Shown piece by piece: positions 1 to 64,000 of a stretch of DNA of 64,000 bases. Positions within the stretch are counted from its first letter, which is position 1. Each line of letters opens with the position of its first letter. The notes beneath the pieces are model-generated. The model was not told where the DNA came from, searched no databases, and saw only the letters and a list, made by a program, of their open reading frames with translations. The stretch comes from Tubiluchus corallicola (lineage: Eukaryota > Priapulida > Priapulimorpha > Priapulimorphida > Tubiluchidae). The stretch spans positions 1 to 64,000 of the forward strand of contig JAQGDQ010000334.1 in assembly GCA_030141605.1 (NCBI GenBank), in the 5' to 3' direction. A program made the translations under genes and the position numbers.

Positions 1-822
1 TTGGTTTTTCATTTTATTGGCATAACCTATGGGGGTCATTCCTCCCAATGAATCATGCGGCCTTTTATAGTTGTAATCAAATATCCATTTATCTGTTTCA
101 TCCCTGGCTTCATCCAGCGACTGAAACAGGTAGGCATCCAATACAGCCCTGCGGTATGTTCCGTTCAGGCGTTCTACAAAAGCATTCTGTGTTGGCTTGC
201 CTGGCTGAATATATAACAGTTCTATCCCTTGAAGCTCACTCCATTCTTTTAAAAGTTCTGCAATAAACTCAGGGCCATTATCCATCCTTATTTTTGTTGG
301 TTTACCTCTACGCTTTATCAAGTGGTTCAAAACATAAACTACTTTGTTACTTCGAATCGAATGGTCAAGTTCAACATGAAGTGCTTCTCGGTTAAAATCG
401 TCCATTATATTGAAATTCTTTATCTTCCGTCCGTTTTCAAGAGCATCGTGCATAAAATCAATTGACCAGCACTGATTGATGTTTTCTGGAATTACCAAAG
501 GAACCTTAACTCTGACAGGAAGCCTCTTCTTTACTTTCCTGCGGATATTTAGTTTCATCAGGCAGTAAACCCGATAAACCCGTTTGTGGTTCCAGTCATG
601 ACCTTCCAGACGCAATCGCCCATAGGCTTTCCAGAATCCTTCTGTAGGATGCTCTTACGCTTTTACGGTAAGCGCCTCAATTATCCCTGCATCATCTTTT
701 ATCGATTCATAATAATAAACCGAACGACTCATATTTAGTACTCGGCAAGCCCTGCGGATGCCTACTTTAGAAACTTTGCAAACTTCTTTTGCAATCTCTC
801 GTTTTTCACAAGGATTTAAAGC
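1..822 (-). pseudogene. IS3-family transposase OrfB (DDE), interrupted by in-frame stop
   Basis: This is the catalytic part of the IS3 transposase (rve/DDE integrase core). Reading leftward from the slippage site, the frame shows an HTH_21-like start, then the three catalytic regions: WSIDF (first Asp), RMDNGPEF (second Asp) and [12 protein letters not shown] (Glu), ending in the typical [11 protein letters not shown] tail. A TAA codon at 657-655 interrupts the frame about 55 codons in, before the DDE core, and no nearby start replaces it well. The C-terminus runs off the window. The rest of the domain is undamaged, so the stop looks recent. Confidence 0.85.
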
Positions 823-1082
823 TTTTTTTCGATAATCTCTTTGGCGAGTTTTAAATCCAGAGCTTGTTTGGCATACATCATTTTTAACTTGCGATTCTCC
901 TCTTCAAGCTCTTTGAGCCTTTTTAACTCGGATGCTTCCATGCCTCCAAAACGTTGCCTCCATTTATAAAACGAGGCTCTGCTAACGCCATGGTCTCGGA
1001 CAATCTCGTCTACGTTTTTGCCGTTCTCATACTCCTTCAGAATCGAGGAGATTTGTTGTGGTGTAAATCTTTTCTTCTTCAT
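816..1082 (-). CDS. IS3-family transposase OrfA (helix-turn-helix)
   Basis: This 88-residue protein binds the insertion-sequence ends as the N-terminal part of the IS3 transposase. It has an HTH_Tnp_1-type N-terminal half ([15 protein letters not shown], then [15 protein letters not shown]) followed by a leucine-zipper-like coiled coil around residues 52-85. The frame ends in the heptamer A AAA AAG at 828-822, followed closely by the stop. Sliding back one base there enters the orfB frame at GCT, which is the usual IS3 route to the OrfAB transposase. The reading frame itself is intact. Confidence 0.9.
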
Positions 1083-1247
1083 CTTCTAACAGTTCAAAAT
1101 TAACGTTTATTTGTCTACTTTTAAACTGTCCTATTTTTGGGGAAGCTTACACTTCTTCCTCGTGTGTCTCTTAATCTATTTTACCTTTTGTTCGGTAGTC
1201 TGTTTTTTTGCCTTCATCTTACTCGTTTTTATTGGTTATAATTTAAG

Positions 1248-1397
1248 AAATGTCTCTCTTAATTTTTAAACCAATTTGTCCGAATTAAGCTGAAGATTTA
1301 CAAGTGGAAATTTTCAGTTTGTTTGTGTAAATAAAGGTTTTTGGGTAGGATTTTTACGCAAAGAGTAATAAAAGGGGGAGCTTTGAGAAAGTTTCAA
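1248..1397 (+). repeat. Dispersed intergenic repeat, copy A
   Basis: Diverged copy of the repeat family described in the findings. The right end (TAATAAAAGGGGGAGCTTTG, 1366-1385) is clear and the left boundary is uncertain. It faces the 3' end of clpX, so it is not a leader for a neighbouring gene. Confidence 0.6.
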
Positions 1398-1412
1398 GCT
1401 GCTTGTGAAGTG

Positions 1413-2630
1413 TTAACTTGCCTTTAGCCTGGTAATGCTTACGCGATTCAACTTTTCAGCAGCCAGTTTTTTTCCTATCTCTATCTGCTTCTCTTTGCCG
1501 GAGGGCATTTCAAACATAATATCGCTTATTATTGTTTCACATATTGATCTTAATCCCCTTGCTCCAAGTTTAAATTCAACCGCCTTATCAACAATAAAGT
1601 CAAGCGCCTTATCACTAAAAGACAGCTCTATGCCATCCATTTCAAATAGTTTGATATACTGTTTGATAATTGAGTTTTTTGGTTCTATCAGTATCCTACG
1701 CAGGGCGCTTTTATCAAGCTGCGTAAGGTATGTCAGGACAGGTAGTCTTCCTATGATTTCGGGTATCAACCCATAGGAACGCAGGTCTTGAGGAGATACA
1801 TACTGCAGCATATTATCCTTGTCTATTAAGTCACTATCACGGCTCGCGTTATATCCCACAATTTTGGTGTTTAGTCTCTGCCCTATTTTTCTTTCAATAC
1901 CTTCAAATGCTCCACCACAAATAAAAAGTATATTTCGGGTATCAATAGGTATCATCTTTTGTTCCGGATGTTTCCTTCCTCCCTGTGGCGGGACATTTAC
2001 CACCGCTCCCTCCAGGAGCTTAAGAAGGCCTTGCTGCACACCCTCTCCCGAAACATCACGCGTAATAGAAGGGTTATCGCCTTTGCGCGCTATCTTGTCG
2101 AGCTCATCAATAAAAACTATTCCGCGCTCGGCAGCCTTAGTGTCGTAATTGGCAGCCTGCAGAAGGCGTGTTAGCAGGCTTTCTATATCTTCTCCAACAT
2201 AGCCGGCCTCCGTAAGTACTGTTGCATCTATGATTGTAAACGGGACATGTAGCATTCTCGCAATAACTTTGGCCAGCAAAGTTTTGCCTGTACCGGTAGG
2301 CCCCACAAGTATAATATTTGACTTTTCTATCTCTGTTTCATCATCATCGACTCTCTGGCCAAGGCGCTTATAGTGGTTATACACTGCGACTGCCAGTACC
2401 CTCTTTGCATTGTCCTGGCCTATTACATACTGATCGAGAAATTCCTTGATCTCAATAGGCTTTTTTATGTTTTCTCCACTCAGGTCGAAGTGGCTCTCTT
2501 TTTTTCCCAGCTCCTCTTCTATAATTGTGTATGCCTGTTCAGCACAGCTATCACAGATATGCCCTTCTATACCCGCAATAAGAAGGCCTACCTCCTTTTT
2601 CCCTTTTCCGCAAAATGAGCATTTATCCAT
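1413..2630 (-). CDS. clpX: ATP-dependent Clp protease ATP-binding subunit ClpX
   Basis: ClpX is the hexameric AAA+ unfoldase that feeds substrates to ClpP in the cytoplasm. The 405-residue length is normal. The N-terminal zinc-binding domain has Cys4, Cys7, Cys26 and Cys29. Walker A is GPTGTGKT (residues 110-117), Walker B is IVFIDELDKI (171-180), and the pore loop GYVG lies at 143-146. A C-terminal AAA small domain follows (LGARGLRSICE). It is the last gene of the minus-strand tig-clpP-clpX block, with only 34 bp between the clpP stop and the clpX start, so the two are probably co-transcribed. No terminator is obvious downstream. Confidence 0.97.
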   Translation of the reverse strand: MDKCSFCGKGKKEVGLLIAGIEGHICDSCAEQAYTIIEEELGKKESHFDLSGENIKKPIEIKEFLDQYVIGQDNAKRVLAVAVYNHYKRLGQRVDDDETEIEKSNIILVGPTGTGKTLLAKVIARMLHVPFTIIDATVLTEAGYVGEDIESLLTRLLQAANYDTKAAERGIVFIDELDKIARKGDNPSITRDVSGEGVQQGLLKLLEGAVVNVPPQGGRKHPEQKMIPIDTRNILFICGGAFEGIERKIGQRLNTKIVGYNASRDSDLIDKDNMLQYVSPQDLRSYGLIPEIIGRLPVLTYLTQLDKSALRRILIEPKNSIIKQYIKLFEMDGIELSFSDKALDFIVDKAVEFKLGARGLRSICETIISDIMFEMPSGKEKQIEIGKKLAAEKLNRVSITRLKAS

Positions 2631-2664
2631 AATTCAGAAATATTTTTTACTGCACAAAAGCGCC

Positions 2665-3363
2665 CTATTTTTTTTGTATTTTCTCTTTACCTTTTACCAG
2701 TACATCATCTATCATTCCGTAATCAAGGGCTTCCTGTGAGGTCATCCAGTAATTGCGATCAGAGTCTTGCTCTATCTTTTTAAAAGATTGTCCGGTGTGG
2801 AGAGCAATTATTTCATACAGCTCTTTTCGGATCTTTATTATCTCGCGCACCTCTATCTCCATATCTGCGGCTTGTCCCTGAACACCACCAAGGGGCTGAT
2901 GTATCATTATGCGCGAATGCTTAAGGGCCGAGCGTTTTCCTTTCGTACCTGCCGTTAGCAATACAGCTGCCATTGATGCAGCTACTCCGGTACATATTGT
3001 TGCAATATTGCAACCAACATACTGTAAGGTATCATAAATGCCCAGTCCGGCAGAGACAGCTCCGCCCGGAGAGTTGATGTAGACTTGAATGTCCTTACCC
3101 GGGTCAGACGTGTCCAAGTACAGAAGCTGCGCCTGGATAATATTGGCAATCTCATCATAAATAGGAACTCCCAAAAAAATGATGCGATCCATCATAAGGC
3201 GCGAAAATACATCCATTGGCACCACATTCAATTGCCGCTCTTCCAGGATATTTGGGGTGATCCCTTTTAAAGTTGAGCTATAGCGGTCCAGGGTAAGGCT
3301 GCTTATCCCCATATGCCCGGTTGCATACTTTTTAAAATCGTTGCTGTTATAATCCATTTTCAT
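2665..3363 (-). CDS. clpP: ATP-dependent Clp protease proteolytic subunit ClpP
   Basis: ClpP is the serine peptidase that forms the double heptameric proteolytic chamber. The catalytic serine is Ser130 in GVAASMAAVLL and the histidine is His155 in RIMIHQPLGG. The spacing of 25 matches the family. The catalytic Asp lies in the QDSDRNYWMTS stretch near residue 202. The protein has 232 residues, somewhat long at the N-terminus (about 30 residues before the conserved core), so a propeptide or a later start at Met3 or Met18 is possible. Dispersed repeat copy B ends 26 bp before the start codon and its terminal palindrome could contribute to the promoter. Confidence 0.97.
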   Translation of the reverse strand: MKMDYNSNDFKKYATGHMGISSLTLDRYSSTLKGITPNILEERQLNVVPMDVFSRLMMDRIIFLGVPIYDEIANIIQAQLLYLDTSDPGKDIQVYINSPGGAVSAGLGIYDTLQYVGCNIATICTGVAASMAAVLLTAGTKGKRSALKHSRIMIHQPLGGVQGQAADMEIEVREIIKIRKELYEIIALHTGQSFKKIEQDSDRNYWMTSQEALDYGMIDDVLVKGKEKIQKK

Positions 3364-3388
3364 AAGTTGTTTTGATGTAAAAATACAG

Positions 3389-3524
3389 TGAGACCTTTGT
3401 AAAGTTCATTTTTTATTAGCTGCTTTTATCAAAATTCTGTTCAAAACCCTCATTTATGTTGATAAGGAGTGGTTTATCAACGAATTTTCCTCAATCTAAA
3501 CTAAAATATTTTGTCTAGCAAAAG
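3389..3524 (-). repeat. Dispersed intergenic repeat, copy B
   Basis: Minus-strand copy. The right end reads CTTTACAAAGGTCTCA and lies 26 bp upstream of clpP. TATTTTTA follows 14 bases after the TTTA, a possible but weak -7 box. The central block (ACATAAATGAGGGTTTTGAA) is well conserved. Confidence 0.8.
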
Positions 3525-3612
3525 TATAATTAAGACAATCCCGTTCTAAATTAATAATATCCTGAACAACAAAAAGAGTTGTCATATTCAAGAGCTATAA
3601 AGCATCCCAAGA

Positions 3613-4971
3613 CTATCTTTCAAAGAGCTTTTTAAACTCCTCTTGGGTGATTACTTTATCCTCTAGCGTCACTTTTTCTCTCACCAAGTCAAGCACTTTC
3701 TCTTCCACCTTTCTTGCTATAAGCTCATTTTTCTCCTTGCTATCTGCAATAAGTTTTTTTGCATATTCGCCAAGATGCTCATCGGGCACATTATTTATCC
3801 CGTACTGGCTAAAGCGCATTCGTGCTATGTTTACAGCAGCCTCATTTACATCATCTTCGCTTATCTTAATATCGTTCTCTTTAGCAATACGATTCTTAAT
3901 AATACTCCACTTTGTTGCTTCACAAAACTCGGGGAACCCCTCTTCTATCCTCTCTTCCGGCGTATTCTCATTAATGCTTTTCAGCCATCGTTTTAAAAAT
4001 GCTTCAGGCAGCTCCACCCCTGCCTTTTTGGTCAGTGCTTTTTTTGCATCTGTCCCAAACAGGTGTAAGCAGGAGTTTTCAAACTGCTTATTCAGCTGTT
4101 CTCCGATACTTTTGCGAAACTCATCTTCGCTTTTAATATCTGTTTTTTCTCCAAATATGCCTTTAAACAGGCTCTCATTTATCTCTGAGGGGACCAGTTT
4201 TGTTATCTTTTTTATTGTAAAGCTGAAGTCTGTTTCCAGCTTTTCTGCCATATCTGCATCGATGTTCAGCATATGGGACACCTCCTTGTGGTTGTTATCA
4301 TATGCGACGAGGGGGTTAAAGCAGAGTGTATCTCCCACTTTTTTGCCTGCAAAGCTTTTTTTAATGTCTTCATCTTTAATGTATTTGACATAAATAGCGG
4401 CATCTTTTGTCTCTATTCCGCCTTTCTGTACCTTCTTTCCATTGTCCAGTTGGATAAAGTCTCCATAAACAATCTCCTCTTCGCTTACTTCATCTGCTGG
4501 TACACTTTTTGAGAATTCATTGGTATATGCATCTATCCGCTCATCTATAAGGGTCTTATCAATTTTTACTATATAGTGAGGCAGCTTAATGTCTTTGCTA
4601 AGCTCTATTTTAAATTCGGAAGCGACAGCTATGTCAAAAGCAAACTCAAAGCTTTCATCGCTGTCCCAGTTAATTAAATTTTTATTGTCCTGGTTGTGAA
4701 GAGGTTCGCCAAGAGGGTTTATGCCCTCCTTTGTAATGTAGTCGTAAAGGCTGCTGTTAACCAGCTTACCCACTTCATCTGATAGTATGGCTTTACCGTA
4801 CATTTTTTTTATAACACTGGTGGGCGCCATTCCTGCACGAAATCCCGGTATATTTGCCTTTTTCCTGTGTTCCTTTATAGTTTTTTCAACCTTTTTTTCA
4901 TAATCGGCTTTTTCAACTACAAGCCTTATGACAGAGTTCAGGTTATCTATGCTCTCTCTTGTAATCTTCAT
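3613..4971 (-). CDS. tig: Trigger factor (ribosome-associated chaperone, PPIase)
   Basis: Trigger factor binds nascent chains at the ribosome exit tunnel and catalyses prolyl isomerisation. The 452 residues fit the family. The N-terminal ribosome-binding domain contains the tunnel-docking loop NIPGFRAGMAP (about residues 40-50), followed by a diverged FKBP-like domain (around GDFIQLDNGKK, near residue 170) and a long helical C-terminal chaperone domain. It is the first gene of a tig-clpP-clpX block, a common bacterial arrangement. The 249-bp gap to clpP contains repeat copy B, so clpP may also have its own promoter. Repeat copy C lies upstream of tig. Confidence 0.95.
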   Translation of the reverse strand: MKITRESIDNLNSVIRLVVEKADYEKKVEKTIKEHRKKANIPGFRAGMAPTSVIKKMYGKAILSDEVGKLVNSSLYDYITKEGINPLGEPLHNQDNKNLINWDSDESFEFAFDIAVASEFKIELSKDIKLPHYIVKIDKTLIDERIDAYTNEFSKSVPADEVSEEEIVYGDFIQLDNGKKVQKGGIETKDAAIYVKYIKDEDIKKSFAGKKVGDTLCFNPLVAYDNNHKEVSHMLNIDADMAEKLETDFSFTIKKITKLVPSEINESLFKGIFGEKTDIKSEDEFRKSIGEQLNKQFENSCLHLFGTDAKKALTKKAGVELPEAFLKRWLKSINENTPEERIEEGFPEFCEATKWSIIKNRIAKENDIKISEDDVNEAAVNIARMRFSQYGINNVPDEHLGEYAKKLIADSKEKNELIARKVEEKVLDLVREKVTLEDKVITQEEFKKLFER

Positions 4972-5030
4972 GAGTGTGTCAATAACAGTAAAAAAAATAT
5001 AGAGTAACTGTCAGGGCGCGAGAATCTGAA

Positions 5031-5157
5031 GCGAGTTTTTTGCAAAGTTCATCTTTTTATTAATACTTCCCTCAAGATCCTCGTTTATATACAAGCTGCA
5101 GTTTCTCATTGATTCTTTCCTCAATCTAAGCAAACAGTGTTTCTGTCTTGCAAGAGA
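5031..5157 (-). repeat. Dispersed intergenic repeat, copy C
   Basis: Minus-strand copy, about 60 bp upstream of tig. The right part reads ATTAATAAAAAGATGAACTT followed by TGCAAAAAACTC. The left part is diverged. TATATTTT (minus strand, near 5001-4994) between the repeat and tig could be a -7 box. Confidence 0.75.
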
Positions 5158-5203
5158 TCGAAGTTTATTCAGCCCCTCTTTGCCTAATTGTCTAAGGCCG
5201 GCC

Positions 5204-5221
5204 CTCTACTCTTTAGTAGAG
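5204..5221. other. Perfect hairpin downstream of tRNA-Leu
   Basis: CTCTACT and AGTAGAG form a 7-bp perfect stem with loop CTTT. It lies about 27 bp beyond the 3' end of the minus-strand tRNA-Leu and could act in 3' processing or termination. It has no T run, so it is not a canonical intrinsic terminator. Confidence 0.45.
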
Positions 5222-5247
5222 CAGGGGCAACCTCAGAGCATTCTGCG

Positions 5248-5329
5248 TGCGGACGAAGGGACTCGAACCCCCACGCCTTTCGGCACCAGATCCTAAGTCT
5301 GGCGCGGCTACCAATTACGCCACGTCCGC
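5248..5329 (-). tRNA. tRNA-Leu (anticodon TAG)
   Basis: On the minus strand the acceptor GCGGACG pairs with CGTCCGC. The anticodon stem CAGA/TCTG encloses a loop CTTAGGA with anticodon TAG. A long variable arm (GTGCCGAAAGGCGT) marks a class II leucine tRNA. The T arm is GGGGGTTCGAGTCCC. A73 is the discriminator and CCA is not encoded. The 82-base length is normal for tRNA-Leu. Confidence 0.96.
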
Positions 5330-5341
5330 CTTTATAAGGTG

Positions 5342-5349
5342 CAAATATA
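5342..5349 (-). promoter_or_regulatory. -7 promoter element for tRNA-Leu
   Basis: Minus strand TATATTTG matches the Bacteroidota -7 consensus TAnnTTTG exactly. It is 13 bases ahead of the tRNA 5' end, a suitable position for a short leader. I see no good -33 TTTG at the usual distance. Confidence 0.6.
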
Positions 5350-5452
5350 GAATATTTTTTGCAGAGCTGTAGAGTTTAATCTATTATGCTGTAATTTTCA
5401 GAAAGCTTTTTCACATTAAACGGTAAAAAATAATTAACTTTGAGTGAAAAAA

Positions 5453-5486
5453 TAAGAGCTAAGAGTAACTAAGAGCTAAGAGTAAC
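5453..5486. repeat. Two tandem 17-bp direct repeats
   Basis: The unit TAAGAGCTAAGAGTAAC occurs twice in perfect tandem, at 5453-5469 and 5470-5486. It also has internal similarity (AAGAGCTAAGAG). It lies between tRNA-Leu and serC, with no evident gene in it. Confidence 0.9.
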
Positions 5487-5537
5487 GCCGGGGTGGCGAG
5501 GAGAAGTGAAGACGGGAGATAAAGAAACAGAGCATTA

Positions 5538-5570
5538 CTGAATATTTTCAGCGATATTGAAAATATTCAG
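5538..5570. other. 13-bp perfect inverted repeat upstream of serC
   Basis: CTGAATATTTTCA (5538-5550) and TGAAAATATTCAG (5558-5570) are exact reverse complements separated by GCGATAT. It is about 95 bp before the serC start. It could be an operator for a dimeric regulator or an RNA hairpin. It is AT-rich and has no T tail. Confidence 0.7.
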
Positions 5571-5663
5571 CGAGAGTGTTTAAAAATAGAATGCCCGCGT
5601 TTAGGCTGGTAAAGTAATAGCGGGTTGATATTGAGAAATAGTATAAAAAAAATAGACAAGCAG

Positions 5664-6734
5664 ATGAAAACACACAATTTTTATGCAGGTCCTTCTATCC
5701 TGCCGGAATTTACAAAACAGAAGACAGCAGAGGCAGCGCTCAATTTTGCCGGAACAGGATTGTCTGTAATGGAGGTATCCCACAGGGGCAAGGATTTTAT
5801 GGGTGTGATGGATAGGGCATGTACCCTTGTAAAAGAGCTGCTGGATGTCCCCGCAGGATATGAAGTGCTCTTTTTGCAGGGCGGGGCAAGTACTCAGTTT
5901 TGTATGGTGCCGTACAATCTTTTAAGAGAGAGGGCGGCATATCTGAATACGGGGATGTGGGCATCCAAAGCAATAAAGGAAGCGAAGTTTTTTGGAGAGG
6001 TTATCGAAGTGGCATCTTCAAAAGACAAAAATTATAATTATATACCTAAGAGGATTGAGATTCCCGAGAATGTAGATTATTTTCATATTACAACCAATAA
6101 TACAATTTTTGGAACGCAATTGAGGCGTGATCCTGATGCGCCTGTCCCGCTGGTTGCTGATATGTCATCCGACATATTTAGCCGCCCTGTAGATATTTCG
6201 AAGTACAATATCGTTTATGCGGGTGCGCAGAAAAATCTGGCACCATCGGGTGTTACATTAGCAATTGTAAAAACGGATGCACTGGGTAAGGCGGATCGGG
6301 CAATTCCTACTATGCTCGATTATAGAACACATGTGGATAAAGGGTCGATGTTTAATACTCCCCCCACTCTTCCTGTTTTTGCTGCTTTACAGACTTTGCT
6401 GTGGATTAAGAAGAGCGGAGGTGTTGCAGTGATGGAAAAGAGGAACATTGAAAAAGCAAAATTGCTTTATGATGAGCTGGACAGGAACAGGATGTTTATG
6501 CCAAACATACCTGCGGAAGAGGATCGCTCGCTTATGAATGTTACCTTTATTATGTCGCCTGGATACGAAGAGCTGGAAAAACAGTTTATGGAGATGGCTG
6601 CCGAATCTAATATTGTCGGGATTAAGGGGCATAGAAGCGTAGGGGGATTTAGGGCATCAATCTATAATGCCATGCCAATTGAAAGCATTCATGCACTGGT
6701 AGAGGTAATGAGAAAGCTTGAGAGCAAAAGCTAG
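5664..6734 (+). CDS. serC: Phosphoserine aminotransferase
   Basis: SerC transfers the amino group from glutamate to 3-phosphohydroxypyruvate in serine biosynthesis and also acts in pyridoxal-phosphate synthesis. The start chosen is the ATG at 5664, because the family begins right there ([13 protein letters not shown]). An upstream in-frame start at 5625 would add 13 non-conserved residues. Visible landmarks are [15 protein letters not shown] (PLP phosphate contacts), the PLP lysine in [12 protein letters not shown], and the C-terminal [12 protein letters not shown] substrate-binding loop. The 356-residue length is normal. No serA or serB lies in the window, so this is a stand-alone copy. It may share a transcript with the HD-domain gene 111 bp downstream. 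Confidence 0.96.
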
Positions 6735-6845
6735 TATGTTCAAACCGGCTATGCTATGGGTAGGCACAAGAGTGTGTCTCCCCTTCCTGTTTACGGCTAA
6801 TTTTTTGTCCCCGGCACATTGGAGGATAAAAAGGATGCATGATAA

Positions 6846-7400
6846 ATGAAGTTGCTCAAAGTGCACCCGACTAAAATAATAGAGAAGTATTATAACCGCA
6901 GCACGCAAACATACAGGATACTCATGGAGCACAGCAGGGCTGTAGCCGATAAGGCGCTGGAAATAGCCTCTATGCACCATGAACTGAATCCCGACTTGCA
7001 ATTTATTGAAGAGGCTGCTCTTCTTCATGATATAGGCATTATTGAGACATATTCTCCAAAGCTGGGGTGCAGGGGGGAACACCACTATCTGTGCCATGGC
7101 TATCTCGGGCGGCAAATGATAGAGAAAGAGGGCTATCCTCTCCATGCCCTCGTTTGTGAGCGCCATATAGGCGTGGGCCTTACAATGGAGGATGTGGTGC
7201 AGCAACGCCTGCCACTCCCGCTACGCAACTATGTCCCTGAAACAGTGGAAGAGCAGATTATATGCTTTGCCGACACTTTCTTTTCTAAAGATGGTGATCT
7301 AAGCAAAGAGAAAAGTGTAAAGGAGGTACTCAGCTCTATTGCAAAATTCGGACAAAAGAATATTGACAAGTTTAATGAGTGGTGTGAGCTGTTCCTGTAG
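6846..7400 (+). CDS. HD-domain protein, probable metal-dependent phosphohydrolase
   Basis: This 184-residue cytoplasmic protein has an HD domain: His in MEHSRAVADKA, then the paired HD in ALLHDIGII, and a later conserved His in CERHIGVG. HD-domain proteins of this size usually hydrolyse phosphate monoesters, nucleotides or cyclic nucleotides with a divalent metal, and the substrate cannot be told from sequence. The C-terminal part (EEQIICFADTFFSKDG) has the Asp expected of the final HD metal ligand. It follows serC on the same strand but no functional link is evident. Confidence 0.85.
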   Translation: MKLLKVHPTKIIEKYYNRSTQTYRILMEHSRAVADKALEIASMHHELNPDLQFIEEAALLHDIGIIETYSPKLGCRGEHHYLCHGYLGRQMIEKEGYPLHALVCERHIGVGLTMEDVVQQRLPLPLRNYVPETVEEQIICFADTFFSKDGDLSKEKSVKEVLSSIAKFGQKNIDKFNEWCELFL

Positions 7401-7429
7401 CCTGCCTAAAAGGATATGCCAAAAGGGCT

Positions 7430-8347
7430 TTAGTTCGTTCCCTTTACTGTCTTTGCACGTTTTTTCCTGGGTATGAGCCTGGAAAAGAATAGCCCGGATA
7501 TAACGATAATAATTCCTGCAAATTTTCTTAAAGAGAGCGGCTCATCAATTATGAACCATGCAAAAATGGCGGTGAATACCGGAATTATATTCACAAACAT
7601 ATTGGAGTTGTTGACCCCCATGTTGCGCACACTGTAGGTAAACAGGATAAATGCGAAGCATGATGCAAAAATTGCAAGTTTTACTATTGCTACAAAGGCA
7701 TCTTTGTGAAATGGAGTGTTTATGAAGCTACCCATCTCAAATACCAGCCATAACGGCAGGAAATAAAATATTCCCAGGAAACTCTGGTACGTTATTATTG
7801 CTGTATCGCTATATCTTTCTGTAAGTCCTTTTAAAACAACTGCATATCCTATAGCGGCGGCAACAGCCAAAAACATCAATGCTATTCCCAGAGGAGGGGC
7901 CTGCAGGCTGAATGAAGAGTCAAAAATTACGATTATTACCCCCAGGAACGACAATACTATTCCCAGAGCACTTCGTAGTGAAAGCTTTTCGTTATGAAAA
8001 CGGGAGGCGGCAAATGGAGAAAACAGGGGTATTGTAGCTATTATTACGGCACCAATAGTGCTGGATACGTACATAAGCCCGTAGCTCTCTCCCATAAAAT
8101 AGAGAAAGGGCTCGAACAGTGATAACAGAAGGAGTCTGCCAATATCTTTTTTGGGAGGTATCACCAGCTTCCCACTTAGCTTGGCAAAGGCAATCATTAG
8201 TACTGAAGCTATAATCAGTCTGAAAAATATTGTTGTGAGAGGGCCATAAGCTAGATAGGCTATCTTAACCCACACAAAAGAGAATGACCAGAACATCATG
8301 GCCAGAATAACAGCGGTATAGACAACAGGCCTTCTCTTTTGCATATT
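7430..8347 (-). CDS. EamA-family (DMT) transporter
   Basis: This is a drug/metabolite transporter superfamily protein with two EamA repeats, each of about five membrane segments. The first covers roughly residues 8-145 and the second 155-290. I chose the ATG at 8347 (MQKRRPVVYTAV), which places the basic N-terminus directly before the first segment. A start at 8401 would add 18 residues. The tail RLIPRKKRAK is basic and cytoplasmic. Family members export amino acids, purines or other metabolites. The substrate here is unknown. The gene converges with the HD-domain gene, with 29 bp between stops. Confidence 0.9.
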   Translation of the reverse strand, partial: NMQKRRPVVYTAVILAMMFWSFSFVWVKIAYLAYGPLTTIFFRLIIASVLMIAFAKLSGKLVIPPKKDIGRLLLLSLFEPFLYFMGESYGLMYVSSTIGAVIIATIPLFSPFAASRFHNEKLSLRSALGIVLSFLGVIIVIFDSSFSLQAPPLGIALMFLAVAAAIGYAVVLKGLTERYSDTAIITYQSFLGIFYFLPLWLVFEMGSFINTPFHKDAFVAIVKLAIFASCFAFILFTYSVRNMGVNNSNMFVNIIPVFTAIFAWFIIDEPLSLRKFAGIIIVISGLFFSRLIPRKKRAKTVKGTN

Positions 8348-8420
8348 GTTTAAAGATAGTGTATGAGAGCTCAAAAGTAGGAATAATGGCTTTGCAGCCA
8401 AATTATTACTACAAGCCTAT

Positions 8421-8541
8421 TGTAAAGTGAGATATTTTGTCTTGGTCTGAAAGGGAGTTGCAACTTCATCAGTGTAAGCTATTTTGAAAAGGGTTTTCAC
8501 TAAAGTGTTAAGTAGTGGAGACGAGTTTTGCAAAAATCTCA
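8421..8541 (+). repeat. Dispersed intergenic repeat, copy D
   Basis: A diverged copy between the transporter and tRNA-His. The right half (TTTTGAAAAGGGTTTTCACT, then GAGTTTTGCAAAAATCTCA) is recognisable. The left end reads TGTAAAGTGAGATATTTTG. Confidence 0.65.
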
Positions 8542-8605
8542 CATTGGCTAAATAAGGGTAAGTTTTGCAAAGAGTTCGTGGCACAAGTGTATCTGATAAT
8601 AAACA

Positions 8606-8638
8606 TTTGCTTCATTTGAAAAACATTATCTATATTTG
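8606..8638 (+). promoter_or_regulatory. Promoter of tRNA-His
   Basis: TTTG at 8606-8609 and TATATTTG at 8631-8638 are separated by 21 bases, a good match to the Bacteroidota -33 TTTG / -7 TAnnTTTG promoter. A second TTTG at 8615-8618 gives a 12-base spacing. The tRNA starts 20 bases after the -7 box. Confidence 0.7.
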
Positions 8639-8657
8639 CGGAGGTAACAGCAAAAAT

Positions 8658-8732
8658 GGTGGATGTAGCTCAGTTGGTTAGAGCACTGGATTGTGGTTCC
8701 AGGGGTCGCCGGTTCAAGTCCGGTCTTCCACC
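8658..8732 (+). tRNA. tRNA-His (anticodon GTG)
   Basis: The anticodon stem CTGGA/TCCAG encloses the loop TTGTGGT with anticodon GTG. The D arm contains GCTCAGTTGGTTAGAGC and the T arm GCCGGTTCAAGTCCGGT. An extra G at position -1 (8658) faces C73 (8732), the identity pair of bacterial tRNA-His. The acceptor has a U-U mismatch at positions 6 and 67. CCA is not encoded. Confidence 0.96.
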
Positions 8733-8742
8733 CTTCTAAAAA

Positions 8743-8776
8743 AACCTCTGATATTAGGCCTGAGGGTTCTCTTTTT
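8743..8776 (+). terminator. Probable terminator after tRNA-His
   Basis: AACCTC (8743-8748) can pair with GAGGGTT (8762-8768) with one bulge. A CTCTTTTT stretch follows. It lies 11 bases after the tRNA. Confidence 0.55.
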
Positions 8777-8811
8777 ATATTTAACTTTACACCTTCTCTT
8801 AACTTTCTAGT

Positions 8812-9975
8812 ATGCAAGTACTCGCAGTAAAGGATAAGGCAACTAAGAAAGAGTTCCATAAGGTTGCACGGAAAATATACGATGGTGATCCTTGCTGGGT
8901 CCCTGTACCGGAACTGCTTATTGATAATATTTTTAATCTTAAGAAAAGCTTTTCTTATAAAAGCAGCAACAGCGCCTGCTGGATACTGAAAGATGACAAT
9001 GGAGAGCTGCTTGGCCGTATCGCTGCATTTATAAATGGCAGTAAGGCGTATACTTATAAACAACCCACTGGAGGTATAGGCTATTTTGAGTGTGTAAATA
9101 GTGAAAAGGCATCGCGTGCGCTGTTCGATACAGCAAGAGAGTGGATGCAGGAGCAGGGGATGGAGGCCATTGACGGTCCTGTTAATTTTGGAGAAAACCT
9201 TATTAACTGGGGCTTACTGGTAGATGGTTTTATGCAACAGGGGTTTGGTATGCCATACAATAAACCGTACTACCTGAAGCTATTTAGGCAGTACGGGTTT
9301 GAAGTGTATTTTGAGCAGTACAGCTACCATCTGGATATGAGTAAGCCCTTCCCGGAGCGTTTCTGGAAAATTGCGGAGTGGGTTGCTCAAAAGCCCAATT
9401 ACAGGTTTGAGCATGCGAGGTTTAATGAAAAATACATACACGATTTTAAAATAGTGTATGAGGGAGCCTGGGCAAGCCACGACAATTTTCAATCTTTTGA
9501 TATGGACGATGTAAAAAATATGGTGAAAGTGGCTAAGCTCATAGCAGATGAAGAGTTTGTATGGTTTGCTTATCACAAAGATAAGCCAGTTGCCTTTTTC
9601 GGTATGATACCTGACTGGAACCAGATACTGAAGAGGCTGGGCGGTAAAATAAACCTGTGGAACATCGCAAAGTTTTTCTATTATAAAAAAAGGAAGACAA
9701 TGACCCGTGCACGTATTCTTATCATGGGGGTTGTGCCAAAGTTTCAGGGAACAGGCCTTGAGTCGGCAATATTTTGGCATATGGACAAGGTAATGAAGCG
9801 TAAACCATGGTATAGGGAGGTGGAGCTCTCGTGGGTGGGTGATTTCAATCCCAAAATGGTATCTATATACAAATCTGTGGGAGGAGAGCACGCAAAAACA
9901 CACTACACAATGCGCTACATTTTTGACAGGTCTAAGCCGTTTGAGAGAGCTCCTAAGCTGACAAGTAGCACATAG
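8812..9975 (+). CDS. GNAT-like N-acetyltransferase-fold protein, function unknown
   Basis: This 387-residue soluble protein is of a type common in Bacteroidota and usually described as GNAT-like. Conserved-looking stretches are YDGDPCWVPVP (30-40), GPVNFGENLINWGL (about 122-135) and GVVPKFQGTGLESAIF (about 303-318). The last resembles the acetyl-CoA pyrophosphate loop region of GNAT enzymes. The protein is twice the length of a single GNAT domain, which suggests a tandem or extended fold like that of FemX or peptidoglycan acyltransferases. The substrate is not evident. It stands alone between tRNA-His and the V-ATPase operon. Confidence 0.75.
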   Translation: MQVLAVKDKATKKEFHKVARKIYDGDPCWVPVPELLIDNIFNLKKSFSYKSSNSACWILKDDNGELLGRIAAFINGSKAYTYKQPTGGIGYFECVNSEKASRALFDTAREWMQEQGMEAIDGPVNFGENLINWGLLVDGFMQQGFGMPYNKPYYLKLFRQYGFEVYFEQYSYHLDMSKPFPERFWKIAEWVAQKPNYRFEHARFNEKYIHDFKIVYEGAWASHDNFQSFDMDDVKNMVKVAKLIADEEFVWFAYHKDKPVAFFGMIPDWNQILKRLGGKINLWNIAKFFYYKKRKTMTRARILIMGVVPKFQGTGLESAIFWHMDKVMKRKPWYREVELSWVGDFNPKMVSIYKSVGGEHAKTHYTMRYIFDRSKPFERAPKLTSST

Positions 9976-10153
9976 GATCCGGGGAAGAGCGTGTAAAAGA
10001 GACAGTACTGAAATTCAATAGGGGGAAGAACCTTTAACGCAAGCACGCCAGTCACTACAGGAAGCTGTGTGGCAAAAAGGAGAGCACATCAAGTAGTAAA
10101 TAAAATTATTAGATAAATTAAGAAAAATTTATATATTTGAGGTATTAACGTGG

Positions 10154-10282
10154 TGAGGCTTTGCAAAGCGAAGGAGATTTGACTCAGTCTGAAAAAAATC
10201 CGGTGATAAGCCACAGTTTTAATGATATAAATTAGGATTTTGACGAAAGTGTTAATAAGAAGATAAGTTGTGCAAAGTCTTG
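10154..10282 (+). repeat. Dispersed intergenic repeat, copy E
   Basis: Nearly full-length copy upstream of the V-ATPase operon. The left end TGAGGCTTTGCAAAGCGAAG is well conserved and the right end is AAGTTGTGCAAAGTCTTG. A TATATTTG just before the repeat (10132-10139) is a candidate -7 box. The region 9976-10153 holds nothing else I can identify. Confidence 0.8.
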
Positions 10283-10378
10283 TAGTGCTACCAAACTTAG
10301 CGAACACAATATTTGTATAATCTTGCTTATAGTTTTACCTGTAAAAGTTATTTTAACAACTTTAATAATATCTGGATT

Positions 10379-10990
10379 ATGAGTAACAGACTTCAGGAGT
10401 TGACCGATAAAATATATCAGGAGGGTGTCTCCAAAGGAAGTGAGGAGGCTGATAAAATTGTTGCTGAGGCTAAAGGTACCGCAGAGAAAATAATTGCTGA
10501 TGCGCAGAAGCAGGCCAAGCAGATAGTGTCTGGTGCTGAGAAGAGTGCGGAGGAGATGGAGGAGAACACACGCTCGGAAATTAAGCTGGCCTCTCTTCAG
10601 GCCATTGACGCATTAAAGCAGGAGATAACACAAATTATTAATGGGGAGATTACCAGGGGTAATATTTCTGCTGCGATGAATGATGTAGCCTTTGTACAAA
10701 AAACCATTGAAGTGGCTGTAAAGAACTGGGCGGCTAAAAACAATGAAGAGCTTGACATGAGCATTATTGTACCAGCCAAAGACGAAAAAAGCATATCAGA
10801 CTATTTTGCTGGTGCTGCCAGGGGCGTTTTGGACAAAGGCTTTAAGATAGAGTCTGTCAATAATATAAAAGTCGGGTTTCATATAGTTCCGGTTGATGGC
10901 AGCTATAAAGTAAGTTTCACGGACGAGGACTTTATTAATTTTTTCAGAGAGTTTTTACGTCCTAAAGTTGTAGAGCTGCTTTTTGAATAA
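10379..10990 (+). CDS. ntpE: V-type ATP synthase subunit E
   Basis: Subunit E forms the peripheral stalk that holds the A3B3 head against the membrane part. The start is the ATG at 10379 (MSNRLQELTDKIYQEG). The in-frame ATG at 10313 would add 22 residues unlike the family. Residues 10-85 form an Ala/Glu/Lys-rich coiled coil (EEADKIVAEAKGTAEKI), typical of the E stalk. The C-terminal half is a mixed globular domain. The protein has 203 residues. It is first in the operon E-DUF2764-A-B-D-I-K. No partner subunit G/H is found nearby. Confidence 0.88.
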   Translation: MSNRLQELTDKIYQEGVSKGSEEADKIVAEAKGTAEKIIADAQKQAKQIVSGAEKSAEEMEENTRSEIKLASLQAIDALKQEITQIINGEITRGNISAAMNDVAFVQKTIEVAVKNWAAKNNEELDMSIIVPAKDEKSISDYFAGAARGVLDKGFKIESVNNIKVGFHIVPVDGSYKVSFTDEDFINFFREFLRPKVVELLFE

Positions 10991-11066
10991 TATTAATTAA
11001 ATGGGTAAGCTGATGCATTACTTATCAGGTCCTTTTTTTTACTGACAGCCTAAACAAATATTACGG

Positions 11067-11918
11067 ATGAAACATTACCATTGTTTGGTTGCCGGGTTGC
11101 CGGAAATCCGAATAGATGACAATAAGCTCAGCTACAGCTTAGAGAGCTTTAAGGAAGAGCTCCAAAAAGAGCTGTCCCAAGGGGATTTTGCCTTTATTGA
11201 TCTGTTTTATAGGAGGTTTGATAATAGTAATCTTCTCCTGTTTCTAAAAGATACTGAGGCTGCTTTGGACAGCCGTGGAACCATTAAGCATGATGATTTT
11301 GTAGAGATAGTTCAGCTTGCTAAAGAGGTTGAAGAGCCCCAAAGTGAAAAAATGCCTAGCTATTTCAAAAAGTTTATACCTGCGTACCTGGAGGATAAGC
11401 CGATTTTTGCGGAGATGTCGTGGGAAGACCAACTGACATCTCTGTATAACGATGATTCTCTAAAGTGCAACAATAAGTTTATCTCTTCATGGTTTGAGTT
11501 TAACCTGGGAATAACAAATATACTTACCGCTATTAACTGTAAAAACCATGATATACCTCTGGAGAGTGCAATAGTGGGGAACAATGAAGTTGCGATGGAG
11601 ATAAGGGGTAGCAACTCAAAAGATTTTGGCATATCGGCGATATTTCCACTTCTTGAAGATGTATTGAGAATTGCAGAGGAGTCGAACCTTTTGGAAAGGG
11701 AGAGGAGAGTGGACATGCTCAAATGGAAGTGGATTGAGGATAACGCTTTTTTCAACTATTTTACAATTGAAAAAGTATTTGCATACCTTTTGCAGCTCGA
11801 CATTATTGAAAGGTGGATAAATCTGAGCGAGGAAACAGGAAGTAAGGTGTTCAGGGAGCTTGCTGCGCGCTTGCAAGGGGCGTTTGAATTTCCGGATGAT
11901 TACAAGTTGCATAGATAA
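11067..11918 (+). CDS. DUF2764 family protein of the V-ATPase operon
   Basis: This 283-residue soluble protein belongs to a family found in V-ATPase operons of Bacteroidota and spirochaetes between subunits E and A. It begins HYHCLVAGLPEIRID and is mainly helical. The C-terminal part (WKWIEDNAFFNYFTIEKVFAYLLQLDIIERW) contains aromatic positions in a helical pattern. The operon contains no recognisable subunit C or F, so this protein may take over the role of the C subunit that links rotor and ring. That role is inferred from gene position and absence of C, not shown by sequence. Confidence 0.8.
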   Translation: MKHYHCLVAGLPEIRIDDNKLSYSLESFKEELQKELSQGDFAFIDLFYRRFDNSNLLLFLKDTEAALDSRGTIKHDDFVEIVQLAKEVEEPQSEKMPSYFKKFIPAYLEDKPIFAEMSWEDQLTSLYNDDSLKCNNKFISSWFEFNLGITNILTAINCKNHDIPLESAIVGNNEVAMEIRGSNSKDFGISAIFPLLEDVLRIAEESNLLERERRVDMLKWKWIEDNAFFNYFTIEKVFAYLLQLDIIERWINLSEETGSKVFRELAARLQGAFEFPDDYKLHR

Positions 11919-11977
11919 AAGATAACCAGACTATAAGTTAGAAGTTTAAACATATAAAAGCTTAACAATAAACACAC

Positions 11978-13735
11978 ATGTCTACCACGGGTAAAGTAAA
12001 AGGAATAATTGCCAACCTTGTTATTGTTGGGGCTGACGGTCCTGTTGCTCAGAATGAGATATGCTATCTGGAGACAAGGGGGACAGGACTGATGGCAGAA
12101 GTAATAAAAGTTATAGGTGTTGACGCTTATGTTCAGGTGTTTGAAAGTACCAGGGGCTTGAAAATCGGAGATGAAGTAAAGTTCACCGGGCGCATGCTGG
12201 AGGTAACACTTGGTCCGGGGATTCTGTCCAGAAATTACGATGGGCTTCAAAATGATCTTGACAAGATGGATGGTGTTTTTCTGAAAAGGGGAGAGTACAC
12301 CTATCCCCTTTCAAAAGATAAGCTGTGGAGCTTTAAGCCGATAGCAAATGTTGGCGATAAAGTTGAAGCAGCATCATGGCTTGGGGAGGTTGATGAAAAT
12401 AGCCAGCCGCACAAAATTATGGTGCCATTTGTGATGGAAGGGACTTTTACCGTAAAATCAATTGTGGAGGAGGGGCAGTACAACATCAATAAAGTTGTGG
12501 CAATACTGGTAGACGGTGACAAAAAAGAGCACGAAGTTACCATGGTGCAAAAATGGCCGGTTAAAAAAGCTATTAAAGCCTACCGTGAGAAGCCTCGCCC
12601 ATTCAGGCTGCTTGAAACAGGAGTTAGGATAATTGATACAATAAGCCCCATTGTAGAAGGAGGTACAGGGTTTATCCCCGGTCCGTTCGGAACAGGTAAA
12701 ACAGTACTTCAACACGCTATATCCAAGCAGGCGGAAGCTGATATTGTAATTATTGCAGCTTGTGGGGAAAGAGCAAACGAAGTTGTTGAGATATTTGCGG
12801 AGTTTCCGGAGTTGGAAGATCCGCATACAGGCAGAAAGTTGATAGAGCGTACCACCATAATAGCAAATACATCAAACATGCCGGTTGCAGCGCGGGAGGC
12901 ATCAGTGTATACTGCGATGACACTGGCCGAATATTACCGTTCTATGGGATTGAGAGTGTTGCTTATGGCAGACTCCACCTCTCGATGGGCACAAGCTCTG
13001 AGGGAGATGTCCAACCGACTGGAGGAGCTCCCCGGGCAAGATGCTTTTCCAATGGATCTGTCTGCTATTATTGCAAATTTCTATGCGAGGGCAGGCTTTG
13101 TATACCTCAATAACAACGAGACAGGGTCTGTTACGTTTGTAGGCACAGTATCCCCAGCAGGAGGAAATCTGAAAGAGCCTGTAACAGAGTCCACAAAAAA
13201 AGCTGCGCGCTGTTTCTACGCCTTGCAGCAAAGCCGCGCTGATGGTAAGCGTTACCCCGCAATAAATCCTATAGATTCGTATTCAAAATATCTGGAGTAC
13301 CCCGAGTTTCAGGACTATATAAAAGAAAAAATAGACAGTAAGTGGATAGATAGTGTAAACGAGGCAAAAGCGACCTTGCAGAGAGGCGCTGAAGTTGCAG
13401 AACAGATAAATATACTTGGGGATGATGGTGTTCCCGTAGATTACCATGTAAGGTTTTGGAAATCTGAAGTGATTGATTTTGTCATTTTGCAGCAGGATGC
13501 GTTTGACAAAGTAGATATGCTAACACCAATTGAGCGACAAACATACATGCTTAATAATGTAATGAAAGTGTGCACAACAAGCTTCACATTTGATAATTTT
13601 AACGAGGTTAGTAGTTATTTCAAACGCATCATCAACCAGTTTCGTCAGATGAACTATTCGGAGTTTAACTCGGAAAAATTTAAAAAGCACGAAAAGGAAT
13701 TGAACAATATGATAAAAGAAAGGGAAGTGGCATAA
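11978..13735 (+). CDS. ntpA: V-type ATP synthase subunit A (catalytic)
   Basis: Subunit A is the nucleotide-hydrolysing subunit of the A3B3 head. It has 585 residues. It has the N-terminal beta-barrel, the A-type insertion (about residues 115-185), and a P-loop GPFGTGKTVLQ around residue 234. The catalytic Glu region ACGERANEVVE and the SRWAQALREMSNRLEE segment follow. The stop overlaps the start of subunit B by one base (TAATG), which indicates translational coupling. Confidence 0.97.
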   Translation: MSTTGKVKGIIANLVIVGADGPVAQNEICYLETRGTGLMAEVIKVIGVDAYVQVFESTRGLKIGDEVKFTGRMLEVTLGPGILSRNYDGLQNDLDKMDGVFLKRGEYTYPLSKDKLWSFKPIANVGDKVEAASWLGEVDENSQPHKIMVPFVMEGTFTVKSIVEEGQYNINKVVAILVDGDKKEHEVTMVQKWPVKKAIKAYREKPRPFRLLETGVRIIDTISPIVEGGTGFIPGPFGTGKTVLQHAISKQAEADIVIIAACGERANEVVEIFAEFPELEDPHTGRKLIERTTIIANTSNMPVAAREASVYTAMTLAEYYRSMGLRVLLMADSTSRWAQALREMSNRLEELPGQDAFPMDLSAIIANFYARAGFVYLNNNETGSVTFVGTVSPAGGNLKEPVTESTKKAARCFYALQQSRADGKRYPAINPIDSYSKYLEYPEFQDYIKEKIDSKWIDSVNEAKATLQRGAEVAEQINILGDDGVPVDYHVRFWKSEVIDFVILQQDAFDKVDMLTPIERQTYMLNNVMKVCTTSFTFDNFNEVSSYFKRIINQFRQMNYSEFNSEKFKKHEKELNNMIKEREVA

Positions 13736-15057
13736 TGGCAACAAAAGCTTTTCAGAAAATATATACTAAGATTTCTAAGATCACCAAGGCAACCTGTACG
13801 TTAAGTGCCTCTGGTGTGGGTTATGACGAACTGGCCGAGATAAACGGGCGTCTGGCACAGGTGGTGAAAATCATGGGTGGTGAAGTTACTTTACAAGTAT
13901 TTGGAGGGACAGAAGGCATACCCACCAATGCAGAAGTTGTATTTCTCGGGAAATCACCATCTATGAAGGTGAGCGACCAGCTTTCAGGACGGTTCTTTAA
14001 CGCATTTGGCAACCCTATAGACGGTGGGCCTGCTGTAGAGGGGGAGGAGAGGGAGATAGGTGGCCCTTCGGTAAATCCTGTGCGCCGAAAACAGCCTTCT
14101 GAGCTGATAGCAACAGGTATAGCAGGTATTGACCTGAACAACACCCTTGTGTCAGGACAAAAAATACCATTCTTTGCCGATCCCGACCAGCCGTTTAATC
14201 AGGTTATGTCGATGGTAGCGTTGCGAGCCAAAACAGATAAAATCATTCTTGGAGGGATGGGACTTACTAATGATGATTACCTGTTTTTTAAAAACGTATT
14301 TGATAATGCAGGAGCGCTCGACCGTATAGTGTCGTTTGTAAATACAACGGAGGATCCTCCGGTAGAGCGCCTTCTTATACCCGATATGGCGTTGACTTCT
14401 GCGGAATACTTTGCTGTTGAAAAGAATCAAAGCGTGCTGGTACTCCTTACAGATATGACGCTTTATGCAGACGCGCTCTCCATTGTGTCCAACAGAATGG
14501 ACCAAATACCATCTAAAGATTCAATGCCGGGGTCTTTATATTCTGACCTGGCAAAAATATATGAAAAAGCGGTGCAGCTTCCTTCCGGCGGATCAATAAC
14601 AATTATTGCAGTGACAACCATCTCGGGAGGAGATATTACACATGCAATACCCGACAATACCGGATATATAACAGAAGGGCAGCTTTTCTTGCGTCGTGAT
14701 AGCGACATAGGGAAAGTCGTTGTAGATCCATTCCGGTCTCTGTCCCGGCTAAAGCAACTCGTTATAGGGGAAAAGACACGCGAAGATCATCCGCAGGTTA
14801 TGAACGCATCTATAAGGCTGTTTGCAGATGCAGCCAATGCAAAAACTAAACTGGAAAATGGATTCGACCTGACGGAGTATGATGAACGAACGCTGACATT
14901 TGCAAAAGAGTACTCCAACAAGTTACTGGCCATTGATGTGAACATTGAAACCGACGAAATGCTGGATATTGGCTGGAAATTGTTTAGCAATCATTTTAAA
15001 CGTGAAGAGGTAGGCATAAAACAGGAGTTAACCGAAAAATATTGGAGCGACAACTAA
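13735..15057 (+). CDS. ntpB: V-type ATP synthase subunit B
   Basis: Subunit B is the non-catalytic partner in the A3B3 head. The 440 residues are slightly short of the usual 460. The P-loop is degenerate as expected: the region is SGQKIPFFADPDQPFNQV with no GKT. The PSRMD-like segment appears as VSNRMDQIPSKDSMPG, and the C-terminal helical domain is present. It overlaps subunit A by one base and is followed 6 bp later by subunit D. Confidence 0.95.
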   Translation: MATKAFQKIYTKISKITKATCTLSASGVGYDELAEINGRLAQVVKIMGGEVTLQVFGGTEGIPTNAEVVFLGKSPSMKVSDQLSGRFFNAFGNPIDGGPAVEGEEREIGGPSVNPVRRKQPSELIATGIAGIDLNNTLVSGQKIPFFADPDQPFNQVMSMVALRAKTDKIILGGMGLTNDDYLFFKNVFDNAGALDRIVSFVNTTEDPPVERLLIPDMALTSAEYFAVEKNQSVLVLLTDMTLYADALSIVSNRMDQIPSKDSMPGSLYSDLAKIYEKAVQLPSGGSITIIAVTTISGGDITHAIPDNTGYITEGQLFLRRDSDIGKVVVDPFRSLSRLKQLVIGEKTREDHPQVMNASIRLFADAANAKTKLENGFDLTEYDERTLTFAKEYSNKLLAIDVNIETDEMLDIGWKLFSNHFKREEVGIKQELTEKYWSDN

Positions 15058-15063
15058 AAGCTT

Positions 15064-15662
15064 ATGGCTGTTAAATTTCAATACAATAAGATCTCACTGC
15101 AGGGATTGGACAAGCAGCTCAAGATAAGAATAAGGGCGCTGCCTACAATAAAAAATAAAGAGTCGGCACTGAGAGTCGAAGTGAAAAGGGCTAAAGAAGA
15201 GACAAAGCGTCTCGAAGCGCTATTGGAAAAAACAATAAGCCAATACAGCATGATGGTCGCCCTGTGGGATGAGTTTGACACCTCTCTTGTAGTGGTTAAA
15301 GATGTAAAAATGTCAAAGAAAAAAATTGCGGGAGTAGCTACCCCCACTTTTGAAGATGTCGATTTCGAACTGAAAGAGTTCAGTGTGTTTAATAAGCCCA
15401 AGTGGTTTCTCGATGGTATCAAGATTATAAAAGAGCTTGCCAGGATAGGTATTGAGCGTGAGTTTTATAATAGGGAGATGGAGCTGCTCGACTACGCCCG
15501 CAAAAAAACCACGCAGAAAGTAAATCTGTTTGAAAAAGTCCAAATACCGGGATATGAAGACGCTATTTTGAAGATCAAGCGCTTTCTCGAAGATGAGGAA
15601 AACCTCTCTAAGTCGGCACAGAAAATTGTAAAGTCACGCCAGCAGGAAGAGGAGGTGGTACT

Positions 15663-15666
<4 letters not shown>
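15064..15666 (+). CDS. ntpD: V-type ATP synthase subunit D
   Basis: Subunit D forms the central rotor shaft. The protein has 200 residues with long N- and C-terminal helices that would form an antiparallel coiled coil. The N-terminus (QYNKISLQGLDKQLKIR) and the Lys/Glu-rich C-terminus (AQKIVKSRQQEEEVV) fit the family. Its stop overlaps the start of subunit I in ATGA (15663-15666), a translational-coupling junction. Confidence 0.93.
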
Positions 15667-17973
<2,307 letters not shown>

Positions 17974-18020
17974 CAAGCCCTTTATTCATATAGTAGAAGA
18001 GACATAATCTACCTATAAGG

Positions 18021-18055
18021 CATCCTCTTAAAAAGTTTTAAGGGGATGTTTTTAT
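18021..18055 (+). terminator. Intrinsic terminator of the V-ATPase operon
   Basis: CATCCTCTTAAAA (18021-18033) pairs with TTTTAAGGGGATG (18036-18048), with one wobble pair and a 2-base loop. A TTTTT run follows. It lies 47 bp after the ntpK stop. Confidence 0.85.
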
Positions 18056-18184
18056 CTGTTCCATAATGAAAAGGGGAGCGGAAAGCTGCCCTTGAAGAAG
18101 TAGGAGTATAGCCGGATGCTCATAAAGTTATTCAAAGGGAAGTTTTCCCATTATATTCTTTTGTCTTGATACAAAAGAGGCAAG

Positions 18185-18720
18185 AGATCAAGCTTGTAAC
18201 TGTTTTTGATGCAAGCATGCTTATTGACTTGGTAGATCTACAGATTCTACCATACTTTTTTTCAACTCGAATTTGAATTTCATTCCACGGCAATAATTCT
18301 TGATGAATTATTTGATAAGCAGAAAGAAGCCTTATTCCCATACATTAAAACTGGAAAACTCATTGTTGACGATAGATTATTACAGATGAAGATTTAATAA
18401 AGATCCTAACGATAAGGGAAAAAAAGCCCAACCTTTCAGAGCAGGACTGTTCAGCCTTTTATCAGGCACAAAAAGACAATGCAGCCCTTATAACGAGTGA
18501 TAATATACTTAGGAAATTTGCAAAAGCAAATGATTTAGAGGTCCATGGTCATCTGTGGGTGTTTGATAGGCTAGTTGACAAGTCCTTATTAACAGGGGAA
18601 ACAGCAGTTAGTAAACTGAATGAATTATGTCGTGTGGTAAATCCGAAATTGGGTTTACCTAAAAACGAATGCCAAAAGAGAATTAGGTTATGGGGGAATA
18701 AAATAAACGCCTATGTCTGA
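18185..18720 (+). pseudogene. Decayed PIN-domain protein (DUF3368-like toxin or nuclease relic)
   Basis: Three consecutive stretches in different frames together cover a PIN-like domain. The first carries the N-terminal acidic motif VFDASMLIDL (18198-18227) and ends in a stop at 18273-18275. The second (roughly 18262-18396) resumes after a frameshift and ends in TAA. The third (about 18387-18720) carries ALITSDNILRKFAKAN, the second acidic motif of the fold, and runs to a TGA. At least two frameshifts therefore disable it. PIN proteins of this kind are RNases, often toxins paired with a small antitoxin, but I find no convincing antitoxin next to it. No functional product is expected. Confidence 0.75.
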
Positions 18721-18865
18721 ACAGAATCTATTTTTCAATATACTAACGCTCGATTTTCCTTTGGGAAACCAAGCCTTCTGAATATCCCTGTATAGTCCTT
18801 ACCACTTTTAAAAAACTCTTTTATCTTTGTCTCCTGTCAACTATAGCCGGAGTACTTATTTCCGG

Positions 18866-18996
18866 TCTTTTGATAGAGAAAAAGAAACACTCTTAGGAAC
18901 AGACGGGAAAGTCAGGAAGAGAACCTGCCGCTTGCCGGCGCAAATGGAGGCTTTGAAAAAATATACTGATAAAAAAGTAGCTTTGCAGAAGTCTTA
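18866..18996 (+). repeat. Dispersed intergenic repeat, copy F
   Basis: The left half is strongly diverged and the right end is clear (GATAAAAAAGTAGCTTTGCA, 18968-18987). It is directly followed by copy G in the same orientation. The stretch 18721-18865 holds no gene I can recognise. Confidence 0.65.
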
Positions 18997-19010
18997 ATCC
19001 GGTATCTTTG
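18982..19010 (+). promoter_or_regulatory. Promoter at the junction of repeats F and G
   Basis: TTTG at 18982-18985, inside the right end of repeat F, is 17 bases upstream of TATCTTTG at 19003-19010, a perfect -7 box that merges with the left end of repeat G. Transcription would run through repeat G into nadA. Confidence 0.55.
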
Positions 19011-19140
19011 CAAGGCAGAAGAGTTTGGTTCAGGATGAGGAATGACCAGGAAAGAGCCGTAACTTACTGATGTAAATGGGAATTTTGAAGGGGCTTTGAC
19101 GAAAATTATTGATAAAAAGATGAGCTTTGCAGAGATCTCA
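19006..19140 (+). repeat. Dispersed intergenic repeat, copy G
   Basis: One of the best-preserved copies. It has CTTTGCAAGGCAGAAG at the left, CTTACTGATGTAAATGGG in the middle and AAAAAGATGAGCTTTGCAGA at the right, 24 bp before the nadA start. TTTG at 19126-19129 and TAATTTAA at 19146-19153 are 16 bases apart and form a weak promoter candidate. Confidence 0.85.
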
Positions 19141-19163
19141 AACCATAATTTAACAGAGGTTGG

Positions 19164-20156
19164 ATGGAGGAAAAGCTAATACAAAAAATGCTGGAAGAAA
19201 AAGGATTCATTGAGGAAGGAAATGGGTCGTGTGTTGACTTGGTAGAAAAGATAAAACACCTGAAAAAAGAAAAAAATGCTGTTATACTGGGGCACTTCTA
19301 TATCACTCCTGAGCTTCAGGACATATCCGACTATCTGGGAGATTCGCTGGCATTGGCTCGCAAAGCACAAGAGACAGATGCTGATATAATTGTCTTTATA
19401 GGGGTCTGCTTTATGGGTGAAACGGCAAAAATTCTCAATCCTGATAAAAAAGTTATTGTCCCCGATATAAAGGCGGGTTGTTCTCTGGCAGAGTCGGCGC
19501 AAAGAGAAGGTTTTGAAAAGTTTCTGAGGAAGTACCCCGGACATAAGGTTATATCATATATAAACTGCCTTGCTGATATCAAAACACTTTCAGATGTAAT
19601 TGTTACATCATCAAATGCAATAAAAATCGTTGAGTCATTTCCAAAAAATGAAAAACTGATATTTGCACCGGATAAAAATTTGGGTAATTATATCAATTCA
19701 ATAACAGGGCGAAATATGGTTTTGTGGGATGGTACCTGCATAGTACATGAACAATATTCTCTGGAAAAAATTATTGCGCTGATGGAGAAGCACCCTGATG
19801 CCGAGTTTATAGCACATCCGGAGTGTAGCAGGCCTGTGCTGATGATCGCAAAATTTATTGGGTCAACTATGGCGCTGCTCAAATATGTAGAAAAAAGCAG
19901 CTCTGAGAAGTTTATCGTAGCAACAGAAAGTGGGATTCTCTACCAGATGAAAAAGGTGTGTCCCGGTAAGGAGTTTATACCTGCACCTTCCATAGATTCC
20001 ACATGTGGGTGCAATGATTGTTACTACATGAAGCTAAATACCCTGAAAAAACTTTACACATGTATGAAATATGAAGCACCAGAAATTGTACTGGACAACG
20101 ACGTCATTGAAAAATCCAGGGTGCCAATAATGAAAATGTTAGAACTATCGCAATAA
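19164..20156 (+). CDS. nadA: Quinolinate synthase A
   Basis: NadA condenses iminoaspartate with dihydroxyacetone phosphate to quinolinate in de novo NAD synthesis, using a [4Fe-4S] cluster. The 330 residues show the three-fold repeat of the family: ILGHFYITPELQDISDYLGDS, then FIGVCFMGETAKIL, and DSTCGCNDCYYMK near the C-terminus. Cys residues in VCFMGE, INCLAD and CGCNDC are candidates for cluster ligands. The usual partners nadB and nadC are not adjacent. The start ATG at 19164 lies 24 bp after repeat copy G. Confidence 0.96.
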   Translation: MEEKLIQKMLEEKGFIEEGNGSCVDLVEKIKHLKKEKNAVILGHFYITPELQDISDYLGDSLALARKAQETDADIIVFIGVCFMGETAKILNPDKKVIVPDIKAGCSLAESAQREGFEKFLRKYPGHKVISYINCLADIKTLSDVIVTSSNAIKIVESFPKNEKLIFAPDKNLGNYINSITGRNMVLWDGTCIVHEQYSLEKIIALMEKHPDAEFIAHPECSRPVLMIAKFIGSTMALLKYVEKSSSEKFIVATESGILYQMKKVCPGKEFIPAPSIDSTCGCNDCYYMKLNTLKKLYTCMKYEAPEIVLDNDVIEKSRVPIMKMLELSQ

Positions 20157-20289
20157 TACAGCCACCGGAATGCGGAAAGATAGTGCCCTTGGAAATAAAG
20201 CAATCTTGAAACATAAAATAAAAAATGCGTTTCTTTGGGATAATTTGTTAAAGCACAATGTAAAATTCTTAAACGGTAGATGCTTGTTA

Positions 20290-21699
20290 ATGAAAAAGAG
20301 CAATAACCTAAAGGCCCTGTTGATAATGGTACTCACTTCCCTGTTATTTTCATGTAACAAGGACTGCCCGACTATTTATATCCCGGAAGAGGGGGAGTAT
20401 TACGGAAGTGTAATAATAAGAGATGAAGATGATTTCGAAATACTGGATATCATTGCAAATGGGGAGTACCATAAAATTACAGGGTCGCTGCTTATCTACA
20501 CCAGCGAAGAGGGTGCCGATCTGCATAAACTTAACAAAATAGAGGAGGTTACTGGTACAGTTACTCTTCAGGAGCTTGATGTACTAGATTTCAGCTTTCT
20601 GGATAATCTTCAGGATGTAGGGAGAGCATTTGAGGTTGTAAAGTGTAGTAATATTACATCAATATCCGGTCTTCCAAATCTTACCTCTATCGGAACAAAT
20701 ATTTTGATCGAAGAGAACCCGGAAATAACCTCGCTTACCGGGTTTGAGAGGATTAGCAGTATCAATGGGAAGCTTCAAGTGAGTAACAATCCTAAGCTGC
20801 TCTCACTGGAGGGGCTTTCAGCACTTGAAAAAATGGGTGGCAGCTTGTCTGTATCGAAAAATACTGCATTAAAGTCATTTACGGGGTTATCTGCTCTGCA
20901 GAAAATATCGGGCGACTTTTCTGTTTCGGGGAATGACGGCCTGTTGAACTTTGATGGTCTTTCAGCGCTGGATACTATAACAGGGAACTTCTATATCTAC
21001 ACAAATGAGAACCTTTCAGATATGCAGGGATTTACCAGCTTGAATAGTATCAAAGGAGGTATTTGGCTGGCGGATGTTAATAAGGTTGTGGATCTGCAAG
21101 GGCTTAGCTCCTTAAAGGATTCTGTCTCCTTTATGCATATAGCCAACTGTTCACAAATTGAATCCCTGGAAGGGTTAGAGGGGATAAGTTATATTTCGGG
21201 ATACGTGAACATAGAAAAATGTGAAGCGCTTGAGACCCTGAAGGGGTTGAATAATCTGGATTCTGTTAGCGGAAATATTATACTACAAGAGTTGTCCCTC
21301 TCCTCCCTGGGGCTAAACTCCCTTCAAAGGGTGAATGGAAATATGAAAATAACCTTTTGTAATGAACTGACCTCAATGCAGGGGTTGGAGAGCCTGACAC
21401 AGATAGGTAAGCTTTTTTCTATTGATGACAATATAAAGCTAAGAAACCTTTTGGGGCTTAATAGTATATCTACCCTAAAAGATGTTGAGATAATTAACTG
21501 TGAAGGGCTGGTATCTCTTGATGGACTAGACAGCTTGGGGGAAATTGAAGGTTCTATAGAGATCAGGTACAACCCCTTGCTTACAGACTATTGCTCATTG
21601 GTGGGTGTCGACCTTGAAGGGACGTTTTATTACTCTTTAAACAGCCCGAACTTCTCTCCCGACTGGGACGAAATTCAAAATGGAGAGTGCCGCCTTTAG
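20290..21699 (+). CDS. Lipoprotein with receptor-L-domain / leucine-rich-like repeats
   Basis: I chose the ATG at 20290, which opens a signal peptide ending in the lipobox LLFSC (Cys about residue 22). An upstream in-frame ATG at 20170 is 120 bases early and would bury the signal. The rest of the 469 residues is a regular series of about 22-24-residue repeats of the form (S)LEGLSALEKMGGSLSVSKN and SFTGLSALQKISGDFSVSGN, resembling receptor L domains and BspA-like leucine-rich repeats. A surface-exposed binding role is likely; the ligand is unknown. It lies between nadA (same strand) and ilvE (opposite strand). Confidence 0.85.
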   Translation: MKKSNNLKALLIMVLTSLLFSCNKDCPTIYIPEEGEYYGSVIIRDEDDFEILDIIANGEYHKITGSLLIYTSEEGADLHKLNKIEEVTGTVTLQELDVLDFSFLDNLQDVGRAFEVVKCSNITSISGLPNLTSIGTNILIEENPEITSLTGFERISSINGKLQVSNNPKLLSLEGLSALEKMGGSLSVSKNTALKSFTGLSALQKISGDFSVSGNDGLLNFDGLSALDTITGNFYIYTNENLSDMQGFTSLNSIKGGIWLADVNKVVDLQGLSSLKDSVSFMHIANCSQIESLEGLEGISYISGYVNIEKCEALETLKGLNNLDSVSGNIILQELSLSSLGLNSLQRVNGNMKITFCNELTSMQGLESLTQIGKLFSIDDNIKLRNLLGLNSISTLKDVEIINCEGLVSLDGLDSLGEIEGSIEIRYNPLLTDYCSLVGVDLEGTFYYSLNSPNFSPDWDEIQNGECRL

Positions 21700-21772
21700 T
21701 CAGCAGAAAAGGCCTGTTTATATGAATCTTCAAGTAAAGGGGCTCAAAATTTACAACACAAGCCAGGCACTC

Positions 21773-22786
21773 TTATTCTATCACTTCTGTCCATCCGTAA
21801 GTGTCGGGCTCCGTGCCATATTGTATGCCCAGTAATTTCTCATACAGCTTTAAGCTTACAGCTCCCGGGGCAGGGCTATAGTCATACCCAATATCCATGT
21901 CTGCATCATAGATGCGCTTTATAGGAGAAATAGCAGCAGCGGTGCCACAAGCTCCAACTTCATCAAATTCCGCAAGTTCTTCTACCTTAACTTTGCGCTC
22001 TTCAACCTCCATACCCATGTCAGCGGCCAGTTGCCTTAGGCTTTTATTCGTAATAGACCTGAGAATAGACCCTGATTTGGGTGTTACATAGCTGTTCCCT
22101 TTTATTCCAAAAAAATTTGCCGGGCCACACTCATCTATATATCGCTTCTCTTTAGCATCAAGATACAGAACAGCAGAGTAGCCTTCCCGGCTGGCACGTA
22201 TACCGGCAGCCATGCTTGCCGCATAGTTGCCCCCAACCTTATATGAGCCTGTACCCATAGGAGCCGCACGGTCATATTCCCTGTAAATAACTAAGTCTGT
22301 AGGGCTGAATCCATCTTTAAAGTACGGACCTACAGGCGTAACAAAAACTATAAACAGATATTCACTGGACGGCTTTACCCCTATTTCCGGACCGGTTCCT
22401 ATTTGCAGTGGGCGAATATACAGCGCGGCACCGGAGCCATAGGGAGGAACATACTCTTTATTCAACCTGACAACCCTCCTTACAGCATCCTCAAAAAGCT
22501 CTATGGGAACACCAGGCATCATAATGCCCTCTGCCGTATAACGCATCCTTCGGGCATTCTCATCCATCCTGAAAACACGAATCTTCCCATCTTTGCCGCA
22601 ATACGCCTTAAGTCCCTCAAATGCCTCCTGCCCGTAATGCAATGATGTGGCAGAGATATGCATGTCAATACTCTCTGAACTGCTGTCTTGCAGCTCTCCC
22701 CATTTACCGTTACTATAAACACAACGCACATTAAACCGGGTGTCCATATAGCCGAATCCCAAATTATTCCAATCTATATTTTTCAT
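21773..22786 (-). CDS. ilvE: Branched-chain amino acid aminotransferase
   Basis: IlvE interconverts leucine, isoleucine and valine with their 2-oxo acids, using PLP (fold type IV). The 337 residues fit the longer BCAT type. Landmarks are SLHYGQEAFEGLKAY near residues 49-63, the PLP lysine in GSYKVGGNYAAS, the DECGPANFFGIK loop and VGACGTAAAISPIK. Genes for valine/isoleucine synthesis are not adjacent. Upstream (22787-23470) lie two dispersed repeats facing away from it. Confidence 0.95.
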   Translation of the reverse strand: MKNIDWNNLGFGYMDTRFNVRCVYSNGKWGELQDSSSESIDMHISATSLHYGQEAFEGLKAYCGKDGKIRVFRMDENARRMRYTAEGIMMPGVPIELFEDAVRRVVRLNKEYVPPYGSGAALYIRPLQIGTGPEIGVKPSSEYLFIVFVTPVGPYFKDGFSPTDLVIYREYDRAAPMGTGSYKVGGNYAASMAAGIRASREGYSAVLYLDAKEKRYIDECGPANFFGIKGNSYVTPKSGSILRSITNKSLRQLAADMGMEVEERKVKVEELAEFDEVGACGTAAAISPIKRIYDADMDIGYDYSPAPGAVSLKLYEKLLGIQYGTEPDTYGWTEVIE

Positions 22787-22853
22787 ATTTTATATCTTAT
22801 AATCACAAGCAAAAAAGCCTGGTAGGGCACGCGGAACTAAAGTAGTAAATATT

Positions 22854-22981
22854 TGAGAGCTTTACAAAGTGCAATATTTTGGGCTAGATTGAAGAAAAAA
22901 CCGATGAAAAACCGCAGCCTGCTAACGTAAATGAAGATTTTCTCTAAAACAGTAATAAAAACATAGCCATGCGAAGGTTAA
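22854..22981 (+). repeat. Dispersed intergenic repeat, copy H
   Basis: The left end TGAGAGCTTTACAAAGTG and the middle (CCTGCTAACGTAAATGAAGA) are clear. The right end is degraded (CATAGCCATGCGAAGG). It is one of two copies between ilvE and the susC-like gene. Confidence 0.7.
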
Positions 22982-23184
22982 TAGTCTTTTATATCAGACT
23001 GTTTTTATGTCACAGATGCAGTTAAAATCGCAAAATTACAGGAGTACTTTTATTCACCCCTCTTTTTTAAGTAGTGATCAGAAATATCAGATGGTAGACT
23101 CATGTTATGAAGCATGTAAAAAATACAATACCTAGACCCTTCCTATTTCCACTCTTTTTTCTTAAATTTGTCCATCCCCAGCCT

Positions 23185-23311
23185 GAGGCACTTTGGTTCA
23201 GGTTGAGGAAAAATTCGATGAGGAACCGCAAATTACTGATGTAAGCGAGAGCTTGCTAAGAGGTTTTTCTCGAAAGCAATAATAAAAGCATAATCTTTAC
23301 AAAGTCTTCAA
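23185..23311 (+). repeat. Dispersed intergenic repeat, copy I
   Basis: The left end is partly missing (GAGGCACTTTGGTTCAGG); the middle (AAATTACTGATGTAAGCGAG) and right end (AATCTTTACAAAGTCTTCA) are present. It lies 160 bp before the susC-like start. The interval 22982-23184 shows no gene or element I can identify. Confidence 0.75.
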
Positions 23312-23470
23312 GGCTTAATACTTGCCGCAAGAGTTGACTTAATACAGTAAAGCAGGAACGGAACTTAACTCCGTATTGCTAAACTTTGCTGAATTACAAA
23401 ACCTCTGGGCGGGGCAGTAGCGTTGCTACGCTCTAAAGCTGCTGAACTGGGACTAAACACATTGAAACCT

Positions 23471-26400
23471 ATGAAAAAAAACAGATTTTCTAACTTCTCC
23501 GATCCGGATTGTTTCAGCAGGCTGTACCGCACCCTGTGCCTGGCATTAATCATGCTGTTTGCAGTAGCATATCCAACAGCCGCAGGCAGCAATGCACGGG
23601 CACTTGTGTCGGACCTATCTTTCAAACACAACACCCCTCTATGTGCTGAGCAACATTCTGAAGAGGGCAACAAACCTGTTTTCGCCAAAGAGAAGAGGAG
23701 CAAGGCTCTTACACTCAGCACCTGTGAACGGCAAATAGCGCTAAAAACTCCCCCTTCTCTTTTATCTGGTTGGCAACCACTGAAAACTACAGGAGCTGTA
23801 CGCGGGTGGGACAATGAACCTCTCTCTGGTGTATCCATTGTGGTAAAAGGAACCACAATAGGCACTATTTCTGATGCTAACGGAAACTTTAGCATCACAG
23901 TCCCCAGCAATGATGAAGTTCTTATATTTTCATTTCTCGGAATGAAAGCACAGGAGATACCTGTTGATAGTAGGACAGTGCTTAATGTGGTAATGGAAAG
24001 AGAAGTGATTGGCCTGGATGAGATTGTAACCGTGGGATTTGGCACCATAAAAAAAGCATCGTTGACAGGTTCAGTTTCATCAGTTCAGTCGGAAGACCTG
24101 TCATCAATTACCACTACGGATTTAAGAACCTCCATGGTGGGTAAACTACCCGGGCTACGGGTTATGCAGAGAAGTGGTGAGCCTGGAAGCTATGACAGCT
24201 ATATGGACATTCGAGGGTGGGGGACACCTCTGGTAATTGTTGATGGAGTACCGAGGGACGACTTTCATAAAATAGACCCCAATACAGTAGCATCTATATC
24301 TGTACTAAAAGATGCATCGGCGGCAGTGTATGGGGTAAAAGCAGCCAATGGCGTTATCCTTGTCGAAACTAAAGAGGGGCATGAGGGGAAAACTGAAATA
24401 TCTTTTACATCCAGCTACAGCATACAGAAGATGACAGAGTTTCCTAGGCCTATAGGTAACTCTATAGATAACCTTATACTAAAAAATGAAGCGGCTTTAG
24501 CTGCGGGGAATCCAATCCCATACCCCGATTACCTGGAGTATGATGGATCCAATCCATTAAAACCCAGCATCGACTACTGGGACCTCACAATAAAAAAGTG
24601 GGCGCCGCAAACACAAAACGTTATAAATGTTACCGGCGGAACAGAAAAAGTTAAATACTTTATATCATTTGGACACATGTACGATATGGGGCTGTTTAAA
24701 ACAGATAATCTTTACTATAACCGGTATAATATTAAGTCAAACATCACCGCCATGGTTTCGGATAATCTGTCTGTACAAATGATCTTCTCCGGGCTATATG
24801 ACAAGAAACGCAGCCCATATGGGAGTACCTCTTATGACTTCTTTAAGCAGGTATGGATGCAACCAACTTATGAGCCGGTATACTACTGGGATCCCGACAT
24901 GGGAGCATTCGATGAAACTAAATACTTTGACGGGGAGGCTGATCGTAATCCCTTGGCAGTGATTGACCCTGATGTTGCAGGATATAAGGATGTAGCAAAC
25001 AAGCAGGCAGAGATAACAGCCTCCCTGACATACAATCTTCCCTATCTGGAGGGGCTTTCACTAAAAGGGCTTTTTGCTTATGATGTGCGGATAAAAACAG
25101 AGAAGCATTGGAGAAAAGGGTATAAAGAGTACAAGTCTGATGGCAGCTATGTCAAGCCGCAGGGGAGTACCCGCCTAACACATATCTTTGATGAATGGGT
25201 TACCCCACACATACAGCTTTCAGCTAAATATCAAAGCACTTTTGGGTTGCATAACCTCACCGGGCTTCTGCTATTTGAACAGAGGAAGGGGTGGGGAAAC
25301 TGGTTTCAAGCTAGCAGGTACTTTGCTCTGGACTTACTGGACCAACTGGAGTCTGGAAACACAACAGACCAGGAAGCACGGGGCAGAGAAAAGGTTCCTG
25401 GAGCAGGGATGGATCCTGCCAACAGGGCACTGGTAGGACGGGTAAACTACGACTTCAACACCAAGTACCTGATGGAGCTCAGTTTTCGTTACGATGGGTC
25501 TTCCAACTTTGCAGAAGGTAGTCGCTGGGGGTTCTTTCCGGCAGTATCATTGGGTTGGAGGCTTAGTGAGGAACCATTAATAAAAAATGCTATACCCTAT
25601 CTTGACAATTTGAAACTGAGAACCTCCTATGGAGTACTGGGAGATCATAGTGCTGCCGGAGGGTTTCAATATATTGAAGGGTATGACTACCCATCAGGAG
25701 GCTATCTCTTTTCCGGAGACGAGTGGACAACCGGCTCGGAGTACCGCGGGCTTATTAACCCGGATATAACATGGTATACTGCAACTACCGCCAATATAGG
25801 TGTGGATATATTGTTATGGAGAGGACTCCTGGGTGCTCAGTTTGACCTCTTCCAGCGAAAAAGGGAGGGATTGCTCGCAAATAGGGCTGTTCAGATACCC
25901 GAAACATTTGGCACATCTTTGCCAATGGAAAACCTGGAGAGCGACCTTAGCAGAGGATTTGAAGTTGAGCTAACTCATTTCAATACAGTTGGTGATGTAA
26001 GGTACCATGCCAAAGGAGTCCTGTCATTTACACGTGCCAAATGGCTGCACAGGGAGGCAACTCCTGCAGGAAACTCTTATGCAAACTGGGTGTACCGGGA
26101 AAATGGTCGGTGGAAAAATATTCGGTGGGGATATGGATATGCAGGGCAGTTTCAGACTGAAGAAGAGCTGAGAAACTATCAAATAGTCCAGCTCAATAAT
26201 GGACACGATATGATGTATCCGGGTGATATAATATATGTAGATTGGAACGAGGATGGAATGATTGATGAGAAAGATATGCACCCAATTGGAAGAGGCAGTG
26301 ACCCGGAGCTATTTTTTAGTTTTACCTTGGGGGTGGAGTGGAAAGGAGTAGCAGTAAATGCATTTTTCCAGGGAGCATCAAGGTATGACATTAAAAATGC

Positions 26401-26818
26401 TGAACAGCTGCAGGGGCCTCTCCCGTGGGGACGAAACTCATCAGAGATGTTTTTGGATCGCTGGCATCACGAAGATCCGCTGGACTTTAGCACTCCATGG
26501 GTGCCGGGTAAATACCCCATCTCCAGAGATGGCTTCGGATACGAACCAAATAAAAAGACATCTCCGTATTGGGTGCATGACGTAACATTCCTTCGGCTTA
26601 AAAATCTGGAGATTAGCTACACCCTGCCATCTGGGTGGACAGACACAGTAAATCTCAAACATGTGAAAGTATTTACGAACGGGCTTAACCTTTATACATG
26701 GAGCAATATTAAAGAGCTGAATGATCCTGAGAAACCATTGGATGGAGGTGGATCAGACAATGGATACAAGTATCCGCTAATGGCTAACTACAGCTTTGGT
26801 ATTAATATAATATTTTAG
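23471..26818 (+). CDS. SusC/RagA-family TonB-linked outer membrane protein
   Basis: This 1115-residue TonB-dependent barrel imports a nutrient, usually a glycan or peptide, with its SusD-like lid encoded next. The start at 23471 (MKKNRFSNF) precedes a signal peptide with hydrophobic core LALIMLFAVA. A linker leads to a carboxypeptidase-regulatory-like domain (about 105-180, VSIVVKGTTIGTISDANGNF), the TonB box DEIVTVGFG, the plug (VIVDGVPRDDF, SISVLKDASAAVYG) and the barrel ending in NYSFGINIIF. No STN domain and no FecI/FecR pair is seen, so it is not of the trans-envelope signalling type. The substrate cannot be told. Confidence 0.95.
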   Translation: MKKNRFSNFSDPDCFSRLYRTLCLALIMLFAVAYPTAAGSNARALVSDLSFKHNTPLCAEQHSEEGNKPVFAKEKRSKALTLSTCERQIALKTPPSLLSGWQPLKTTGAVRGWDNEPLSGVSIVVKGTTIGTISDANGNFSITVPSNDEVLIFSFLGMKAQEIPVDSRTVLNVVMEREVIGLDEIVTVGFGTIKKASLTGSVSSVQSEDLSSITTTDLRTSMVGKLPGLRVMQRSGEPGSYDSYMDIRGWGTPLVIVDGVPRDDFHKIDPNTVASISVLKDASAAVYGVKAANGVILVETKEGHEGKTEISFTSSYSIQKMTEFPRPIGNSIDNLILKNEAALAAGNPIPYPDYLEYDGSNPLKPSIDYWDLTIKKWAPQTQNVINVTGGTEKVKYFISFGHMYDMGLFKTDNLYYNRYNIKSNITAMVSDNLSVQMIFSGLYDKKRSPYGSTSYDFFKQVWMQPTYEPVYYWDPDMGAFDETKYFDGEADRNPLAVIDPDVAGYKDVANKQAEITASLTYNLPYLEGLSLKGLFAYDVRIKTEKHWRKGYKEYKSDGSYVKPQGSTRLTHIFDEWVTPHIQLSAKYQSTFGLHNLTGLLLFEQRKGWGNWFQASRYFALDLLDQLESGNTTDQEARGREKVPGAGMDPANRALVGRVNYDFNTKYLMELSFRYDGSSNFAEGSRWGFFPAVSLGWRLSEEPLIKNAIPYLDNLKLRTSYGVLGDHSAAGGFQYIEGYDYPSGGYLFSGDEWTTGSEYRGLINPDITWYTATTANIGVDILLWRGLLGAQFDLFQRKREGLLANRAVQIPETFGTSLPMENLESDLSRGFEVELTHFNTVGDVRYHAKGVLSFTRAKWLHREATPAGNSYANWVYRENGRWKNIRWGYGYAGQFQTEEELRNYQIVQLNNGHDMMYPGDIIYVDWNEDGMIDEKDMHPIGRGSDPELFFSFTLGVEWKGVAVNAFFQGASRYDIKNAEQLQGPLPWGRNSSEMFLDRWHHEDPLDFSTPWVPGKYPISRDGFGYEPNKKTSPYWVHDVTFLRLKNLEISYTLPSGWTDTVNLKHVKVFTNGLNLYTWSNIKELNDPEKPLDGGGSDNGYKYPLMANYSFGINIIF

Positions 26819-26833
26819 AAATCGGTGTCAAAC

Positions 26834-28594
26834 ATGAAAAAAATAATAGCACATACTGTAATACTTGGAATAGTACTTCTCCTGACGATATCCTGTAGAG
26901 ATTTTTTCTCAATTGACCCTGTAGATCGTATAACTGAAGAGGATGTGTTTAGCAGTAAAGAGGCGATAGAGTCACATTTGGCCAGGCTTTACTGGAGATG
27001 CCCTATGGAGGATTTTAATTGGCCGGCGGCTCATGCAGGGTTTAGTCTTCACACAGATGAGATGGTCACCTGTACACAGGATCAGAATGGATATGATCCC
27101 GGCTACTACCATTGGTGGGGAGATGGGTATAAAGCTATTCGCTACTTAAACAACTTTATAGAAAAATTCCCGGAGTCTACTGCCTACTCTGATGAAGCTG
27201 AAAAAGATGACATACTTGGGCAGGTCTATTGGCTCAGGGCATACACCTACATGGCATTAGCAAGAAGATATGGAGGAGTTCCTATTATAACCAATGTGCA
27301 GGAGCTTACAGATGATCCCACAGACCTGTATATTGCCCGTTCTACAGAGGAAGAGGTGTTCGATCAGATCATTGATGATCTGGATAAAGCTGTTGCAAAA
27401 CTTGCAGACAACACATCTCTCTATAAGGTAAATAAATGGACAGCACTGGCCTTTAAATCCAGAGTTATGCTTTATGCTGCATCACTAGCCAGATACAGTG
27501 TTAATCTGTATGAGGGGGGCATGTTTATGGATGGATTGCTGGGTATCCCGGCAGCAAAAGCGGAAGGGTACTACAATGATGCTAAAAATAGTGCGCTCCT
27601 GGTTATAAATAGTGGTAAATATGAGCTTTATGATTATGAAGGGGATGAATACGAAGACAAAGTCGTAAACTATGAAAAGCTGTTCTTTGATGAAAGCAAT
27701 AAAAATAAAGAACGTATTTTGGTGAGGTCATATAACTTCCCTGACAGGGTGCATAAGTTTGATGAAATAGCAACACCTTTTAGTTTCCGTGCAGGCTCGG
27801 GCTATAGTAGCCGGAGGTGTCCGCCCCTCGCTATGGTGGAAAAGTTTGAATATGTAGACGACAGGGACGGGTCGATACGTTACGAAGGGAAACAGTTAAG
27901 CGAAGATGAGGCTGACCCGATAACAGTTGCAGACCCTAACAGGCTATTTGAGAACAAAGATCCCCGCTTTATGCATAATGTACTATATCCCGAGAGGGAG
28001 TGGCGTAGTAGCAAAATTGAGATATATGTGGAAATAATTGAAAATGGGAACAAAATTCCGGCGTTGGGGAAAGATGGGATAGGGCAGCCGGAAGCAACCT
28101 CAACAGGGTTCTACTTTGCCAAATGGCTGCAACGCAAACCCGAAAGGCCTTTTAATGAAGGATCAGACGTTGATTGGCAAGTTATTCGATATGCAGAAAT
28201 ATTGCTTAACTACGCTGAGGCCTGCTTTGAGTTGGGGGAGACAGATGAAGCATTAAGAAATGTAAATAAGATCCGTAGACGCGGCGGCATACAGGAGCTT
28301 ACAACAATAAGTAAAGAGGATATACGCAAGGAGCGCGCTATAGAGCTATACGGGGAGGGTAACCGCTACTGGGATCTTAAACGCTGGAGAACATTTCACG
28401 AAGAGCTTAACAATACCGAAACTTTTGCAATATGGCCTACATACAATAAAGATGCAGGAGAGTACAGTTTTATAAAGCGTAAATTGCCCTCCGACAAGTT
28501 TAAAAAAACGTTTGAGCCCAAACACTATTACATGGAAATACCAAAATGGGAGATCGAGAAAAATCCTCTGCTGGAACAAAACTATGGGCACTGA
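26834..28594 (+). CDS. SusD/RagB-family nutrient-binding outer membrane lipoprotein
   Basis: This is the surface lipoprotein lid of the preceding SusC-like channel. The ATG at 26834 gives a signal peptide with lipobox LTISC. The body (586 residues) shows SusD features: tetratricopeptide-like helices near the N-terminus (LGQVYWLRAYTYMALARRYG), and the C-terminal VIRYAEILLNYAEACFELG and the ERAIELYGEGNRYWDLKRWR segment. The gap to the susC-like stop is only 15 bp, so the pair is one transcript. Confidence 0.95.
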   Translation: MKKIIAHTVILGIVLLLTISCRDFFSIDPVDRITEEDVFSSKEAIESHLARLYWRCPMEDFNWPAAHAGFSLHTDEMVTCTQDQNGYDPGYYHWWGDGYKAIRYLNNFIEKFPESTAYSDEAEKDDILGQVYWLRAYTYMALARRYGGVPIITNVQELTDDPTDLYIARSTEEEVFDQIIDDLDKAVAKLADNTSLYKVNKWTALAFKSRVMLYAASLARYSVNLYEGGMFMDGLLGIPAAKAEGYYNDAKNSALLVINSGKYELYDYEGDEYEDKVVNYEKLFFDESNKNKERILVRSYNFPDRVHKFDEIATPFSFRAGSGYSSRRCPPLAMVEKFEYVDDRDGSIRYEGKQLSEDEADPITVADPNRLFENKDPRFMHNVLYPEREWRSSKIEIYVEIIENGNKIPALGKDGIGQPEATSTGFYFAKWLQRKPERPFNEGSDVDWQVIRYAEILLNYAEACFELGETDEALRNVNKIRRRGGIQELTTISKEDIRKERAIELYGEGNRYWDLKRWRTFHEELNNTETFAIWPTYNKDAGEYSFIKRKLPSDKFKKTFEPKHYYMEIPKWEIEKNPLLEQNYGH

Positions 28595-28627
28595 TAGTAC
28601 AACAGATATAACTTAAAATAGAAAAGT

Positions 28628-29317
28628 ATGAAAAAGATAAAATATTCGCTGATACTGCTCCTTTTTGCTGTAACCCTCTCTTGCAGTATAGATAACTATC
28701 CTGAGCCGGCTGCCATATTTACAGGTGAAATTGTTGATATTAAAACAGGTAACACTATTCAGACAAGGCAGCCCGACGGCATACAAATACGCCTGATACA
28801 GGAGGGGTATGAAAACCCCGTACCCTACGACTTCTGGGCTAAAAGTGATGGTACTTTTAGAAATACTCGGCTGTTTGAAGGGACCTATGAAGTTACCGTG
28901 CAGGCCGGCCCGTTTCACGGCTCTGTTACGAAAAAGGTAACGCTTAGAGATAGAGATGAAGTAAATGAGACGTTTGAGGTAGATCCATACGTAAGAATTA
29001 CGGATATTACTATTACTACTTCCGAAAACAGCATAACCGGCTCATATAAGCTCTCTGTTGGAGATGGGACTAGCGAGGTTAAACACTCGAGGCTGATATC
29101 CCATGTCTCTCCCATACTTCATAAAAATACTGATAACCTGAAAAGCTCTGCCGAAAATGATCTCTCTGGTAAGGATGCCGCTGAGATTGAGGCTATGCTA
29201 TTTACAGACCAGATAACAGGATTGTCTGCTGGAACACATTATGTAAGGATTGCGGTGGAGGCCAACAATACTCTGGGCAGAAACAACTACTCTGAAATAG
29301 TGAGGATTGACCTGTAA
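28628..29317 (+). CDS. DUF3823 lipoprotein of the SusCD locus
   Basis: This 229-residue lipoprotein has a signal peptide and lipobox TLSC (Cys about residue 19). It is followed by a DUF3823-type beta-sandwich (FTGEIVDIKTGN, then QPDGIQIRLIQEGYENPVPYD) and a second Ig-like part. DUF3823 proteins commonly follow susCD pairs and are thought to bind ligand at the surface, like SusE/SusF. The gene is 33 bp after susD. No glycoside hydrolase, peptidase, sulfatase or regulator completes the locus. Confidence 0.88.
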   Translation: MKKIKYSLILLLFAVTLSCSIDNYPEPAAIFTGEIVDIKTGNTIQTRQPDGIQIRLIQEGYENPVPYDFWAKSDGTFRNTRLFEGTYEVTVQAGPFHGSVTKKVTLRDRDEVNETFEVDPYVRITDITITTSENSITGSYKLSVGDGTSEVKHSRLISHVSPILHKNTDNLKSSAENDLSGKDAAEIEAMLFTDQITGLSAGTHYVRIAVEANNTLGRNNYSEIVRIDL

Positions 29318-29335
29318 GCAGGAGCAATGTTTACA

Positions 29336-29398
29336 GACAGAGGCTTTGTACTATAGGCTTTTGACGAAAATAGCAATAAAAGTGTGATCAAGGCTCTC
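29336..29398 (+). repeat. Dispersed intergenic repeat, copy J (internally deleted)
   Basis: A left-end fragment (AGGCTTTGTA) is joined almost directly to the right third (GGCTTTTGACGAAAATAGCA, then AATAAAAGTGTGATCAAGG). The central 65 or so bases are missing. It faces the 3' end of the next gene. Confidence 0.6.
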
Positions 29399-29417
29399 TA
29401 TACATGTTTCAGACAGG

Positions 29418-29930
29418 CTAAAACATGTATTGTAAGGTAGCTCCAATTCTAATGTACGAGCCGTTGGTTAGACTAAGTCTCGCTTCGGGAGCAAGATTTA
29501 AGTTGTCTGCTAATCTGTAATTTGCCCCTATCCCAATATTTAAAGCAACATTAGAGCCTGTAGTCGATATGCCTGGGTGCGTAATTCCAGAGATAACTGT
29601 ATCGGATGCTTGTAGCTTCCAGAAGGTAAAAGAGAGCCCCGCCAATCCATAAAAGTTAAGTTCTTCATCACTCTCGTGGAAAATATAATGCCCGTCTATA
29701 TCGAACACATTCCACCTTAGTCCGTTATTTTTAAAAATGTGTGTAAAGGCCAATGCACCTTCACAGTTTTCAGCTACTTCGTATGTGCCGTTTAAGCTAA
29801 GGCCAATATTGTTCACCTCTGTTGCGAAGTAAAAACCACCTCCCACACGAAGTTTTGAAGGGTCAAACGATTGAGAAAACAGGCTGGCACTTACAAACAT
29901 TGTAAAGCTGAGAAAAAGTAACTTCTTCAT
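29418..29930 (-). CDS. Small outer membrane beta-barrel protein
   Basis: This 170-residue protein has a signal peptide (KKLLFLSFTMFVSASLFSQ) and then alternating amphipathic strands (LRVGGGFYFATEV, LSLNGTYEV, LNFYGLAGLSFTFWKL, VALNIGIGANYRL) that end in TLQYMF with a terminal Phe, the usual outer membrane assembly signal. It fits an eight-stranded porin-like or OmpW-like barrel. The ligand or role is unknown. It is monocistronic on the minus strand. Confidence 0.8.
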   Translation of the reverse strand: MKKLLFLSFTMFVSASLFSQSFDPSKLRVGGGFYFATEVNNIGLSLNGTYEVAENCEGALAFTHIFKNNGLRWNVFDIDGHYIFHESDEELNFYGLAGLSFTFWKLQASDTVISGITHPGISTTGSNVALNIGIGANYRLADNLNLAPEARLSLTNGSYIRIGATLQYMF

Positions 29931-30086
29931 TTTATCCGTTCTTTAATAGTAAGTTTATTAGTGTAATATTTTACTGCTTGTTGCTTTCATTTGATCGCCA
30001 AATTGCTCGCAAAGGTGGGGCTTTTCACTAGAAAATACAATATAGTGTCTGTAAAAATGTGGCTATCTCACAACATCTGTTTAAGA

Positions 30087-30220
30087 AGAGATCTTTATGG
30101 TGCGAAAGAGTTTGGAATATGTTGAAAAATAATTTGGTGATAAGCTTCAGCTTACCGATATGAACAAGGACCTTGAAGAAGATATTAATTAAAAAGATGG
30201 GCTTTGTTAGAGGTTTCAAC
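30087..30220 (+). repeat. Dispersed intergenic repeat, copy K
   Basis: The left end reads AGAGATCTTTATGGTGCGAA and AGAGTTTGG follows. The middle is GCTTACCGATATGAACAAGG. The right end reads AAAAAGATGGGCTTTGTTAG. It is 145 bp from copy L in the same orientation. Confidence 0.8.
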
Positions 30221-30364
30221 ATAAGAAAAAAGCAGGGTTTATGCTATCTTTCACCACTATTCTATCCTGTTTTTCTATAGAAATAATCATAGCCAGTAAG
30301 AACTTTGGCACAAATATTGGGGAGTGTACTTTTAGTAAGGATTGGATTATATATAAAATACAAC

Positions 30365-30502
30365 AAGGCCTTTGCAAAGCGAAAGAGTTTGGTGTTGAGT
30401 AAAAATTTGGTGATAGCCAGTAGGTTGTTAGTGCAAGTGAGGATGTTGAAGAGGATTTTTACGAAAACAATAATAGTGAGGTGAGTTTTGCAAGGTACTC
30501 AA
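30365..30502 (+). repeat. Dispersed intergenic repeat, copy L
   Basis: The left end AAGGCCTTTGCAAAGCGAAA is near consensus. The right end GAGGTGAGTTTTGCAAGG lies 13 bp before the DUF4251 start. TATTTATT sits 16 bases after the TTTG but touches the start codon, so it is unlikely to be that gene's -7 box. The interval 30221-30364 shows nothing recognisable. Confidence 0.85.
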
Positions 30503-30514
30503 AACCTATTTATT

Positions 30515-31030
30515 ATGAAGACCATTATGTTTATTTTAATTGGTGCTGTAGCCCTAAATGCAGCACATGCTCAGACAGAGAGTAGAAAGAGTACCAGGAA
30601 GCAGCGCAAAGAGGAGAAAGCACGTGAAATTGAGAGTCTGGTAGATAGCATGACTTTTGTCTTTAGTGCGCGTCAGGCATTGCCACAGGGTGGCAGAACA
30701 GTTGATCTTACTACTAATCCAAATTTTGTCCGATTTTACTCCGACTCAATACATTCGGAAATGCCCTATTTTGGAAGGGCGTACAGCATTGATTACGGAG
30801 GGGATGGAGGGCTAAAGTTTAAAGGAAAAACAGACTATACAGTTGAAAAAAGGAAAAAAGGGCGAGGGTACATAATAACAGGTAGTGTAAAGACGGTCAG
30901 AGATACCTTTAACCTTACTCTTACATTGAGCTACAGCGGCAGTGCTTCATTGTCAATCAGTAGTAATCAGCGAAGTACAATTTCCTATACTGGCGAAATT
31001 GTAGCAATTGAAAACGAAGAAGATAAATAA
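30515..31030 (+). CDS. DUF4251 domain protein, exported
   Basis: The ATG at 30515 opens a signal peptide (FILIGAVALNAAHAQ) with likely cleavage after AHA. The upstream in-frame start lies inside repeat copy L and is rejected. After a short basic coiled-coil stretch (SRKSTRKQRKEEKAREIE), the DUF4251 domain covers the rest: FVFSARQALPQGGRTVDL and the conserved MPYFGRAYSIDYGGDGGLKF. DUF4251 proteins are small periplasmic or outer-membrane-associated proteins of unknown function in Bacteroidota. The protein has 171 residues. Confidence 0.85.
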   Translation: MKTIMFILIGAVALNAAHAQTESRKSTRKQRKEEKAREIESLVDSMTFVFSARQALPQGGRTVDLTTNPNFVRFYSDSIHSEMPYFGRAYSIDYGGDGGLKFKGKTDYTVEKRKKGRGYIITGSVKTVRDTFNLTLTLSYSGSASLSISSNQRSTISYTGEIVAIENEEDK

Positions 31031-31078
31031 CAGGTAAATTGTATAGTTACACTTTAAATTTTACATCTTTGCACAAAA

Positions 31079-31221
31079 GGAGTTTTTTGCAACGCGAAAG
31101 AGTTTGGTTCATGCTGGGAAGTAATCTGGTGAAGAGCCGTAGTTTGCTGATGTAAATGATTTTTTGAAGAGAATTTTTCACGAAAATATTAATAAAAAGA
31201 TGAGCTTTTGCAAAGCTCTCA
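31079..31221 (+). repeat. Dispersed intergenic repeat, copy M
   Basis: Well-preserved copy: TTGCAACGCGAAAGAGTTTG at the left, GTAGTTTGCTGATGTAAATG in the middle, and AATAAAAAGATGAGCTTTTG followed by CAAAGCTCTC at the right. It ends 13 bp before the queC start. Confidence 0.9.
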
Positions 31222-31233
31222 AAAGTTTGGTAG

Positions 31234-31899
31234 ATGAAGAAGGCTGTTATACTTCTGTCTGGAGGACTTGATTCATCTGTAGCTCTCTACCTTGCAAAGT
31301 CGCAGATGTTTGAGCTGTACGCCTTGTCGTTTGATTATGGGCAGCGGCATGACAGAGAGCTGCAAAGTGCTATTAGTGTAGCAAAAGCTGCGTGTGTAAA
31401 AGAGCACCATATTGTAAATATGCAACTCAGCTTATGGGGAGGCTCATCCCTGACCGACAAAAAAGTTGCCATAAAAAAGGGAGATACAGAAAGGTCCGAT
31501 ATACCTGCTACTTATGTTCCTGCCCGCAATATGGTGTTTCTTTCAGTAGCGGCATCGTATGCGGAGGCTATTGGTTCAGGAGACTTGTTTATTGGTGTAA
31601 GCCAGGTTGACTACTCGGGATATGTTGACTGCCGGCAGGAGTTTATAGATGCGATGCAGGAGGCTGTAAACAAAGGGACGTCATGTGGTGTAGACGGGAG
31701 CGGAGCTATTACCATCCACGCACCATTTATAAATAAGCGAAAAGCTGATGAAGTTAAACTTGGAGTAAAACTGGGGGTAGATTTCTCCTTGACATGGTCA
31801 TGTTATAGAGGAGGTAAGAGACCATGCAGAACATGCGATAGCTGCCTGTTGAGGAAGAGAGCATTTGACGAGGCAGGCTATACCGACCCCCTGCACTAA
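31234..31899 (+). CDS. queC: 7-cyano-7-deazaguanine (preQ0) synthase
   Basis: QueC converts 7-carboxy-7-deazaguanine to preQ0 with ATP and ammonia. The 221 residues show the PP-loop LLSGGLDSSVAL near the N-terminus and the C-terminal zinc cluster, with Cys residues in WSCYRGGKRPCRTCDSCLLR. The start ATG lies 13 bp after repeat copy M. QueD follows 17 bp later, so queC-queD form one unit in the preQ1 pathway. Confidence 0.97.
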   Translation: MKKAVILLSGGLDSSVALYLAKSQMFELYALSFDYGQRHDRELQSAISVAKAACVKEHHIVNMQLSLWGGSSLTDKKVAIKKGDTERSDIPATYVPARNMVFLSVAASYAEAIGSGDLFIGVSQVDYSGYVDCRQEFIDAMQEAVNKGTSCGVDGSGAITIHAPFINKRKADEVKLGVKLGVDFSLTWSCYRGGKRPCRTCDSCLLRKRAFDEAGYTDPLH

Positions 31900-31916
31900 A
31901 AATATTTAAGTATATA

Positions 31917-32480
31917 ATGATAATTAGAAAAAAATTTAGCTTTGAAGGGGCGCATATAGTACGGAACTGCTCTTCACGTTGGTGTAGGGAAAACATACAT
32001 GGACACTCATACGATGTAGAGGTCTTTCTTAAATCGGATAAGTTGGACCGTGGCTATATGGTTATGGACTTTATCCTGCTAAGTAATGTTGAAGAGCTGA
32101 TTCGCAGCTTTGATCACTCGTATTCTTTGTGGAGTCGTGAAAAGCAGAGTATAAAAGAAGCAGTATACCAAATAACTACACGGGTTGTGGAGATTCCCAC
32201 CTCCCCTTCGGCGGAGGGCTACGCATTACTATTTCTTTTAGTGGTGGATAAAATTATTAAAAATACCCGTTTTAGTAACGGGGAGGGGAAGGTGCAGCTA
32301 CATTCGGTAAGAGTACACGAAACTCAGACGGGATATGCAGAAGCATTTACAGAGGATTTTGGGATGATAGATTTTACACTTGACGATATACTGTTTAGCG
32401 AAAGCATTCAAAGAGACTGGGAGTCGCCGTGGTGGAAGCATTTACTTGAAAACAGGCCGTACGAAAATAACCTTCTCTGA
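31917..32480 (+). CDS. queD: 6-carboxytetrahydropterin synthase QueD
   Basis: QueD turns 7,8-dihydroneopterin triphosphate into 6-carboxytetrahydropterin, the step before QueE. Zinc ligands are visible as His13 in FEGAH and His28/His30 in IHGHSYDVEV, with Cys23 as the likely catalytic cysteine. A later FDHSYSLW carries the catalytic His-type motif, and RVHETQTGYAEA carries the C-terminal Glu. At 187 residues it is longer than the usual 120-140, due to insertions around residues 55-110. It sits between queC and queE. Confidence 0.93.
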   Translation: MIIRKKFSFEGAHIVRNCSSRWCRENIHGHSYDVEVFLKSDKLDRGYMVMDFILLSNVEELIRSFDHSYSLWSREKQSIKEAVYQITTRVVEIPTSPSAEGYALLFLLVVDKIIKNTRFSNGEGKVQLHSVRVHETQTGYAEAFTEDFGMIDFTLDDILFSESIQRDWESPWWKHLLENRPYENNLL

Positions 32481-32556
32481 TGGTGTTTTGTAGCCCTGTC
32501 ACCCTGTTTAATTCTGCTTCGCACGTATGGAAAATTGATAAAGCTACCAAAAGAGG

Positions 32557-33423
32557 ATGAACGATAAGCTATATCTTGCTGAAGAAGGAGTATTCCCGAT
32601 TACAAAATCGGCGGAAGGGAAAGTATTAAAAACACCACCTGCAACAGGAATAGCTGTTGCAGGTACAATACAGGGGGAGGGCAAGCTGCTTGGTACACCA
32701 TCCATCTTTATAAGGCTTGCAGGGTGCAATTTGCGGTGTGTATGGATGCAGGATGATGGTAATGTAAGTATCTGTGATACGCCATACGCCTCTTTCGATA
32801 CCGGCGGTGCCAGCTATAAGGGAATATGTGAGATCGTCAATACAGTTTGGCACAATCTGGGAAACATGCGCCATGTGGTGATAACAGGGGGGGAACCTAC
32901 GCTGCAGCTTAAGCCTCTTATCAATTTGTGTGAAAAACTGAAAGATAAACTTGGTGTGCATATTACGATGGAGTCAAACGGGACCCTGTTTGATGAGAAC
33001 CTAGCTGCTCTGATAGACTTTTTTAGCATATCCCCTAAGTTGTCGGATACGGTTGCTATTAGCGAAAAAATGGAGAAATTGTCTGAGAGCAAATTTGCGT
33101 TGTCTGCATCAAGCATCATTTATAAGCCGGTATCTCCTGAAATAGTACAGGCCTACATTGATATATGCAGCAAGTTTCCACAAAAAAAAATTCAACTAAA
33201 ATTTGTTCTGTCCGGAGAGGAGAGCGCCCGGAAGGCTGAAGAGGAGGTGTTATCAAAAATTAAGGGGTGGGAGCCCTCCGATATTTTGGCTATGCCCCTG
33301 GGCGAAAGTATGGATGTGATTGATAAAACAACGCCCAAAGTGCTGGAAGCGGCAATTAAACGGGGGTGGCGCTTTACCCCCAGGCTGCATATAAACTTGT
33401 TTGGCAAGGGGCACGGCGTTTGA
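32557..33423 (+). CDS. queE: 7-carboxy-7-deazaguanine synthase QueE (radical SAM)
   Basis: QueE uses a [4Fe-4S] cluster and S-adenosylmethionine to contract 6-carboxytetrahydropterin to 7-carboxy-7-deazaguanine. It has the N-terminal GTIQGEGKLLGTPSIFIRLAG signature and the GGEPTLQ motif. The cluster cysteines are Cys57, Cys61 and Cys73: CNLRC, then an 11-residue spacer, then CDTPYASF. Ordinary QueE has CxxxCxxC, so nine residues are inserted between the second and third Cys. The 288-residue length exceeds the common 210-245, including a C-terminal extension (RGWRFTPRLHINLFGKGHGV). It belongs to the queCDEF cluster. Confidence 0.93.
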   Translation: MNDKLYLAEEGVFPITKSAEGKVLKTPPATGIAVAGTIQGEGKLLGTPSIFIRLAGCNLRCVWMQDDGNVSICDTPYASFDTGGASYKGICEIVNTVWHNLGNMRHVVITGGEPTLQLKPLINLCEKLKDKLGVHITMESNGTLFDENLAALIDFFSISPKLSDTVAISEKMEKLSESKFALSASSIIYKPVSPEIVQAYIDICSKFPQKKIQLKFVLSGEESARKAEEEVLSKIKGWEPSDILAMPLGESMDVIDKTTPKVLEAAIKRGWRFTPRLHINLFGKGHGV

Positions 33424-33447
33424 GAAGATCACTATAATTTGCAAGCT

Positions 33448-33586
33448 GAACTCTTTGCAGTGAGAGGATTGGTACAGGGTGAAAAGTAGCATGGTTAAGG
33501 GTCGCAGTTTACTAATGCAAAAACTAGGATTTTGAAAAGGGTTTTCACCAAAATGCAAAGAAATGAGTTTTGCAAGCGCTTCGAGT
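33448..33586 (+). repeat. Dispersed intergenic repeat, copy N
   Basis: Between queE and queF. The left end reads CTCTTTGCAGTGAGAGG and the right end reads AATGAGTTTTGCAAGCGCTT, 12 bp before queF. The middle GCAGTTTACTAATGCAAAAA is recognisable. Confidence 0.8.
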
Positions 33587-33597
33587 TGTAAAAAAAC

Positions 33598-34485
33598 ATG
33601 AAAAATATGCACATGGGAAAAATGTTACTTGGGAAAAACACAGAGTATCCAAAAGAGTATAGCCCAGATATTCTTACTGCAATACCTCGTTCTGAAAATA
33701 GGAAACAGTACGGTATTGATAGTTCTCCGCTTATCTTTACGGGTTTCGACACATGGCATGCTTATGAGACAGGTTTCCTCACTGAAAGCGGGCTTCCCGT
33801 AGTAGGAGCGCTAAAGCTTTCGTACTCTTCTGACAGCGACTATATTATTGAAAGCAAATCCCTGAAGCTTTATCTCAATTCCCTTAACATGTCAAGGTAT
33901 GGTAAAACCGTTGAAGAGGGGGTTGAGATAGTACGCACATTTATCAAAAAAGATATTGAAGCTGTACTACACACCAGTGTAAAGGTTAACTACTTTAATT
34001 TTTCTGATACAATAAAGCAAAAAAAAATATTTCGCAGTTTTCCCCTGCTTGAAAACATTGTTGATTCAACCTCTGTCAGGTTTTCCGATTTTAATGAAAA
34101 CCCTGCACTACTGGAATGCAAGCCCGCTGGTAGGCGTCAGAGATTTGCTACTAACCTGCTGCGGAGCAACTGTAAGGTAACTCACCAGCCCGATTGGGGA
34201 AGTGCATATATTTATATCAAAGGGGAAGCAGGTGTAACTTCGCAAAGCCTGCTAAAATATATTGTCTCATTCCGCAATGAGAACCACTTTCACGAAGAGG
34301 TGTGTGAAGTGATCTACAAACGGCTATGGGATATTTGCTTGCCGGAAGAGTTGATGGTAACCTGTATCTATACCCGGAGGGGAGGAATTGATATATGCCC
34401 GTCACGGGCAAGTCACAAAAATCTGTTGCCAAAGGATATGTTGAATGTTAATATTATGACAAAAAGCCTATTAATAGGAGGGTAA
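33598..34485 (+). CDS. queF: NADPH-dependent 7-cyano-7-deazaguanine reductase QueF
   Basis: QueF reduces preQ0 to preQ1, the base inserted into tRNA by Tgt for queuosine. The 295-residue length and layout match the long, two-half (E. coli-type) QueF. N-terminal landmarks are EYSPDILTAIPRSENR and IESKSLKLYLNS. The catalytic Cys lies in RSNCKVTHQPDWGS, and the NADPH/substrate part includes NHFHEEVCE and CIYTRRGGIDICP. Met4, Met6 and Met9 are alternative starts. It is separated from queE by repeat copy N. Confidence 0.94.
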   Translation: MKNMHMGKMLLGKNTEYPKEYSPDILTAIPRSENRKQYGIDSSPLIFTGFDTWHAYETGFLTESGLPVVGALKLSYSSDSDYIIESKSLKLYLNSLNMSRYGKTVEEGVEIVRTFIKKDIEAVLHTSVKVNYFNFSDTIKQKKIFRSFPLLENIVDSTSVRFSDFNENPALLECKPAGRRQRFATNLLRSNCKVTHQPDWGSAYIYIKGEAGVTSQSLLKYIVSFRNENHFHEEVCEVIYKRLWDICLPEELMVTCIYTRRGGIDICPSRASHKNLLPKDMLNVNIMTKSLLIGG

Positions 34486-34537
34486 AGTGCAGTGCGATGT
34501 ATAAACATAAATAGAAATTTTTATTAAAACCTGCTTA

Positions 34538-34567
34538 TTTATTATTGAAAAAAATAACCTATTTTTG
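34538..34567 (+). promoter_or_regulatory. Promoter candidate for the TetR-family regulator
   Basis: TATTTTTG at 34560-34567 matches the -7 consensus. TTTA at 34538-34541, one mismatch from TTTG, is 18 bases upstream. The expected start of transcription leaves a leader of about 65 bases before the ATG at 34640. Confidence 0.5.
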
Positions 34568-34639
34568 CACATCTGTACAATATGTGTGCTACATTTTGAC
34601 CGTAAAGTATGGTGATTAAATAAAAATTTACGATTGAAA

Positions 34640-35224
34640 ATGAGAGAAGCTACTAAAAAAAAGATTATTAAAGTGGCTCATAAAATTTTTGCAGATAAAG
34701 GGATTACTAAGGCCACTATGGTTGATATTGCAAAAGCGTCGGGAATAGGGAGAAGGACTCTCTATACATATTTTGAGACCCGTGAGGATTTGTATTGCAC
34801 AGTGGTAAAAAAAGAGATTGATGATATTATAAAGAAAATGCATGAGGTCGTTAAGGACAGGCTTTCTCCTGAAAAAAAACTTATGCGCTTTGTGTTGACT
34901 CACATGGAGGCTGTTCAGGATTTAACTAGGAGAAACAGGTACTTAAAGCTTGATTTTCTTACTAAAAATGAAAGAATTGAAAAATTGAGGCGTGACTTGG
35001 ATAAGCAGGAAAAGATTTATATAACGGCAATACTTATGGAAGGTAAAAGTAATGGTTCTTTTACTATTGAGGACCCGGAGAATGTTGCCTCTATAGCGCA
35101 CACTACCATGAAGGGGTTGGAGATGCAGTTTATCATGGACAATTTTGGAGAAGGGTGTACAAAGACACTGAAATTATTCCAGAAGATTCTGTTTAAAGGT
35201 ATTCTACCAGGTTCTAAGGGATAA
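34640..35224 (+). CDS. TetR/AcrR-family transcriptional regulator
   Basis: The N-terminal 50 residues form a TetR helix-turn-helix: KKKIIKVAHKIFADKGITK, then MVDIAKASGIGRRTLYTYFE. The rest of the 194 residues is a helical ligand-binding and dimerisation domain without a recognised ligand signature. I chose the ATG at 34640 over a TTG two codons upstream. The KAS III-like gene starts 27 bp after its stop, so the two are likely co-transcribed, and the regulator may control fatty-acid-related genes. Confidence 0.92.
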   Translation: MREATKKKIIKVAHKIFADKGITKATMVDIAKASGIGRRTLYTYFETREDLYCTVVKKEIDDIIKKMHEVVKDRLSPEKKLMRFVLTHMEAVQDLTRRNRYLKLDFLTKNERIEKLRRDLDKQEKIYITAILMEGKSNGSFTIEDPENVASIAHTTMKGLEMQFIMDNFGEGCTKTLKLFQKILFKGILPGSKG

Positions 35225-35251
35225 GCTTATATATTATATATTGTGGAAAAA

Positions 35252-36193
35252 ATGTATATTAACTCTGTATCTCATAATATTCCTGACACACGTGTCAGCA
35301 ATGAATATTTTGAAAAGATAAGTGGGCTTACTGATTCGTGGATATTTGAGCGTACCGGTATTAAAACTCGCTCAAAAGCGGCAGTAGGAGAGAATATTAA
35401 CACAATGGCAGTAAAGGCGGTAAAAAATGCCATAAAAACTCTCCCTTTTAATATCAATAGTGTCGATTTGATTGTTGGGGCCTCATATTCGCCTTGTGAT
35501 ACTGTTGCCACAATGGCGCATGTAATACAAAATGAATTTGACATTGATGCTAAAGCAGTTTACATATCTTCGGCGTGTTCGTCACTGATTAATGCGCTTG
35601 AAATAGTTGAGGGTTATTTTGCTACCGGAAAATCAAAGTGCGCTTTGATTGTAGCTTCTGAGCACAATTCTGCATATAGTGACGAGACATGTGAAAAGAG
35701 TGGGCACTTGTGGGGTGATGGCGCTTCTGCATTTTTCATTTCACAAAGACCATTGGGCAATAAGCCGGCTGAGGTACTCAATATCACTACCAGAGGGCTG
35801 GGAAACAGGGGTAAAAGCATAAAAGCGGTATATCTTAAGCCCGGGGAAGGCGGGCTTAAAATGCCTGATGGGCGGGATGTCTTCGTTCACGCCTGCCGAT
35901 ACATGAAGAAGTCGCTGGAAGAGGTTACAAGCGCATACGGTGTTGAGGTAAAAGATCTGGACTACATAATTCCCCACCAGGCAAACCAGCGAATTATAAA
36001 TAATCTTACACGACAACTTAAAGTAAGCAGATCTAGAGTGCTATCAAATATAAAGGAGTTGGGAAATACAGGCTCTGCCAGTACCGGGATATGTCTTTCT
36101 CAAAACATCGGCCTTATAGAAAGTGGCTCACTTGTAGGCCTCACTGTTTTTGGTGGGGGATACTCAGCCGGAGCTGCACTCCTTAAGTTTTAG
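35252..36193 (+). CDS. 3-oxoacyl-ACP synthase III (FabH/KAS III-like)
   Basis: Thiolase-fold condensing enzyme. The Cys-His-Asn triad is visible: Cys109 in ISSACSSLINALE, His in IIPHQANQRI and Asn in LGNTGSASTG. The canonical FabH start motif and GTGI-type substrate segment appear as WIFERTGIKTR. The start is the ATG at 35252; a GTG three codons upstream is possible. Being next to a TetR regulator and away from the fab cluster, it may be a specialised KAS III, for example for branched primers, aryl polyenes or other secondary lipids, rather than the housekeeping FabH. Confidence 0.88.
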   Translation: MYINSVSHNIPDTRVSNEYFEKISGLTDSWIFERTGIKTRSKAAVGENINTMAVKAVKNAIKTLPFNINSVDLIVGASYSPCDTVATMAHVIQNEFDIDAKAVYISSACSSLINALEIVEGYFATGKSKCALIVASEHNSAYSDETCEKSGHLWGDGASAFFISQRPLGNKPAEVLNITTRGLGNRGKSIKAVYLKPGEGGLKMPDGRDVFVHACRYMKKSLEEVTSAYGVEVKDLDYIIPHQANQRIINNLTRQLKVSRSRVLSNIKELGNTGSASTGICLSQNIGLIESGSLVGLTVFGGGYSAGAALLKF

Positions 36194-36296
36194 ATGGCTC
36201 ATGGTATAGGCCGGATATAATGAAAAACAATTACTATTTTGTAAAGCAGTGGATAGCTTTAAAAAAGAAAATATACCATAAACAGACTATATCATT

Positions 36297-37184
36297 ATGA
36301 AAAACAAGATGAGCAGAAGAGCTATGGTTGGAAGTATTGCTGGCAGTGCTGCAGCTGTGGCATCAACAGGCATACCATTTAATAGTGTGGCAGCATCGGT
36401 ACCGGGGATATCTGCCCCGCGAAAAGGGAATATTCATCACTCAGTAAGTCGTTGGTGCTATGGGAGAATACCTTTGGAAGAACTTGCAAAGGCCTGTATT
36501 GATATTGGTATTGGATCCATCGAGCTGCTGGACGAAAAGGATTGGGAGATAGTAAAAAAATATAAACTTAAATGTGCAGTAGGGAATGCCACTGAATATG
36601 GAATACCTAAAGGGTTTAATAGGGTTGAGCATCACGATAAGCTTATTGCCGATTTTGAAAAAAAGATTCCTGTTGCCGCTGAAGCCGGTATACCTAATCT
36701 CATCTGTTTTTCAGGTAACCGAGCCGGACTGAGCGACAATGACGGGCTTATAAATTGTGCAAAAGGGTTGAAAAAAATTGTCCCCATAGCCGAAGAGTAT
36801 GGTGTTACTATTATTATGGAGCTGCTAAACAGTAAAGTAAATCATAAAGATTATCAATGTGATCATACAACATGGGGAGCGGCATTATGTGAAATGGTTG
36901 ATTCTGAGAGGTTTAAGTTGCTGTATGATATCTATCACATGCAGATACAGGAGGGAGATGTGATAAATACGATTCGTAACTACCATCAGTACATAGGTCA
37001 TTACCATACTGGAGGTGTGCCGGGAAGGAATGAGCTGGATGAAACGCAGGAGTTGTACTATCCGGCCATTATGAAGGCTATTGTTGATACCGGATACACA
37101 GGTTATGTCGGACAGGAGTTTGTCCCGTCTCAAAAGGATAAACTGGCCTCTCTGCGCCAGGCAATTGATATTTGCGATATCTAG
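36297..37184 (+). CDS. Exported TIM-barrel protein, hydroxypyruvate isomerase-like
   Basis: The N-terminus has a twin-arginine type signal (KMSRRAMVGSIAGSAAAVA). The mature part is a xylose-isomerase-like AP_endonuc_2 barrel: YGRIPLEELAKACIDIGI, VTIIMELLNSKVNHKDY (metal Glu), LLYDIYHMQIQEGDV (Asp/His) and GYVGQEFVPSQ (Glu), the pattern of hydroxypyruvate isomerase and sugar isomerases. Secreted relatives in Bacteroidota accompany exported Gfo/Idh/MocA oxidoreductases, two of which are encoded at 50735-53453. The substrate is unknown. The protein has 295 residues. Confidence 0.85.
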   Translation: MKNKMSRRAMVGSIAGSAAAVASTGIPFNSVAASVPGISAPRKGNIHHSVSRWCYGRIPLEELAKACIDIGIGSIELLDEKDWEIVKKYKLKCAVGNATEYGIPKGFNRVEHHDKLIADFEKKIPVAAEAGIPNLICFSGNRAGLSDNDGLINCAKGLKKIVPIAEEYGVTIIMELLNSKVNHKDYQCDHTTWGAALCEMVDSERFKLLYDIYHMQIQEGDVINTIRNYHQYIGHYHTGGVPGRNELDETQELYYPAIMKAIVDTGYTGYVGQEFVPSQKDKLASLRQAIDICDI

Positions 37185-37272
37185 GCCGCGGATGATAGTC
37201 TCCACGCACTTTTGGGTTTTTATATTCAGAAGTGTGCAGAGGAATGAATACCTTGATTCTGTAAAGGTGCTG

Positions 37273-39735
37273 CTAGTTTATTTTTAGCGGGTTAGAAACC
37301 TTGTTGCTCAATAATGCAATATTAAAAACATCAGTTGCATTTTCAACAAAATGAATTTTTAATCCTTTAACATAAATGGGCTTAATATCCTCCAGGTCTT
37401 TTTTATTTAATTTGGATAGAATCACCTCCTTTATTCCTGCTCTTTTAGCTGCCAGGATTTTCTCTTTAATCCCACCAACAGGTAAAATTTTTCCTCGCAA
37501 AGTGACTTCGCCTGTCATTGCCATGCCTTTTTTCACTTTTCTCTGAGTAAAAGCCGAAGCCAACGAGGTAATCATTGTTATCCCGGCTGAAGGCCCGTCT
37601 TTGGGAATGGCTCCCTCCGGTACGTGGATATGGACATCCCATTTTTCAAAAACATCGTATTGTATTCCTAGCGTATAGGAATGTGCTTTGATATATTCAA
37701 AAGCTATGGTAGCAGACTCTTTCATTACATCACCCAAATTACCAGTCAGTGTGAGCTTCCCTTTCCCTCCTGTGAGGCTGGTCTCGACATATAAAATTTC
37801 ACCCCCCACTGCAGTCCATGCTAGCCCTGTTACTACTCCGGCATACTCATTCCCCTCATAAACTTCGCGCATATAGGCAGGTACACCGAGATACTCACGC
37901 ACATCTTTCACCGTGACATTTTTGTTATACTTATCTCCAAATGCAATTTTACGCGCTACCCTACGAAGCAGTTTTGCAATCTGCTTATTCAACTCCCGAA
38001 CACCCGACTCTTGAGTATATTGCTCAATGATCTTTGTTATGGTGCCTTTGCTAAATGAAAGATGGCTTTTCTTTAATCCGTGATTTTTAAGTTGCGTTGG
38101 TATAAGATGGCGGTTTGCTATCTCTATTTTCTCCTCAACAAGATACCCACTAACATCAATTAATTCCATCCTGTCACATAAAGCCGGATGAATTGTATTA
38201 AGAGTGTTGGCTGTTGCTATAAACATCACTTTGGATAGGTCATAGTCAACTTCCAGATAGTTATCATGAAATTCGGAATTTTGTTCCGGGTCAAGCACTT
38301 CAAGTAGTGCTGAAGCAGGGTCGCCATGAAAATCTTTTGACACCTTGTCTACCTCATCCAAAATAAATACCGGATTGGATGATCCCGCTCTTTTAAGGCT
38401 TTGAATAATACGCCCGGGCATTGCCCCTATATATGTTTTTCTGTGCCCGCGTATCTCTGACTCATCATGTAGTCCTCCCAGACTTATACGAACATACTTT
38501 CTCCCCAGCGCTTTTGCAACTGATTTTCCCAGTGATGTTTTACCAACCCCGGGAGGCCCGTACAGACATAATATTGGTGACTTCATATCACCCTTTAGCT
38601 TCAAAACGGAAAGATGCTCCAGCATCCGATCTTTCACTTTTTCCAGGCCGTAATGATCCCTATCCAGAATTTCCTGTGCGTTCTTTAAGTCAAAATTATC
38701 TTTTGTAAACTCCTTCCATGGAAGTTCTAGTAAGGTCTCAATATATCCAACTTGAACAGAGTATTCTCCTGCTGCGGGATTCATCCTTGAGAGCTTGGAG
38801 GTCTCTTTCTCAAAAAAAATTTTTATGTCATCACTCCACTTTTTATTTTTTCCCCTCTCTTTTAACTCCAATATCTCCTGTTCGATGGGGTTGCCTCCCA
38901 GCTCATCCTGTATAGTCTTTATCTGTTGTTGCAAAAGGTACTCTTTCTGTTGCTGGTCCATATCAGTTCTCACCTTTTGCTGAATATCCTTCTTCAGCTC
39001 CAGCATCTGCACCTCCCTTAGCAGTAATGTCAGAAGCTTGGTGCCTCTGCTTTTGATATCATTACATTCGAGCAGTTCTTGCTTTTCGGCAACCTCCAAC
39101 TCTTCTGTATTATTACTCACGAAATTTATCAGAAGTGAGTCGTTATCGATGTTCTTTACTGCAAAATGCGCATTGGAAGGAACACCTTCTGCAATACTGT
39201 TAAGTTTAAGCGAAAGGTCTTTCAGCGACGCCACAACAGCTGAAAACTCTTTTGTCTTTTTAGGCTTTATATCTGCCATAGGAGTGATTGACGCACGCAT
39301 ATATGGCGACTCTTCAATGACTTTGTCAAGAGAAAAACGAATCTTCCCCTGAATAATAACAGAGGTAGAGCCATCAGGCATATCAAGCACCTTAATTATT
39401 TTAGCAACCGTACCATATTTATAAAGGTCCTTCTCATCCGGGTGGTCATTATGTCCATTTCGCTGTGCTACTGTACCGAGAAACTTATTCCCCATAGAAG
39501 CCTCCCTAATGAGCTTTAGCGACTTTGGCCGGCCAACAGAAATGGGCATAATCACTCCGGGGAAAAGCACATTATTTCTGAGTGGCAATATTGACAAAGT
39601 TTTTGGTGTCTCTTCAGGTAAAATTTCATAATCGTCACTATCAGATATAATAGGAATGACTTCGCCCTGATCTTCCAGATTTGTCGACAATATAAAACTG
39701 CCTAGGATATTTTTTTTATTACTACTACCTTCCAT
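37273..39735 (-). CDS. lon: Lon protease (endopeptidase La)
   Basis: Lon is an ATP-dependent cytoplasmic protease that degrades misfolded and regulatory proteins. The start is taken at 39735 ([12 protein letters not shown]). Another in-frame ATG 48 bp upstream is less likely. In the 820 residues one sees the N-terminal substrate domain ([14 protein letters not shown]), a coiled coil with [18 protein letters not shown], Walker [14 protein letters not shown], Walker [10 protein letters not shown], and the Ser-Lys protease domain with Ser in [12 protein letters not shown] and Lys in [14 protein letters not shown]. It converges with the TIM-barrel gene, with 88 bp between stops. Confidence 0.97.
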
Positions 39736-39907
39736 AACAAACTTTAAAAAGAGCTGCCATTTTGACGATTTACATAATACCAAACTCTATGATTTGTTAG
39801 AGCAATTCTTATGCCAAACCGTTGTCTCATTAATCAATCGTTTTTGTGCAGGGGTTCAAAATCAAAAAGGAATTGACTTTAGCACATTTAAATGTAAAAA
39901 ATGCCAT

Positions 39908-39934
39908 AAAAAAACCTCGCAACAACATACGAGG
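39908..39934 (-). terminator. Intrinsic terminator of rpmE2
   Basis: On the minus strand CCTCG (39934-39930) pairs with CGAGG (39919-39915) around a 10-base loop and is followed by seven T (39914-39908). It lies 25 bp beyond the rpmE2 stop. Confidence 0.85.
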
Positions 39935-39958
39935 CCTCTCTAATAATATTTTTATTAG

Positions 39959-40222
39959 CTACCTCTTCCTTTTGTCCATATGCTGTTGATACCTATTTTT
40001 AAACTTATCTACCCGGCCAGCCGTATCAACAAGCTTCATTTTGCCTGTATAAAAAGGGTGGGAGGTGTTGGATATTTCAATTTTTATCAATGGATATTTA
40101 ATACCATCTAGTTCAACAGTCTCTTTTGATTCTGCTACAGACTTATCAATAAAGGTATGTCCGTTAGACATATCCTTGAAGACAACCAACCTGTAGTTTT
40201 CCGGGTGTATTCCCTTTTTCAT
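39959..40222 (-). CDS. rpmE2: 50S ribosomal protein L31, type B
   Basis: L31 bridges the ribosomal subunits. The 87-residue protein is of type B: it lacks the CxxC zinc motifs of type A and has the [17 protein letters not shown] start and the [20 protein letters not shown] segment. Type B forms often replace type A under zinc limitation. In Bacteroidota they can be the only form, so that role is not implied here. A clear terminator follows. Confidence 0.95.
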
Positions 40223-40441
40223 CAGTCAATAAATTTATTTTAACTTAAAACTGTGATGTAAAGCCTACTTTTATGCTCTATGCTTTTCATCATTTGTTGA
40301 ATAAACACTTTCAGCATATACCTTACTCACATTTTAACGATTTGCAAAGTTATACATACTTAGCAAATCTACAAGGAATATTTACTTAAATCTTCCTGTT
40401 TGAAGTGAATTCTTCTTATTCCTACAACACTTTTGCGCATA

Positions 40442-40560
40442 TTGAGGCTTCTGTAAAACGAAATATTTTGGGTTAAGCGGAGGAAAAGCTTGATAATACC
40501 CCCATAGTTTACTGATATAAATGAGGGTTTTGGCAGAAGTTATTTTAATAAAAGGATCAC
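40442..40560 (+). repeat. Dispersed intergenic repeat, copy O (truncated at an IS end)
   Basis: The left end TTGAGGCTTCTGTAAAACG and middle TAGTTTACTGATATAAATGA are clear. The sequence breaks off at the IS4 boundary after TTTTAATAAAAGG, without the terminal CTTTGCAAAG. The interval 40223-40441 has no gene. Confidence 0.75.
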
Positions 40561-41851
40561 TACTGTCCACTTAAAACATACTGATTGACAGTTGATTATT
40601 ATCTCGTTCTTTGACATTATTGTAATCTAGTTTTATAAACAGCTCATTTATAGGTGATTTATCAAATAAGGAGATGCCTAAAATCTGTAGAATTTCGTAA
40701 GTTGAACTCTTAAGGTTTAGGTCATGCCCCACAATGGCAACCAAACAGTATGTTATGATTGCAGAGTAAATTTGTATTCTAACTGCATTTTCGGAATTGC
40801 CCCAAAAGTTTTTAACTTTTAAATGTTGCTTTATCCATTTGAAGAACAGCTCTACTTGCCATCTGTTTTTGTATAAGTAAGCGATATCTTCTGCGGAAAG
40901 CTCAAAATTGTTGGTCAAGAAAATGAATTCTCTTGAGGTTTCTTCATCATAGAACTTTATCCTCCTGATTTTTTCGGGGTAATCCTTAGATTGATAGAAG
41001 CCAGTTAGTTTGCCTATTTGGTCGCACTTTACACCTGTGCTCTTGTCAACGGGATTTGAATACATCCGTTTAAATTTAAGGTTGGACTTGGCTCTGACGA
41101 CGAAATATGCAGAGAGGTTTGTTATTCTGAAAAGCCGTTTAAAATCGACATACCCCCGGTCAAACACATAATAAGCGTTTGCTTCGTAAGGTATCACGTC
41201 CATTGCATTGACATCGTGTACGGAAGCTTCTGTGATATGCACAAACACTGGTATTTGTATTGTAACATCAAACAAGGTATGAAGCTTTATTCCTCCTTTT
41301 TTCTTGCGAAACTTTGCCCACCAGAATATATTCAGGCACAAGTCTATCGTTGATGAATCAAATGCATATACCTTGCCTTTGATCTTAAAGGTGTCGTTTG
41401 ATAGTTTTTTGCGCGCTACATCAATCATGTAGTATGCAAATTCCTCAAAAATCTTGCTGTTCCTTTTTTCATTGGCTTTAGCAAGATTGCTGCGGGATAC
41501 GCTCTTGCCAAAACCAAGATGGTAAGTTTTGTTGCTGTGTGCATTTACCGCAACAGTCAGGTCTCGTAAACTATCCCTGTTTGTTAACTGACCAAATATC
41601 ATACAGAGCAACTGGTTCCAACATGTAAAATGCTTGATGTACCTGTTGCCGGAATATTTAGAAACGAATTTATCAAATACCCGTCGGGGCAGAAACATGC
41701 TCAATTGGGCAAAAACATATTTACCTTTATTCATCACAGAAAATAATTTCCGCAAACATAAAGGATTCAAATCGTCACCGTTTAAATATCGCTGTAAAAT
41801 TCAGATATACTATAATTTAAAAGAACGTTTTTTACTTTTTAATGGACACTA
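40561..41851 (-). mobile_element. IS4-family insertion sequence
   Basis: The element is about 1.29 kb with one transposase gene. Candidate terminal inverted repeats are TACTGTCCACTTAAAA (40561-40576) and, reading inward from the other end, TAGTGTCCATTAAAAA (41851-41836), 13 of 16 matching. No direct target duplication is obvious. It lies between two fragments of the dispersed repeat (copies O and P), which do not join into one copy. Confidence 0.8.
40571..41734 (-). CDS. IS4-family transposase (DUF4372 N-terminal domain)
   Basis: The DDE transposase moves the surrounding element. I prefer the ATG at 41734 (MNKGKYVFAQL) over one 12 codons upstream. The N-terminal DUF4372-type domain (FDKFVSKYSGNRYIKHFTCW) precedes the IS4 core: first Asp in YAFDSSTIDL, second in YVFDRGYVDF, and the YREK-type signature in YLYKNRWQVELFFKWIKQHL with Arg, Glu and Lys in place. 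The frame is intact at 387 residues, so the element may still be active. It sits between rpmE2 and a Spy-like gene. Confidence 0.93.
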   Translation of the reverse strand: MNKGKYVFAQLSMFLPRRVFDKFVSKYSGNRYIKHFTCWNQLLCMIFGQLTNRDSLRDLTVAVNAHSNKTYHLGFGKSVSRSNLAKANEKRNSKIFEEFAYYMIDVARKKLSNDTFKIKGKVYAFDSSTIDLCLNIFWWAKFRKKKGGIKLHTLFDVTIQIPVFVHITEASVHDVNAMDVIPYEANAYYVFDRGYVDFKRLFRITNLSAYFVVRAKSNLKFKRMYSNPVDKSTGVKCDQIGKLTGFYQSKDYPEKIRRIKFYDEETSREFIFLTNNFELSAEDIAYLYKNRWQVELFFKWIKQHLKVKNFWGNSENAVRIQIYSAIITYCLVAIVGHDLNLKSSTYEILQILGISLFDKSPINELFIKLDYNNVKERDNNQLSISMF

Positions 41852-41911
41852 TGTTGTGATATTAAATAAGTTAAAATTATTTAAGGAGAATCTAATTACT
41901 AAAAAAAATCA

Positions 41912-41989
41912 GTCTGCTTGCATAAGTAGGAGGCTTGAGGAGGGTTCTAACAAAAATGTTAATAACGTGGTGAGTTTTGCAAAAACCTA
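41912..41989 (+). repeat. Dispersed intergenic repeat, copy P (right half)
   Basis: Only the right half is recognisable: GGCTTGAGGAGGGTTCTAAC, then AACGTGGTGAGTTTTGCAAA. It faces the 3' end of the Spy-like gene on the other strand. Confidence 0.65.
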
Positions 41990-42105
41990 ACCTCATAATG
42001 TAAGCGGAGAGAGAGGCACCCCGCTTACAAATTGCACGTACAGTTGCTGTTCTTCCCCTGCTCCCGGTGCCAACCCTTTTTCCCTGCATCATCATCCGAC
42101 CTGTC

Positions 42106-42711
42106 TCAATGATGTCTCGCCTCCTTGTAGAAGCCTTTTCCCTTACCCTTGTACTGCCTCTTCTTGCTATCAAAAACCAATCGCTGCTCCTCAGTCAGTA
42201 TTGAGCGCACTTCCTGGTGTTTCTCAGATTCTATCTTCGCAATACTAAGTTTAAGCGCCGACATCTTTTCGAGGCTTCTGTATATTTCAGCCATGTCGAC
42301 CCGGTCGGCTGTAGAGAGGGTAAGATGCTTTGCCTTTAGCTCATTCAACTGATCCCTATAAGACTTGGACTTCTTCACTCCTTCAAGCTTTATAGCTTTT
42401 ATCTGCTCTTTTTGCTCATCCGTTAGGTCTGGTAAGAATGCCTCCTTCTTTCCTCTGAGTGACTCCCCTTTTCTCAAAGCCTTTTTCTTATCCCTCTGGA
42501 CAACAGGGGCAACCTCTGCTTCCTCTCCTTCTGATAAATCATTTGCAAACACAGTAACCTCAGCCAACATATAACCATGATCCGACATACTCTCGGTCGT
42601 GAGAAGCGCATCTGAACTACTTCCAGCAGACATTCCCGTCAATACAAACGCCAATGCAGAAAGCACAGCAACAAAAATGAGAAATGAACCTTTTACTAAA
42701 ATCTTTTTCAT
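42106..42711 (-). CDS. Spy/CpxP-like exported protein with LTxxQ motifs
   Basis: This 201-residue protein has an N-terminal signal sequence (VKGSFLIFVAVLSALAFVL), an acidic linker, and a helical, charge-rich domain with two LTxxQ-type motifs, LTDEQKEQIKAI (about residue 95) and LTEEQRLVFDSKK (about 175). These are the hallmarks of periplasmic Spy/CpxP-type chaperones or metal and stress sensors. It is alone on its strand. The role is inferred from the fold, and the substrate is unknown. Confidence 0.75.
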   Translation of the reverse strand: MKKILVKGSFLIFVAVLSALAFVLTGMSAGSSSDALLTTESMSDHGYMLAEVTVFANDLSEGEEAEVAPVVQRDKKKALRKGESLRGKKEAFLPDLTDEQKEQIKAIKLEGVKKSKSYRDQLNELKAKHLTLSTADRVDMAEIYRSLEKMSALKLSIAKIESEKHQEVRSILTEEQRLVFDSKKRQYKGKGKGFYKEARHH

Positions 42712-42799
42712 AACACGATATTTTAAAAGTTTATAACACTATTTACGCCATCTTTGATCAAAAAGAGCATAGAAAGGTTTAATTTCACCAAATATTATT

Positions 42800-42930
42800 T
42801 GAGTCTATTACAGCACGAAATGCTTTGGCTAAGGATGAAAAGTATTCTAACGAAAAACCGTAGTTTACTAATGTTAAGTGAAGATTTTAACGAAAATATT
42901 AATAAAAAGATGAGCTTTGCAAGAATCTCA
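42800..42930 (+). repeat. Dispersed intergenic repeat, copy Q
   Basis: Left: TGAGTCTATTACAGCACGAA. Middle: GTAGTTTACTAATGTTAAGT. Right: AATAAAAAGATGAGCTTTGC, then AAGAATCTCA. It ends 42 bp before the penicillin-binding protein gene and contributes the -33 box of its promoter. Confidence 0.9.
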
Positions 42931-42943
42931 TTTTATATATTTG
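42916..42943 (+). promoter_or_regulatory. Promoter of the PBP1A-like gene, -33 box inside repeat Q
   Basis: TTTG at 42916-42919, within the terminal palindrome of repeat Q, is 16 bases upstream of TATATTTG at 42936-42943, a perfect -7 box outside the repeat. Transcription would begin near 42950, 20 or so bases before the ATG. Confidence 0.7.
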
Positions 42944-42971
42944 TCCATTAAAAAAATACAATTTACAGGAT

Positions 42972-45323
42972 ATGCCCAGTAAAGCTCACTTTAAAAAATA
43001 CATTATCGGATTCTGGTGTACAATACTTGCCGCGATACTGTTTATTGCTGTCTTTTTCGCACTTATAAGCAGTGGGAAGTTTGGAGAGATGCCGACTTTT
43101 GAAGAGCTGGAAAATACAAAAGCAGCCCTCGCATCAGAAGTTATAACCAATGACGGGGAGATAATGCGCAAGTTTTTCAGGGAGAATGAAAACAGGAGCA
43201 AAGTTCAATTTGATAATCTGCACCCCGATCTGATAAATGCTTTAATAGCGACTGAAGATGTTCGCTTCTACAGGCACTCAGGGGTTGATCTTAGGGGATT
43301 GGGCAGGGTCGTTAAAGGGCTGACAACAGGAAATGCCAGTGCAGGAGGAGGAAGTACAATAACACAGCAGTTGGCAAAGATGCTTTTCCCCCGCGAAAAT
43401 CTTCAAAGCTTAACAAGATTCGCTATAAGAAAATTCAAAGAGTGGGTAATCGCTATAAAGCTGGAGCGTAGCTTTACAAAAGAGGAGATACTGTCCATGT
43501 ATCTCAATAAGTATGATTTTTTAAACTTGGCAGTTGGAATAAAGTCGGCCTCATCTATCTATTTTGGAACAACAACAGACAGTTTGAAGATTCACGAGGC
43601 GGCCATGCTTGTGGGAATGGCTAAAAACTCATCGTTGTATAACCCTCTGCGCAGACCAAAGCTCACTACGCAGCGCCGTAATGTGGTTTTGTCCCAGATG
43701 AACAAATATGGGTATATAACCTCTGCACAATACGACTCCTTAAAATTTTTGCCCCTGGGACTCAACTATAGGAAGGTGGATTTTAGAACCGGATTGGGAA
43801 CATATTTCACTGAATATCTGCGTACAACACTTAGCGCAAATAAGCCCGATCCCGATAAGTATGCTGCATGGCAAAAACAGAAATTTATTGAGGACTCTAT
43901 TGAGTGGGAGACAAACCCCCTGTTTGGGTGGTGTAATAAAAACATCAAACCGGATGGTACAAACTATGACCTCTATACCGACGGCATAAAAATATACACA
44001 ACCATTAATGCGAAAATGCAGAGGTATGCAGAAGAGGCGGTGGTTGAACATTTAAGCCTCGACCTGCAGCCCAGTTTCTTTGAAAAGCTGGAAACCTTGA
44101 GTAATCCTCCGTTTTCTGAGAACTTGACAGAAGAGCAGGTGGAAAGTTTGCTAAACAACGCAATAAGGCAAAGTGAGAGGTACAGGTTGTTAAAACTAAG
44201 AGGGCTAAACTCCGAAAAAATAGAGGAGACATTTGCCAGTCCCGTAAAAATGAAAGTATTTTCATGGACCGGAGAAAAAGATACTATAATGGCCCCTGTA
44301 GACTCGATAAGATACTACCTGAGCCACCTCTGCTCAAGTATGATGACAATGGAGGCTAAGACCGGACATGTTAAAGCTTATGTGGGTGGAGCAAACTATA
44401 AGTACTTTATGTATGATATGGTAAAAGGGGGTAAGCGTCAGGTAGGATCCACAGTGAAGCCTTTTCTATATACCCTGGGCATGCAAAATGGTCTTACTCC
44501 ATGTACAAGAGCCCCAAATACAGAGCACACATTCTACCTTGGAGATGGAACAACATGGACTACCAAAAATTCGGGTAAAACAAAATATGACGGGCAAATG
44601 GTTACATTAAAATGGGGACTTGCCAATTCTGTGAACCAGATATCTGCATGGCTAATGAAGAATTTCAACCCGGTGTCTATGGCCAATATAATGAAAAAAA
44701 TGGGCATTATAAGCCCCATAGATCCTGTCCCCTCAATGTTCCTTGGGACATCAGAAGTGTCAGTATATGAAATGGTTGGGGCATATGGAATATTTGGCAA
44801 CCACGGAGTTTACTCCAAACCTATATTTGTGTCGCATATCGAAGACAGTAATGGGAACATAATTTCAAGATTCTCTTCCGAACATTACGAGGCGATAGAC
44901 CAGAATACAGCATATTTAATGATAAACCTGCTGGAAGAAGTTGTAAACAACGGCTCCGGTGCCCGCCTAAGATGGCATCCTGAGTATGGCGGACTGGTAG
45001 CAGATATTGCAGGAAAAACAGGAACTACACAAAATCAATCAGATGGCTGGTTTATGGGAGTTACCCCTGAGCTCGTTACGGGAGTATGGACAGGGGCCAA
45101 CCTGAGAAGCATCCACTTTGAGGAAATTAAATTCGGGCAAGGGGCAAATATGGCACTGCCTATCTACGGGAGGTTTATGAAAAAGATTTATGCCGATAAG
45201 GAGCTCGGCTATTCTCAGGGTACACGCTTTGAGAGGCCCCGCGGATTCAATATAGTACTCGACTGTGACCAGACAGAAAAAGGGGTAAATACTCCTGCCT
45301 ATTCAGAAGAAAGCTTTTTCTGA
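42972..45323 (+). CDS. Class A penicillin-binding protein (PBP1A family)
   Basis: Bifunctional peptidoglycan glycosyltransferase and transpeptidase anchored in the inner membrane. One membrane segment lies at residues 12-34. The GT51 domain has the catalytic Glu in ATEDVRFYRHSGVD and the GGSTITQQLAKML motif. The transpeptidase domain has the Ser-x-x-Lys motif in QVGSTVKPFLYTL, Ser-x-Asn in NSVNQISAW and Lys-Thr-Gly in IAGKTGTTQNQSDGWF. The length of 783 residues is typical. Upstream lies a complete promoter partly made by repeat copy Q. Downstream lies a long direct repeat and an IS. Confidence 0.96.
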   Translation: MPSKAHFKKYIIGFWCTILAAILFIAVFFALISSGKFGEMPTFEELENTKAALASEVITNDGEIMRKFFRENENRSKVQFDNLHPDLINALIATEDVRFYRHSGVDLRGLGRVVKGLTTGNASAGGGSTITQQLAKMLFPRENLQSLTRFAIRKFKEWVIAIKLERSFTKEEILSMYLNKYDFLNLAVGIKSASSIYFGTTTDSLKIHEAAMLVGMAKNSSLYNPLRRPKLTTQRRNVVLSQMNKYGYITSAQYDSLKFLPLGLNYRKVDFRTGLGTYFTEYLRTTLSANKPDPDKYAAWQKQKFIEDSIEWETNPLFGWCNKNIKPDGTNYDLYTDGIKIYTTINAKMQRYAEEAVVEHLSLDLQPSFFEKLETLSNPPFSENLTEEQVESLLNNAIRQSERYRLLKLRGLNSEKIEETFASPVKMKVFSWTGEKDTIMAPVDSIRYYLSHLCSSMMTMEAKTGHVKAYVGGANYKYFMYDMVKGGKRQVGSTVKPFLYTLGMQNGLTPCTRAPNTEHTFYLGDGTTWTTKNSGKTKYDGQMVTLKWGLANSVNQISAWLMKNFNPVSMANIMKKMGIISPIDPVPSMFLGTSEVSVYEMVGAYGIFGNHGVYSKPIFVSHIEDSNGNIISRFSSEHYEAIDQNTAYLMINLLEEVVNNGSGARLRWHPEYGGLVADIAGKTGTTQNQSDGWFMGVTPELVTGVWTGANLRSIHFEEIKFGQGANMALPIYGRFMKKIYADKELGYSQGTRFERPRGFNIVLDCDQTEKGVNTPAYSEESFF

Positions 45324-45336
45324 TACACCCCGGCCA

Positions 45337-45413
45337 AAAAATATCAACCCTGCCGGACTCCGTGTCTACAGAGTACCCGTAAAGGAGTAATCCCTTCTCA
45401 AGTCGAAACACCT
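45337..45413 (+). repeat. 77-bp direct repeat, left copy (IS1634-type target duplication)
   Basis: This stretch, from AAAAATATCAACCCTGCC to AGTCGAAACACCT, recurs without any difference at 47060-47136. It abuts the left inverted repeat of the IS exactly. It is best read as the long target-site duplication made by the element. Confidence 0.9.
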
Positions 45414-45517
45414 CCTGTTTTGTGCACCACAACGACGCCCCAAGAATGCACTACTGATTATCAGCAAGATAGGAATTTCAAATTTGCATTTTGGGTGCTG
45501 CATGCTTAATTTTATGC

Positions 45518-46519
45518 ATGTTTGTCCGAAAAAATAAGAATCGGAGTGGTTCTGTGAGTGTACAGATAATCTCAAAAAATCATGGTAAATATAAGGTTGT
45601 AAAAACCGTAGGTTGCGCAAAAACAAAGCGGGAAGAAGAATTGCTTTTATTGCTTACCAACACAGAGATAGAGCGGCTTAGGGGCATGCAATCGCTTTTT
45701 GTTGAACACGATGATTTGGTGGTTGAAAACTTTGTGGACAGCATTGCAAACAATCATTTACAAGTTGTAGGAAGTGAATTAATTTTAGGCAAAATTTATC
45801 AAGTCTTTAACTTTCCGGATGATGGGTGCTGCAATTATTTTCGCAACCTGGTATTATGTCGGTTAGTGTACCCGGGAAGCAAATTAAAAACCGTTGACTA
45901 TTTTAGACAGCACCTGAATACAGATGTTAGCGTACACACTATTTATCGTTTCCTTGACGAGCTAAATACAAGTTTAAAGCCACAAATTGAACAACTTACC
46001 TTTAAGCACACCAGGAAGCTACTAAAAGGAAAGATAAGTGTCGCATTTTATGATATGACCACATTGTATTTTGAGGTATCAGAAGAAGATGACTACCGTA
46101 TTCCCGGATTCAACAAAGATGGCAAGCATCAACAACCGCAAATAATGATAGGTTTACTGGTGGGTAAATATGGATACCCGATTGGCTATCAAATATTCGA
46201 GGGAAACACCTCTGAAACAAAAACACTAATCCCTGTTCTGGAAGCCTTTCAAAATAAATTTAATATCGAAAGGCCTATTGTAGTTGCCGATGCAGCTTTA
46301 CTCTCGCAGAAGAACATAAATGCCTTGATTGAAAACAAATACGAGTACATACTTGGAGGACGGATAAAGAATGAAAGTCAAAAAATAAAAGAAAAAATTA
46401 TAGCTCTTGATATTAAAGAAAACAAGCCAGTTGAGTTGAAAAACAAGAATGGAAGGTTGATTATCAGCTTCTCAGAAAAAAGAGCCTTCAACGATAAAAA
46501 AACAGAGAGAAGGGCTTAA
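45518..46519 (+). pseudogene. IS1634-family transposase, N-terminal part before frameshift
   Basis: The frame opens at the ATG at 45518 (MFVRKNKNRSG) and has the IS1634 pattern: an N-terminal domain with SVQIISKNHGKYKVVKTVGC, then the DDE core with first Asp in VAFYDMTTLYFE and second Asp in IVVADAALLSQKN. It runs into a stop at 46517-46519, shortly after a run of seven A (46496-46502). The remaining third continues in the -1 frame. One missing A in the run would explain the break; ribosomal slippage there could also bypass it. Confidence 0.85.
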
Positions 46520-47031
46520 AAAGACTTGAAAAACGTGTTGCTTCCGGCAAGCTAACAAAGAATCACATAAATAATCGCGGGTATAATAAATATCTGAATC
46601 TGTCGGGGGAGATTGCCGTTAAAATCGACTACGATAAGTTCCAGTCAGATAGAGTTTGGGATGGGTTGAAGGGTTATGTAACCAATACCCATTTACCGAG
46701 AAAAGATGTTATCGGGAATTATAGTCAGTTGTGGCAAGTGGAAAAAGCTTTTCGTATATCAAAAACTGATTTACGAATACGGCCAGTTTATCACCGCTTA
46801 AAAGAACGCATTGAAGCCCATATCTGTATTTGTTTCACAGCCTATGCCATTTACAAAGAGCTGGAAAGGTTATTGAAGGCAAATAATATTGATATCTCTG
46901 CTGAAAAAGCCTTGGAACAAATCCGGCAGATCAGGCAGCTGCAATACACTCTGCCCAAATCGAAACAAGTCAGAACAAAAATATTACAGCCAACTGAAAT
47001 GCAAAAAAAGTTGTTAAATATGAAATTATAA
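46501..47031 (+). pseudogene. IS1634-family transposase, C-terminal part after frameshift
   Basis: This is the continuation of the transposase in the -1 frame. It carries the catalytic Glu region (SQLWQVEKAFRISKTDLRIR) and the C-terminal tail FTAYAIYKELERLLKANN, and ends 28 bp before the right terminus. No start of its own covers the region needed before the catalytic Glu. With the first part it would make a protein of about 500 residues, the usual size. Confidence 0.85.
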
Positions 47032-47059
47032 ACTTGGGTGCTGCAATGCACAAAACAGG

Positions 47060-47136
47060 AAAAATATCAACCCTGCCGGACTCCGTGTCTACAGAGTACC
47101 CGTAAAGGAGTAATCCCTTCTCAAGTCGAAACACCT
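47060..47136 (+). repeat. 77-bp direct repeat, right copy
   Basis: Exact second copy of 45337-45413, directly after the right inverted repeat of the IS1634-type element. Confidence 0.9.
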
Positions 47137-47594
47137 TGGCTCATGCTGAAAAGAGCCGATGAAAGTTTTCATCCAGATAACGATTGTGGACAGGTGTCCC
47201 CCCTCATGACAATATATTTAAAGGTATTTGCTTTGGCTCTATGATAGTTTGCTGAAAAGCTTTGTTTTGCACTACTGATAGTTGTGTATACCCGGCGTAA
47301 TGCTTATTTAGTGAGCTGGTCACTGAGCTTTTCATATAAATATGCAATTCAGCATAGTCGGAAATATTTAACATACAAAGTAGCACCACCAGCTAAGGCA
47401 ACACTCTTCTCTCAAAACGAATATTTTTTGCTGTTTCGTCTATCTCTTCAGTCGTATGCTAGCCCAGAACTTTAGCTTTAAAGTGTCTGCTTCGACTACT
47501 TCTTTCCGGGTTCAACATCCTCACGCTGGGCTGATTCTGCCATGGTATGGTTATCGTGTCCTCATTTTTTACACACCACACCAATATTGTCTCT
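47137..47594. other. 458-bp stretch with no recognisable gene
   Basis: Between the IS duplication and the next minus-strand gene I find no reading frame with coding character, no hairpin terminator and no clear repeat copy. The first 30 bases (TTGGCTCATGCTGAAAAGAG) faintly resemble the left half of the dispersed repeat, too weakly to call. Confidence 0.5.
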
Positions 47595-48887
47595 TTACTT
47601 CACTTTGCGCTGAATTTTTTTAATAGCTGACTCTATTGACTTTTCCGGCTCAATAACATTAAATTCACCCCAGAACTCCTTATCCGAGAAGTCCGATATC
47701 TTATCCTGCATAACAATGTTAGGTTTCATCTTTTCTATAAATTTATCAGGCTTGCCTTCTATATCTTCTCGATTGGTTATAGCCATTTCAACAGTAGAGA
47801 TATAGTAGCTGTTAAATATCTTTCTTTTCCAGTTAATCTTAAATGTGATTTGCCCTCTGGAGTAATTAAGATACCATTTGCCACCCTTCTCCCTATAGCT
47901 AACAATATATTTCGCTTCAGTAGGGTACACTTTAGCACCTGCCGGTTTTCGTTTAATCAGCATTTCAGATACCTCTTTCCTGTTTTCGGTATTTAAATTA
48001 AATGATGCACTTATTACAGCCAGGCTTTCAGTGTCAACATATATTTCTCCGAAATACAGTGGTTTTCTTATGTGCGGGAACGGCTTAAAACCAATGACAT
48101 ATGTAAGGCGACCATCTGTTTTAACAGCATTTAATACACTGAATTCATAGTTTCCTATCATATCTTCAGTAAATATAAGGTGCGGATTTTTCATTATATC
48201 AAGCAGCAGGTTGGTGTATGGACCTCCCTGTAGCTTAAAGTTCAGAGTATCAAGCCTGGAGTAGTCAGTTGTTTTTCTTCCTTTATGCAGGCTTACCTGG
48301 TCTACCTTTTGCGAAGTATAAGGCTGCTTATGTATATTAATAACAGCTTCAGCCAGTGATACATATTTTTTCCTTTTCTGTATAGCCTCACGATAAAATG
48401 CAGACATCAGAGAGTGCCCTTCTGTGTAGTTCTCCTTTCTTTTGTTAAAGATCTCTCTCATAAGCATATCAGGATCGCGAGGGGACACATTTATTTCAGA
48501 TAGCGAGACAGATAGCATTTCCATCTCTACTACACTACCCTCAGCTTTAAGCTCGGTAATAGGTTCAATTTTGCTTTTATAACCTGTAAACGAGACTACA
48601 ACATTCTTATCCAACATGTCGTTGGGGACCTTCAGCAAGAATTTCCCTTCCGAGTTGCATACAGTAGCAATGTTTGTCCCCTCAATGTGAAGTGTGGCAA
48701 ATATCAGAGGCTCACCTGTCTTGCTGCTTTTTACTTCCCCCCTGTACTGGGTAAAAGAGCCTTTCCCTTCCTGCCAAGGATAAGGGTTGTATGCGAAAGG
48801 CGTTTTTGCACAGACGGTAATACAGACAAGCGTGAAAAGAAAGGTTGCTGTCATTTTTCTGCTTACAGGTCGGATCTCCATTTTCAT
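47595..48887 (-). CDS. Carboxypeptidase-regulatory-like domain protein, exported
   Basis: This 430-residue protein has a signal peptide (MTATFLFTLVCITVCA after a basic start). A carboxypeptidase-regulatory-like beta-sandwich follows at about 45-125 (YRGEVKSSKTGEPLIFATLH, then NSEGKFLLKVPND). The rest (125-430) resembles the soluble part of DUF5686-type Bacteroidota proteins, with MSAFYREAIQKRKKYVSLAEA and GEIYVDTESLAVISASF. A cell-envelope role is likely, but the function is unknown. Met at 48881 or 48854 are alternative starts. The 238-bp gap to the divergent cytochrome gene must hold both promoters; I cannot place them with confidence. Confidence 0.78.
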   Translation of the reverse strand: MKMEIRPVSRKMTATFLFTLVCITVCAKTPFAYNPYPWQEGKGSFTQYRGEVKSSKTGEPLIFATLHIEGTNIATVCNSEGKFLLKVPNDMLDKNVVVSFTGYKSKIEPITELKAEGSVVEMEMLSVSLSEINVSPRDPDMLMREIFNKRKENYTEGHSLMSAFYREAIQKRKKYVSLAEAVINIHKQPYTSQKVDQVSLHKGRKTTDYSRLDTLNFKLQGGPYTNLLLDIMKNPHLIFTEDMIGNYEFSVLNAVKTDGRLTYVIGFKPFPHIRKPLYFGEIYVDTESLAVISASFNLNTENRKEVSEMLIKRKPAGAKVYPTEAKYIVSYREKGGKWYLNYSRGQITFKINWKRKIFNSYYISTVEMAITNREDIEGKPDKFIEKMKPNIVMQDKISDFSDKEFWGEFNVIEPEKSIESAIKKIQRKVK

Positions 48888-49125
48888 GATTTTTGATATT
48901 TTTGGTTAGAGGGATTATACTAATCACAGGTTAAGGCGTATCTCCAATCAATCACTTTAAAAAAGTATTTATCGTTTCATCTTTGCACAAATTTACTGAA
49001 AAGATGTATGGCATTGTATCAATATTACATTAAATTTACGAGTTAAATTAAAACAGTTTACAAGTAAGGAAGATATGAAAGTTGTTATAGCTCCCTTTTA
49101 TGAAAAGAGATAATGGGGCTTTAGT

Positions 49126-50649
49126 ATGAAATTTTATTTAAAATTACGATTTAAGCATTCCCGCTCCATAGCTTTTTTAGTAGCTGCAGTTGTAATTATG
49201 TTAGCAATAGCCGGGTTTAATGGAATATTGAAGCACACCTCTACTGATGAGTATTGCATGAGTTGCCATGTCCATTCCCATGTTGAGCCAACATGGAAAC
49301 AATCTGTACACATGCGAAATAGTAGTGGTACTGTAGTGCATTGTGCAGAGTGCCACCTTCCGCCCAAAGATAATGGTATAATGAAGTATACATGGGCAAA
49401 GGTAAAGCATGGAACAAAGGATGTATACAGCCACTATTTTAAAGATAGTGATAAAATAAACTGGCAGATGAAAAAGACACCAGAGGTGGCAGCAGATTTT
49501 GTTTACGAAGAGTCGTGCTTGAAGTGCCATGCAAATCTGTTTCCCGTCACCTTGAGCGACAAGGGCAGCGAAGCTCATTTGCGATATGAGCGCTCCTCCG
49601 GCGATATAAGCTGCATCTCCTGCCATATTAGCGTGGGGCATCACAATCCTGCAGCAGAGACGCATAACACAGACTTTGGAGTGGTAGCTGACGATAAAGA
49701 GATATTTACCACCTCTACCGAAGTGCGGTCTTTTGAGAACTATACGGAGCGTATTCCCGGTTCAAGTGTCAGCTTTAATATGGTAGCTATTCCAAGGGGT
49801 AAATTTATTATGGGAAGCCACCCCAAAGATGCTTATAGCAGGAAAGATGAGATGCCTCAGCGCGAAGTGGAGGTGGGAAGTTTCTGGATGGCAGAGACGG
49901 AGGTATCGTGGGATGAGTACCTCGCATTCTTTTCAGCTACGGCATCGCAGGGGCGTAATGAGTTTGCCGAGAACAATGATGTAGACGGTATTTCAGGCCC
50001 TACGCCTCCCTGGGGAGCTCCTGACCAGGGGTGGGGAAAAGGGACAAGGCCGGCAATTACAATGACACACCATGCAGCAATGGTATATTGCAAATGGCTT
50101 AGCCATATAACCGGTAAGAAGTATCGCCTACCAACTGAGGCGGAATGGGAGTATGCCGCGCGTGGCGGAACAGAAGGGGCTTACTATTTTAAGGGTAAAG
50201 TGTCGAGATTTGAGAGGGAGGGTGTGTGGAATAAGCTGTTTGGTCCCGATACCACCAATATATGGTCACACACCATTTATTTCGAGAATAGTTTGTCAAT
50301 GACACAGGAGCCGGGTTATGTGAAGGCAAATCCATTTGGGCTGAAGAATATGCTCGGCAATGTTGCTGAGTTCTGCCTTGACTATTATGACCCTCATGTT
50401 TACAGCAAATACCCCAAAGGTGTGATCAAGAATCCGCGGGGTCCCAGGAGTGGAGAGGAGAGGGTTGTCCGAGGTGGTTCATACAATAGCCGCCCTTATC
50501 AACTCAGGATTGCGGCACGTGATTTTACACGTACTAAGGAGTGGTTGACCACTGACCCGCAAATACCCAAAAGTATATGGTGGTATTCTGACAATAAGGA
50601 GGTGGGATTCCGTGTAATCTGCGAGTATGACAGTTCATTAAAAGAGTAG
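49126..50649 (+). CDS. Fusion of NapC/NirT (NrfH)-like tetraheme cytochrome c and SUMF1-type domain
   Basis: Residues 14-32 form a single membrane anchor. Four CxxCH haem-binding motifs follow at 44-48, 73-77, 131-135 and 163-167, as in the NapC/NirT/NrfH family, which takes electrons from menaquinol in the periplasmic face of the membrane. From about residue 205 a SUMF1 (formylglycine-generating enzyme-like) domain covers the rest: MVAIPRGKFIMGSHPKD, YRLPTEAEWEYAARGG, GLKNMLGNVAEFCLDYYD and VVRGGSYNSRPYQLRIAARD. The two Cys of genuine FGE, expected in the RGGS segment, are absent, so sulfatase activation is unlikely. Two exported oxidoreductase genes follow. The protein has 507 residues. Confidence 0.88.
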   Translation: MKFYLKLRFKHSRSIAFLVAAVVIMLAIAGFNGILKHTSTDEYCMSCHVHSHVEPTWKQSVHMRNSSGTVVHCAECHLPPKDNGIMKYTWAKVKHGTKDVYSHYFKDSDKINWQMKKTPEVAADFVYEESCLKCHANLFPVTLSDKGSEAHLRYERSSGDISCISCHISVGHHNPAAETHNTDFGVVADDKEIFTTSTEVRSFENYTERIPGSSVSFNMVAIPRGKFIMGSHPKDAYSRKDEMPQREVEVGSFWMAETEVSWDEYLAFFSATASQGRNEFAENNDVDGISGPTPPWGAPDQGWGKGTRPAITMTHHAAMVYCKWLSHITGKKYRLPTEAEWEYAARGGTEGAYYFKGKVSRFEREGVWNKLFGPDTTNIWSHTIYFENSLSMTQEPGYVKANPFGLKNMLGNVAEFCLDYYDPHVYSKYPKGVIKNPRGPRSGEERVVRGGSYNSRPYQLRIAARDFTRTKEWLTTDPQIPKSIWWYSDNKEVGFRVICEYDSSLKE

Positions 50650-50684
50650 GTAGTAAAAAGATGAGTTTTGCAAAGGTTTTAAAG
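50650..50684 (+). repeat. Dispersed intergenic repeat, copy R (right end only)
   Basis: GTAGTAAAAAGATGAGTTTT, then GCAAAGGTTTTAAAG. It begins directly behind the stop codon of the cytochrome fusion gene and lies 51 bp before the next start. Confidence 0.65.
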
Positions 50685-50734
50685 AGTTTATGTAATAAGC
50701 ATGCCGGGGATAGGTGTATGCTAATTGAGTTATT

Positions 50735-52075
50735 ATGAAAAGGAAAGGTATTTCACGCCGCTCGTTTATTGAGAAGGGAGCGGCTGCCGGAGTTGTAGGG
50801 CTGATAGGTGTAAACGCGCTTAGTTCCTGCAAAAAGAGAATGTCTGATAAGGATTTGATGTTGCCAATATTTCCCACTCGGGCACCTGATGGCAAGGTGC
50901 TTCGTGCTGGAGTTGTAGGGTGCGGAAACCGTGGAACCGGAGCGGCGTTGGACTTTTTATCAGCAGGCAATGGACTGGAAATTGTTGCTCTGGCTGATGT
51001 TTTTGCAGATAAGGTTGAGGAGTGTCATAGAAAGCTGATACAGCACAATACGGAAGTTCCAAAGGGGAACTGTTTTTCCGGGTTTGACTCCTATAAGAAG
51101 CTATTGAATATAGACCTGGACGTTGTTATTCTGGCAACACCTCCATATTTCAGGCCGGAGCACCTAAAAGCGTGTGTTGAGGCGGGGAAACATGTGTTTA
51201 TAGAAAAGCCGGGCTGTGTTGATCCTGTGGGGGCACGTTCTGTTATCGCCACATCAAGAAAAGCAGCAGCATTGGGGCTATCTATTGTGGCAGGAATGCA
51301 GCTCCGCTACCAGCGCGATTATGTGGATACATATAGGCAGATAGCTAATGGTGCAATAGGCAAGATACAGTCGGCAAGGGCATGGTGGCTACAGACACAT
51401 GTCTGGTTCAGAACACGTGAAAAGGGGTGGTGCGATATGGAGTACATGCTGCGCAACTGGAATAATTTCTGCTGGCTGTGCGGAGAGCATATTCTGGATA
51501 CGCACATTCATAATATTGACGTGGTTAACTGGTTTATAGGACATCAACCCAAGAGTGCTATAGGTTTTGGAGGCAGAGCGCGAAGATTGACAGGTGACCA
51601 GTATGATTTTTTTAGTATAGATTTTGATTTTGGGAAGAATGTACATTCTCATAGTATGTCACGCCAGATTGATAACTGCACTAATGCCATGGGTGAAATG
51701 ATCGTTGGGACCAATGGGTATACAAACTGCAAAAATACAATATGGAACCCTGACGGAACAGTAAAATGGAGATACAGTTATCCCAAAGATTCATCAGGGA
51801 AACCCACCGGATCGGTGAAAATATCTCCTTATGTGCAGGAGCATATTAATCTGGTAACAGCTATCAGAACAAATACCCCCGTTCAGGATGCCGAACGTGC
51901 AGCCATTTCCACTTTAACAGCTATAATGGCCCGCACATCGGCATATACAGGCAAAAGAGTAACGTGGGAGGAGATGATGGATAGTACATCTAAGCTTGGG
52001 CCTAAGGAGGTTAAGTTTGGCCCTGTAGACATGAAGTTTCCTGTACCACTACCCGGTACTGCACATAAAGCATAA
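50735..52075 (+). CDS. Exported Gfo/Idh/MocA-family oxidoreductase (Tat lipoprotein-like)
   Basis: NAD(P)-dependent sugar dehydrogenase family. The N-terminus is a twin-arginine signal (ISRRSFIEKGAAAGVVGLIG) with a following Cys in NALSSCKK that could be lipidated. The Rossmann domain shows VGCGNRGTGAALDF, VALADVF and the catalytic-region motif FIEKPGCVDPVG with EKP. The C-terminal Gfo/Idh/MocA domain contains HILDTHIHNIDVVNWF. Tat export of a folded NAD-type enzyme suggests a tightly bound cofactor. Its 446 residues resemble the secreted oxidoreductases of keto-glycoside metabolism. It is followed 88 bp later by a second one. Confidence 0.9.
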   Translation: MKRKGISRRSFIEKGAAAGVVGLIGVNALSSCKKRMSDKDLMLPIFPTRAPDGKVLRAGVVGCGNRGTGAALDFLSAGNGLEIVALADVFADKVEECHRKLIQHNTEVPKGNCFSGFDSYKKLLNIDLDVVILATPPYFRPEHLKACVEAGKHVFIEKPGCVDPVGARSVIATSRKAAALGLSIVAGMQLRYQRDYVDTYRQIANGAIGKIQSARAWWLQTHVWFRTREKGWCDMEYMLRNWNNFCWLCGEHILDTHIHNIDVVNWFIGHQPKSAIGFGGRARRLTGDQYDFFSIDFDFGKNVHSHSMSRQIDNCTNAMGEMIVGTNGYTNCKNTIWNPDGTVKWRYSYPKDSSGKPTGSVKISPYVQEHINLVTAIRTNTPVQDAERAAISTLTAIMARTSAYTGKRVTWEEMMDSTSKLGPKEVKFGPVDMKFPVPLPGTAHKA

Positions 52076-52163
52076 GTGTTGCAAAGGTAGAGAGGTATGA
52101 GTAACGCTATGTATGATATAATTGTTTCATTAAGCTTTTTATTAACAAACTAATTAGAAAATA

Positions 52164-53453
52164 ATGGATAGAAGAAAATTTTTAAAACGCACAACTGCAG
52201 CTTCCGCGGGAGCTTTAACTTTGCCTACAATAGTTCAGGCAAGTGCATTGGGGCGCAGCGGCTTTACACCTCCTTCAGACCGTATAGTGATGGCTGTTAT
52301 TGGCTGTGGTAGCCAGGGTAAGGGGAACATGTCGAACCTGGTTGCAAAGAAAGGTGTGCAGTTTGTTGCAGTTTGCGATGTGGATAGAAAGCATCGAAAG
52401 CAGGCTCAGGGAGCGCTGTGGAAATACTACAAGAATAAAGATTGTCGTGAGTATGAAGATTATCGCGATGTGCTGGACAAAGAGAAAATTGATGCTGCAT
52501 CAATAGCTGTGCCGGATCACTGGCATGCTATCATGTATAAACAGTTTGCCAACAATAAGATAGACATTTATGGTGAGAAGCCTTTGGTCAGAAAGGTTTC
52601 AGAAGGCAAAGAGGTAGTAAGTGCCGTAAAGAATAGTGGTATTATATGGCAGACCGGAAGTTGGCAGCGCAGCCGCCCTAATTTTCACAGAGCCTGTGAG
52701 CTGGTTCGCAACGGAGTAATAGGTAAAATACAGCATGTTGAGGTAGGTCTGCCGGATTTTACTTTATCTGTTGGTATGCCCTCTGAAAAGAGCGTTCCCA
52801 AACACCTTAACTGGGATATGTGGCTGGGGCCTGCCCCAAAGCGCCCGTTCAGAGGTGTCGCACACTGGGATTGGAGATGGATCATGGAGTATTCCGGTGG
52901 ACAGTTGACCGACTGGGCAGGGCACCATATTGACATCGCTTTCTGGGGGCTTGGAATGGACAATTCCGGCCCTGCCGAGATTAAAGCTTCCGCTAAGTTT
53001 AACGATGGGGATTATTACGATGTACCACATGAGTTTGATATCCATATGAAAATGCCTGACGGCCTCCCTATCAGAGTCGCTAACAATTCCAAGCTACCCA
53101 AAGGGGGAGGGACATGTTGGTATGGCGAACATGGGTGGATTTATGTTGATAGGGGCAAGCTAGACGCCAGCGATAGCGATATATTACAGTCCAAGATACC
53201 TGATAACGGAATACGCCTGTATAAGTCGGAAGATCATTATCAAAATTTTGTGGATTGTGTAAAGTCCCGCAAAGAGGCAATCACCCCTGCTACTGTTGCA
53301 AACCGTGCTATTATTGCCGGCCTGTTAGGAGAGATAGCATTTCTGACAGGAGAGACTATCCATTGGGACCCTGTTAAGGAAGAGTTGGTAAACGCTTCAG
53401 ATAAAGCGAAGTCACTGTTGTCGTATGAGTACAGAAAACCCTGGACGCTATAA
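52164..53453 (+). CDS. Exported Gfo/Idh/MocA-family oxidoreductase
   Basis: Second member of the same family, 429 residues, with its own twin-arginine signal (MDRRKFLKRTTAASAGALTL). The Rossmann motif is MAVIGCGSQGKGNMSNL, the Asp after strand 2 lies in VAVCDVDRKHR, and the EKP motif in IYGEKPLVRKV. The C-terminal domain has the segment GGQLTDWAGHHIDIAFWGLG, where the His residues are typical of catalysis. Together with the previous gene and the tetraheme fusion it forms a probable periplasmic redox unit. The substrate is not shown by sequence. Confidence 0.9.
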   Translation: MDRRKFLKRTTAASAGALTLPTIVQASALGRSGFTPPSDRIVMAVIGCGSQGKGNMSNLVAKKGVQFVAVCDVDRKHRKQAQGALWKYYKNKDCREYEDYRDVLDKEKIDAASIAVPDHWHAIMYKQFANNKIDIYGEKPLVRKVSEGKEVVSAVKNSGIIWQTGSWQRSRPNFHRACELVRNGVIGKIQHVEVGLPDFTLSVGMPSEKSVPKHLNWDMWLGPAPKRPFRGVAHWDWRWIMEYSGGQLTDWAGHHIDIAFWGLGMDNSGPAEIKASAKFNDGDYYDVPHEFDIHMKMPDGLPIRVANNSKLPKGGGTCWYGEHGWIYVDRGKLDASDSDILQSKIPDNGIRLYKSEDHYQNFVDCVKSRKEAITPATVANRAIIAGLLGEIAFLTGETIHWDPVKEELVNASDKAKSLLSYEYRKPWTL

Positions 53454-53479
53454 TTTTTAAATAACTGTACAGTTGTGTC

Positions 53480-53514
53480 TCTCTGCTTTTCTGTTTTTTT
53501 TAGAAAAGCAGAGA
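53480..53514. other. 13-bp perfect hairpin with poly-T loop
   Basis: TCTCTGCTTTTCT (53480-53492) pairs perfectly with AGAAAAGCAGAGA (53502-53514). The 9-base loop is GTTTTTTTT. It lies 26 bp after the oxidoreductase stop and could mark the end of that transcript, though no T tail follows. Confidence 0.6.
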
Positions 53515-53532
53515 ACTCACATTATCAAAAGT

Positions 53533-54459
53533 ATGTATAAAAGGATGCTCACTATTGTTATTCCGCTATTCAATGAGGAGCTTCTCGCCAGGGAGCTTAT
53601 TTTCGCAACCAATAATGCATTAAGTTCTCTGAATGTTGATTATGAGATTATTTGCATTGATGATGGTAGTTCCGACTCCACCCTTGAGGTTTTAAAATCC
53701 TGTAGGGATGAAGTGCCGGAGCTCAAGATACTAGTACTGTCACGTAATTTTGGGCATCAGGCAGCCTACACAGCAGGGCTGGAGTATGCAAAAGGGGATG
53801 TGATAGGAATGATGGACGGCGATTTACAAGATCCGCCCGAGCTTCTGCCTAGGATGTTTGAGGAGCTAAATAAAAATATGTACGATGTTGTTGTGGGAAA
53901 GCGGGAAAAACGTAATGAGCCTTTTAGCAAAAGGCTAGGGATAAAGTTGTTTCACTGGATATTCGATCGTTTTTCCGAGGTTGATGCAATGGAGGATTCA
54001 GGTAATTTTTGCCTTATGCGGCGGCCTGTGCTAAATGCTATATTGTCAATGCGTGAAAAGAGGCGGTTTCTGCCAGGTATGCGCACCTTTGCCGGGTTTC
54101 GCCAAGGATATTTATCTTACAAGCGCCCAGACAGAAGTAAAGGTAAGGCAAAAATGAGCATGCGTAAGCTGTTAGCGTTAGCAACCGATGCAGTTTTTTC
54201 ATTTTCCAGTTGGCCAATAAAGATTTGCCTTAGCATGGGCCTCATAAGCATGATAATCATTGTTCTTGCCACCTTTTACTCTATTCTCTCAAGGCTAGCC
54301 GGCTGGGCACCACTGGGATGGTCAGCCACCATTCTGAGTATATATTTTCTCGGAGCTATACAGTTGATTTTTCTGGGGGTTATAGGAGAATACGTCTACC
54401 GCATTTATAAAGAGGTGCAAGGCCGTCCTCATTTTTTCATTCGTGAAGTTATTGAATAG
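53533..54459 (+). CDS. Family 2 glycosyltransferase (GtrB/ArnC-like, polyprenyl-phosphate)
   Basis: Transfers a sugar from a nucleotide sugar to undecaprenyl phosphate at the inner face of the membrane. I use the ATG at 53533 (MYKRMLTIVIP), since the family starts there. It has DDGSSDSTLEVL, DGDLQDPPELLP (acidic metal-binding region), and RDRSKGKAKMSMRKLLALA-like basic segment, here written PDRSKGKAKMSMRKL. Two C-terminal membrane helices (about 232-255 and 268-290) are typical of GtrB/ArnC/DPM1-type enzymes. The next gene, a membrane glycosyltransferase, starts 11 bp after its stop and could use the lipid-linked sugar. Confidence 0.92.
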   Translation: MYKRMLTIVIPLFNEELLARELIFATNNALSSLNVDYEIICIDDGSSDSTLEVLKSCRDEVPELKILVLSRNFGHQAAYTAGLEYAKGDVIGMMDGDLQDPPELLPRMFEELNKNMYDVVVGKREKRNEPFSKRLGIKLFHWIFDRFSEVDAMEDSGNFCLMRRPVLNAILSMREKRRFLPGMRTFAGFRQGYLSYKRPDRSKGKAKMSMRKLLALATDAVFSFSSWPIKICLSMGLISMIIIVLATFYSILSRLAGWAPLGWSATILSIYFLGAIQLIFLGVIGEYVYRIYKEVQGRPHFFIREVIE

Positions 54460-54470
54460 CATAAGTGAAA

Positions 54471-56417
54471 ATGAAGGAGCCATATAGTATAAGAAGAGTG
54501 TTTTGGAGTGTTTTATTTGTTGTCCTGGCACTCATTCTATTTCTTGCCCCAAAGGCTGCTGTTAATATTGATGAGATAATTCATTATAGGTATGCACATC
54601 AGGTAATCGACTGGTTTGCATCAAAAGGAGAGGATGATAGATGCCTCCACACACCTGTAACCAACCTAAAGTATTACGGGCAGTCTGTTGATAATTTTAC
54701 CGCCCTCATCAACAGAACTTTTAGTATTGAGAATGAGTATCTCACCAGACACTACACCGGCGCCTTTCTTGCATGGCTTTTATTAGTGGTTACCGGATTA
54801 CTTGCGGTAAAAATAACAGGGAGCTATACTGTAGGATTGGTTGCTGTACTACTCTACGCAATATCGCCAAGGCCTATGGGACAGGCATTTGGAAATCTAA
54901 AAGATATACCTTTCTCTCTCGGTTACACTGCCGGTATATTGGCGCTAGTGAGGATATTCAAGCGTATGCCTGCTCCACGATGGAAGGATATACTGCTTTT
55001 TGCCCTGGCTATTGCTTTTACCAATTCTGTCAGGATCGGAGGGCTTGTCCTGTATTTTTATGCGGTACTGTTTCTAGTATGGTGGCTGCTTCTGCATCGC
55101 AATGAGGCAGCAGGGGTATTTGCATCTCCAGAATTTTGGAAAATAGGTGTCGTTGTGCTTGTCATCGGATACTTTGGAGGGCTTCTTTTCTGGCCATATG
55201 GACTGAACAGCCCATTAGTACACCCTTTGGAATCACTCCGGGTGATGGAGCATTATAAAGTGAGCATACGCCAGATATTTATGGGTGAAGTGTTTTGGAG
55301 CACAGACCTACCGTGGTACTATCTTCCCGTGTGGCTGTTTATCTCTATTCCCGAGGTAGTCTGGCTCGGCGTTGCCGGATACATAGCAATGCTATTTTGG
55401 AACAACAAAGGGCAAGTGCTTCCGATGGGAATCCTGCAATTCTCACTATTATTCCCTGTTTTATACGTGATTATAAAAGATGCAAATTTGTATAGCGGAT
55501 GGAGACAGATGTATTTTATTTACTCCCCTCTGGTTATTATCTCCTCTGTCGGAATTGTTAATGGTTACAGAAAGCTGAAAGGTAATATGGCCAGGGTGTG
55601 CGCTTTTATTGTTGTCCTCTCTTTATCTATTTTTCCTTTGCTCCATTCTATTAAGTCCTTTCCTGCCGATTATATATATTTCAATAAATTTGCAGGAGGA
55701 TCAAAAGAAGCGTGGAGCAATTATGAGTACGATTATTACTGGCACGGCATGAAAGAGGCTTTTGAATGGGTTGAAAAAAATGAGCCTTTATCCGATGGCA
55801 CAATAATAGCCTCTAACTTCAATGTAGGAGTGTATTCTCAAAAGAGTAATAAGTTGAGATACAAATATGTTCATTACTATGAAAGGAATTCCACTTCCTG
55901 GGATTTTGCTATACTTGGGATCAATTATGTGCATCCCGCTCAGATGAAAAATGGCAAATGGAAGCCCGAAAATTGCATTAAAGTATTTTATCACAAAAAT
56001 AATCCTGTTATCATTGTATTGAAAAACCAGGATTCTCGCGCAATAGAGGGGAGTAAGAAGTATGCGAATAGAGAGATAGCAGAGGCGGCCAAGCTGCTTG
56101 AAGAGGCCACTGAAGTGGACTCACTTGACGTGCGTTTATTGTCAATGCTGGGTGGGTGCTACCTGAACAAGAATGAGTGGATGTTACTGGATAGTTTGCT
56201 TAAAAAAGGGTTTGAGATACACCCCTATTATGAGCCGTTTTTTGTTCTTAAAGCGCGAATGGAGTACGAAAAGGGTGATTATAAGTCTTCTAAAGAGACG
56301 TGTTTGCAAGCACTCAGTATAAATCCGCGGTATCGTGAGGCTATAACACTCCTGACTGACTGTTATAAGAAGCTTGGAGAGCATAACCCATCCGGTAAAA
56401 AGTACAGGGTTAATTAA
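54471..56417 (+). CDS. Membrane glycosyltransferase (GT39/PMT-like) with C-terminal TPR
   Basis: This 648-residue protein has about ten membrane segments between residues 10 and 405, an early acidic motif NIDEIIHYRYAH as in GT-C enzymes (Asp-Glu after the first helix), and a periplasmic or cytoplasmic tail from 430 on. The end (about 530-640) looks like tetratricopeptide helices (AEAAKLLEEATEVDSLD, GDYKSSKETCLQALSINPRY). A role in moving sugars from polyprenyl phosphate onto a protein or glycan is likely. The ATG at 54471 is chosen; a GTG two codons upstream is possible. Confidence 0.82.
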   Translation: MKEPYSIRRVFWSVLFVVLALILFLAPKAAVNIDEIIHYRYAHQVIDWFASKGEDDRCLHTPVTNLKYYGQSVDNFTALINRTFSIENEYLTRHYTGAFLAWLLLVVTGLLAVKITGSYTVGLVAVLLYAISPRPMGQAFGNLKDIPFSLGYTAGILALVRIFKRMPAPRWKDILLFALAIAFTNSVRIGGLVLYFYAVLFLVWWLLLHRNEAAGVFASPEFWKIGVVVLVIGYFGGLLFWPYGLNSPLVHPLESLRVMEHYKVSIRQIFMGEVFWSTDLPWYYLPVWLFISIPEVVWLGVAGYIAMLFWNNKGQVLPMGILQFSLLFPVLYVIIKDANLYSGWRQMYFIYSPLVIISSVGIVNGYRKLKGNMARVCAFIVVLSLSIFPLLHSIKSFPADYIYFNKFAGGSKEAWSNYEYDYYWHGMKEAFEWVEKNEPLSDGTIIASNFNVGVYSQKSNKLRYKYVHYYERNSTSWDFAILGINYVHPAQMKNGKWKPENCIKVFYHKNNPVIIVLKNQDSRAIEGSKKYANREIAEAAKLLEEATEVDSLDVRLLSMLGGCYLNKNEWMLLDSLLKKGFEIHPYYEPFFVLKARMEYEKGDYKSSKETCLQALSINPRYREAITLLTDCYKKLGEHNPSGKKYRVN

Positions 56418-56468
56418 GGGGACATGGATTATTTTATTATTATGATATTATTATAAAAACTTAGAACT

Positions 56469-56729
56469 ATGAAGAGTTTTAAACTGTTTACTGTCATCAT
56501 TTGTCTATTTGTTGTTACAATCTGCCCTGCCGTGTCACAAAATGATAACGACGACGGCACTTATATCGAAATTTCCACAGAGCAAGACAGTTCGCATGTA
56601 AGTAATGTGCTCGATTTTAGCGGTGAATATGAGGACCCATCAGGAAGCAGCACCGTCTGGATTGGATTGGTTATTATTGTAGTTGCCGGGATTGCTTATT
56701 TTGTTGTCAAAAAGAAGAAAAAGAGCTAG
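56469..56729 (+). CDS. Small exported protein with C-terminal membrane anchor
   Basis: This 86-residue protein has a signal peptide (FKLFTVIICLFVVTICPAVSQ), a short acidic, Ser/Asp-rich central part of about 40 residues, then PSGSST, a hydrophobic helix (VWIGLVIIVVAGIAYFVV) and a KKKKKS tail. The end resembles a sorting signal or a simple type I anchor with positive-inside tail. I do not recognise a family. It follows the GT39-like gene by 51 bp and may belong to the same transcript. Confidence 0.7.
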   Translation: MKSFKLFTVIICLFVVTICPAVSQNDNDDGTYIEISTEQDSSHVSNVLDFSGEYEDPSGSSTVWIGLVIIVVAGIAYFVVKKKKKS

Positions 56730-56806
56730 CTGTATAGTTAAGCTTTAAGTTTGATGCGGCTGCCTGCTATATTAACTTTCTTCGCAAGGAAGTATTTGAC
56801 TGTAAG

Positions 56807-56946
56807 TAAGGCATTTGCAAGTCAAAGCTTTAAATTAGGTTGAGAAAGGTTTGATAAGAGACCACAATTACTAATGCAGATGAGGGTTTTGAAGAGTGTT
56901 TTGACAGAAATATTAATAATAAAATGAGCTTTGCAAAAAGGTCTCA
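56807..56946 (+). repeat. Dispersed intergenic repeat, copy S
   Basis: Left: TAAGGCATTTGCAAGTCAAA. Middle: CAATTACTAATGCAGATGAG. Right: ATAAAATGAGCTTTGCAAAA, then AGGTCTCA. TTTG (56930-56933) is 18 bases before TATGGTTG (56952-56959), a one-mismatch -7 box. Confidence 0.85.
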
Positions 56947-57031
56947 GTTTTTATGGTTGGTGACGCAGCAGCTATGTTCTAAATAAAAAGCTGATATCTA
57001 GTTTTAGAAGTGTTGGTAGAAGGATAGTCGT

Positions 57032-57982
57032 ATGAAGCGTATACTTATTACAGGTGGTGCTGGCTTTATAGGTTCTCACCTTTCAGAGCGGTTGCTGAAA
57101 GAAGGCAATGAGATAATTTGCCTTGATAACATGTCTACCGGAAATGTGAGAAATGTTATCCATTTGCGTGGAGACTCCAGGTTTGCGCTGATTGAGCATG
57201 ATGTAATAGACCCTTATTATGTGGAGCATGATATTGATGAAATTTATAATCTGGCGTGCCCGGCCTCCCCAATACAGTACCAGATTGATCCCATTAAAAC
57301 ACTTAAGACATCTGTTGTAGGGGCAATAAATATGCTTGGCATGGCCAAGTTGAAGGGCTCAACTATACTACAGGCGTCAACTAGCGAGGTTTATGGCGAC
57401 CCTAGAGTCCATCCACAGCCCGAAACATACTGGGGGAATGTGAATCCTCTTGGACCACGCTCATGCTACGATGAAGGGAAGCGATGTGCCGAGACACTTT
57501 TTCTTGATTACCGAATACATCACAATACCCGCACAAAGATTGTTCGTATTTTTAATACATATGGGCCCCACATGAATATATATGATGGGAGAGTTGTATC
57601 CAATTTCATTGTCCAGGCATTAAAAGGCGAGGATATTACAGTTTTTGGCGATGGGTCACAGACCCGCTCATTTCAGTATGTCGATGACCTTATCGAAGGG
57701 CTTGTGCAAATGATGTCTACAAGTAGTATTTTTTTTGGGCCGGTAAATATCGGAAACCCTGTAGAGCTCACGATGCTTGATTTGGCTGAGGCTATTTTAA
57801 AGCTAACAGGTTCAAAGTCAAAGATTGTTCACCTTCCGCTACCTAAGGATGACCCTATTCAGCGACGGCCGGATATATCACTGGCAACCAAAGAGCTGAA
57901 CGGATGGAGACCAAAGGTTCAACTGGAAGAGGGACTTAAAAACACAATTGAGTGGTTTGAAGGTTTGCTGAGAGAGGCCTAA
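57032..57982 (+). CDS. UDP-glucuronate decarboxylase (UDP-xylose synthase), SDR family
   Basis: Converts UDP-glucuronate to UDP-xylose for surface polysaccharide. It is a 316-residue extended short-chain dehydrogenase: NAD-binding [17 protein letters not shown] at the N-terminus, [30 protein letters not shown] (typical of this branch), and the catalytic Tyr-x3-Lys in [12 protein letters not shown]. The motif [21 protein letters not shown] and the C-terminal [17 protein letters not shown] also fit. Repeat S lies upstream, T downstream. Confidence 0.94.
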
Positions 57983-58025
57983 TAAGTCTACTCTAATTCT
58001 GGTTTAAAGAGTAAACCGTATGTCT

Positions 58026-58151
58026 TGAGACCTTTGTAAGGGAAAGGTTTTAGCCCGGATTTAAAAAAAGATTTAGTGAAAAGCCTCTGCCTGCATACAA
58101 TGATAGTTTTGACAAAGGTATTAATTAAAAGAGGAGTTTTGCAAAGATATT
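58026..58151 (+). repeat. Dispersed intergenic repeat, copy T
   Basis: The left end TTGAGACCTTTGTAAGGGAA keeps the GAGACC terminus. The right end reads AAAGAGGAGTTTTGCAAAGA. It ends 118 bp before the cardiolipin synthase start. Confidence 0.85.
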
Positions 58152-58268
58152 AGGCGGCAAAGCAACTTATTAATAATTAGTTATAGCGACATCAGTAAAG
58201 ATAATCTTGCGTCTTTACCTGTTTTGCGAGTCTATTGTTTTATTTTTGCGAGCTTACAGAGTTTTTTG

Positions 58269-59720
58269 ATGATAAATTTAGAGTCCTCATTCTGGCTAGT
58301 GTTTTTAATAGTGTATTATGTTTTTGTTACTGCAACATTCTTGTGCGTACTGTTGGAGAATAGAGACCCCCTGAAAACCCAAGCCTATTTATTGCTTATT
58401 TTACTGCTTCCTATTGTAGGGATGACTATATATTTCTTTTTTGGTGTCAACTATCGAAAGAAAAGAATATTTTCACGCAAGGTTATGTCCGATAAAAAAC
58501 AGTTGGAATCATTGATGGGGAAGCATGTAGAGAGTGAGAAAAAAAACATAATGCATTTGCATGAGATAATGAGCAGCAAATGGAAGCTTCCTTTTTTAAA
58601 CAGGGAAAATGCTTATTCCCATATTACTCTCAATAATGCAGTAACTCTTTTGAGAAATGGGGAGGAAAAGTTTTCAGAGGTTTTTTATGAGCTGAGCAAA
58701 GCAAAGTCACATATTCATATTGAGTACTATATTTTTGAGGATGGGGAAGTGCTTGATGAGATTATAAGGATTATCAGTGAAAAGTCTCGTAATGGAGTAG
58801 AAGTGAGAATTATCTATGACGGTATTGGGACAAGCACCCCCGCGAAGAAAAAGCTTAATGCAGTAAAAAATATTGAAGTTAAAGAGTACAATCCTGTTCT
58901 TTTTTCAAGACTGGCTAACAGAATAAGCCGCAGAGATCATCGTAAGATCATAGTAATTGATGGTAAAGTAGGGTTTACCGGCGGGGTAAATATTGCAGAT
59001 AAGTATAACAATAATGGTCATAATAATCCCTACTGGCGTGATACACATTGTAAAATAGAGGGAGAAGCGTGCAGGCCGTTACAGGCCCTCTTTGTTTTGA
59101 ATTGGCTTTTTCTTTCAAATGAGATGCTTCCCGCTAGTAAAAAGTATTTTCCGGATCACGATTCTAAAGGCGATATAGCATGTATGATACTGGGAAGCGA
59201 GGCTGACTCAGACAGCACAAATATTATGGAGGTGTATTTTCAGTTAATTACCTCTGCACAGAATGAGGTGCTTATTGCTACCCCCTACTTTATACCCAAC
59301 GAAAGTATACTTACAGCTCTTAAGGTAACAGCAAAGTCAGGCGTAAAAATTACTTTACTACTTCCAAAATACTCCGATTCATATTTTGTCCACGCGGTAG
59401 CACTAACTTATTTAAGCGAGATGCTTGAGAATAATGTTGAGGTGTATTTATATGAGAAGGGCATGATGCACTCCAAAATTGTAATTGTAGATGAGGAGGT
59501 GGTATCTGTTGGCACAGCAAATATGGATTATCGCAGTTTTGATCACAATGCCGAGGTCAACGCTATTATATTTAATAAAAATGTGGGGAAAGAGTTGAAA
59601 TCGGAGTTTTTAAATGATTTGAAGGTATCTGAAAAACTTAGCTTTTCAGATTATGACAACCGCCCTTTGCATGTAAAGCTTACCGGAGCAGTTGTCAGGT
59701 TGCTGGCCCCTGTGCTGTAA
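58269..59720 (+). CDS. cls: Cardiolipin synthase
   Basis: Phospholipase-D-type enzyme that makes cardiolipin from phosphatidylglycerol at the inner membrane. The start at 58269 (MINLESSFWLV) places two membrane helices at residues 6-26 and 37-56; a longer in-frame start at 58224 is less likely. Two HKD catalytic motifs are visible: RDHRKIIVIDGKVGFTGG and MMHSKIVIVDEEVVSVGTAN. The GVNIADKYNNN and YFQLITSAQNEVLIATPYF stretches fit the family. The length is 483 residues. Confidence 0.95.
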   Translation: MINLESSFWLVFLIVYYVFVTATFLCVLLENRDPLKTQAYLLLILLLPIVGMTIYFFFGVNYRKKRIFSRKVMSDKKQLESLMGKHVESEKKNIMHLHEIMSSKWKLPFLNRENAYSHITLNNAVTLLRNGEEKFSEVFYELSKAKSHIHIEYYIFEDGEVLDEIIRIISEKSRNGVEVRIIYDGIGTSTPAKKKLNAVKNIEVKEYNPVLFSRLANRISRRDHRKIIVIDGKVGFTGGVNIADKYNNNGHNNPYWRDTHCKIEGEACRPLQALFVLNWLFLSNEMLPASKKYFPDHDSKGDIACMILGSEADSDSTNIMEVYFQLITSAQNEVLIATPYFIPNESILTALKVTAKSGVKITLLLPKYSDSYFVHAVALTYLSEMLENNVEVYLYEKGMMHSKIVIVDEEVVSVGTANMDYRSFDHNAEVNAIIFNKNVGKELKSEFLNDLKVSEKLSFSDYDNRPLHVKLTGAVVRLLAPVL

Positions 59721-59759
59721 GGTTTTTTTAAACATACAGCGAAAATTTTGCTAAACACG

Positions 59760-59900
59760 CTTTGAACCCACTGTAAGAATCATCTTTTAATTGATATTTT
59801 TGTCAAAATACTCTTCAAAGCATCATTTACGTCAGCAAACCAATGATTTCTATCAAATTATTTTCCGGCCTGAGCCAAGCTATTTCGCCTTGTAAAAAGA
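59760..59900 (-). repeat. Dispersed intergenic repeat, copy U
   Basis: Minus-strand copy between cls and bamD. On that strand the left part reads TTTTTACAAGGCGAAATAGC, the middle GTTTGCTGACGTAAATGATG, and the right end AAAAGATGATTCTTACAG. Its right end faces the 3' end of cls. Confidence 0.8.
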
Positions 59901-59954
59901 TTTATCGTATAACGGTTCCCTGCAAAGTTTGTTAAATTGTTATATCTTTGTAGG

Positions 59955-60776
59955 ATGGCTGTAAAGTTTAGATATCTGCTGCTATGTATAACGCTTATTA
60001 TATTAGCATCTTGTAGCGGCTATCAAAAAGTGCTTAAAAGTAGGAACTTTGAGTTTAAGTATGAGAAAGGGAAGGAGTACTATGAGTCAGGTGAGTATGC
60101 CAAGTCCTCTACTATATTCAATGAGTTGCTGCCTATATACAGAGGGACCAATAAGGCACAGGATATCTACTTTTTCCTTGCAAAAAGCTATTATGGACAG
60201 AAGGATAACCTGCTTGCAATCCACTATTTCAGGATGTTGACAAGTGAGTTTCCCCGCAGCGAGTATGCAGAGGAGTCTCAGTTTTTGATCGGCTACTGCC
60301 ATTACCTGGAGTCTCCGGGTGTCAGGCTTGATCAGTCTATCACGATGAAGGGGATCGATGCTTTGAAGTTGTTCATAAATATGTACCATGGCTCTTCGAA
60401 GGTTGAAGAAGCAACACGCCTTATAGATGAGCTGAACGAAAAGATTGTGCATAAGTCATACTTAAGCAGTAGGCTGTATTACGATCTTAAAGACTACAGG
60501 GCTGCAGTAATTTCTCTTTCCAACAGCCTTGAGGAGTATCCGCATACGAAGCGGCGTGAGGAGATGATGTTTTTGCTTCTCAAGTCAAAATATTTGTTGG
60601 GAGATAATAGTGTGGACGATAAAAAGCGTGAGCGGTTGAATATGGCGCTCGATGAGTATTTTGCATTTGTGGACGAGTTTCCAAATAGTAAGAACAGGAA
60701 AGAGGCCGATTGGTTTTTTAATAACACTAAGGGAATGTTGAATTTATCAGATGAAGATCTAAATATTGGTAATTAA
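59955..60776 (+). CDS. bamD: Outer membrane protein assembly factor BamD
   Basis: BamD is the TPR lipoprotein of the beta-barrel assembly complex. The ATG at 59955 gives a signal peptide with lipobox ILASC (Cys near residue 21). The mature part is five TPR-like helical hairpins (YEKGKEYYESGEYAKSSTIF, LAKSYYGQKDNLLAIHYFRM). The 273 residues fit. TATCTTTG at 59943-59950 is a perfect -7 box but ends only 4 bases before the ATG, so either the mRNA is nearly leaderless or a start further upstream is used. It heads bamD-rpoZ-coaBC-DUF4835-recN. Confidence 0.94.
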   Translation: MAVKFRYLLLCITLIILASCSGYQKVLKSRNFEFKYEKGKEYYESGEYAKSSTIFNELLPIYRGTNKAQDIYFFLAKSYYGQKDNLLAIHYFRMLTSEFPRSEYAEESQFLIGYCHYLESPGVRLDQSITMKGIDALKLFINMYHGSSKVEEATRLIDELNEKIVHKSYLSSRLYYDLKDYRAAVISLSNSLEEYPHTKRREEMMFLLLKSKYLLGDNSVDDKKRERLNMALDEYFAFVDEFPNSKNRKEADWFFNNTKGMLNLSDEDLNIGN

Positions 60777-60778
60777 AA

Positions 60779-61105
60779 ATGGATTATAAGAAAACAAAAG
60801 CGCCCAATACTACAATTCCCAGAAACCTCAAGGATCTGGAAGTAGATACGGGTAACATCTATGAGGCGGTAGTGATTTTGGCTAAGCGCTCTAATCAGAT
60901 AAGCGCAGAGATGAAAGAGGAGCTAAATCAAAAGCTACAGGAGTTTGCATTTTACACAGATAATCTGGAGGAGATTTTTGAGAACAGGGAACAGATTGAA
61001 ATTTCCCGTTTTTATGAGAGGCTTCCCAAGCCAACACTTATTGCTTGTGAAGAGTTCAAAGATGGCGGCACATATCATCGCAATCCTGCGCTGCGGAAAG
61101 TGTAA
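60779..61105 (+). CDS. rpoZ: RNA polymerase omega subunit
   Basis: The 108-residue protein is the Bacteroidota type of omega, which helps assemble RNA polymerase. It has the start KAPNTTIPRNLKDLEVDTGN, then IYEAVVILAKRSNQISAEMK, corresponding to the conserved helix that contacts beta prime. The C-terminal part is longer and different from proteobacterial omega. It begins 3 bases after the bamD stop. This position behind bamD and before coaBC is normal for the phylum. Confidence 0.9.
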   Translation: MDYKKTKAPNTTIPRNLKDLEVDTGNIYEAVVILAKRSNQISAEMKEELNQKLQEFAFYTDNLEEIFENREQIEISRFYERLPKPTLIACEEFKDGGTYHRNPALRKV

Positions 61106-61168
61106 TAGTTTTATACAGTGCCACTGTTTTGCTTTTGGAGTCAGACTCATGTAAAGATTGGCCTTTAA

Positions 61169-61738
61169 ATGTCTGATATGAAAGAACTTAGCGGAAAAAA
61201 CATAATATTAGGAATTACCGGAAGTATTGCGGCCTATAAGGCGGTCTTTCTACTTAGAAGCCTGGTAAAAGGGGGTGCGGAGGTTCAGGTTGTAATGACC
61301 TCTGCCGCAAAAGAGTTTATTACTCCACTAACGCTATCTACAATATCCCGCAAGCCTGTAGTAAGTGAGTTTTTTGATAAGGTTGGTGGGGATTGGCACA
61401 GCCATGTTGATATGGGTATCTGGGCAGATATGATCATTATCGCGCCTGCCACAGCTTCTACCATTGGAAAAATGGCTCATGGCATAGCTGACAATATACT
61501 ACTTACCACCTATATGTCTGCAAAGTGCCCGGTTATGGTTTCCCCTGCTATGGATCTTGATATGCTACGCCACCCCTCCAATATCAAAAATATGGAGGTT
61601 TTAAACTCGTACGGGAATATTGTGCTAGAGGCAACTGAGGGAGAGTTGGCTAGCGGTATAATAGGTAAAGGGCGTATGGAGGAGCCTGAGAATATTTACC
61701 GGAAGGTGGTTGAGTTCTTCCAAAAAAAAAACTCCTAA
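61169..61738 (+). pseudogene. coaBC: Phosphopantothenoylcysteine decarboxylase part of CoaBC, ends at a frameshift
   Basis: The CoaC half of the bifunctional coenzyme A enzyme is complete: ILGITGSIAAYKAVFLLRSL (FMN binding), the active-site His in DWHSHVDMGIWADM, PATASTIGKMAHGIADN and the PAMDLDM loop. It stops at 61736-61738 directly after a run of ten A (61722-61731) at the point where the linker to CoaB begins. The CoaB part continues in the -1 frame. The CoaC product could fold alone. Whether this is a true break, slippage or a sequencing error is open. Confidence 0.85.
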
Positions 61739-62400
61739 ATAAAACATACCTTGTTACAGCCGGACCTACTTACGAAAAAATAGATCCAGTCAGATTTGTA
61801 GGTACCTATTCGTCGGGTAAAATGGGATATGCCATTGCTGAGTGCCTGGCACAGCATGGCGCACAAGTTATTCTAATCTCTGGGCCTACCTCTCTTTCTC
61901 CCAAGCATCCAGGGATAGAGAAAGTGGATGCTTTTTCAGCACATGAGATGTATGAGGCATCCATCGGCGCATTTGAGCATTGTGATGGAGCTATTATGTC
62001 GGCTGCGGTAGCAGATTACAGGCCAGTAGATATACATAAAAGCAAGATTAAGCGAAAAGAGGAAAACTATACCATAGAGTTGTGCCCAAATCCTGATATA
62101 GCAGCCGCCCTTGGTAAAGTTAAAAGGCATAATCAGATTCTGGCAGGGTTTGCCCTTGAGACAGATAATGAGAAGAGCAATGCGATAGATAAGATAGAGA
62201 AAAAGAACCTTGACTTCATTGTCTTAAATTCTCTTCGGGATAAAATGGCAGGGTTTGATTACAGTACAAATAAAGTTACTATAATTGATAGGGAGAGCAA
62301 TGCTACCGAGTTTAAGCTGAAAGATAAAAAAGACGTTGCCGCTGATATTGTAGCCAGGTTGATCAGTGTGCAGAGCAAAAATGATGGTGGTAGCAGTTAG
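61732..62400 (+). pseudogene. coaBC: Phosphopantothenate-cysteine ligase part of CoaBC, displaced frame
   Basis: The CoaB half ligates phosphopantothenate with cysteine. It is intact in the -1 frame from the A10 run: YLVTAGPTYEKIDPVRF (nucleotide-binding start), GTYSSGKMGYAIAECL, and later MSAAVADYRP and KIKRKEENYTIELCPNPDI. The first ATG in this frame (61822) falls within the conserved N-terminal fold, after the GPT and SSGKMG elements begin, so an internal start there would give a defective enzyme. No better start codon precedes it. Expression as active CoaB therefore seems to need a frameshift at the A run. Confidence 0.85.
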
Positions 62401-62441
62401 AGTGATTTTATTACCTTTAATGTGGAATAAGCTGTTCAGGC

Positions 62442-63335
62442 ATGCAAGTGTTATATATCTTCATAATATTTTCGTTGGCAACAGGCATCTTGTCCGGGCA
62501 GGAGTTGAGGTGCAATGTAAAGGTGTCAAGTTCACATATTGAGGGATCGTATAAGCAGGTTTTTCAATCTATGGAGACGGATATTAGCGAGTTTATGAAT
62601 AATCGTAAGTGGACAGATCATGTTTATTTAACGGATGAGCGTATTGAGTGTAATATGTTTATACAGATAATACAACAGGTTTCTTCTAATGAGTTTCAAG
62701 GGACTATTCATGTGCAGTCTCGCCGTCCGGTTTTCAACTCTTCGTATAAGACAACGGTGATAAATATTAAAGATAGTGAGTTTCACGTCAGGTATGTGGA
62801 GTTTCAGCCACTCGATTTTGATGAGACATCTAATACAAATTCGTTGACAAATATTCTGGCTTATTATGCTTATATCATATTAGGGTGTGATTATGACACC
62901 TATTTTCCTCAGGGAGGGACTGAGTATTTTCAGTCTGCACAGAATATTGCAGCACATGCGCAGACTACCGGGAGAAAAGGGTGGAACTCGAGTGAAAGTA
63001 ATTTCAATCGTTTTTGGCTGGTTGAGAACCTGCTGAATCGTTCGTATGTGCCTTTTCGCGATTTAATGTATCGTTATCACCGCCAGGGTCTTGATGTGAT
63101 GGCTAATAGTCCCAGTACCGGGAGGGCTGCTATATCCAATGCGCTGATAAATATCCAGAAGGTGTATCGCACCAAGCCAGATACCTACATTAACAGGATG
63201 TTTTTTGATGCCAAGTCGAATGAGATAGTAGATATTTTTACTCAAGGGGCTACAGGTGAAAAGAGTCGAGTTATGTCAATAGTAACAGAATGTAATCCTG
63301 CTAATTTAGACAGGTATAATAAAATAATGCAGTGA
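62442..63335 (+). CDS. DUF4835 family protein, exported
   Basis: This 297-residue protein has a short signal peptide (VLYIFIIFSLATGILSG), followed by the DUF4835 domain (LRCNVKVSSSHIEGSYKQVF, FQPLDFDETSNTNSLTNILA, CDYDTYFPQGGTEYFQSAQ). It is restricted to Bacteroidota and typically lies between coaBC and recN, exactly as here. The family's function is unknown. Export and the position behind bamD suggest an envelope role. The gap from coaBC is 41 bp and to recN 37 bp, so it is in the same transcript. Confidence 0.9.
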   Translation: MQVLYIFIIFSLATGILSGQELRCNVKVSSSHIEGSYKQVFQSMETDISEFMNNRKWTDHVYLTDERIECNMFIQIIQQVSSNEFQGTIHVQSRRPVFNSSYKTTVINIKDSEFHVRYVEFQPLDFDETSNTNSLTNILAYYAYIILGCDYDTYFPQGGTEYFQSAQNIAAHAQTTGRKGWNSSESNFNRFWLVENLLNRSYVPFRDLMYRYHRQGLDVMANSPSTGRAAISNALINIQKVYRTKPDTYINRMFFDAKSNEIVDIFTQGATGEKSRVMSIVTECNPANLDRYNKIMQ

Positions 63336-63372
63336 GTAAAGTTTATTGTATTTTTGGGATAAAAGTACTGAG

Positions 63373-64000
63373 ATGCTAGAAAGGTTAAGAGTAAAAAATT
63401 ATGCCTTAATACGCAGCCTTGATGTAGAGTTGCATAATGGACTATCTATTATCACAGGAGAGACCGGAGCAGGGAAGTCAATTCTGCTTGGAGCGCTTTC
63501 GCTCATTCTTGGGCAGCGCGCCGATACGTTTGTGCTGAAAGATAAGGAGAAGAAGTGTATGGTAGAGGGTCTCTTTAATGTTGAAGGGTACGGGCTTGAG
63601 GAAGTATTCAATGAGCATGATCTTGATTATGAAAATAGTACTGTTTTGCGGCGGGAAATTGGAGTGTCAGGGAAGTCAAGGGCTTTTGTTAATGATACTC
63701 CGGTAAGCCTTAAGGTGATGAGAGAGGTTGGTTTACGCCTGGTTGATATCCATTCCCAGCATCAAAATCTGGAGCTTAAAAATCGTCAATTTCAACTTCT
63801 GGTAGTTGATTTATATGCAGATAATAGTGAGTTACTGTCAAAATACAGGAAAGTTTTTGAAGAGTATAAAGGGTTGCGGGAAAAGCTGTCAATACTTGAG
63901 GGGGAGGCTGAACGATCCGGTAACGATTATGATTACTATGCTTTTCAGTATGAGCAGTTGAAAAATGCCTCTTTGTCTAACGAGGAGCAGCCTGAGCTGG
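63373..64000 (+). CDS. recN: DNA repair protein RecN, N-terminal part (cut by window edge)
   Basis: RecN is an SMC-like ATPase acting in double-strand break repair. The visible 209 codons start with LERLRVKNYALIRSLDVEL, then Walker A GETGAGKSILLGALSLILG, and continue through LRREIGVSGKSRAFVNDTPV and VDIHSQHQNLEL (Q-loop) into the start of the coiled coil. The ATP-binding C-terminal half lies beyond the window. It ends the bamD-rpoZ-coaBC-DUF4835-recN string. Confidence 0.95.
   Translation, partial: MLERLRVKNYALIRSLDVELHNGLSIITGETGAGKSILLGALSLILGQRADTFVLKDKEKKCMVEGLFNVEGYGLEEVFNEHDLDYENSTVLRREIGVSGKSRAFVNDTPVSLKVMREVGLRLVDIHSQHQNLELKNRQFQLLVVDLYADNSELLSKYRKVFEEYKGLREKLSILEGEAERSGNDYDYYAFQYEQLKNASLSNEEQPEL

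Follow-up and report, generated by a model that had tools for sequence, protein, structure and literature searches.

What kind of element is the repeat of about 130 bp, without a transposase gene, that is dispersed over the window (the whole 64,000-nucleotide stretch of DNA analysed here)? Intergenic palindromic repeats of about 100–150 bp are known from other phyla, as ERIC, Correia/NEMIS and BOX. In the window, a dispersed repeat family is confirmed. A profile trained on 17 of the 21 copies listed by the first-pass annotation (the four others are marked in Table 1) recovered all 21 with 14.1 to 110.2 bits, while 20 first-order Markov shuffles of the window (1.28 Mb) never exceeded 9.1 bits. 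Indeed, the 17 training copies were all found when left out one at a time (25.1–100.0 bits, with shuffle maxima of 7.7–10.7), and in C1700, another contig of the assembly, the same window-only profile detected 36 copies of at least 14 bits within 200 kb. The claimed count of 21 therefore stands, with one further fragment (positions 47116–47171) that was absent from the earlier list. Once retrained on the window and C1700 stretches and used with a cut-off of at least 12 bits (shuffle maximum 11.5), the profile gave 65 copies in 264 kb, of which the window has 22 and C1700 has 43; these represent 4.5% and 2.6% of the DNA, respectively, counting a modelled flank of up to ~18 bases per side. The shared family and the similar GC content suggest that C1700 comes from the same bacterium as the window. 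Note that copies O and P were also considered as a single copy split by an IS4-family element, but this was rejected since they overlap in the profile model, and they are thus separate.

Table 1. Repeat copies and the interrupting insertion sequence in the window, with profile scores, matches of the covariance model R2 (see text) and the 5 bp flanking each side where reported
Feature	Positions	Strand	Profile (bits)	R2 match (bits)	Flanks	Remark
A	1267..1395	+	56.5
B	3390..3524	-	85.7
C	5033..5156	-	71.6
D	8414..8540	+	51.8
E	10158..10281	+	81.2
F	18906..18995	+	42.6			recognisable only from 18906 (model position 39) onward
G	19005..19139	+	98.7	19053-19086 (14.5)	AATCC/AAACC
H	22857..22978	+	75.9
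I	23185..23309	+	86.8
J	29341..29388	+	16.4			fragment; outside training set
K	30089..30213	+	72.6
L	30367..30500	+	91.8		ACAAC/AAAAC
M	31081..31220	+	110.2	31123-31172 (20.9)	AAAAG/AAAAG	top score in window; perfect 5-bp direct repeat
N	33450..33582	+	72.6
O	40445..40556	+	43.3	40486-40540 (16.0)		outside training set; right end replaced by IS4-family element
IS4-family insertion sequence	~40560..41853					IS4 transposase
P	41902..41988	+	36.6			left-truncated; outside training set
Q	42802..42929	+	86.3	42848-42895 (21.1)
Extra fragment	47116..47171	+	15.0			left half; 18.2 bits with retrained profile; adjoins IS1634-like element
R	50651..50679	+	14.1			right-end fragment; outside training set
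S	56810..56943	+	83.0		TAAGT/TCAGT
T	58028..58149	+	62.4
U	59764..59899	-	90.7

The first-pass annotation had proposed exact 15-bp terminal inverted repeats (TIRs); inverted ends of about 15 bp are indeed present, but their exactness is lost in the 50-copy consensus, in which the left end and the right end (TTTTGCAAAGGTCTC) differ at one of 15 positions, and none of the 32 copies with both ends recognisable carries two perfect ends. The consensus ends GAGACCTTTGCAAA correspond to termini published for the IS5 family and, compared with the TIR strings in Table 2 of PMC4596501, are of the GAGACC type that we used to recognise an IS5-type MITE: ISNme1 (GAGACCTTTGCAAAA) and the MITE BrickBuilt_4 (GAGACCTTTGCA) match, and ISPg1 (GAGACCATTGCA) is a near-match, so that the termini do match a named type, whereas the first-pass annotation knew of no matching named family. 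Directly outside GAG..CTC lies a worn 5-bp target duplication, with a match fraction of 0.494 compared to 0.353 in shuffled data (equalled in 1 of 2000 shuffles), the next best length being 3 bp (54 of 2000). For the 13 copies whose ends are best, the fraction is 0.66, and among 175 tests of offset and length, the ten best all fall in the 5-bp register. Taken copy by copy, the duplication is perfect in 3 of 32 and keeps four of five bases in 6 more, thus at least four in 9 of 32; an earlier, cruder test had given a weak signal. It should be noted that a 5-bp length does not by itself identify IS5, since the duplication lengths published for ISPg and BrickBuilt elements in PMC4596501 vary. In addition, internally deleted derivatives of 44, 54 and 56 bp have kept both ends and lost the inside. 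The matching termini, the worn duplication, these short derivatives and the mobile relatives found elsewhere (see below) agree with the MITE-like character first proposed, and support the view that the window repeats are decayed non-autonomous elements (MITEs). No full-length transposon with the same termini, as envisaged earlier, was found as a TIR-bounded element of 0.6–3.5 kb in the 264 kb examined (sites on repeat copies excluded).

Among described systems, BrickBuilt and MITEPgRS/464 of Porphyromonas gingivalis are likewise intergenic IS5-type MITEs of Bacteroidales (PMC4596501). As compared by ends and duplication, the BrickBuilt_4 TIR (GAGACCTTTGCA/TGCAAAGGTCTC) is identical to that of the window repeats over 12 nt, and an A-rich duplication is common to both (AAAAA at BrickBuilt_5). 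In contrast, BrickBuilt elements carry 23-nt tandem repeats between leader and tail, which the window repeats lack, and 19 copies are reported for ATCC 33277, as against a ~130-bp unit about every 4 kb here (PMC4596501). The ISNme1 TIR of Neisseria meningitidis agrees with the left consensus end at 14 of 15 positions and with the right one at 15 of 15, but ISNme1 and its MITE ATR belong to another phylum, and the likeness covers the TIR only (PMC4596501). TIR strings of this kind do occur elsewhere in the open-access literature, including a Kingella paper.

As for the position of the insertions, 61 of 64 copies over the 264 kb lie between ORFs of at least 100 aa (the 65th, copy A, was left out, as one of its sides lacks such an ORF). 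The earlier claim that all copies are intergenic thus holds for these 61 and fails for three, namely a mini-copy near the start of one ORF and two copies at a 107-aa ORF.

The interior of the element was invisible to the first-pass annotation, and what is new here is that it contains a folded core common to elements of other genomes. The consensus of the window repeats folds around the core CGSAGTTTACTNNNGTAAATGAGNATTTT, a hairpin with a 12-bp stem, an internal loop with GA facing GA, a 6-bp stem and a 4-nt loop. The machine consensus of 50 copies folds with a z-score of −6.49 (none of 200 shuffles as stable), while that of 17 window copies alone folds less well (−2.29; 5 of 200); RNAalifold on 15 aligned window copies predicted no pair, and all six window copies folded singly gave z-scores of −2.75 to 0.01, so that little of the fold is left in single copies from the window. 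The stem covariation of the core is 0.421 compared to 0.109 +/− 0.013, with at most 0.113 for slid versions. A compensatory change was also seen in the inner stem (GTTTAC/GTAAAT and GTGTAC/GTACAT). A covariance model (R2), built from elements selected by their core and containing no sequence of the window genome (G000), gave 12 matches at E ≤ 10 in the 264 kb, all 12 on the repeats and on the right strand; 8 of them (14.5–21.1 bits) are about in the range of the four control matches (14.6–21.0 bits), and the other 4 lie well above every control match. The R2 matches and the consensus fold thus place the window repeats with the core-bearing elements by both sequence and fold.

With at most one mismatch, the core was found in 28 of 247 genomes of one order (that of G003; reversed control 0), while the exact 22-nt core was found in none of 395 genomes of the phylum and the relaxed core in none of 247 genomes of this sample, so that its distribution is patchy. 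The elements that carry it elsewhere differ from the window repeats in both ends and duplications: the latter are 4 bp in 13 of 18 cases and TAnnTA in 10 of 10, GGGGG-TTCTAAAAA ends going with 4 bp and GTGNNNGCAAGAAAA ends with TAnnTA. These relatives occur as identical copies at different sites with perfect target duplications; as an example, three 141-bp copies are 100% identical with unrelated flanks. Another element with the core (L168; R2 24.9 bits) lies on a Pseudomonas amygdali plasmid, with CTAG on both sides and GGTCTGTACG ends. MITEPsy1 of Pseudomonas syringae is described as a 100-nt MITE, thought to derive from IS5, with demonstrated transposition and a 4-nt duplication (CTAG or YTAA) (PMC3189936); its published TIR differs from that of L168, the comparison concerning TIRs. 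A Staphylococcus aureus record likewise has a hairpin with the same core in an rRNA spacer, where it precedes the 23S rRNA by about 50 nt.

Several searches were negative within their scope. The viral contigs contained no exact core, and 11 single sites of the TIR 16-mer, none with a good inverted partner; plasmid and phage records showed no DNA similarity to the window consensus, 44 queC loci of other species gave nothing above 6.4 bits with the profile, and no E. coli genome with the Halomonas element was found. A search of three named relatives with the consensus returned one 27-base match, in Prolixibacter (E 0.007), which was set aside at 9.5 bits by profile. Genome G692 has 173 sites with GTGNNNGCAAGAAAA ends (reversed control 1), and no inverted pair 1–3 kb apart, as expected of an autonomous element, was present among the ~100 places listed. 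A DUF4372 IS4 was rejected as mobiliser of the GTGTC class, being present in only 2 of 10 carrier genomes. Searches of an open-access collection of papers by sequence string and by topic returned no description of the core.

Altogether, we estimate at roughly 0.82 the probability that the window repeats are non-autonomous miniature inverted-repeat elements of IS5 type, forming a high-copy family in a bacterium of the Bacteroidales, mobilised in trans and then decayed. An IS5-family element with the same ends (GAGACCTTTGCAAAR) would have supplied the DDE transposase in trans; binding to the TIRs, this enzyme would have carried the element into AT-rich sites by a cut-and-paste route, and insertions in genes would have been removed by selection. 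The transposase source may then have fallen silent, after which the copies, fold included, would have decayed. Least certain is the idea that the element, while active, may have needed its hairpin core in a folded, single-stranded form to which some protein bound, since the core is kept while TIRs and target-site length change between lineages.

The covarying stems of the relatives and the S. aureus spacer hairpin could also point to a structured RNA or cis-acting leader, in which the repeat would function at the transcript level, e.g. as a 5′ untranslated element. Many window copies do point at a nearby downstream start codon, but this orientation, striking in the window as a promoter or leader sign, is not significant over the 264 kb (23 copies in the same and 12 in the opposite orientation to codirectional neighbouring genes, p = 0.09) and is absent in the relatives (14:13); the plus-strand bias in the window is local. 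Moreover, no gene is common to more than two of the relatives' loci compared, the window copies have for the most part lost the fold, and no Rfam family falls on the repeats: at gathering score the window gave two tRNAs only, and 20 loci at E ≤ 1 gave two tRNAs, one DUF805b RNA and three matches below gathering, with none above gathering on a repeat. We consequently regard an RNA role as unlikely.

Being palindromic, intergenic and abundant, the repeats also resemble REP sequences and their RAYT transposases (PMC3733652, PMC6006769), and a Y1 (HUH) transposase, which works on single strands, might have mobilised them: the inner hairpin is preceded by GGAG or GCAG, 18 of 18 core-carrying genomes searched (and 11 of 16 others) contain Y1_Tnp, and 'atypical secondary structures' are noted near the Bacteroidetes subclass 2.6 enzymes (PMC6006769). 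However, the window repeats are longer than REP and possess TIRs and target duplications, and R2 matched in none of the 20 Y1 loci examined (20 of 106 matches; 12 in core-carrying genomes), so that the core flanks none of these genes. Fixed-length target duplications combined with TIRs are characteristic of a DDE transposase, which makes the single-strand route very unlikely. That the host keeps the copies as terminators, boundary or nucleoid elements, mobility being only their history, would fit their large share of the DNA (2.6–4.5%) and nearly constant intergenic position, but seems highly improbable for copies that diverge, are truncated or interrupted (as O by the IS4 element), and have largely lost the fold in six of six cases folded. 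Finally, chance similarity of short AT-rich words, which the ungapped identity of often only 60–75% between copies might evoke, is refuted by the held-out scores, the shuffles and the independent contig, and its probability is negligible.

The usual definition of a MITE rests on ends that come from a single insertion sequence. Here, relatives in other bacteria have the folded core in common with the window repeats but differ in their end sequences, suggesting that what stays constant in the family is the core rather than the ends. More tentatively, the core might be under selection as the invariable portion of a very wide superfamily of miniature elements whose ends, and hence transposase, were repeatedly changed, and it might function in a folded form, as single-stranded DNA or RNA, to which a conserved cellular factor binds; such a scenario is possible rather than probable, and the S. 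aureus hairpin before the 23S rRNA hints at what this factor would normally see. A covarying core common to elements with at least three types of ends and target sites argues for selection inside the element, and it becomes testable whether a partner protein, replication or excision, or tolerance by the host lies behind this selection, with a covariance model now available for a class of repeats without Rfam match here.

Profile search recovered all 21 copies of the dispersed repeat that the first-pass annotation had listed, at 14.1 bits or more against a best score of 9.1 bits in shuffled sequence (1.28 Mb). The window-only profile was trained on 17 of these 21 copies; held-out copies scored 25-100 bits, an additional fragment was picked up (see table), and 36 copies of at least 14 bits were found on contig C1700 (200 kb, outside training). 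After retraining, the profile gave 22 copies in the window (4.5% of its sequence) and 43 copies in the C1700 stretch (2.6%), a small modelled flank included, and the family would total several hundred copies given an ordinary-sized chromosome. Across the whole assembly, the 12-mer GAGACCTTTGCA occurs 71 times and the reversed 12-mer 25 times. On another contig (C1), repeat matches lie in mirror-image order, suggesting either inverted duplication or an artefact of assembly. The window itself is contig C723 of a 343.5-Mb assembly (2344 contigs), and its gene content is bacterial and Bacteroidales-like (e.g., TonB receptor plug domain, DUF4251); therefore, its source is most likely a bacterium accompanying the eukaryote (a symbiont) or co-sequenced with it. 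Prolixibacter provides the best match (75%) to the QueC of the window.

Coordinates of the repeats and associated features discussed in the text
Feature	Sequence	Position	Strand
Copy M	window	31081-31220	+
Copy O	window	40445-40556	+
IS4-family (DUF4372) element	window	~40560-41853	
Copy P	window	41902-41988	+
77-bp direct repeat, left	window	45337-45413	
Disrupted transposase region	window	45414-47059	
77-bp direct repeat, right	window	47060-47136	
Additional repeat fragment	window	47116-47171	
Mini-copy	C1700	77064-77150	
Mini-copy	C1700	80561-80640	
Mirror-image repeat order	C1	29609-53194	
Staphylococcus aureus core hairpin	L167 (NZ_CP077935.1)	2991-3042	

The family has terminal inverted repeats (TIRs), its 50-copy consensus reading GAGACCTTTGCAAAG...TTTTGCAAAGGTCTC with ~100 bp between. 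The TIR table of PMC4596501 gives GAGACCTTTGCAAAA for ISNme1, GAGACCATTGCA for ISPg1 and GAGACCTTTGCA for one BrickBuilt copy, and that paper classes the first two in IS5 and likens BrickBuilt to both. Because its ends agree with these TIRs, the window family is, judged by its termini, an IS5-type MITE and, taken alone, a new member of that group. An IS5-type DDE transposase would mobilise it in trans in the window's bacterium; a scan of 264 kb of its DNA, with the repeats themselves set aside, revealed no two such ends spaced as in a transposon. Worn target duplications were seen among 40 copies with both ends inside the model, 32 of which had recognisable ends: in these 32, the five bases directly outside the ends agreed at 0.494 versus 0.353 in shuffles (1/2000), rising to 0.66 in the 13 best-ended copies, and the runner-up among lengths 2-12 was 3 (54/2000). 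An earlier, cruder test had given a weak signal. Copy M is flanked on both sides by AAAAG.

Derivatives are also present. Three C1700 copies possess both ends yet measure merely 44, 54 and 56 bp, and two mini-copies 3.5 kb apart have common sequence across and past their right ends, as if a single locus had been duplicated. Copy O lost its right end to an inserted IS4-family element with TAGTGTCC-like ends, and the truncated copy P is distinct from copy O. A disrupted transposase region with ends CCTGTTTTGTGCA/TGCACAAAACAGG, which reads as IS1634-like, is bracketed by two identical 77-bp direct repeats, apparently a target duplication of unusual length.

Searching DNA with the repeat consensus (E<=1e-4) matched 1 of 140 Prolixibacter-family genomes and 3 of 71 in the family of a Marinilabiliaceae genome, at five places, all of 28-45 bases and mid-element. 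In the order of the latter genome, the core pattern (1 mismatch allowed) occurred in 28 of 247 genomes, with up to 54 per genome, and the reversed pattern in none of the 247; the spread is patchy, since despite this a phylum-wide sample yielded the core in 0 of 247 genomes. When 34 elements from 30 genomes were each folded alone, 33 formed a six-pair core stem, a 3x2 internal loop adjoined that stem in 32, and the arms made at least six outer pairs in 31; outside the core, the sequence varies between elements and the shape is constant. By eye, the bulges are conserved: the left one reads CAAGGC, and the right one resembles AACGCAG. The covariation set comprised 34 52-mers centred on the core, with two loci omitted and no sequence from the window's genome. 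In this set, stem positions pair in 95.8% of cells, and covariation reached 0.421, compared with 0.109 for shuffles and no more than 0.113 for slid alignments. Note that loci were fetched by the innermost-stem motif, which accounts in part for that stem being invariant. Among long elements of a relative (G692) fetched by TIR alone, the innermost stem is GTGTAC/GTACAT in 4 of 8, a compensatory change. Another genome (G687) contains two or more core types, with GAGGA and GAGCA partners, so that several element families coexist in it.

A covariance model (R2) built from these 34 sequences matched 13 of 16 G692 loci fetched by TIR alone. With E up to 10, it gave 12 matches in the window's genome (264 kb), every one on a repeat copy and on the right strand, although repeats make up only ~3% of this DNA. 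Ten control loci (198 kb) gave four matches (14.6-21.0 bits), which came from a single Elusimicrobia locus. Four of the 12 exceeded 28 bits; the other eight are carried by their position, since they score about as the controls do. The 50-copy consensus folds into a long hairpin that encloses the same core (z -6.49, 0/200 shuffles; z -7.34 when hand-adjusted). The consensus of 17 window copies retains the core hairpin in less stable form (z -2.29, 5/200), and six window copies folded singly gave z from -2.75 to 0.01, which we read as the fold having been lost by neutral decay once activity ended.

Core-bearing relatives have moved. G692 carries three identical 141-bp copies in unrelated flanks and a fourth 97.2% identical, and all 10 fetched G692 elements with both ends intact showed perfect 6-bp direct repeats TAnnTA (shuffled mean 1.84, 0/2000; the inner TA is part of the search pattern). 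One of these ten (locus L189) is a 40-bp perfect palindrome of two element ends head to head, with TAAATA on each side, a minimal mobile remnant. Where TTCTAAAAA-type ends were recognisable, 13 of 18 elements showed a 4-bp duplication, always at the same offset (expected 2.06, 0/300), a setting among the best of 144 offset/length combinations tried. Thus, a single core accompanies three or more types of ends and targets.

Outside Bacteroidales, the core also occurs within an element with TIRs from a Halomonas record (45.1 bits with R2) and within Pseudomonas elements on plasmids (49.1 and 24.9 bits), one of them flanked on both sides by CTAG; a third plasmid element (L170) gave no R2 match. 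According to PMC3189936, MITEPsy1 of P. syringae transposes with a 4-nt duplication of CTAG or YTAA; it may be close to these elements. In a Staphylococcus aureus record, a same-core hairpin (65.8 bits) lies in a 16S-23S rRNA spacer and stops ~50 nt upstream of the 23S rRNA; it may reflect common ancestry, domestication or convergence. That record is labelled plasmid yet has chromosomal genes, and holds two further matches.

If the core acted as a sense RNA at its insertion site, a strand preference should mark it; this role is disfavoured because the preference is not clear (23:12 in the window's genome, 14:13 in relatives). Y1 enzymes did not lie beside the core at any of the 20 loci examined, of which 12 belong to carrier genomes. 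Searches of open-access literature brought up no description of a covarying core common to elements with different ends, and as far as they show, such a core would be what is new here. Our best guess, held with low confidence, is that the core is a protein-bound folded strand, needed in movement or for host tolerance.
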